From a virus, in the IMG/VR virus record IMGVR_UViG_3300043411_000467, positions 1 to 25,717 of that record: a stretch of DNA of 25,717 nt. One strand, written 5' to 3'. The position numbers and the translations under genes were made by a program. The notes beneath the pieces were generated by a model, which worked only from the letters and a program-made list of their open reading frames with translations, made no database searches and was not told the origin of the DNA. This document shows positions 1 through 25,717 of this stretch, one piece after another (position 1 is the first letter of the stretch; each line of letters opens with the position of its first letter).

Positions 1-1
1 A

Positions 2-58
2 ATAGATGAGTCGGAAATTGACAAATACATAGCAAAGGGTTGGGAGATAGTTGAATGA
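2..58 (+). CDS. C-terminal end of an upstream gene, possibly the SbcD/gp47 nuclease
   Basis: Only the last 18 codons and a TGA are present, reading IDESEIDKYIAKGWEIVE; the gene begins before the window. The stop overlaps the next start as ATGA. The fragment is too short to assign alone. The gene at 984-3557 starts with the C-terminal capping region of an Mre11/SbcD (gp47) nuclease but lacks the catalytic metallophosphatase part. That part may therefore lie upstream and end here, with the endonuclease gene at 55-1002 separating the two halves. This link is inference; the fragment could equally be the end of an unrelated small gene. Confidence 0.5.
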   Translation: MDESEIDKYIAKGWEIVE

Positions 59-1002
59 AGCAAGATTATAAGTATGATATTAGGATTTGTGAAACCTGTA
101 AGAACGAATTTAGACCATTTCAAGAAGCACAAACACATTGCTCTATGCAATGTAGAATGGTTACATCAAAATGCGTTCAGTGCAAGGTTGAATTTTCGCA
201 TTTTTATAAACGTAAAAGAAAATTTTGTTCTAGATTTTGTTCGAATGAAAATATTCAGAAAAATAAGAATGCAAATCTTAAAATAATTATATGTACCAAT
301 TGCGGCATTGATGTTCAAATACGTAAAACTAATACGCATACAAAATATTGTAGTAGAAAATGCAAAGATTTATATCAGCGGATATTATTTGCCAACGAAG
401 GTAATCCGAATTTTGGAAATTCAAAATTAAAAGGAATTCCAAGAACTCCAGAAATGGTAGAAAAAATTCGTATTGGAGTTACTAATACGTGGAAAGATCC
501 AATGCGACTGATTAAACATACTGTAGCTAGAGAAAGATATAAACTAAAATATGGATATTATCCCATGCACAGCCCAGAGTCTAGAGCAAAATCTGCGAAA
601 TCATATCTTAAAGCTTTAATGGAAGGAAGAGTACGAACTGTAACTCACGGAAAATCTGGGTATTATACATCGACTAAAACAGGAATTCAAGAACATCATC
701 AATCATCCTATGAGTTATTTAGAATGAAAGAATTAGACAATGATGATACTGTGAATTATTGGACTAAAAAGCATCATATTTGTATATCGTTGGGACCAAA
801 TCGCCATTATTTGCCTGATTTTTTAATTGAATATGTGGACGGCACAACAACTATAGAAGAAGTTAAAGGATATGTTAGAGACAAAGATTTATTTGCATTG
901 CAAACTGAAAAAGCTAATTTATATATAATTGAGAATGATATTGATAATTATCGTATTAATTACATGAAACATCTTAAAACACCATGGCGAAAATTAAAAT
1001 AA
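55..1002 (+). CDS. Homing-type endonuclease with zinc ribbons, NUMOD3-like segment and PD-(D/E)XK nuclease
   Basis: This 315-residue protein looks like a free-standing phage homing endonuclease, which would cut DNA at a specific site and spread its own gene. The first 103 residues hold three CxxC...CxxxC zinc-ribbon units: C12/C15/C29/C33, C40/C43/C58/C62 and C80/C83/C99/C103. A segment near residues 115-140 (NEGNPNFGNSKLKG) resembles the NUMOD3 DNA-binding module of phage homing enzymes. The C-terminal part has LPDF followed by EEVKG, giving a PD-(D/E)XK site of D255, E269 and K271, as in TnsA- or Vsr-like folds. The gene overlaps the upstream stop by ATGA and its last 19 nt overlap the start of the SbcC-like gene. 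It appears to be inserted between the two parts of a former SbcD-SbcC gene. A non-mobile nuclease remains possible. Confidence 0.75.
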   Translation: MKQDYKYDIRICETCKNEFRPFQEAQTHCSMQCRMVTSKCVQCKVEFSHFYKRKRKFCSRFCSNENIQKNKNANLKIIICTNCGIDVQIRKTNTHTKYCSRKCKDLYQRILFANEGNPNFGNSKLKGIPRTPEMVEKIRIGVTNTWKDPMRLIKHTVARERYKLKYGYYPMHSPESRAKSAKSYLKALMEGRVRTVTHGKSGYYTSTKTGIQEHHQSSYELFRMKELDNDDTVNYWTKKHHICISLGPNRHYLPDFLIEYVDGTTTIEEVKGYVRDKDLFALQTEKANLYIIENDIDNYRINYMKHLKTPWRKLK

Positions 1003-3557
1003 GAAAAACATATCCGGCAATAGAATTCCCAGGAAGTCTTATTCAACAGAACTTCGGCGAGGAATTAAATCATGGATTTTTAGTATGGGATGTACCTAAT
1101 AGAAAATCCGAATTTATTCATATACCAAACGAAATAGGATATGCTACAATTGAAATTGATAATGGTAAATTAGTAACTGATTTAACTGATTTTTCACAAT
1201 TTAAACAGTTAAGAGCTCGATTAAAATATTCAAATACAACCGTTGAACAACTTACTAGCATAATTGCTAAATTAAGTAAGAAATTCCAATTACCCGAAAT
1301 TGTATATCATCGACAAAATAGCCTGGAATCAATTGATTCGAGTAAAAACATATCAGGTATACTAGGGGATATTAGAAACGTGGATTATCAGAATAAATTA
1401 TTATTAGAATTCTTAACTCCCCGTGGCGCTACTAAAAAAGATTTGGATTTAATATACAATATTAACCGCGAAAATAATACAAAGAATAAAATATCCGGAG
1501 TACGCAATCATATATGGAAACCGAAACGATTTGAATTTTCGAATATGTTTTCCTACGGTGAAGATAATGTGGTAGATTTTACCAATTTTTCTGGAACGTA
1601 CGGAATATTTGCACCCAATGCCTCAGGTAAATCGGCAGTGTTAGATTCATTAATGTTTTGTTTATATGATAAAACCAGCAGAACTTATAAGGCAAAGCAT
1701 ATATTAAACAATAAGAAAAAGGAATTTTCATGTCGTTTAAATTTTGAATTAAATGGGCTGGATTTCTATATTGAAAGAATAGGGCAATATGTAGATAGAA
1801 GCGATAATGTAAAGGTCGATGTATTATTTTATTATGTAAATGAGGACGGTCAGGAAATTTCTTTAAATGGAGCAGACCGGGACGAAACTAATAAATTCAT
1901 CCGTGAATATATTGGAACGTATGACGATTTTATTTTAACTACATTATCTTCCCAAACCGATAACCAGAGTTTTATTGATAAATCTCAACGGGACAGGAAA
2001 GAATTGTTGTATAAATTTTTGGATCTATCAATATTCGAAACGTTGTATAAATCTGCAAAGGAAGATATCCGAGATATTGAGGTATTAATTAAGTCTTTAA
2101 AGAATGTTAATCTACATACCGAATACAATCGAATTAAAGACGAATTAACCATTTTTAAATTCCAAAAGAAAACTTTACGGGAAACTATTATAATATGTAA
2201 GCGGGATATTAAATCATTACAATCGGAAATTAATACCAAAAATCGTCAAATTCGCACAATTAAATCTGGAAATATTTCAATAGAAGATGTAGAAAAATCC
2301 ATCAATAAATATAAAAAAGAATTGATGGAATTAATGTTAAATGTGCAGGAATATGATAAGAATAAAATACAATATGCGGAAGAAATAACCCAATTAGAAA
2401 CAAAAATAGCAACTATCCAAATTCAAAAACTATTTGAAAATGATGAGCAGCGTAAAAAAATATCTGGAGAAATAACTTCTTTGCAAACGGAAAAAACTAA
2501 ATTAGAATATCAAATTGAAATATGCGATCATAAATTACAACAATTAAATGACCACGAATATGATCCTAATTGTGAATTTTGTATTAAAAATCCGTTTGTA
2601 ATTGACGCGCAAACGGCACAAAGTCATAAAATAAATTATTTAAATTTAATCACTGAATTAGATATAAAGATTTCCAACTTGCAATCCCAATTGGTGGAAA
2701 TTCCGGATAGTACAACCGCAATAAAGGAATATACTATTCTAACTAATACATTAAATACTCAGCAAAAGAAATTGCAGGAGATTACTAATAAAATAGAAAC
2801 TTCGAAAAAAACAGGGCTACAATTAAACACCAAATATAAAGATCTAGAAAATACTAAATTGGAATATTATGCCAATCTAGATACAATTGAAGCGAATTCG
2901 CAACTATTAACAGATATAAAGAGTATTAATAATTCCGTTAAAGAATTGGAAGCAACATTGCAAACTCAATTAAAAGAATTATCTTCAATTGACGCTAATA
3001 TTATTTATCATGAAAAGGTAAGTAAAGATATTCAGGCTCAAAAGCAACAATTATTTGAATTATCAACCAAATATACCGCGTATGAATATTATCTGCAAGC
3101 TCTTTCCCGGGATGGAATAGCGTACGATTTATTGACAAAATCCATTCCTGTTATTGAAACGGAAGTCAATGATGTATTATCGCAAATGGTCGATTTCCGA
3201 ATTAAATTGGAAACCACTGAGGATAATTATATCTTAGCATATATTGTGTATAATAACGAAAAAACATGGCCGGTAGAATTAACATCGGGAATGGAAAGAT
3301 TCTTATTATCCATTGCATTTAGAGTTAGCATGATTAAAATAACATCATTATCCAGGTCAAATTTCTTAGCATTGGATGAAGGTTTTGGAGTATTAGATGC
3401 TGATAAAATATCTTCGATTAATTTATTGTTCGAATACCTAAAAGCAGAATTTCAATTCCTATTATGTATTAGCCATATTGATTCAATGAAAGACTTGGCA
3501 GACCACTTAATAACCATAGATACTATATCAGGTTATAGTAAAGTGTCATTAGAATAA
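984..3557 (+). CDS. 46: Rad50/SbcC-like recombination ATPase (gp46) carrying an SbcD/gp47 capping segment at its N-terminus
   Basis: This 857-residue protein is the ATPase of an Mre11-Rad50/SbcCD (T4 gp47-gp46) complex, which processes DNA ends for recombination-dependent replication. Residues about 8-190 are not SbcC-like: FPGSLIQQNFGEE and GFLVWDV match the end of the SbcD/Mre11 catalytic unit and its capping domain. The SMC-type ATPase follows: Walker A GIFAPNASGKS at 207-217, a long coiled coil (about 350-720) folded at a zinc hook CEFC (C530, C533), signature LTSGMER at 766-772, and Walker B LALDEGFGVLD with D798/E799. The start at 984 is the first ATG after an in-frame TAA at 975-977. 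I infer a natural SbcD-SbcC fusion broken by the endonuclease gene just upstream. The ATPase assignment is very secure; the splitting event is inferred. Confidence 0.93.
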   Translation: MAKIKIRKTYPAIEFPGSLIQQNFGEELNHGFLVWDVPNRKSEFIHIPNEIGYATIEIDNGKLVTDLTDFSQFKQLRARLKYSNTTVEQLTSIIAKLSKKFQLPEIVYHRQNSLESIDSSKNISGILGDIRNVDYQNKLLLEFLTPRGATKKDLDLIYNINRENNTKNKISGVRNHIWKPKRFEFSNMFSYGEDNVVDFTNFSGTYGIFAPNASGKSAVLDSLMFCLYDKTSRTYKAKHILNNKKKEFSCRLNFELNGLDFYIERIGQYVDRSDNVKVDVLFYYVNEDGQEISLNGADRDETNKFIREYIGTYDDFILTTLSSQTDNQSFIDKSQRDRKELLYKFLDLSIFETLYKSAKEDIRDIEVLIKSLKNVNLHTEYNRIKDELTIFKFQKKTLRETIIICKRDIKSLQSEINTKNRQIRTIKSGNISIEDVEKSINKYKKELMELMLNVQEYDKNKIQYAEEITQLETKIATIQIQKLFENDEQRKKISGEITSLQTEKTKLEYQIEICDHKLQQLNDHEYDPNCEFCIKNPFVIDAQTAQSHKINYLNLITELDIKISNLQSQLVEIPDSTTAIKEYTILTNTLNTQQKKLQEITNKIETSKKTGLQLNTKYKDLENTKLEYYANLDTIEANSQLLTDIKSINNSVKELEATLQTQLKELSSIDANIIYHEKVSKDIQAQKQQLFELSTKYTAYEYYLQALSRDGIAYDLLTKSIPVIETEVNDVLSQMVDFRIKLETTEDNYILAYIVYNNEKTWPVELTSGMERFLLSIAFRVSMIKITSLSRSNFLALDEGFGVLDADKISSINLLFEYLKAEFQFLLCISHIDSMKDLADHLITIDTISGYSKVSLE

Positions 3558-3569
3558 TATTTATTAGTA

Positions 3570-5930
3570 ATGGATAGACAGAATACTGTAACTGATATTA
3601 GACCTTTTATTAATAATTCATATATTGATAACAATTCCTCGTTCTTTCAAGTATACGATTTTCCTAAAAAGTTTGGTATTGGTAAAAATTATTTTAGACT
3701 GCAAGCTAATAACGAAATGCTTGTTAAGGGCACGTCTATCTATATCAATATTTATGATGCTAATAATGATCGAGTTTATTACGAGGTATTAAAAACTAAA
3801 GGTGAAGACAATTCTAGAATAGTTGTAGTATATATAACTCCTGAAACTGCTCCTGGAAATATAACAATATACATCGCGGGTACGACGGATGTCATCCATC
3901 CTATCAATATAATGTGGATTGGGCAATTTCCAATATCATTAAAATCTACAACTACTTCCAATATATTCTTTGAGAGTTATCCAATTGTAGAAGTTACCGA
4001 AAGGGTAGCAGTATATAAAGAAAAGACAGCAGGAGTAAATCATTTAATTACAAAGAACGGTGCCTCGGGAAATAAAATATCAATTCATCCGATACAATCC
4101 CCAATTGATTTTACAGGTGATACTAAATTTGCATTAGATGGAAATGAAAACAGGCAAAAAGAACCCGTAGATTCAGATTCCGTAAGTAAAGTATTCTCAA
4201 CCACTTCTGGTAATCAAAATGTAACATTTGGAAAATCTATAGAATCTAGACAACTTCCGGAATTTAATCCATTACCTGTTATATCTACAACATTACCATT
4301 CTTTTCAAAGAGTATGGAAGGCGGCGAGTTGATAATTAAAAATATATCATTAGCAAGTAATCAGCCAAGAGATGTTTCAAATATTACCGCCTTTGCAAAT
4401 ATTCCAACCTTTACTGCAAATATTATAGAGGTAATAGATTCGAAAAAGGCAAAGGTTGATCAAGCATTTTCGGAATTAATAGAATATGAATTAATTGGTG
4501 GTGGTAGAAATAAAATATCAATTAATCAATTTTCTAATCATTCGAATTTTACAGCCAGTTATTATTCTAAACCTACCTTAACTAATGCATTATCCAGCGA
4601 ATCATTTGCGGCAATTGATTTTAAACAATTAACTCCCGCTGCTGGAAATATAGATAAAATAAGAATTAAATACAAACCAATTGGATCCTTTGGCGATTAT
4701 GTTGATACTGGTGAATATTCCATAACTCCAATTAATATATTATCCGATCGTTTAGTATACGAATTAACTGATAATTTGGGATTCATTGAAAAGCCAATTG
4801 GCGCTCCTGAAAGTATTACCGATATTAAAAATTATTGGATTTCTGGATCGGTTGGCGGGACTATATCTTGTGCATATTCGTCGAATAATCCGGGTGGAAT
4901 ATCTATAACGAACACCGTTACCGGTACCGCTAATTATGGATTTATTAGATCGAAATCTCCATATTATTTTGAAGGAGTAGAAAATACCGAATATACTTTA
5001 AAATTAAATTATGTATCGGATTCCGATTCTTTAACATCTCCGCAGATTGACATATATGTATCCGGTTCTGGAATTGCGTCAGGTATTGTCAATAATTCAA
5101 AAATAGCATCACCATTAAAAATATTAAATTTTGGTACATATATTAATTCAATAACACCCGCGGCAAATAAACGCGGATTATCGGAATTTAAATTTAAAGT
5201 ATTAGATGATGGATTTTTAACATTATCATTTGTTTTAAGATCTGGTAACTGGACGTTATCAAATATCGAAGTATTACCAACAGCAGAAATTGGTATTACG
5301 CCCAATCAATATAGATTAAATATTCCAGTACAGAAATTAAGTGTCAATTCTGAATTAACACTACTGACGGAATATTACGGGAATGATAATATAAAAGCAT
5401 CCGCGCAAAGCCAAATTCGTGGAGTTTATTTTTCCGGATCATATAGACAATCTGTAAGCAATACTAGCAGTCTAGTAACTAAAACCACATTCAATAATTA
5501 TACAGGATCTCGATACGGAGCAGTAACTTTAAATTATGTGGGTAATTTAATTGGTAAATCCAATGCACCAAAAATGATTGGATTAGTAGCATTTCCAACA
5601 CGAGCAATTGTTACTAGTTCGTTTTTATACATTTCGTCTTCGACCCCATTCCAAAAAATTAATTTCTACGTAACTTCGGGTAGTATATATGAACCATATA
5701 ACCCCAGTGAAGATGTTGGAGAATTTAGAGCGGGTAAAGATGTAGGATCATTTGAAATATTTACGACTGCAAGTTTAAATTATACAGGATCGGTGGTTAC
5801 AACTTCCGGCTGGAAAGTGGTAGGTAATACTGTTTATGATACAATTAAATTATTTGCATCATCCTCCGGAGCAACTCAACCAGACAATAATTGTAAAATA
5901 ATATTCGGATTAATATTTAGAGCGAAATAA
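3570..5930 (+). CDS. Large beta-rich virion structural protein, probably tail or baseplate appendage
   Basis: I do not recognise a named family for this 786-residue protein. Composition is rich in S, T, N, I and G with alternating hydrophobic residues, typical of phage beta-sandwich or fibre proteins. The N-terminal ~115 residues read like an Ig-type fold (YFRLQANNEMLVKGTSIYIN, then TPETAPGNITIYIAG). The last ~180 residues are rich in SGS/TGS turns, suggesting a jelly-roll or carbohydrate-binding-like end. There is no signal peptide or membrane segment. It lies 12 nt after the SbcC-like gene without a strong Shine-Dalgarno and overlaps the next gene as TAATG, so the two are probably translationally coupled. 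A virion appendage role is inferred from composition and neighbourhood only. Confidence 0.6.
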   Translation: MDRQNTVTDIRPFINNSYIDNNSSFFQVYDFPKKFGIGKNYFRLQANNEMLVKGTSIYINIYDANNDRVYYEVLKTKGEDNSRIVVVYITPETAPGNITIYIAGTTDVIHPINIMWIGQFPISLKSTTTSNIFFESYPIVEVTERVAVYKEKTAGVNHLITKNGASGNKISIHPIQSPIDFTGDTKFALDGNENRQKEPVDSDSVSKVFSTTSGNQNVTFGKSIESRQLPEFNPLPVISTTLPFFSKSMEGGELIIKNISLASNQPRDVSNITAFANIPTFTANIIEVIDSKKAKVDQAFSELIEYELIGGGRNKISINQFSNHSNFTASYYSKPTLTNALSSESFAAIDFKQLTPAAGNIDKIRIKYKPIGSFGDYVDTGEYSITPINILSDRLVYELTDNLGFIEKPIGAPESITDIKNYWISGSVGGTISCAYSSNNPGGISITNTVTGTANYGFIRSKSPYYFEGVENTEYTLKLNYVSDSDSLTSPQIDIYVSGSGIASGIVNNSKIASPLKILNFGTYINSITPAANKRGLSEFKFKVLDDGFLTLSFVLRSGNWTLSNIEVLPTAEIGITPNQYRLNIPVQKLSVNSELTLLTEYYGNDNIKASAQSQIRGVYFSGSYRQSVSNTSSLVTKTTFNNYTGSRYGAVTLNYVGNLIGKSNAPKMIGLVAFPTRAIVTSSFLYISSSTPFQKINFYVTSGSIYEPYNPSEDVGEFRAGKDVGSFEIFTTASLNYTGSVVTTSGWKVVGNTVYDTIKLFASSSGATQPDNNCKIIFGLIFRAK

Positions 5931-6517
5931 TGCCAACACTTACATATTTATGGGTACCACCAGATTCATTGGTAGATTTAGGAAATAATGCTAATATAGC
6001 ATTTATAGAAACCGTGGATCCTCAACCAATAGATGTATGGGAATTTTCATCCACCTCCGTTGTCAATTCGAACGAATCTGCACGAAAAACAGCGACAGGA
6101 TTTACTTGGGAATCTTTAGGCATTCCTCCTGGCTCTACAGTAAATTCGATTGATATAACGGTAGTTAAATACTTGGTAAATAATACTAATTTAAATACGC
6201 ATAGACTGCGGGTTCGATTGGTAGATTCATCAGGTAATAATATAACAACACCTTCGTCGCCGTTTGATGCTACATTGGGTAATACCTTAGATTCTGGTTA
6301 TGTATCTGTAGGCGACGTTAATGGCGCATTATCTATAGGACCTTCTTATCAGGCATCTAATACGGATATTCGATTGGAATTACAATTAAATTTAAGAACC
6401 GATGCCGGCTCGCCTAATTATTTAATGTGGATATCTGGCTGCGAATTAACTATAGTTTATACCGATCCTGTAATTCAAGCGTATGCATATAATATGATAA
6501 CTACTCCATTTTTTTAA
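5930..6517 (+). CDS. Beta-sandwich virion-type protein, unknown
   Basis: This 195-residue protein has no recognised family name. It is all-beta in appearance, with repeated short strands such as VNSIDITVVKYL, HRLRVRLVDSSG and DIRLELQLNL, ending in CELTIVYTD. This pattern resembles small appendage or carbohydrate-binding-like domains of tailed phages. No cysteine clusters, signal peptide or transmembrane helix are visible. Its ATG overlaps the stop of the preceding 786-residue structural gene (TAATG), which argues that the two products are made together and may assemble together. The virion role is inferred from composition and coupling. Confidence 0.55.
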   Translation: MPTLTYLWVPPDSLVDLGNNANIAFIETVDPQPIDVWEFSSTSVVNSNESARKTATGFTWESLGIPPGSTVNSIDITVVKYLVNNTNLNTHRLRVRLVDSSGNNITTPSSPFDATLGNTLDSGYVSVGDVNGALSIGPSYQASNTDIRLELQLNLRTDAGSPNYLMWISGCELTIVYTDPVIQAYAYNMITTPFF

Positions 6518-6526
6518 AAGATAAAT

Positions 6527-8314
6527 ATGAAAACATTAGTAATATATCCAGGAAGATTCCAACCATTTGGCAAACACCATTTTGGAGTATATGAAAATCT
6601 TAAAAAGAAATTCCCAGATGCTGATATTTTTATCGCTACTAGCAATATTATTAATAAACCTAAATCTCCATTTGGATTTGATTTAAAAAAGGAAATTATC
6701 GAACAATATGGTGTTCCTGGAAATGATATAATAAAAGTAAAAAATCCGTATAAATGTGAAGAGATAATATCAAGAGTGGATCCAACCACTACTGCGATAG
6801 TATTTGCATACGGATCTAAGGATATTGACCGTCTATCGACGGTTAAAAAGGATGGAAGCCCCGGATACTTCGAGATATACGCAGATTCCGCCCCTCTCCG
6901 CCCCTTAAATGAGAAAGGGTATATTATACCCGTCGAACATATAGATCTCCTCGTAGGCTCAAAGGAAATGAGCGGTACGACCCTTAGGGACTATATTAAA
7001 ACCGCGAGCCCTGAGGAATTCAAAGAAATTATGGGTTGGTATGACAACGATATTTATACGGAAATAAAAATGGAACTAACAGAAAATGACAAATCTTGTT
7101 TTTTTAATTTAATTACAGAAGGTGGTGCTGGAGGACATATGAAGCATCCCTTCGATGATCGCAATCTTACTTTCGGAGAAATTAAAGATATGATTGAAGA
7201 ATTTCTAAGTGGCGATTTAAATGTGGTAAAGGAAGTAAGTGAAAAATTGGATGGACAAAATCTAATGGTAACTTATAAAGATGGAGAAGTAAAAGCGGCA
7301 AGAAATAAAACTACGATTATAACTCCAATGTCGATGTCTGAATTAAAAACAAAATTCGACGGTCGAGGAGAAATATACGATGCATTTTCTTCCGCAATGA
7401 CAGATCTTACAATTGCATTGTCATCTATTAATAAAACCCAATTAGAAGCCATTTTTAATAATGGGTTGAATTTTATTAATTTGGAAATATTGTATCCGCC
7501 GACAAAAAATGTAATTGATTATGGAGATCAATTAGTTTTGGTATTTCACGGGATTACTAAATTTAATGAGCTTGGAAATAAAGTAGGAGAAATAACTTCT
7601 GCCAATTCAATTATTCAACAGATTGTACACGATATAAATGCCGACACTGAAACTAAATTTAAATTCTCCGCGGGTAATATTCCAGATCTTCAACGCATTC
7701 CCAATTTTCAAAAGAAGACAAGCGATATTATTAGTATTGTAAATAAACTGCAACAGGACCAGTCATTAACTGATTCACATACTATTGGTGATTATTATAG
7801 ATCCTTTTGGGATAAATTTATCGATTCCCAAAAATTGGGATTGGATCCTGAGATGAAAAATATTTTAGTCAACCGTTGGGCAAATGACGATAGAAGTGTA
7901 AAATTAACTAGAAATACATTTAAGAATAATTTGGAAGTTGTAAAGAAATTGGAAGCAAATATTGTGCCAAAATACAATATGAAATTGTATTCTAATTTGG
8001 AAATAATCTTTCTTAAAGTGGGTACGTTGGTATTAGAAAACCTAACTAATGTATTATCAGCCAATCCAGATAAGACGGTTCAATTTATTAAATCTGAGTT
8101 GGAAACAATAATTGCAAATGTTAGATCATCCAATGATCCAGCTGGATTAGCAAAAGTCAATAAATATTTAAAGAAATTAAATGTTATAGGCGGAGCCAAT
8201 TCAATAGTACCTACTGAAGGATTGGTATTTACTTATAAAGGCAAACGGTATAAATTAACTGGAACCTTTTCACCTGTAAATCAGATATTAGGGTTGTATA
8301 AATTTAAACGGTAA
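6527..8314 (+). CDS. Bifunctional NMN-adenylyltransferase-like and RNA/DNA-ligase-like protein
   Basis: This 595-residue protein has two nucleotidyltransferase domains. Residues 1-180 resemble NadM/cytidylyltransferase-like enzymes: GRFQPFGKHH at 9-18 fits the GRFQPFHxGH motif except that the first histidine is glycine (G15). A distal MSGTTLRDY matches the S-T-x-x-R motif. Residues about 200-595 resemble covalent nucleotidyltransferases (RNA/DNA ligases): motif I EKLDG with nucleophile candidate K240, NLEILYPP as a motif III candidate, EGLVF at 564-568 as motif IV, and YKLTG with K576 as motif V. Between the domains, residues 182-199 end in LITE before G199, a gp21-type protease site. NMN adenylyltransferase would make NAD+; a ligase would seal nucleic acid. 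The altered HxGH leaves activity of the first domain uncertain. The end of that domain is coded by an island of unusual codons. Confidence 0.75.
   Translation: MKTLVIYPGRFQPFGKHHFGVYENLKKKFPDADIFIATSNIINKPKSPFGFDLKKEIIEQYGVPGNDIIKVKNPYKCEEIISRVDPTTTAIVFAYGSKDIDRLSTVKKDGSPGYFEIYADSAPLRPLNEKGYIIPVEHIDLLVGSKEMSGTTLRDYIKTASPEEFKEIMGWYDNDIYTEIKMELTENDKSCFFNLITEGGAGGHMKHPFDDRNLTFGEIKDMIEEFLSGDLNVVKEVSEKLDGQNLMVTYKDGEVKAARNKTTIITPMSMSELKTKFDGRGEIYDAFSSAMTDLTIALSSINKTQLEAIFNNGLNFINLEILYPPTKNVIDYGDQLVLVFHGITKFNELGNKVGEITSANSIIQQIVHDINADTETKFKFSAGNIPDLQRIPNFQKKTSDIISIVNKLQQDQSLTDSHTIGDYYRSFWDKFIDSQKLGLDPEMKNILVNRWANDDRSVKLTRNTFKNNLEVVKKLEANIVPKYNMKLYSNLEIIFLKVGTLVLENLTNVLSANPDKTVQFIKSELETIIANVRSSNDPAGLAKVNKYLKKLNVIGGANSIVPTEGLVFTYKGKRYKLTGTFSPVNQILGLYKFKR
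6826..7022 (+). other. Codon-usage island inside the adenylyltransferase/ligase gene
   Basis: Within one uninterrupted reading frame, codon choice switches abruptly from TTA, GGA, GAA and ATT type to CTC, CCC, AGC, GGC, GAG, TTC and AGG type, then returns. Examples are the run CTC CGC CCC near 6895 and CTC CTC near 6947. The island covers the end of the adenylyltransferase domain, including its S-T-x-x-R motif. Edges are approximate because they were judged by eye. Confidence 0.65.
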
Positions 8315-8317
8315 TGT

Positions 8318-8339
8318 AATTATATATATTATAATAAAC
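8318..8339 (+). promoter_or_regulatory. Candidate late promoter, AATTATATATAT type
   Basis: The 37-nt gap before the gene at 8352 holds AATTATATATATTATAATAA. The same 12-nt core occurs in the gaps before 18940 and 24567, and a close variant before 14006. The recurrence in intergenic gaps, close upstream of start codons, suggests a phage promoter. Chance matches are possible in an AT-rich genome. Confidence 0.5.
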
Positions 8340-8351
8340 TAAAGGAATAAA

Positions 8352-8672
8352 ATGAAATCTAAATCACGAGCTTTAATACAAAAAATAATTTCTGAAGAGC
8401 TATCAAGTTCAGGAATATCTGCTGCTAGAGATTCAATCGCAGCTTCTCGCCAACCTCAACCTGAAAAAACCGATCTATCTAAAGTAAAAGTTAAAGTGTT
8501 TTTTAACAAACTTCAAAAGAATGAAGGATTAATGCAATACTTAGATTTTAGGAATCCCGTTGAACAGGCTGAAGCAATTATTAAATTTGCATCGTTAGTG
8601 GGAGTGCCCACCGGTAAGATCCCAGCAATTATAGCTAGTTTCCGTCAATTGAATGCGCCCACTAAAAAATAA
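8352..8672 (+). CDS. Small head-associated protein candidate with capsid-targeting-like N-terminus
   Basis: I do not recognise a family for this 106-residue protein. Its first ~20 residues, MKSKSRALIQKIISEELSSS, form an amphipathic helix of the LIxKIIxEEL type that recurs in several neighbours (14818-15063, 16660-17430, 22504-23469). In T4, such a leader targets internal proteins to the prohead and is removed by gp21; here the exact cleavage site is less clear than in the other copies. The remainder is helical and basic, ending in TKK. It is preceded by an AAAGGA Shine-Dalgarno and follows a promoter-like element, so it may begin a transcript that continues toward the terminase. Packaging in the head is inference. 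Confidence 0.7.
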   Translation: MKSKSRALIQKIISEELSSSGISAARDSIAASRQPQPEKTDLSKVKVKVFFNKLQKNEGLMQYLDFRNPVEQAEAIIKFASLVGVPTGKIPAIIASFRQLNAPTKK

Positions 8673-8675
8673 AAT

Positions 8676-9299
8676 ATGAGTAGTAAATTACGAAATATTG
8701 AAGCATTAAATAAAATGCTTGATGGTTCTCATAGAACTCAAACCAGAAAAACGTATTCAGCGGATTTAACGCCTAAGCCGCAAATAATCCGAAATGTAGG
8801 AGATGTTTGGGAAGAAGTGCATCCTATAACCGGAATAGTTACCGTTTGGGAACAGAAGCAAGGTTTCCGTGTAAAAAAATCTGCGGGTTCTGATTCTATA
8901 AATGCGCATCGAGATTTGATGCATTTTCCAAATTGTGAAGAAGATTGCGAGAAAAAAAGAATCGGAGATTTTGGCCATGGTGATAAAATAATGAATCGGA
9001 AGACTGGTAGATGTATTGATTGCCAAGCTAAATTCGAGGGTGCATTAAAATATGCTGGAAAGTTCAATGAATATGCAAAAGAGAAAATGAAGTCGAATGC
9101 GGAATCGTTTTTTAAAGACGCGGACGTTGAGGTTGAAAAAATCGTAGAAACATTTAAAGATGTTAATTATGCCAACGAAGATGGTTCATTGGATAAATAT
9201 GATATGGTTGATCCGGAAGCGTACACCCAACATATATTAGAAGAATATAATAAATTTAAACACCAAATATTGGATTCATTTGATGAGCAGCCTAGTTAA
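8676..9299 (+). CDS. Conserved T4-like phage protein with a zinc-knuckle-like centre, function unknown
   Basis: This 207-residue protein resembles an uncharacterised protein I associate with large T4-like marine phages, recognised from the start (RNIEALNKMLDGSHRTQT) and GDVWEEVHPITG. Near the middle it has NCEEDC followed by CIDC, with nearby histidines (HFPNC, GHGDK), a plausible metal-binding centre. The C-terminal ~90 residues are charged and helical. There is no signal peptide or membrane segment. It starts 3 nt after the preceding stop, and its last 17 nt overlap the next gene, so it belongs to the same operon. A virion or morphogenesis role is inferred only from its position just upstream of terminase; no enzymatic motif is visible. 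Confidence 0.7.
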   Translation: MSSKLRNIEALNKMLDGSHRTQTRKTYSADLTPKPQIIRNVGDVWEEVHPITGIVTVWEQKQGFRVKKSAGSDSINAHRDLMHFPNCEEDCEKKRIGDFGHGDKIMNRKTGRCIDCQAKFEGALKYAGKFNEYAKEKMKSNAESFFKDADVEVEKIVETFKDVNYANEDGSLDKYDMVDPEAYTQHILEEYNKFKHQILDSFDEQPS

Positions 9300-9861
9300 T
9301 TTATACGAAGATATATTACAAGAATCCGAGGAACAGGATTTAAAATTGGCATTCGATGTATTAGCCCGTGATATTGATCAAGCTACTCAAGATGCTGAAG
9401 ACGAAGTACAGGAAGGCGTTACAACTATAATTGGATTAGTTTTATCTGGACCGTTTATAGTAAAAATGTTTGGTAAATTTGTACGGTTCTTAGAAAAGAA
9501 AATTGCTCAAATTAAAAAAGAAGAGCCAACCCAAGCAGGAAATAGAATATTGGCCTTTGCGGATAAATTTCATCATGTAATAATGATCCCATTTCTTAAG
9601 TTGGCAAAATTAATGGTTAAAGAACCTGCTAAACAAAAGAAATTGGCTAATTATATGTTCCACGGAACTATAGGATTATTATTAATTCACGGTGGAATTA
9701 AAATAGCAGCCGCATTGGAATCCGCCACTGTCAATCCTGCGTTGGCAATGGATTTGGCAAAAAATGGAATTAAAAGCACAGAATTAATTTCTGGAATTAA
9801 AGATATAATTAGAGCCAGCATGGTAAAGATTGGTGAAGATGTTGGAGAATTTACAAGTTAA
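9283..9861 (+). CDS. Membrane-associating candidate internal head protein with a cleavable leader
   Basis: The product is 192 residues if the ATG at 9283 is used; a TTG lies directly before it and is less likely. The N-terminus, NLYEDILQE then S15, matches the T4 capsid-targeting peptide ending in (L/I)-x-E before A/G/S, with predicted cleavage after E14. Downstream there are hydrophobic stretches near residues 47-65 (TIIGLVLSGPFIVKMFGKF) and about 124-146 (FHGTIGLLLIHGGIKIAAAL), separated by a basic region. A protein packaged in the head and able to enter a membrane could be ejected with the DNA, but that is inference. It overlaps the end of the previous gene by 17 nt and is followed by a strong AAGGAG site. 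No known family is recognised. Confidence 0.7.
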   Translation: MSSLVNLYEDILQESEEQDLKLAFDVLARDIDQATQDAEDEVQEGVTTIIGLVLSGPFIVKMFGKFVRFLEKKIAQIKKEEPTQAGNRILAFADKFHHVIMIPFLKLAKLMVKEPAKQKKLANYMFHGTIGLLLIHGGIKIAAALESATVNPALAMDLAKNGIKSTELISGIKDIIRASMVKIGEDVGEFTS

Positions 9862-9865
9862 GGAG
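9860..9865 (+). promoter_or_regulatory. Strong Shine-Dalgarno AAGGAG
   Basis: A perfect AAGGAG lies 5 nt before the ATG at 9871 and overlaps the preceding stop codon. It is one of only two full AAGGAG sites I noticed before starts in the window, the other being before the capsid gene. Many other starts here have no recognisable site. Confidence 0.75.
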
Positions 9866-9870
9866 TTATT

Positions 9871-10167
9871 ATGAAAGGTAGTGGCTGGATTGTTATATTA
9901 TTGATAATATGTTTAGCGGGATATGGATTATTCATTTGGCAATATTCCAGGGCAAAAAAGATTGAATCTGAAGCATTAGAAAAAGTAAAAATTGAAGTAG
10001 CAGCAGTAATTTCTCAGCGAGATAGTATTGAAGCTGCGAAGACAATAACATTGGAAGAATTAAAATTAAATCAAAAAAATCTAGCAGCCTTAATTAAGCA
10101 ATTGGAATCAATTAAAAAAGATTCAATTTCGGTTGAGGATGCAAAGAAAAAATTGTGGAGTATATAA
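9871..10167 (+). CDS. Small inner-membrane protein with coiled coil, possible i-spanin-like lysis protein
   Basis: This 98-residue protein has one N-terminal transmembrane helix (about residues 5-24, WIVILLIICLAGYGLFIW). Basic residues follow (YSRAKK), then a charged helical segment up to the C-terminus consistent with a coiled coil. This layout matches an inner-membrane spanin (Rz-like) but is not specific to it. The next gene, one nucleotide downstream, encodes a second small membrane protein with a signal peptide, which strengthens a two-component envelope role. No endolysin or holin is recognised nearby. A strong AAGGAG ribosome site precedes it. The lysis role is a guess from topology and pairing. 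Confidence 0.65.
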   Translation: MKGSGWIVILLIICLAGYGLFIWQYSRAKKIESEALEKVKIEVAAVISQRDSIEAAKTITLEELKLNQKNLAALIKQLESIKKDSISVEDAKKKLWSI

Positions 10168-10168
10168 G

Positions 10169-10555
10169 ATGAAACTACTAGTATTTATTTTACTAATTAT
10201 TCCTGCAATTAGTTTTACACAAATTCAAGATACTACTTGCTTTACTAATACCCAAGTGCAACGCATCGCGATGACAATGGATTCTTTAAATAAAACGGTT
10301 GAAAAGCAAATTGAAATTATAGACGAGCAAACTACTGTAATTAAAATGCAGGAAACTGTAAATGTTCAAAGTGAAATGCTATTAAAGATGCGAGCCAATG
10401 AAGTTGAATTATTAAATGGCGCATTGGACCATGCATTAGGATTGAATACTAAAATAACAATGAAAGAAAAATGGTACGATAGTAAATATATGTACTATAT
10501 CTACGGAGCACTTACCATATATGGAGGTGCATTGGTAGTAAGTCTGGTGAGGTAA
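10169..10555 (+). CDS. Exported coiled-coil protein with C-terminal membrane anchor, possible spanin partner
   Basis: The product is 128 residues from the ATG at 10169. An upstream ATG at 10133 in the same frame lies inside the previous gene and would bury the signal peptide, so it is rejected. Residues 1-17 (MKLLVFILLIIPAISFT) form a classical signal peptide. The middle, about 30-95, is a Q/E/M-rich coiled coil. The C-terminus (YYIYGALTIYGGALVVSLV) is a transmembrane helix. Exported with a C-terminal anchor resembles a unimolecular spanin layout, but there is no lipobox cysteine at the expected place; the cysteine in DTTCF lies too far in. It is probably co-translated with the gene before it. 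Lysis function is not proven by sequence. Confidence 0.65.
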   Translation: MKLLVFILLIIPAISFTQIQDTTCFTNTQVQRIAMTMDSLNKTVEKQIEIIDEQTTVIKMQETVNVQSEMLLKMRANEVELLNGALDHALGLNTKITMKEKWYDSKYMYYIYGALTIYGGALVVSLVR

Positions 10556-10558
10556 TTA

Positions 10559-12148
10559 ATGGCGACTACCGACTTACGGGAAATAATAAAAGAAGAATAT
10601 AAACGGTCCGCAGTAGATCCTGCCTATTGTTTAAAAAAATACGGTGTAATTCAACACCCTATCAAAGGTAAAGTTAAATTCAATCTTTACCCATTCCAAG
10701 AAATAACATTAGCTAATTTTATAAAGCATAGATTCAATATAATATTGAAATCTAGGCAGATGGGGATATCAACCTTAGTTGCGGCGTACGCACTTTGGAA
10801 AATGATGTTTAATCCAGATTATAATGTATTAGTAATTGCCACGACCCAAAACGTAGCAAAAAACCTTGTACAAAAGGTTAGGTTAATGCACAGTAAATTG
10901 CCTACGTGGATGCGCGGGCAAGTTATTGAAGATAATAAAATGGCATTAACTTTAAAGAACGGCTCAACTATTAAAGCCGTTTCCGCAGCAACCACAGCTG
11001 GTAGATCGGAAGCATTATCCTTATTAATTATCGACGAAGCAGCATTCATTGAGAAATTCGAAGAAATTTGGACTTCTGCACAAATGACATTGGCTACTGG
11101 TGGAGATGCAATATTATTATCCACTCCGAATGGTGTCGGTAATCTATTCCATCAAATATGGGTTAAAGCCCAATCCGAAGAAACTATAGAAGGGTTGGAT
11201 AAATTTAATCCCATCCAATTAAAATGGGATTTACACCCAGAGAGGGATATTGTTTGGAGGCAGCAACAAGATGAAATTCTAGGACCAAGGCAGGCTGCTC
11301 AGGAATGCGACACTGACTTTTTAAGTTCGGGTGCTACAGTTATCGAACCGCAAATATTAAATTGGTATGATAATGATTCTGGGTATATTAAAGATCCTAT
11401 CGAAAAGCGAGGACCTGGCGGAGATTTATGGATATGGCAGTATCCTGATTATAATAAAACCTATGTATCAATTGTGGATACTTCCCGCGGCGATGGTTCG
11501 GATTATAGTACAATTAATATCTGGGACGTAGAACGGGTAGAACAAGTAGCAGAATACAAAGGTAAATTAACTCCAACAGATTTAGGAATAATGGCAGTTA
11601 ATATATCCAGCGAATATAATAATGCATTATTAGTAATTGAAAATACTGGTATAGGAATGGCAACGGTTCAAGTTGCATTAGATAAACATTATAAAAATCT
11701 ATTTTATTCATACCGGAACGATCCATTTTTGGATGATAATATCCAATTAAAAAAGATGCATGATTTAAAATTAAAAGAGGATATGATTCCTGGGTTTACA
11801 AATTCACATAAATCCAGACCAATTGTAATATCCAAAATTGAAACATATATTAGTAATAAAGATGTAATTATTAGATCGAAGAGAACCATGCAGGAATTAT
11901 GGACGTTCCTGTGGATTAATGGTAGAGCTGAATCCCAACGCGGATATAATGATGATTTAGTATTCCCGATAGGTATAATGCTATATGTAAGAGATATCGC
12001 GTTAAAACTAAAACAAATGGGTATTGAAATAACAAAAATGGCCATATCAAAAACTTTCAAGTCCGTTTATGTACCGAAGAGATCAGGAGCCGATCAATGG
12101 CGAATGCAAGTTGGTAATAAGAGCGAGGATTTGAAGTGGCTTTTATAA
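10559..12148 (+). CDS. terL: Terminase large subunit (gp17-like packaging motor)
   Basis: This 529-residue protein is the ATP-driven DNA packaging motor and headful nuclease that docks on the portal. The ATPase domain has Walker A SRQMGIST at 65-72, Walker B LLIIDEAAF with D159/E160, and a coupling motif ILLSTPNGVGN. The nuclease domain is RNase-H-like, with D307 (IVDTSRGDGSD), E361 (LLVIENTGIG) and D465/D466 (GYNDDLV) as metal ligands. It is a little shorter than T4 gp17 (about 610), mainly at the ends. The portal gene follows after 19 nt, whereas T4 has gp18 and gp19 in between. No small terminase subunit was recognised in the window. A GAGGT ribosome site precedes the start. Family assignment is very secure. 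Confidence 0.97.
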   Translation: MATTDLREIIKEEYKRSAVDPAYCLKKYGVIQHPIKGKVKFNLYPFQEITLANFIKHRFNIILKSRQMGISTLVAAYALWKMMFNPDYNVLVIATTQNVAKNLVQKVRLMHSKLPTWMRGQVIEDNKMALTLKNGSTIKAVSAATTAGRSEALSLLIIDEAAFIEKFEEIWTSAQMTLATGGDAILLSTPNGVGNLFHQIWVKAQSEETIEGLDKFNPIQLKWDLHPERDIVWRQQQDEILGPRQAAQECDTDFLSSGATVIEPQILNWYDNDSGYIKDPIEKRGPGGDLWIWQYPDYNKTYVSIVDTSRGDGSDYSTINIWDVERVEQVAEYKGKLTPTDLGIMAVNISSEYNNALLVIENTGIGMATVQVALDKHYKNLFYSYRNDPFLDDNIQLKKMHDLKLKEDMIPGFTNSHKSRPIVISKIETYISNKDVIIRSKRTMQELWTFLWINGRAESQRGYNDDLVFPIGIMLYVRDIALKLKQMGIEITKMAISKTFKSVYVPKRSGADQWRMQVGNKSEDLKWLL

Positions 12149-12167
12149 TTATTAGTAAAATATATTT

Positions 12168-13973
12168 ATGGCAACATTTAGAGAATTTCTAACAAGGGTA
12201 TTATCCAGCAGAATTGTGGTTCGAAGAACTGGCCACGGATTAAAAATTGGTGATGTAAATAATCTCCAATCTACTGGAAACCCTCATACATCTGGTAGAC
12301 GATACAAATGGAAGACAAGTAAAAACTTCTACGCGGGTTATGGTTATGGAATGCCCGCAGAACAAATTCAATTTAATAGGCAGGGAATTTACGTTGATTA
12401 TGAATTAATGGACAGCGATGCATTTATATCAAGTGCATTGGATATTTATTCAGATGAATGCACAACCAAAAATGAACACGGTGATATTCTAACTATTACA
12501 ACTGATAATGAAGAATTAAAAAAAGTACTCCACAATCTATTTTATGATATTTTAAATATTGAATATAATTTATGGGCCTGGATCAGAATGGCTTGTAAAT
12601 ACGGGGATTTCTTTTTATATCTGCAAGTTGAAGAAGAATTTGGTATTACTAATGTAATTCCAATACATCCTATATTCATAGAACGGGATGAATATTCCAG
12701 GGAAGATGAAGGTGTAACACAATTTATATATTCAGGAGAAGGCAGTTCTAAAATGATGAAAAACATTTTCGAATCATACGAAATTGCCCATTTCAGAATG
12801 TTAACCGATTCAAACTTCCTTCCATACGGAAAAAGTATTTTGGAAGGAGCCAGAAAAGAATTTAAGAAATTATCCTTGATGGAAGATTCTATGTTAATTC
12901 ATAGAATAATGAGAGCACCAGAACGTCGAATTATTAAGGTTGACGTTGGAGGGATTGCTCCTGAGGAGGTTGATGGATATATCGATGATGTAGCAAATAC
13001 AATTAAAAAGGTACCATTAATTGACGAAGCTACTGGCGAATATAATTTAAAATTCAACGTAATGAATATGATGGAAGACTTTTATCTTCCAGTACGTGGC
13101 GGTGAAAGTGGTACCAATATTGAAACATTACCTGGATTATCCAACGAAGGTCAAATAGAAGATATTGAATATGTAAGAAATAAAATGCTTTCATATTTAA
13201 AAATACCAAATGCCTATTTAGGTATTAATACTGAGGGTGGAGAAGGTAAGGCAACGCTAGCAGCGGAAGATATAAGATTTGCCCGCACCATAGAACGAAT
13301 CCAAAAAATCATCGCGGGAGAATTATACAAAATGGCAGTTGTCCATTTAGCAGTTCAAGAATTCTCGAAGGAAGATTTAGTTAACTTCGAAATTACATTA
13401 ACTAATCCATCATTAATTTATAAGCGCCAGCAAGTAGATTTAATGAATGAACAGGTTAATTTAATTGGTAATATCTTAGAAAAGCGTTTATTCTCAAGAA
13501 AATATATTTACGAAAAAATATTTGGATTGTCCGAAGTAGAATGGAAAGCGGATCAAGAACGAATCTTAGAAGATTTAAAAGAAGAATTTAGAAAAGAACA
13601 AATTGCAACCGAAGGAAACGATCCTAAATTATCAGGAGTATCACGCGGCACGCCACACGATTTAGCATCCATGCAAATGGCAACTTCCGAAGGTGACCAT
13701 GTTAAAAAATTATATGGCGAAGAAGATGGTCGGGAAGATAATCCAGGCAGACCAGAAAAAGAAGGATCATTCGAACGTCATAAAGATCCCACAATGGGAC
13801 GAGATCCAGTTGGTAAAAAAGCCCTCGATGCTGCCGTAGGAGTTGAATCTATATTAAGATCAATGCCGCAAGGTAAAATAGACAGACGTAGATTTTTAAG
13901 TGAAGATATTGATACGAATTCAGAGAATCTAGGAATTCTGGATGATACTAACTTGATTAGTGATTTAGAATAA
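12168..13973 (+). CDS. 20: Portal vertex protein (gp20-like)
   Basis: This 601-residue protein forms the dodecameric portal ring through which DNA enters and leaves the head. Recognisable gp20-type segments include YVDYELMDSDAFISSALDIY, the passage around MACKYGDFFLYLQV, LPYGKSILEGARKEFKKL, and MRAPERRIIKVDVG. The helical stem and crown region follows, with LSYLKIPNAYLG. It is longer than T4 gp20 (524). The extra length is largely a charged C-terminal tail of about 120 residues (from roughly 480), rich in E, D, G and R. It sits directly after the terminase gene and before the head accessory genes, as in T4-like phages. The start has no clear Shine-Dalgarno; the leader is AT-rich. Confidence 0.95.
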   Translation: MATFREFLTRVLSSRIVVRRTGHGLKIGDVNNLQSTGNPHTSGRRYKWKTSKNFYAGYGYGMPAEQIQFNRQGIYVDYELMDSDAFISSALDIYSDECTTKNEHGDILTITTDNEELKKVLHNLFYDILNIEYNLWAWIRMACKYGDFFLYLQVEEEFGITNVIPIHPIFIERDEYSREDEGVTQFIYSGEGSSKMMKNIFESYEIAHFRMLTDSNFLPYGKSILEGARKEFKKLSLMEDSMLIHRIMRAPERRIIKVDVGGIAPEEVDGYIDDVANTIKKVPLIDEATGEYNLKFNVMNMMEDFYLPVRGGESGTNIETLPGLSNEGQIEDIEYVRNKMLSYLKIPNAYLGINTEGGEGKATLAAEDIRFARTIERIQKIIAGELYKMAVVHLAVQEFSKEDLVNFEITLTNPSLIYKRQQVDLMNEQVNLIGNILEKRLFSRKYIYEKIFGLSEVEWKADQERILEDLKEEFRKEQIATEGNDPKLSGVSRGTPHDLASMQMATSEGDHVKKLYGEEDGREDNPGRPEKEGSFERHKDPTMGRDPVGKKALDAAVGVESILRSMPQGKIDRRRFLSEDIDTNSENLGILDDTNLISDLE

Positions 13974-13993
13974 TATATATATTATATACAAAG
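13971..13993 (+). promoter_or_regulatory. Candidate late promoter (variant) with downstream AAAGGA
   Basis: The 32-nt gap before the gene at 14006 holds TAATATATATATTATATAC followed by AAAGGA. It resembles the AATTATATATAT elements before 8352, 18940 and 24567, though the core differs by one or two bases. It begins at the portal stop codon. Confidence 0.4.
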
Positions 13994-14005
13994 GACTCGA
14001 TCCAC

Positions 14006-14821
14006 ATGAAATTAAAACATAGTAAATATAAAAATACCGGATTAATTTTCGATATATTATCTAGAAAGATGGTATCCGAGGTTTTATCCGGAGAAGGAAA
14101 CGTGAGCGCCAACATTGTTAAAAAACACTTTAACGCTAAAAGTGAACTTCGAAAAGAATTGAAACTATATCACACATTAATCAATGAAACTGCGCGAACT
14201 CCACAGTTTGCTGATAGATTGATTGAAATTGTTTTGGACATTCGTAAGAAATTAAATGGTAAGAAACTCAATGAAGAAAAATACAAATTAATATCTGAAA
14301 TTAAAAAGTATTATAATTTTGAAGATTTCTTTGCATCTCGGGCAACTAAATATAAAGAGTCTGCCTCAGTATATAAATTATTCGAATCTACACCATCCCA
14401 GGCCCCGTCAGATTATTTACAATGTAGAGAAACCTTAATTGAAAGTATAACCAAAACTGATATAGAAACTCCAGTAGATTTATGGGCAGGAGAAGATTCA
14501 ATAACTAAAAAATTGGCATTTAAATTAATCGTTGAAAAATTCAACGAAAGATACAAAGGATTAAATACCAAACAAAAAGAGTTATTATCCAAATATATCA
14601 ATACCGATATAGAATCAGATGATTTCAAAACGTATGTAATAACGGAAGTATTAGATGTAACCAAAAAATTACAACGTAAAAATATCCAAGATCCAACATT
14701 AAAAATCAAGATAAATGAAATCTGCAATCTATCCGAAAAAATGATTGCGAGTAAATTCGTTAAAGAAGAGCATTTATCATCACTTTTAAAATTTTATCAA
14801 TTGCAGGATGTACTTAAATGA
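14006..14821 (+). CDS. Conserved T4-like head-module protein, function unknown
   Basis: This 271-residue protein starts MKLKHSKYKNTGLIFDILSR, a signature I associate with an uncharacterised protein found between portal and protease in large marine T4-like phages. It is helical and lysine-rich with no membrane segment, signal peptide or enzymatic motif. A possible gp21-type site, KLFE before S, lies near residue 128. In T4 this interval encodes the small core proteins gp67 and gp68, but this protein is longer and not evidently homologous. It is preceded by a promoter-like element and an AAAGGA site, and its stop overlaps the next ATG as ATGA. A role in head assembly is inferred from position. 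Confidence 0.75.
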   Translation: MKLKHSKYKNTGLIFDILSRKMVSEVLSGEGNVSANIVKKHFNAKSELRKELKLYHTLINETARTPQFADRLIEIVLDIRKKLNGKKLNEEKYKLISEIKKYYNFEDFFASRATKYKESASVYKLFESTPSQAPSDYLQCRETLIESITKTDIETPVDLWAGEDSITKKLAFKLIVEKFNERYKGLNTKQKELLSKYINTDIESDDFKTYVITEVLDVTKKLQRKNIQDPTLKIKINEICNLSEKMIASKFVKEEHLSSLLKFYQLQDVLK

Positions 14822-15063
14822 AGCAACAAACTAATCAATTATTAAGAAAAATAATTCGTGAAGAATTAAAGAAAGTAAATGAAGGTTCCAGCGATTTCGT
14901 CGCAAAATACGATTCGACGAATATCATTATTAAACACGGGTATAAATCTTATAGTGATGACGAATTAGGTATAATATACGAAGCATATGGTAAAGTTATG
15001 TCTAACCTAAGACGTACAGAAAACTATAGTATAGCACCTACAAAAATTACAATAGAATTTTAA
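14818..15063 (+). CDS. Small candidate internal head protein with capsid-targeting-like leader
   Basis: This 81-residue protein begins with an amphipathic leader, LLRKIIREELKKVNE at residues 8-22, followed by G23. This is close to the gp21 cleavage rule (L/I)-x-E before A/G/S, with V in place of L/I. The mature part of about 59 residues is mixed alpha/beta (FVAKYDSTNIIIKHGYKS) and belongs to no family I can name. It is coupled to genes on both sides: ATGA with the preceding stop and TAATG with the next start. The leader resembles those at 8352, 16660 (internal) and 22504 (internal). Packaging into the prohead followed by cleavage is inferred. Confidence 0.72.
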   Translation: MKQQTNQLLRKIIREELKKVNEGSSDFVAKYDSTNIIIKHGYKSYSDDELGIIYEAYGKVMSNLRRTENYSIAPTKITIEF

Positions 15064-15323
15064 TGCAAAAACTCTTAGAACAATTATCTCAACAATTCAA
15101 TCTTGAAGAAGATGAAGAACTCATTGATGAAATGAGTGACACCGGATGTTTAGACGGAGGAGAAGGTCCACCAAGAACACCTAATATGTTCCAAAAAAAA
15201 CCAAAGAGTAAAAGAGATAACGAAATTGATAATGCCAAAGAAGATAGTGTACCATTTTCAAAATGGGAAGAAACTGATAAATGGTTTATTAAGATAGAAA
15301 GTATATTGAAGAAGTTTAATTAA
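15063..15323 (+). CDS. Small acidic head-module protein, unknown
   Basis: This 86-residue protein is hydrophilic. It has an acidic N-terminal half (FNLEEDEELIDEMSDTG), a central glycine/proline-rich turn (GGEGPPRTPNMF) followed by a basic patch (KKPKSKR), and a helical end. The DEMS-TG-G-P-x-TP pattern is reminiscent of an uncharacterised protein next to the prohead protease in related phages, but I cannot name a family. It is coupled on both sides by TAATG overlaps, upstream to the 81-residue leader protein and downstream to a GIY-YIG endonuclease. Without the endonuclease it would lie directly before the prohead protease, so a scaffold or core role is plausible but unproven. Confidence 0.65.
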   Translation: MQKLLEQLSQQFNLEEDEELIDEMSDTGCLDGGEGPPRTPNMFQKKPKSKRDNEIDNAKEDSVPFSKWEETDKWFIKIESILKKFN

Positions 15324-16033
15324 TGTCAAAACAGTATAAAATATATAAAGTAGTAAATACATTGAATAATAAAATTTACGTAGGTAAGACAGTTAGAACA
15401 GGAACTGAATATGATAAATATTTTGGGTCGGGTATATTAATTAAAAATGCTATTAATAAACATGGGCTTGACAACTTTACTAAAGAATTGATTGAAGAAT
15501 GTACTGATGCGGATCATATGAATGACCGAGAAAAATATTGGATATCAACATTGAATACGATTACACCGAACGGATATAATATACATTATGGGGGAGAAGG
15601 TGGGGATTCTTTTTACTATATGACTACCGAACAAAAAGATAAAATCTTTGAAAAAAGAATAGCGAATAACCCAGATATGTATACAAAAATATGGGAATCA
15701 CGCAGACGAAACGGTACTGATACTTATTCGGGACAAGCTTTATTAAATATAACTCTTGCAAATAGAGCTAAGGCTCGTGATCCTATAGTTTTAAAAAAAA
15801 TAAGCGATTATCAATTAATGTGCAGTTCGACTATTAAGAAATATCATATACAAATTTTACCAACAAATGAAATTGTAGAATTGATTGGAATTGGATCTGT
15901 TAAACAATATGTGATGGAATATAATATATCTAACAATAAAAAATATAGAGAACGATCAAATTACTGGAAATTATTATATGGCGGGTCAACCAATGATATG
16001 ATACTTCTTAAAAAACCGAGGGTGAATGTATGA
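15323..16033 (+). CDS. GIY-YIG homing endonuclease (Seg-like)
   Basis: This 236-residue protein is a free-standing homing endonuclease of the GIY-YIG family, like T4 Seg enzymes. The catalytic domain covers about residues 5-90: KIY (6-8) and YVG (19-21) form the GIY-YIG core. KYFGSG and the segment KHGLDNFTKELIEEC follow, then NDREKYWI, in which E70 is the expected metal ligand. The C-terminal ~140 residues are basic, fitting a DNA-binding part, with no clean NUMOD repeat visible. It is inserted with TAATG at its start and ATGA at its end, between a small head gene and the prohead protease, so the operon's translational coupling is kept. Insertion next to an essential gene is typical of such elements. 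Confidence 0.9.
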   Translation: MSKQYKIYKVVNTLNNKIYVGKTVRTGTEYDKYFGSGILIKNAINKHGLDNFTKELIEECTDADHMNDREKYWISTLNTITPNGYNIHYGGEGGDSFYYMTTEQKDKIFEKRIANNPDMYTKIWESRRRNGTDTYSGQALLNITLANRAKARDPIVLKKISDYQLMCSSTIKKYHIQILPTNEIVELIGIGSVKQYVMEYNISNNKKYRERSNYWKLLYGGSTNDMILLKKPRVNV

Positions 16034-16650
16034 ATAAACAATTATTAGTTGAATGTATACCCTTTAATTATAGTAGTGTTGCTATTACTGAAAATATTAA
16101 TACAACGGGTCGATTGATAGTTTCGGGTGTTTTGCAACGGGCCAATGTTCGCAACCAGAATTTACGAATCTATCCAAAACACATACTAGAACGTGAAATA
16201 ACAAGATACACACAAAATGAAATAAGCCAACGAAGAGCCCTTGGAGAATTAGACCATCCCGAATCATCCGTGGTGAATCTACGTAATGTATCTCATAACA
16301 TATTAGAAACATGGTGGGATGGAGATGATCTATGTGGTAAAATCGAAGTGTTAAATACTCCAGCTGGAAATATACTAAAAGAATTATTTAAAGCAGGTAT
16401 TACATTAGGTATTAGTTCAAGAGGAATGGGTAGTGTAAAAACATTACATGAAGATAACGGAGAAGACACAGTAGAAGTTCAAAATGATTTTGAAATTGTA
16501 TGTTGGGATTTCGTTAGTAATCCATCAACTCATGGCGCATTTATGAAGCCAGTAAATGAATCCGTACAAAGGGAAAATAATACGATAACGGAAGCCAATG
16601 AATTAATTAACGGGATTATCTGTGAATTATCCGGCGTGTGCTGCTTATAA
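16030..16650 (+). CDS. 21: Prohead core protease (gp21-like)
   Basis: This 206-residue serine protease would mature the prohead by cutting the scaffold, capsid and internal proteins after (L/I)-x-E. Catalytic landmarks are H76 in GELDHPESS and S129/S130 in LGISSRGMGS, matching the herpesvirus-assemblin/gp21 fold; VLQRANVRNQNLRIYP is also typical of the family. The C-terminal tail contains TITE188 before A189, a self-cleavage site consistent with autoprocessing as in T4 gp21. Its length is close to T4 gp21 (212). The start overlaps the stop of the GIY-YIG endonuclease gene. Its presence supports reading (L/I)-x-E sites in neighbouring proteins as real maturation sites. Confidence 0.94.
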   Translation: MNKQLLVECIPFNYSSVAITENINTTGRLIVSGVLQRANVRNQNLRIYPKHILEREITRYTQNEISQRRALGELDHPESSVVNLRNVSHNILETWWDGDDLCGKIEVLNTPAGNILKELFKAGITLGISSRGMGSVKTLHEDNGEDTVEVQNDFEIVCWDFVSNPSTHGAFMKPVNESVQRENNTITEANELINGIICELSGVCCL

Positions 16651-16659
16651 AAGGTAATA

Positions 16660-17430
16660 ATGGAAAAATACGAAACAATAAATAATAAACAAGCCAAAAG
16701 CCTTTTAAAAAAAATGGCTACTAAATATGGTGAGACTTCTAATATATATTTAGAGATAGAAGATTGCGTAGAACAATTTACATTGTCCGATGATACTATG
16801 AATTGGCCTAGTAGATCCGTAGTAATATTAAACAAGACATTAGAAAAATGTAGGGTACTAGAAGAAATGAAAAAACAATCATTAGCAGAACAAAAATTGC
16901 GAAGACTTATTCGTAATGAAATTAAAAGAATAGTTGAAGCGCCCAATTTCGATGACATGAGTTCCGGGATGCAGCGCAGAAGATCGGCAACCGACGCTGT
17001 GAATAACGCAAAAGGCGGAGAAGTTATAAATACGCCAAAAGGTGACTTTCAGGCGGTAAAATCTATTAAATCAATAGAATTAAAACCAGGCGATGTATTT
17101 TTAAGTACATATAATCAATTCAACCAAGGAGCTGAAATACATGAGTTTGTGGGAATTACTGACGATTCTACTAAATACGGAGAACAATTTGAAAAGCAGA
17201 AAAAGGTAACATTTAAAACTGTTAAAGATTGTTTGCGTCATTATAAAGTATCCTCGTTGAAAGCTTTAGAAGAATTGCAAAGGAAAAATGAATATGGTTA
17301 CCAATCATATATGTGTGTTAAAGATTTAATAGACGGAGATTCGGGCGCCTGGTTCTATATATATCAAGGTAAATGGTGCCGCGGTTCTGGTGCAGAAAAA
17401 TTATCATTCACATTGCTAAAACGTGTATAA
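16660..17430 (+). CDS. Two-part head-associated protein with an internal capsid-targeting-like peptide
   Basis: No family is recognised for this 256-residue protein. Residues 1-75 form a helical domain (KQAKSLLKKMATKYGE and on). Residues 80-94, LRRLIRNEIKRIVEA, match the leader seen at the N-terminus of neighbours, with a consensus gp21 site IVE93 before A94. The C-terminal ~160 residues are mixed, including GDVFLSTYNQF, HEFVGITDD, YQSYMCVKDLIDG and WFYIYQGKWC, and look like a compact beta-containing domain. Cleavage would yield two products of about 93 and 163 residues. It lies 9 nt after the protease gene with an AAAAGG site. Whether the arrangement is a fusion of two genes or a true processed precursor cannot be decided here. 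Confidence 0.65.
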   Translation: MEKYETINNKQAKSLLKKMATKYGETSNIYLEIEDCVEQFTLSDDTMNWPSRSVVILNKTLEKCRVLEEMKKQSLAEQKLRRLIRNEIKRIVEAPNFDDMSSGMQRRRSATDAVNNAKGGEVINTPKGDFQAVKSIKSIELKPGDVFLSTYNQFNQGAEIHEFVGITDDSTKYGEQFEKQKKVTFKTVKDCLRHYKVSSLKALEELQRKNEYGYQSYMCVKDLIDGDSGAWFYIYQGKWCRGSGAEKLSFTLLKRV

Positions 17431-17433
17431 AAT

Positions 17434-17808
17434 ATGAAAACAAAATCAATGATAAAATTACTAGAAGGATTTGGCGATGACCAAGTTAAATTTTCTAAAG
17501 ATGAAAGAAAAGCATTCTTAGAGAATATAAGAAACTTTAGTAGATATAGCGAATCTATCTATCGTTCTGCTAAACTTGCTGAAATTGCCGAAGAGATTGG
17601 ACAAACTATTAAAGTTGCCCAACAAATGAATTTACAAGAAACCGATGGTTGGTTTGATAATGTAACGGTAAGTCGCCATAATAAAAGAATGGAAGAGGCT
17701 TATAAAACATTCCAAAATTCAGCCAAGGAAGTATCCGTTCTCCAACAAAGAATGGAATCCGCGTATGAAGACATAGCAGAAACATTGAAAAAATATTACG
17801 ACGTATAG
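17434..17808 (+). CDS. Conserved T4-like head-module protein with cleavable leader
   Basis: This 124-residue helical protein resembles an uncharacterised protein found close to the protease and capsid genes in large T4-like aquatic phages. Recognisable stretches are FSRYSESIYRSAKLAEIAEE, QETDGWFDNVTVSRH and LQQRMESAYEDIAETL. Its first residues, MKTKSMIKLLE then G12, give a very short targeting leader with a consensus gp21 site after E11. It begins 3 nt after the preceding stop with no clear Shine-Dalgarno. No enzymatic motif is visible. A structural or internal head role is likely from position and leader, but its function is unknown. Confidence 0.75.
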   Translation: MKTKSMIKLLEGFGDDQVKFSKDERKAFLENIRNFSRYSESIYRSAKLAEIAEEIGQTIKVAQQMNLQETDGWFDNVTVSRHNKRMEEAYKTFQNSAKEVSVLQQRMESAYEDIAETLKKYYDV

Positions 17809-17818
17809 AATATTAAAC

Positions 17819-18058
17819 ATGAATAAAAAGTTTCAAAAAAGAATAGATTCGATAATACCCGGACAAAGCACCGCGGTACGAGTAGTAGATAATGATATAT
17901 CTTATGCTCTAAGGTTATTTAAAAAAGAAGTTAAAGACTCGAATAAATTAAAAGAGTATTATTCCAGAAAAGAATTTACAAAGCCAAGTATTATACGCCG
18001 GGAACAATTAGCCCTGGCAAGATATAAAAATACCAAGGGATTGATGAATGAAAATTAA
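17819..18058 (+). CDS. rpsU: Phage-encoded ribosomal protein bS21
   Basis: This 79-residue protein resembles bacterial 30S subunit protein bS21. After a short lead, VRVVDNDISYALRLFKKEV, KEYYSRKEFTKPSIIRR and EQLALARYK follow the bS21 order: a VxVxxNxxxxxALRxFKR-type helix, an RRREFYEKP-type helix and turn, and a basic C-terminal helix. bS21 binds near the anti-Shine-Dalgarno end of 16S rRNA, and viral copies are known from aquatic phages. The gene sits in the late head region, 10 nt after the previous stop and with no clear Shine-Dalgarno of its own. It overlaps the next gene by 11 nt. A role in reprogramming host ribosomes for late phage mRNAs is inference. Confidence 0.82.
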   Translation: MNKKFQKRIDSIIPGQSTAVRVVDNDISYALRLFKKEVKDSNKLKEYYSRKEFTKPSIIRREQLALARYKNTKGLMNEN

Positions 18059-18575
18059 ATTAACAGACATACTAAAATCTAAACTATTAACTGAAGCAAA
18101 GATCAAATATGGTCTTAAATCAGTAAGTGGTGGATTTAATGATGGAGTAGATATTGTTCCCGGTAAAAATATATCCGCAGGAAAAATACTCATCAATGTA
18201 ACTCTATATGGTGGAGGTAGTAAAGATTGGCATGCTTTTCCTGCTCCATCCCAAGTACAAGAATATATTAATGCTTGGCAAGAAGCCCAAACCACAGGAG
18301 ATCCAATATCAAATGATATCGAGGTTAATATAGAAGCATACTATAGTCTAATTAAAAAAGAAATTGGCATTAATCTAATTAAGGCATTACAAGAGTTTGA
18401 CCAAAAAGCATCCCAGATAATTAAATCATCTGTGGCAGCAGTAAATCGTAGATATGCTCCGGAAGAACAACCCGAGGAAGAACAACCGCGCGCGGAACCA
18501 AAACCTAAACCACAAGTACAAGCTCCTCAACAACAAAGAAGACCAGTAGATCCAAGAAAACAACAAGGTGTATAA
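18048..18575 (+). CDS. Candidate internal head protein with leader and proline/glutamine-rich tail
   Basis: This 175-residue protein begins KLTDILKSKLLTE then A17, a clear capsid-targeting-like helix ending in a consensus gp21 site after E16. The central part, about 17-135, is an unrecognised mixed domain (GLKSVSGGFNDGVDIVPGKN, then KILINVTLYGGGSKDW). The last ~45 residues are low-complexity and rich in P, E, Q and R (EEQPEEEQPRAEPKPKPQVQ), probably disordered. It overlaps the bS21 gene by 11 nt and is followed directly by another leader-bearing small gene. Delivery inside the head with the DNA is plausible from the leader; the biochemical function is unknown. Confidence 0.72.
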   Translation: MKIKLTDILKSKLLTEAKIKYGLKSVSGGFNDGVDIVPGKNISAGKILINVTLYGGGSKDWHAFPAPSQVQEYINAWQEAQTTGDPISNDIEVNIEAYYSLIKKEIGINLIKALQEFDQKASQIIKSSVAAVNRRYAPEEQPEEEQPRAEPKPKPQVQAPQQQRRPVDPRKQQGV

Positions 18576-18576
18576 G

Positions 18577-18816
18577 ATGAAGAAATTAAGACTTAGCGAT
18601 ACTATTAAGAAAGATTTGAATGAAGTTGATTATGGCGGTAATAAAAATGAACTGGATAATCGTTTATTTGTAGCTCTTAATGACCTAGCACAGCTGTGTT
18701 CATATTTAGGAGACGCTCAGAAAAAAATTAGTAATAAAGAAGTAAATAAATTTAGAAACGAACTTCGGCAAAGATATAAGCGAGTCGACGAGTACATTGA
18801 AAAATACGCAAAATAA
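18577..18816 (+). CDS. Small helical candidate head protein with leader-like N-terminus
   Basis: The product is 79 residues from the ATG at 18577; a GTG three codons earlier lies inside the previous gene and is less likely. The start, KKLRLSDTIKKDLNE then V17, resembles the targeting leaders of neighbours, but V at P1' does not fit the A/G/S rule, so cleavage is uncertain. The rest is charged and helical (RLFVALNDLAQLCSYLGDAQ, then KFRNELRQRYKRVDEYIEKY). It is the last gene before the 123-nt leader of the scaffold/capsid unit. No family is recognised. Confidence 0.65.
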   Translation: MKKLRLSDTIKKDLNEVDYGGNKNELDNRLFVALNDLAQLCSYLGDAQKKISNKEVNKFRNELRQRYKRVDEYIEKYAK

Positions 18817-18832
18817 TGGTTTTCTATTTTTG

Positions 18833-18855
18833 AATTATATATATTTGTATAATAC
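18833..18855 (+). promoter_or_regulatory. Candidate late promoter of the scaffold-capsid unit
   Basis: The 123-nt gap between 18816 and 18940 opens with AATTATATATATTTGTATAA, sharing its 12-nt core with the elements before 8352 and 24567. With the terminator at 21530-21560 it would define a separate transcript for scaffold and capsid protein, the most heavily needed products. Confidence 0.55.
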
Positions 18856-18873
18856 TAGATCTCAATATCTAGT
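18854..18873 (+). other. Leader hairpin 1 of the scaffold-capsid transcript
   Basis: ACTAGAT (18854-18860) is an exact inverted repeat of ATCTAGT (18867-18873) with a 6-nt loop. It lies immediately downstream of the candidate promoter, so it would be near the 5' end of the mRNA. It may stabilise the transcript or act as a binding site. There is no T-tract, so it is not a terminator. Confidence 0.5.
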
Positions 18874-18898
18874 CAATAATGTTTATCTAACAACATAT

Positions 18899-18920
18899 TA
18901 AGAATTCCCCAATATTCTTA
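18899..18920 (+). other. Leader hairpin 2 of the scaffold-capsid transcript
   Basis: TAAGAAT (18899-18905) is an exact inverted repeat of ATTCTTA (18914-18920) with an 8-nt loop containing TCCCC. It ends 19 nt before the scaffold start codon, just before the GATAAGGAAAAG ribosome-binding region. Its position could influence ribosome loading. Confidence 0.45.
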
Positions 18921-18939
18921 CGATAAGGAAAAGTAATCA

Positions 18940-19824
18940 ATGAATGATTTACTAAAAGACGCAATTGCAGATGCAAAGGCAGTACGAGACACTGCATACG
19001 CAAGCGCAAAGGCAACATTAGAAGAAGCGTTCCAGCCAACTATTCAACGGATGATTTCATCTAAGTTAGCTGAAGAAGAAGGTGACGAAGAAGAATTCGA
19101 AACAGAACCAGAAATGGAAGCACCTGCCCCCGAGGCAGAAGCACCAGTAGCAGAACCAGAAATGGAAGCACCTGCACCAGAACCTGAATACGAAGAAGAG
19201 GAAGATTTAGAGCTTGAAGCTTTAATTCGCGAATTGGAAATGGAAGATGAGGATGAATTTATGGCAGAAGGTGATTACATGGACGACGGCGAAGAAGCTG
19301 TACCAGCTGAAATGGGCGATTCTTTAGACGAAAATGATGATTTAGATTTGGAATTGGAATCATTAATTCGCGAATTAGAAGGTGAAGATGAATTTGAAGC
19401 TGAACCTGAAATGGAAGACGAACCAGTTATGGAACGCAGACGTGTTTCTCGAACAATCCAAAATGAAAACAAACAGTTAAAGAAAAAGTTAAATGAAGCA
19501 TATACTGCTATTTCTACTTTGAAAACTGCCATTGCGGATGTAAATTTATTAAATGCAAAATTAATGTATTGCACTAAAGTATTACGCGGATCTAATTTAT
19601 CAGAAGAAGCGCAAACTAAAGTGTTGAAGCAATTTGATCGAGCATCTAATATTAGAGAAGTGAAATTGATTTATACTACATTAGTTGAGTCTATTAAGAA
19701 AAAAGCAACCGTGTCAAAAAGAATTACCGAAGGTGCGTCAAAACGACAAGTTGCAATTACTAATAAATCCAACGAATTTAGTTTTGCACCACGATGGCAG
19801 CACATCGCGGGTATTAAGAAATAA
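18940..19824 (+). CDS. 22: Prohead scaffolding core protein (gp22-like)
   Basis: This 294-residue protein would form the internal scaffold on which the capsid shell assembles and which is later degraded by the protease. Residues 1-45 are helical (LLKDAIADAKAVRDTAYASA). Residues about 48-170 are extremely acidic with repeated E-P-A and ELE/EDE blocks. The C-terminal part from about 170 has the conserved gp22-type helix NENKQLKKKLNEAYTAISTL and LLNAKLMYCTKVLRGSNLSE. Protease-type sites are visible at LEE29 before A30 and at RITE before G near the C-terminus. It is directly followed by the capsid gene, as in T4. A promoter-like element and two hairpins lie in its leader. Confidence 0.9.
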   Translation: MNDLLKDAIADAKAVRDTAYASAKATLEEAFQPTIQRMISSKLAEEEGDEEEFETEPEMEAPAPEAEAPVAEPEMEAPAPEPEYEEEEDLELEALIRELEMEDEDEFMAEGDYMDDGEEAVPAEMGDSLDENDDLDLELESLIRELEGEDEFEAEPEMEDEPVMERRRVSRTIQNENKQLKKKLNEAYTAISTLKTAIADVNLLNAKLMYCTKVLRGSNLSEEAQTKVLKQFDRASNIREVKLIYTTLVESIKKKATVSKRITEGASKRQVAITNKSNEFSFAPRWQHIAGIKK

Positions 19825-19829
19825 CAAAC

Positions 19830-19835
19830 AAGGAG
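19830..19835 (+). promoter_or_regulatory. Strong Shine-Dalgarno AAGGAG of the capsid gene
   Basis: A perfect AAGGAG lies 4 nt before the capsid ATG at 19840. It contrasts with the weak or absent sites before several other genes, consistent with high capsid expression. Confidence 0.75.
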
Positions 19836-19839
19836 TAAA

Positions 19840-21501
19840 ATGAATATTCAAGATTTACTGCCTAAAGATTACCAAACACATCGTAAAAGGGAAATTCTAG
19901 CTCTTACTTCTAAATGGAGAAAGACTGGATTACTTGAGGGTCTAGACGGTCCTGATGCGGGTAATATGGCACAATTGCTTGAGAACCAAGCAAGACAATT
20001 AGTAACTGAAGCCAATAGAACTGGTGCAGAAACTAATTCAGAAGAATGGGCAGGTATTGCACTTCCATTAGTGCGAAGAGTATTTGCGGATATATCTTCA
20101 AAAGAATTTGTATCGGTTCAACCGATGAATTTACCAAGTGGACTAGTATTCTTCCTAGACTTTAAGTATGGAACAGGACAACCTGGATTTAATACTGCAG
20201 CTGGTAAGAATTCGCAGAATGACTCGTTATTTGGTATAACTGACTCTAACAAAGGTACTACAACTAATCCTTATGGTGACACAACTCCATGGGAAGGTTT
20301 ATATGGACCAGGTAGATTCGGATATACAATTAACGATTATAGTTCATCTGCAACTACAAGAGGTGCTACATTAAGTACATCTAACTTTACTACAGGTTCT
20401 GTAGCTGCTACTGATTATAACTTTAATAGTTTATTCAGCGGATCTATCGTTGCTGTTGGATCTAGATTGAAAAAAATCACTGTATCGCAATCAAGATTTT
20501 CTAACCCAGATTTAAAATCAGTTAGAGCTTGGACTATTACGAATAGCACAGGTACGTTGGTTTATGATATGTATCCAGAATTTACTAAGTATAACACTAC
20601 TGCGAAGACAGTAACATTTATTGTTTCATCTTCAATTGGTGGTGCTACGGATGCATTGAAATTTAATTACCACAAACAACCAACCGATATTACTAGAGGT
20701 GACTTTGAAGAAGGTCGTACTCAAAGTGGTGCAGGTACGGAAGCGTTGGATATTCCAGAAATCAATCTTGAATTCCGTTCGGAAGAAATTGTTGCTAAGA
20801 CGCGTAAGCTGAAAGCAAAATGGACACCAGAATTTGCGCAAGATATTAACGCATACCAAAACATTGATGCGGAAGCGGAATTAACATCTATTTTAGGTGA
20901 ATATATTTCTCAGGAAATTGACCTTGAAATATTAGATATGTTAATCCACGATGCACAAACAATTGAATATTGGGATGCGAGATTAGGATTCGAATTTAAT
21001 GGTACAAATGCATTCAATCAAACTTCTGCGAACGCAGCGGCTTACAACCAAGGAACATGGTTCCAAACGTTGGGAACAAAAATGCAAAAAGTATCGAACC
21101 GAATTCACACTAAAACATTACGAGGTGGTGCTAACTTCTGCGTAGTTTCTCCAACGGTTGCAACAATCCTAGAATCTATTCCTGGATATGCTGCTGACAC
21201 AGATGGCGACAAAATGAAGTTTGCAATGGGTGTTCAAAAGGTTGGATCACTTAATAGCAGATTCCAAGTTTATAAGAATCCTTATATGACTGAGAACTGC
21301 ATATTGATGGGATTCCGAGGAAGTCAGTATTTGGAAACAGGTGCGGTGTACGCGCCATATATTCCATTAATGATGACACCACTTGTATTAGACCCTGATA
21401 ACTTCACACCAAGAAAAGGTGTGATGACCAGGTACGCGAAGAAGATGTTAAGACCTGAATTTTATGGTAAGATTTATGTGAATTCATTGAATACACTTTA
21501 A
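19840..21501 (+). CDS. 23: Major capsid protein (gp23-like)
   Basis: This 553-residue protein is the main HK97-fold shell protein. The N-terminus parallels T4 gp23: SKWRKTGLLEGLDG resembles the T4 KWKPLLEGEG segment, and QLVTE57 before A58 is the expected gp21 processing site (T4 cuts after E65). The mature part has IALPLVRRVFADISSKEFVS, VQPMNLPSGLVFFLDFKYG, RKLKAKWTPEFAQDI and LILDMLIH-type gp23 segments. The C-terminal region contains MLRPEFYGKIYVNSLNTL. An insertion around residues 150-290 is rich in S, T and G. Length is close to T4 gp23 (521). It has the strongest ribosome-binding site of the region and is followed by an intrinsic terminator. Assignment is very secure. Confidence 0.97.
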   Translation: MNIQDLLPKDYQTHRKREILALTSKWRKTGLLEGLDGPDAGNMAQLLENQARQLVTEANRTGAETNSEEWAGIALPLVRRVFADISSKEFVSVQPMNLPSGLVFFLDFKYGTGQPGFNTAAGKNSQNDSLFGITDSNKGTTTNPYGDTTPWEGLYGPGRFGYTINDYSSSATTRGATLSTSNFTTGSVAATDYNFNSLFSGSIVAVGSRLKKITVSQSRFSNPDLKSVRAWTITNSTGTLVYDMYPEFTKYNTTAKTVTFIVSSSIGGATDALKFNYHKQPTDITRGDFEEGRTQSGAGTEALDIPEINLEFRSEEIVAKTRKLKAKWTPEFAQDINAYQNIDAEAELTSILGEYISQEIDLEILDMLIHDAQTIEYWDARLGFEFNGTNAFNQTSANAAAYNQGTWFQTLGTKMQKVSNRIHTKTLRGGANFCVVSPTVATILESIPGYAADTDGDKMKFAMGVQKVGSLNSRFQVYKNPYMTENCILMGFRGSQYLETGAVYAPYIPLMMTPLVLDPDNFTPRKGVMTRYAKKMLRPEFYGKIYVNSLNTL

Positions 21502-21529
21502 TCTTTAGGTATTGATTAATTTTAATAAG

Positions 21530-21560
21530 AGCCGGGGACGAATAATCCTCGGCTTTTTTT
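21530..21560 (+). terminator. Rho-independent terminator after the capsid gene
   Basis: AGCCGGGGA (21530-21538) pairs with TCCTCGGCT (21546-21554), a 9-bp GC-rich stem with one G-T wobble and a 7-nt loop, followed by a T-tract to 21560. It lies 28 nt after the capsid stop. It is the only convincing intrinsic terminator in the window. Confidence 0.92.
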
Positions 21561-21572
21561 ATGTTATTCCCG

Positions 21573-21598
21573 GATTATTTATATTTATATTAAAAAGG
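21573..21598 (+). promoter_or_regulatory. AT-rich promoter-like element after the capsid terminator
   Basis: The gap between the terminator and the gene at 21605 contains ATTATTTATATTTATATTAA followed by AAAGG. It is a weaker relative of the AATTATATATAT elements. Because the terminator should stop upstream transcription, a new promoter is expected here. Confidence 0.4.
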
Positions 21599-21604
21599 AA
21601 TTCT

Positions 21605-21841
21605 ATGCCATCATCTTCGGATAAACAAAGGCGGTTATTCAGTGTAGTTAAATCGGTACAATCCGGTGAGGCAGATCCTGAAACCGTTTCCGATAAAGTT
21701 AAACAATTAGCAAAGAAATTGGATAAACAAACAGTTGACGATTTTGCTAAGTCAGAAGAAAGATCCCAACCATACAAAACCGAATCATTACGTAGAGTAT
21801 CTGGAATGTTAAGAGAAATCAATAAAAAAAAATATGGATAA
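21605..21841 (+). CDS. Small conserved phage protein (DUF3008-like), unknown function
   Basis: The product is 78 residues from the ATG at 21605, which has an AAAAAGGAA site. A longer frame opening at 21512 would run through the capsid terminator and is rejected. The start MPSSSDKQRRLFSVVKS and the motif QTVDDFAKSEE follow the layout of short phage proteins of the DUF3008 type: S-x-K-Q-R at the start, a linker, and an E/D-DFA near the end. The family's function is not known to me; it is basic and may bind nucleic acid or virion components. It overlaps the PhoH-like gene by 8 nt and is probably the first gene of the transcript after the terminator. Confidence 0.7.
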   Translation: MPSSSDKQRRLFSVVKSVQSGEADPETVSDKVKQLAKKLDKQTVDDFAKSEERSQPYKTESLRRVSGMLREINKKKYG

Positions 21842-22496
21842 TACTAATACAAAAAGACAACCAAAGTCCGATATTAAATTTTCAATCACATTATCAGAGG
21901 AACAAAAAAGAGCAAAAGAACAAATATTAACACACGCATTCAATTTTATTGAAGGGAAAGTTGGTAGTGGTAAAACATTAGTTGCTTGCCAAATTGCATT
22001 GGATTTATTTTTTAAACGAGATGCTCAGAAAATAGTAATTACCAGGCCAACTGTAGGAACAGAAGATAATGGATTTTTACCTGGAACATTTGAAGAGAAG
22101 ATGGAACCTTGGATGGTTCCAATTCGAGATAATATGCGGAAGGTATATAACTATCCAGAAAAGCTGGATAAGCATTTTAAAAATAATGATATCGAATTAG
22201 TATCATTATCCCACTTCCGCGGTAGAACATTTGAGAATGCAGTTTGTATTATAGATGAATTTCAAAACCTAACCAAACAGCAATTAGCAATGGCATTGGG
22301 TAGATTGGGAAAAGGAAGTATTATGATATTCTGCGGTGACAGTAAGCAAATAGATTTAAAACAAGCTAACGATTCCGCAGTACATGATGTAGCAAAATTA
22401 GAAAGTAGCAGATTCGTTTATCGTGTTAAATTAATGGAAAATCATAGACACGAAGCAGTAGACGATGTATTGAATTTATTATACAATTATCATTAA
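21834..22496 (+). CDS. phoH: PhoH-like P-loop ATPase
   Basis: This 220-residue protein is a PhoH-family ATPase, common in aquatic phages and related to the helicase-like PhoH core. It has Walker A GKVGSGKT at 41-48, the characteristic KIVITRPTVGTEDNGFLPGT segment, SLSHFRGRTFENAVCIIDEF with Walker B D141/E142, and IMIFCGDSKQIDL. The cellular role of phage PhoH is unsettled; proposals include phosphate stress response and RNA processing, and none can be chosen from sequence. The protein is compact, lacking the KH or PIN extensions of some bacterial relatives. It overlaps the previous gene by 8 nt and precedes an unknown leader-bearing gene by 7 nt. Confidence 0.94.
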   Translation: MDNTNTKRQPKSDIKFSITLSEEQKRAKEQILTHAFNFIEGKVGSGKTLVACQIALDLFFKRDAQKIVITRPTVGTEDNGFLPGTFEEKMEPWMVPIRDNMRKVYNYPEKLDKHFKNNDIELVSLSHFRGRTFENAVCIIDEFQNLTKQQLAMALGRLGKGSIMIFCGDSKQIDLKQANDSAVHDVAKLESSRFVYRVKLMENHRHEAVDDVLNLLYNYH

Positions 22497-22503
22497 GGAA
22501 TTT

Positions 22504-23469
22504 ATGCCATTAAAACCAAACAGACAAATAGGCAAACGATCTAGAAAAGAAGATGTATTAGATGCCAAAAAGAATCGCACCTGGATAACTCCTAAAGGTA
22601 AGAAGTACGAATTTGATTATGAGAAGCAAGGAAGTAGATATATATTTATATTAATCTACAAAGATAATAGAATGAGAGTTCCCGAATCTGATTGGAACCG
22701 AACTGATATAGATGATTTAATAAATTCAATGGAAAAAGGTATGGCAATAGAAAATAAAAAATCAAATCGACTACGACAAATAATTAAAGAAGAAATTCGA
22801 CACGTAATGAATGAAACTGAATTGACACCTGGAAGTTGGGCATCGGACTCCCAGATAGACGAATATATATTAGCTAATGGTGGCACAGATGACGATATAG
22901 AAGACTGGAGAAATTTGACAGACTATGGGGATATACAATCGGCCCGGGTTGAATATGTTTCTGATGCCAACGAATTTTTAAAAAAATATAATTTAAGAGT
23001 TTCGGGAGTCCGGGAAACTAAAGATGGCAATGAGTTAGAATGGAAAATATATAAAAAAACCGACCCGATTGGTAATTATGATTTTGAGAAAATACAAAAG
23101 TTAGCTAATAAATTAGGTTTCACACAAGGTGTTATTGATATCAAGACTAAGAGAATTAATCCTGGGACGGATAAACCTAAAAAAAATCAACATGCTACAG
23201 TGATACCGTTTTCATTAAAAGATGAAATGACTTGGGTAACCGGTGGATTGCGTCATATAGGTAAAAAAATACAAGTATCTAGAACAGAAGCAAAAAAAGT
23301 ATGGGATTCGAACGAAGTTAAATTTAAAAAATTCCATAAAGCATTGCAACAACTAGTTGGTAACGATAATGTATCCATTCGGTGGTATGTAAAAAATTCC
23401 AATTTTGGTGGACCTGTATCTGGTCTTGGGGTAAATTTAGCCCCAACTGTAATATTCAAATTTAAATAA
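22504..23469 (+). CDS. Two-part unknown protein with internal capsid-targeting-like peptide
   Basis: No family is recognised for this 321-residue protein. Residues 1-85 form a basic domain (NRTWITPKGKKYEFDYEKQG, RYIFILIYKDNRMRVP). Residues 90-105, LRQIIKEEIRHVMNE then T105, closely match the targeting leaders of neighbouring genes, although T after E does not fit the strict A/G/S rule. The C-terminal ~215 residues contain NEFLKKYNLRVSGVRET, a lysine-rich central part, and an ending GGPVSGLGVNLAPTVIFKF. A separate start at the ATG at 22741 or 22807 cannot be excluded. It is preceded by AAGGAATTT. Its internal leader makes it the third protein here with the pattern domain, leader, domain. Confidence 0.62.
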   Translation: MPLKPNRQIGKRSRKEDVLDAKKNRTWITPKGKKYEFDYEKQGSRYIFILIYKDNRMRVPESDWNRTDIDDLINSMEKGMAIENKKSNRLRQIIKEEIRHVMNETELTPGSWASDSQIDEYILANGGTDDDIEDWRNLTDYGDIQSARVEYVSDANEFLKKYNLRVSGVRETKDGNELEWKIYKKTDPIGNYDFEKIQKLANKLGFTQGVIDIKTKRINPGTDKPKKNQHATVIPFSLKDEMTWVTGGLRHIGKKIQVSRTEAKKVWDSNEVKFKKFHKALQQLVGNDNVSIRWYVKNSNFGGPVSGLGVNLAPTVIFKFK

Positions 23470-23479
23470 TTGGCAACCA

Positions 23480-23878
23480 ATGGCAGCAGGAAAGCATACA
23501 TTTATACTTGAACAAGGTACTACATTCGATATTCGAGTAGACTATAAAAATAATAACGGCACTCCAGTTAACCTAACCGGTTATTCTGCAAGAATGCATA
23601 TTCGTCCTCAACCAACTGCTGATACTATTTATTGTAGAATTACAGGAACACCAACGGCAGATGGTACAAAAATAATAACCACACCAGTAAGTGGTAGTGT
23701 AACATTACCTGCTACCTCAGGATCATTAGGTCTTTATATAAGTGCATACAGTTCTAGTTTATTTACATTTACCGAAGGATATTACGATATAGAAATATAT
23801 TCCGGATCTGGAGTAACTGAATATGTAACCAGAATATTAGAAGGTAAGATTAAAGTAACTAAAAATACTACTAGATAA
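23480..23878 (+). CDS. Baseplate/tail beta-domain protein (BppU-like N-terminal domain)
   Basis: This 132-residue protein has the layout of small phage baseplate-type beta domains: KHTFILEQGTTFDIRVDYKN, then GTPVNLTGYSARMHIR, then SGSVTLPATSGSLGLYISA, and an end ILEGKIKVTKNTTR. The motif xxPVNLTGYxARMxIR is typical of the BppU N-terminal domain that links receptor-binding parts to the baseplate in many phages. It has no cysteine cluster or membrane segment. It begins 10 nt after the preceding stop and is followed by tail-fibre-like genes, which supports a tail or adhesion role. Exact location in the virion is inferred. Confidence 0.75.
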   Translation: MAAGKHTFILEQGTTFDIRVDYKNNNGTPVNLTGYSARMHIRPQPTADTIYCRITGTPTADGTKIITTPVSGSVTLPATSGSLGLYISAYSSSLFTFTEGYYDIEIYSGSGVTEYVTRILEGKIKVTKNTTR

Positions 23879-23891
23879 TCAAAAGGTATGA

Positions 23892-24536
23892 ATGCCAATT
23901 GATATACATAATTCACCTGATATTGTTGTAGAAATACAATCGGTAACTAAGAAATTAGTTATTAATGATAATAATCTTATTACTCATGTAACATCTCCTG
24001 GTGAACCTAAAGTATTTATAGTACATGATAAAGGCAATCAAGGTTCTCCTGGACCTCGTGGAGCATCCGCAGGTGGATTATTTTACCAAGTATCAGAAAC
24101 ACCAATAACATACGCTACTACATCATCCATTAAACTTTATGATATAAGTAGTAGCATTGTCCCATTCACAAGTTCAATCTACACCACAACCTTCAATTTG
24201 GGGTCAGAAACACGCCCTTGGAAAAAAGTCTATACCACAAACGACGGAATCTTCTTTGTAAACGCGAATACAGGGGCCTATACAACGTTATATGGGGGTG
24301 ACGGGTATATAGGGGTAGGACAGTCGAGATTGTCAAGGAGAGGGGCGGAAATCACGGGGTCTGTGAGACTACAATCCTCAGCGTCTGCTGATATCTTAGG
24401 AATGTACAGCGGATCGGCCCTAAAACTCAAAATCAATAAAGATGGGATTATGGTGTTTTCATCAATACACCCATTACCTGCGTCGGTGGTTGGCGGATTA
24501 GCATTTAGTGGTAGTAATTTTTATTTTGGTTTATAA
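23892..24536 (+). CDS. Short tail-fibre-like protein with a collagen-like turn
   Basis: This 214-residue protein has an N-terminal beta domain (DIVVEIQSVTKKLVINDNN), a short collagen-like G-x-y stretch (GNQGSPGPRGASAGG), and a fibre-like region. It ends in LPASVVGGLAFSGSNFYFGL, a C-terminal pattern seen in aquatic T4-like tail-fibre proteins. The region from about residue 92 to 186 is encoded by an island of unusual codons, including eight GGG glycine codons. An AAAAGG site precedes the start. It is followed by a promoter-like element and a larger fibre gene. A fibre or adhesion role is likely from composition and neighbours; no receptor can be named. Confidence 0.68.
   Translation: MPIDIHNSPDIVVEIQSVTKKLVINDNNLITHVTSPGEPKVFIVHDKGNQGSPGPRGASAGGLFYQVSETPITYATTSSIKLYDISSSIVPFTSSIYTTTFNLGSETRPWKKVYTTNDGIFFVNANTGAYTTLYGGDGYIGVGQSRLSRRGAEITGSVRLQSSASADILGMYSGSALKLKINKDGIMVFSSIHPLPASVVGGLAFSGSNFYFGL
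24165..24450 (+). other. Codon-usage island inside the tail-fibre-like gene
   Basis: In one open frame, codon choice shifts to GGG for glycine (eight codons between 24201 and 24450) and to C-ending codons such as GTC, ATC, AAC, GAC, GCC and CTC. Surrounding genes use almost only GGA/GGT and A/T-ending codons. The frame is intact on both sides. Edges are approximate. Confidence 0.7.
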
Positions 24537-24556
24537 TTATATATATAATAAATAGG
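24535..24556 (+). promoter_or_regulatory. Candidate late promoter before the tail-fibre gene
   Basis: AATTATATATATAATAAATA fills the 30-nt gap after the stop at 24536, with its first two bases in that stop codon. Its 12-nt core is identical to the elements before 8352 and 18940. It contains TAATAAATA, close to the T4 late-promoter box TATAAATA. Confidence 0.5.
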
Positions 24557-24566
24557 ATTAAATAAA

Positions 24567-25717
24567 ATGGCAGAATGGAAGAAGTTAGTAGTATCCGGTT
24601 CGGCAGCAACACTTGGTAGTTTAAGTGTATTAGGATCTGGACAAACTGGTTACATAACAAATAAAAGTACCGTAGCCGGTACAAAAATAACAGGTTCATT
24701 TAGTGGATCTTTTAAAGGTGATGGATCTCAATTAACAGGTCTTACACCTGGCGCGGTTACTTCATATACGAATGCGTCAAATAATCGAATTATAACTTCA
24801 GTAGATGCTAGCACAATTAATGGCGAATCTAATTTAACTTTTGATGGTTCGATATTTACCGTAACTGGTAGAGCAAGCATATCTACTTCCGTAACAGCCT
24901 CTTCTGCCCAATTAACAGGACTTCCTGCAGGAACGGATAACACAGTAGTAGTTGTAAATTCTACGGGTAATTTAGTTACGGATGAAATCGATGCTAGAGT
25001 ATGGGGCGCGACATTAGTAGATGCTACAGGTACTCCGGCAAACGATCAGATAGCAGTATTTACAGATGCCGATACGGTTGAAGGTTCTGCCGGTCTAACA
25101 TATACAGGCGCTATTTTTAGTGTTACTGGTCGAGGTGTATTTTCTACCTCATTAACAGCATCCGCAATTCAAGCTACTACATTGCCAACCGGTACTGATA
25201 ATACCGTGGTTGTAGTTAATGCCGCAGGTAATTTAGTTACCGATGAAATTGACGCGAGAGTTTGGGGTTCTACTTTAGTAGATGGTACCGGTGCAAGTAC
25301 AAGACTTGCATATTGGTCAGATGCCGATACATTAACTAGTAACGCTGGTCTTACTTTCGACGGTACATTATTAACTGCAGGTTCTAGTACATTTGGTACG
25401 AACGTTGTAGTAGCAGGAGATTTATCCGTATTAGGAACCACATTTAATGTAAATGTTGCTAATATTAATGTTGAAGATAAATTCATATTATTAAATTCTG
25501 GATCGGCAACCGGTGATGGTGGTATTATAGTTCAAAATAATGCAGCCACAAAAGGTTTCGCATTTGCATTTGATGATTCCGCAGACAGATGGGGATTCCA
25601 GGGTAATATATTACTTCATGCAACTGGATCTGTATTAGTACCTGACGCATATGTAGCCGCAGTAGTAGACGTGGATGGTGGATTGACTAATATAGCATTA
25701 CAACAAAAGAATGGTAA
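24567..25717 (+). CDS. Tail-fibre protein, 3' end beyond the window
   Basis: The frame is open from the ATG at 24567 to the window end: 383 codons with no stop, so the gene is partial. The N-terminus MAEWKKLVVSGSAATLGSLS and the low-complexity S/T/G/A/V composition are typical of long phage fibres. Two copies of an 87-residue unit, starting at residues 99 and 186, share VTGR, GTDNTVVVVN, GNLVTDEIDARVWG and DADT. After about residue 275 the sequence changes to a region with VLGTTFNVNVANINVEDKFI and FAFDDSADRWGFQ, also common in aquatic phage fibres. A promoter-like element lies just upstream. A receptor-binding tip would be expected in the missing part. Two antisense frames here are mirrors of the repeats, not genes. 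Confidence 0.85.
   Translation, partial: MAEWKKLVVSGSAATLGSLSVLGSGQTGYITNKSTVAGTKITGSFSGSFKGDGSQLTGLTPGAVTSYTNASNNRIITSVDASTINGESNLTFDGSIFTVTGRASISTSVTASSAQLTGLPAGTDNTVVVVNSTGNLVTDEIDARVWGATLVDATGTPANDQIAVFTDADTVEGSAGLTYTGAIFSVTGRGVFSTSLTASAIQATTLPTGTDNTVVVVNAAGNLVTDEIDARVWGSTLVDGTGASTRLAYWSDADTLTSNAGLTFDGTLLTAGSSTFGTNVVVAGDLSVLGTTFNVNVANINVEDKFILLNSGSATGDGGIIVQNNAATKGFAFAFDDSADRWGFQGNILLHATGSVLVPDAYVAAVVDVDGGLTNIALQQKNG
24861..25376 (+). repeat. Tandem 87-residue repeat in the fibre gene
   Basis: Copy 1 runs from 24861 to 25121 and copy 2 from 25122 to about 25376. Both contain LP-x-GTDNTVVVVN, GNLVTDEIDARVWG and TLVD-x-TG, and each is closed by an LT(F/Y)-x-G strand. The second half of the unit is less conserved and two residues shorter in copy 2. 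The protein is conserved much more than the DNA, so duplication is not recent. Confidence 0.85.

Follow-up and report, generated by a model that had tools for sequence, protein, structure and literature searches.

A putative T4-type capsid-cargo system, with leaders proposed to be cut by a gp21-type protease, in an uncultured phage and its relatives

The window, which is the whole 25,717-nucleotide stretch of viral DNA analyzed here, appears to carry part of a T4-type capsid-cargo system: a leader would load proteins into the prohead, a gp21-type protease would cut the leader off, and the cargo would enter the host with the DNA. We give this reading a probability of roughly 0.78. Together with its relatives, the window is best read as carrying a much enlarged version of T4 capsid targeting and gp21 cleavage. 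Injected phage proteins are the first to meet host defenses and, to our knowledge, few are known besides those of T4 and the giant phages. In T4, a handful of proteins carry a head-loading tag that is cut off.

The system is framed by gp21-, gp22-, and gp23-type head genes. In the following features, a slash marks the cut and the number gives the residue before it.

16030..16650, + strand: prohead protease, gp21-type (Peptidase_S77; Pfam PF03420 E 3.5e-33; PHROG 207 head maturation protease E 9.7e-55)
16585..16593, + strand: protease C-terminal site ITE188/A (TITE188/A), from sequence
18940..19824, + strand: scaffold, gp22-type, at the edge of the variable interval (synteny and blastp)
19840..21501, + strand: major capsid protein, gp23-type (PHROG 138 E 9.9e-70)
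20002..20010, + strand: capsid maturation site VTE57/A (QLVTE57/A), from sequence and homologues

We propose the protease at 16030..16650 as the enzyme that would process the leaders. The PF03420 match and a conserved capsid site indicate that a gp21-family protease of compatible specificity is encoded in the same DNA: the capsid position keeps [IV]xE/[ASNT] in 24 of 24 readable relatives. [LIV]xE also occurs within the final 40 residues of 69 of 82 protease homologues, and the scaffold has RITE/G close to its C-terminus. The original prediction had named these capsid, protease, and scaffold sites, and all three can be read where it placed them. No phage record matched the window by megablast, no Rfam family or tRNA was found in it, and its small proteins gave weak, uninformative matches to Pfam and PHROG.

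The leaders and leader-like segments of the window, with genes named by their first coordinate, are as follows.

8352..8396, + strand: leader-like N-terminus MKSKSRALIQKIISE15/E, gene 8352-8672 (leader-profile score 6.1)
9283..9324, + strand: weak leader MSSLVNLYEDILQE14/S, gene 9283-9861 (score -0.1)
14818..14883, + strand: long leader MKQQTNQLLRKIIREELKKVNE22/G, gene 14818-15063 (score 11.3)
15063..15131, + strand: N-terminal stretch ending LIDE23/M, gene 15063-15323 (score 7.3)
16897..16938, + strand: internal leader-like segment LRRLIRNEIKRIVE93/A, gene 16660-17430 (from sequence)
17434..17466, + strand: short leader MKTKSMIKLLE11/G, gene 17434-17808 (score 7.5)
17819..18058, + strand: bS21-like gene without a leader, within the interval (PHROG 21469 E 0.0055)
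18048..18095, + strand: leader MKIKLTDILKSKLLTE16/A, gene 18048-18575 (score 7.0)
18577..18624, + strand: leader MKKLRLSDTIKKDLNE16/V, gene 18577-18816 (score 4.3)
22771..22815, + strand: internal long-leader segment LRQIIKEEIRHVMNE104/T, gene 22504-23469 (long-leader HMM 11.9 bits)

The idea that many small proteins share a gp21-cut capsid-targeting leader came from the original prediction, and the comparative evidence below strongly supports it: the enrichment of the site, the transfer to T4 substrates, the phage specificity of the leader, and the exact domain boundaries in polyproteins. The sites it listed for 9283 (LQE14/S), 14818 (VNE22/G), 17434 (LLE11/G), 18048 (LTE16/A), and 18577 (LNE16/V) are at the residues it gave, but the leader profile gives 9283 a score close to zero, and the list had missed 15063 and the internal leaders of 16660 and 22504. 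Gene 8352 has the helix-like start that had been described, but its sole site, ISE15/E, has a poor P1' residue, so that it lacks a clean site. The leaders had also been called amphipathic helices, a description that clearly suits just 14818 and 18577; relative to control N-termini, 18048 ranks at the 16th percentile and 8352 at the 53rd. Several leaders being average in this respect, amphipathicity was dropped as a criterion. Look-alike helices are also present in terminase and in proteins of baseplate type, and the N-terminus of terminase 10559 (TDLREIIKEEY), which resembles the start of a relative's terminase, was rejected as one of these.

Short N-terminal leaders ending in (L/I)xE are present in 17434, 18048, and 18577, and in 14818 with VxE; the leader class of 14818 is common to many unrelated bodies in relatives. 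The 15063 family comprises 60 distinct homologues that adjoin the protease, and among those shown, [LI]xE precedes a conserved (S/T)TxA segment. All aligned homologues of 17434 retain its leader at ~30% identity; its predicted structure has a helix at residues 6-11 followed by a low-confidence linker. A homologue of 18048 in L002 keeps E16, and a low-confidence model places a helix at residues 5-17. In gene 16660, a stretch of ~80 residues precedes the internal leader-like segment, and a profile search seeded with this gene collects leader proteins. The bS21-like gene serves as an internal negative control, with 25 distinct homologues, of which those shown have no leader.

The leaders of 9283, 8352, and 18577 are weak. 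Homologues of 8352 also bear leaders (LINE/E in L004, LRE/A in L003), and a Mel-JY01 protein 27% identical to 9283 has a leader-like N-terminus, whereas tblastn of 9283 against phage records gave no match. For 18577 we took the ATG start (the mechanical ORF begins at GTG 18568), and a homologue search found none. Searches of viral contigs for relatives of 9283, 18048, and 22504 found none either, which suggests that these genes are fast-evolving or rare.

We compared 31 contigs of relatives with conserved gene order around a variable interval: gp17-gp20-p14006-gp21-[0.4-8.5 kb, 1-24 ORFs]-gp22-gp23. The gp21-to-gp22 interval is highly variable in both size and content. Leaders are found in relatives on predicted enzymes (a zeta-toxin-like kinase, NUDIX, SAM lyase, and CCA-adding enzyme), none of which is leader-bearing in the window. 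The SAM-lyase assignment comes from Pfam, with 40.0 bits in Mel-JY01, above the cut-off, and 27.1 bits in G001, just under 28; it rests on Pfam because a sequence search of the candidates against solved structures gave no match at useful E-values. In PHROG the region is instead annotated as “SAM-dependent methyltransferase” or as unknown. An ADP-ribosyltransferase identity for two Mel-JY01 leader proteins found no family support and was rejected.

These observations bear on the possibility that the leaders are core-assembly signals only, in which case the tagged proteins would bind the scaffold, shape the prohead as T4 gp67 and gp68 do, and then be destroyed or expelled instead of injected. 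Genes 15063 and 17434 fit such a role: both are conserved across the lineage and adjoin portal and protease, close to where gp67/gp68 lie in T4, and 17434 is predicted to be a plain helical hairpin. Based on this conservation and location, these two are probably prohead-core or core-assembly parts, likelier than effectors. As an account of the whole set we consider core assembly unlikely, since an interval so variable in size and content is unlike an essential core and since predicted enzymes carry the leaders.

Evidence for an above-chance pattern is modest in the window alone and decisive in the relatives. Within the window, [LI]xE lies at residues 7-26 in three of the five protease-to-scaffold genes, against 19% in controls. 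Across the relatives, it does so in 57/119 interval ORFs (48%) compared with 106/556 control ORFs (19%; Fisher p = 3e-10), and beyond residue 26 it occurs at 12-21% in both sets alike. P1 is most frequent at residue 10 (15.1% vs 2.0%) and rises again at residues 17-22. We also applied the experimentally defined register of the T4 capsid targeting sequence (CTS) (hydrophobic residues 4 and 7, L/I at 8, E10, and a 10-residue leader), in which residues 4 and 7 target and residues 8 and 10 govern processing (PMC9026906). It fits 14/119 interval ORFs and 6/556 controls, 25/1236 ORFs beyond the interval, and 0/1792 internal-Met pseudo-starts. Only four of the 280 T4 ORFs conform, and three of these are known substrates. 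The exact 10-residue register is in none of the named window leaders.

After training that left out both T4 and the window, a leader profile placed five known substrates of T4 gp21 (gp24, Alt, IPIII, IPII, and gp22) at ranks 3, 5, 9, 10, and 14 among the 280 T4 ORFs; it missed IPI, gp21, and gp68, and gp67 was unscored for lack of an ORF call. On held-out genes beyond the interval it matched 68/1145, compared with 15/1427 pseudo-starts (p = 1e-12). As ~2% of internal-Met pseudo-starts match leader scores, any single leader call may be wrong. The pattern MIKLKDLL[NK]E occurs in at least 120 viral stretches and three times in 257 Gb of prokaryote genomes, one of the three at an ORF start. Among the matches listed, 107/124 have 10 or fewer open codons upstream, the leader heads ~38 unrelated body families, and T4-type head clusters were present at 64/120 loci, with gp21 at 39.

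A chance origin, in which the K/E-rich proteins of an AT-rich phage often have LxE near their start and fitting ones were picked, gains something from the 19% of control ORFs with [LI]xE in the same range and from the terminase, a clear look-alike. The interval enrichment, the empty pseudo-start set, and the recurrence of one exact, phage-specific leader on so many families nevertheless refute it for the lineage, and we regard it as very improbable overall, though individual weak leaders, for example those of 9283 or 18577, may be chance matches.

A single leader recurs on unrelated bodies within a genome, on seven genes in G003 and on eight in G004. Synonymous sites differ among such copies while residues are kept, so selection acts on the leader peptide. 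Cargo that also stands alone occurs inside longer proteins of relatives (the multidomain cargo polyproteins include L180, with a predicted site ESVNE/, and L022, L012, and L054). Of 63 such junctions, 21 have (L/I/V/M/F)xE precisely where one domain gives way to the next, against a 2.7% background (p = 1e-17); the other 42/63 have an exact boundary without a site. These figures come from the stricter test, and a looser version, contaminated by truncated terminase ORFs, was set aside. Metallopeptidase-like cargo occurs as separate proteins in relatives, and the only window counterparts of the polyproteins are the two-part genes 16660 and 22504. It is scarcely credible that the N-terminus is conserved as a translation or mRNA feature, or as recently copied DNA, with a peptide of no role: codon identity at identical residues (0.66-0.81 vs 0.44-0.55 expected) does suggest some shared descent, but residues are kept while synonymous sites vary, and the site recurs within polyproteins, away from any start codon.

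Under the capsid-cargo reading, an N-terminal leader on chosen proteins would direct them into the prohead core. There would be two types, a short one of ~10 residues like MIKLKDLLNE and a long one of ~17-22 residues like MKLTKSKLKEIIREEIKKLNE. The protease would cut after (L/I/V)xE, the mature protein would stay in the head, and it would enter the host together with the DNA. Genes 15063 and 17434, beside portal and protease, would supply core-assembly parts; the cargo would be the fast-changing 18048 and 18577, the C-terminal parts of 16660 and 22504, and perhaps 8352 and 9283. In relatives, the same tag marks predicted enzymes, and cargo domains are strung as polyproteins with a site between domains. 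The pattern, its enrichment, its conservation, and the domain boundaries are read directly from the sequences. From them we strongly infer head targeting and cleavage and, more tentatively, injection and effector function. That the cargo includes take-over or anti-defense effectors is suggested indirectly by the predicted enzymes and the SAM-lyase-like domain on relatives' leader proteins. Only tentatively do we extend the reading to a widespread uncultured T4-like branch in which one peptide code would load numerous enzymes (kinase, NUDIX, SAM lyase, CCA-adding enzyme, and ppGpp-hydrolase-like HD, all as predicted) into the head and the capsid maturation protease would separate packaged polyproteins into their domains inside the prohead.

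Such a code would yield ranked packaged-protein candidates among anonymous genes and predict exact mature N-termini. Two relatives are in culture, Flavobacterium phage immuto and Microcystis phage Mel-JY01. Their predicted cut sites include 24569 MIKLIDLLTE/S, 109856 LLLE/E, and 112261 LLRE/A in immuto (NC_055915), and 52405 ILGE/S and 60276 LLQE/I in Mel-JY01. The code also offers candidates for injected anti-restriction enzymes, among them the putative SAM lyase, suggests that polyproteins may be a route of delivery, and provides natural leaders for putting foreign enzymes into phage heads.

Among known systems, T4 IPI, IPII, IPIII, and Alt share the N-terminal leader of ~10-20 residues, (L/I)xE, the Peptidase_S77 protease (gp21), and unrelated bodies; IP1-3 have only the leader in common, and the type IV restriction enzymes that they block differ (PMC9026906; PMC12373910). 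The gp21-gp22 gap, however, is ~30 bp in T4, while here much cargo lies between the two genes (up to ~24 ORFs), and a second, longer helical leader, tagged predicted enzymes, and, in relatives, cargo strings with a site between domains are further differences. In the giant phages phiKZ and SPN3US, many inner-head proteins are packaged, are cut after a short xxE motif by a gp21-related protease, and are ejected (PMC5694885). These phages resemble the proposed system in having many head proteins with propeptides and such a protease, but several of their propeptides exceed 100 residues and end in AxE or SxE, compared with 10-22 residues and (L/I/V)xE here; only 16660 and 22504 would lose a comparably long stretch (~93-104 residues). 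The multidomain polyvalent proteins of phages and conjugative elements (Iyer et al. 2017) likewise join disparate effector domains, which are proposed to reach the host cell along with DNA; several effector domains per polypeptide are predicted in relatives, and one leader protein weakly matches MPTase-PolyVal. Their release is ascribed to embedded peptidase domains (PMC5512222), whereas here the junctions fit the prohead protease, which is a separate protein, and single domains with leaders of their own occur as well.

A short N-terminal peptide ending in (L/I/V)xE is enriched and conserved among genes lying between the gp21-type protease gene and the gp22-type scaffold gene, and in relatives its putative cut site falls exactly on the domain boundary at 21 of 63 junctions. 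As the window is one complete 25.7 kb IMG/VR record, it represents a fragment of the virus genome. It carries gp46-, gp17-, gp20-, gp21-, gp22-, gp23- and PhoH-type genes, and it comes from a far T4-like myovirus. Among annotated isolates, the closest are two phages, Mel-JY01 of Microcystis (protease identity 51%, capsid 57%) and immuto of Flavobacterium (53% and 56%). We sampled 80 relatives with 59-70% protease identity. The gene order gp17-gp20-p14006-gp21-interval-gp22-gp23 was common to all 31 contigs with both protease and scaffold (window, Mel-JY01 and immuto included), as far as each reaches, and the interval spanned 0.4-8.5 kb and 1-24 ORFs.

Several other features of these loci were observed. 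A GIY-YIG homing-endonuclease-like gene (15323-16033) is inserted immediately 5' of the window's protease gene, and in L052 the portal ORF runs to 976 residues and the terminase ORFs are split, which suggests inteins or introns. The protease match crosses one TAG in each of two relatives, at G010:C1:22221-22829 and G013:C1:1716-2321; these could be read errors, true stops near the end or TAG recoding. Between capsid and phoH, 21605-21838 encodes a small basic module (MPSSSDKQRRLFSVVKSVQSGE...), which in relatives forms the N-terminus of long polyproteins just 3' of the protease. An uncultured 484 kb huge phage, LR756508.1, has a 53% identical capsid and one gene of the 17434 family, so the leader system may reach huge phages.

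We defined a site as [LI]xE at residues 7-26, excluding E, K, R and P at P1', and removed redundancy. Such sites occurred in 57/119 interval ORFs and 106/556 control ORFs (P = 3 × 10−10), while in later stretches of the same proteins [LI]xE was found in 12-21%, both sets alike. P1 peaked at residue 10 (15.1% interval, 2.0% control) and again at residues 17-22. Two leader shapes are plain in relatives, MIKLKDLLNE and MKLTKSKLKEMIREELLNE, each with the putative cut at its end; the long one stands on seven genes in one contig (G003) and a variant of it on eight in another (G004). Leader copies within one genome carry many synonymous differences but preserve the residues; conservation is therefore at the level of the peptide. 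In immuto, L084:25061-25456 and L082:11675-12139 both begin MKKQILSEQF(K/R)RMQ(F/K)LAGIITE-S (hyphen, putative cut), possibly a third leader type. Several interval proteins (L022:13714-13989, L061:10016-10141, L042:11386-12174) share an N-terminal GK(V/I)YTDxDxPPF, followed in some by a VxE-type site, which may be a further class.

A 15-position leader profile was trained solely on relatives' interval ORFs, excluding the window and T4. Among 280 scored T4 ORFs, it ranked gp24, Alt, IPIII, IPII and gp22, all gp21 substrates in T4, at 3, 5, 9, 10 and 14; it did not recover IPI, gp21 or gp68, and for gp67 there was no ORF call to score. Outside the interval, where no ORF was used in training, the profile picked out 68/1145 real N-termini and 15/1427 internal-methionine pseudo-starts at score 9, vs 23 and 0 at score 14. 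In mutagenesis of the T4 leader, residues 4 and 7 served targeting and 8 and 10 processing (PMC9026906). As a fixed rule, this register held in 14 of the 119 interval ORFs, 6 of 556 controls, 25 of 1236 ORFs elsewhere and none of 1792 internal-methionine pseudo-starts; in T4, only IPII, IPIII, gp24 and gp61.1 conform. T4 gp61.1 (L109:18966-19130; MKTFKEFIKE-D) ranked first of the 280 by profile and has the exact register of the capsid targeting sequence (CTS), making it a candidate T4 internal protein, absent from the internal-protein lists in the literature found.

We searched with a degenerate DNA pattern encoding MIKLKDLL[NK]E, in which F may replace some L: at least 120 viral contig stretches matched, vs 3 among 84,980 prokaryote species (257 Gb). 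Only one of those three lay at an ORF start; its contig, binned as Flavobacteriaceae, has five leader genes and probably comes from a virus. Of the 124 matches listed, 107 have at most 10 open codons upstream, which marks the motif as a true N-terminus. About 38 protein families stand behind it among these matches. This leader-only search met T4-type head genes in 64/120 loci and gp21 in 39, despite a median locus of only 7.8 kb.

In the window itself, all residue positions named in the original prediction were correct on rereading. Its amphipathic helices are strongly so in 14818 and 18577 only, among the leaders it named; 8352 lacks a clean site, and the profile score of 9283 is poor. Its gene list, with sites correctly named, was incomplete, omitting the following:

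Leader or motif genes added in the window
15063: leader ending LIDE23-M
16660: internal motif at E93, behind an N-terminal stretch of 80-90 residues
22504: internal motif at E104, behind an N-terminal stretch of 80-90 residues

The latter two may be two-part versions of the relatives' polyprotein architecture. The terminase N-terminus TDLREIIKEEY was rejected as a leader, as a relative's terminase starts alike; a leader-like helix is thus not diagnostic alone. The NMN-adenylyltransferase-like gene 6527 lacks a leader that related genes elsewhere have, which fits a tag gained and lost over time.

Cleavage at the glutamate predicts that a mature domain starts directly behind it in every context. 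Domains that stand alone behind a leader in relatives are also found there within longer proteins. Junctions in L180 read KESVNE-A, with standalone relatives at KLKDLLNE-G or MIKLKDLFNE-A, and a zeta-like kinase in L054 follows VLE-GV, its standalone form LLAE-GV. Over 63 distinct junctions from a strict query set, (L/I/V/M/F)xE fell exactly at the domain boundary in 21 vs 2.7% expected (P = 1 × 10−17), and within two residues in 37 vs 13%. Interval proteins contained the linker word ES[VLI][NTSDR]E about 15 times as often as controls did.

Domain matches of leader-bearing proteins in relatives
Zeta_toxin/AAA_33 kinase: three genomes by Pfam; G007, L184 and L251 by sequence
NUDIX
PolyA_pol + HD (CCA-adding enzyme type)
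HD_4 (RelA/SpoT type)
NMN-adenylyltransferase type
Zincin-like peptidases: under Pfam cut-off
NT5C nucleotidase: under Pfam cut-off
SAM lyase: above cut-off in Mel-JY01, slightly under in G001

The 17434 family has leader and site in every aligned member at ~30% identity, and most relatives carrying it have it in the protease-scaffold interval. The predicted structure of 17434 is a helical hairpin, with the leader helix ending at E11 and a low-confidence linker behind it; a head-core role is more likely for this protein than an effector role. The listed homologues of the bS21-like gene in the window's interval (17819-18058) show no leader. A bS21-like ribosomal protein gene lies shortly before the scaffold gene in many relatives.

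In T4, the CTS directs proteins to the prohead core, gp21 cuts it off, and the internal proteins pass into the host; there, IP1-3 act as blockers of restriction enzymes (PMC9026906, PMC12373910). Non-homologous CTS-tagged internal proteins, at least ten, are reported from T-even phages (PMC12373910). We infer the same route of packaging, cleavage and injection in the window's lineage: the leader would take its protein into the prohead core, the gp21-type protease would remove it there, and the mature cargo would enter the host as T4 internal proteins do. A search of open PMC texts yielded no account of the long helical leader, of a cargo island between gp21 and gp22, of enzymes with a leader (for example a CCA-adding enzyme) or of cargo polyproteins split by prohead-protease sites. 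Compared with T4, where gp21 and gp22 are spaced by ~30 bp, this lineage has an interval of 0.4-8.5 kb, and its proposed cargo would be larger and more enzymatic.
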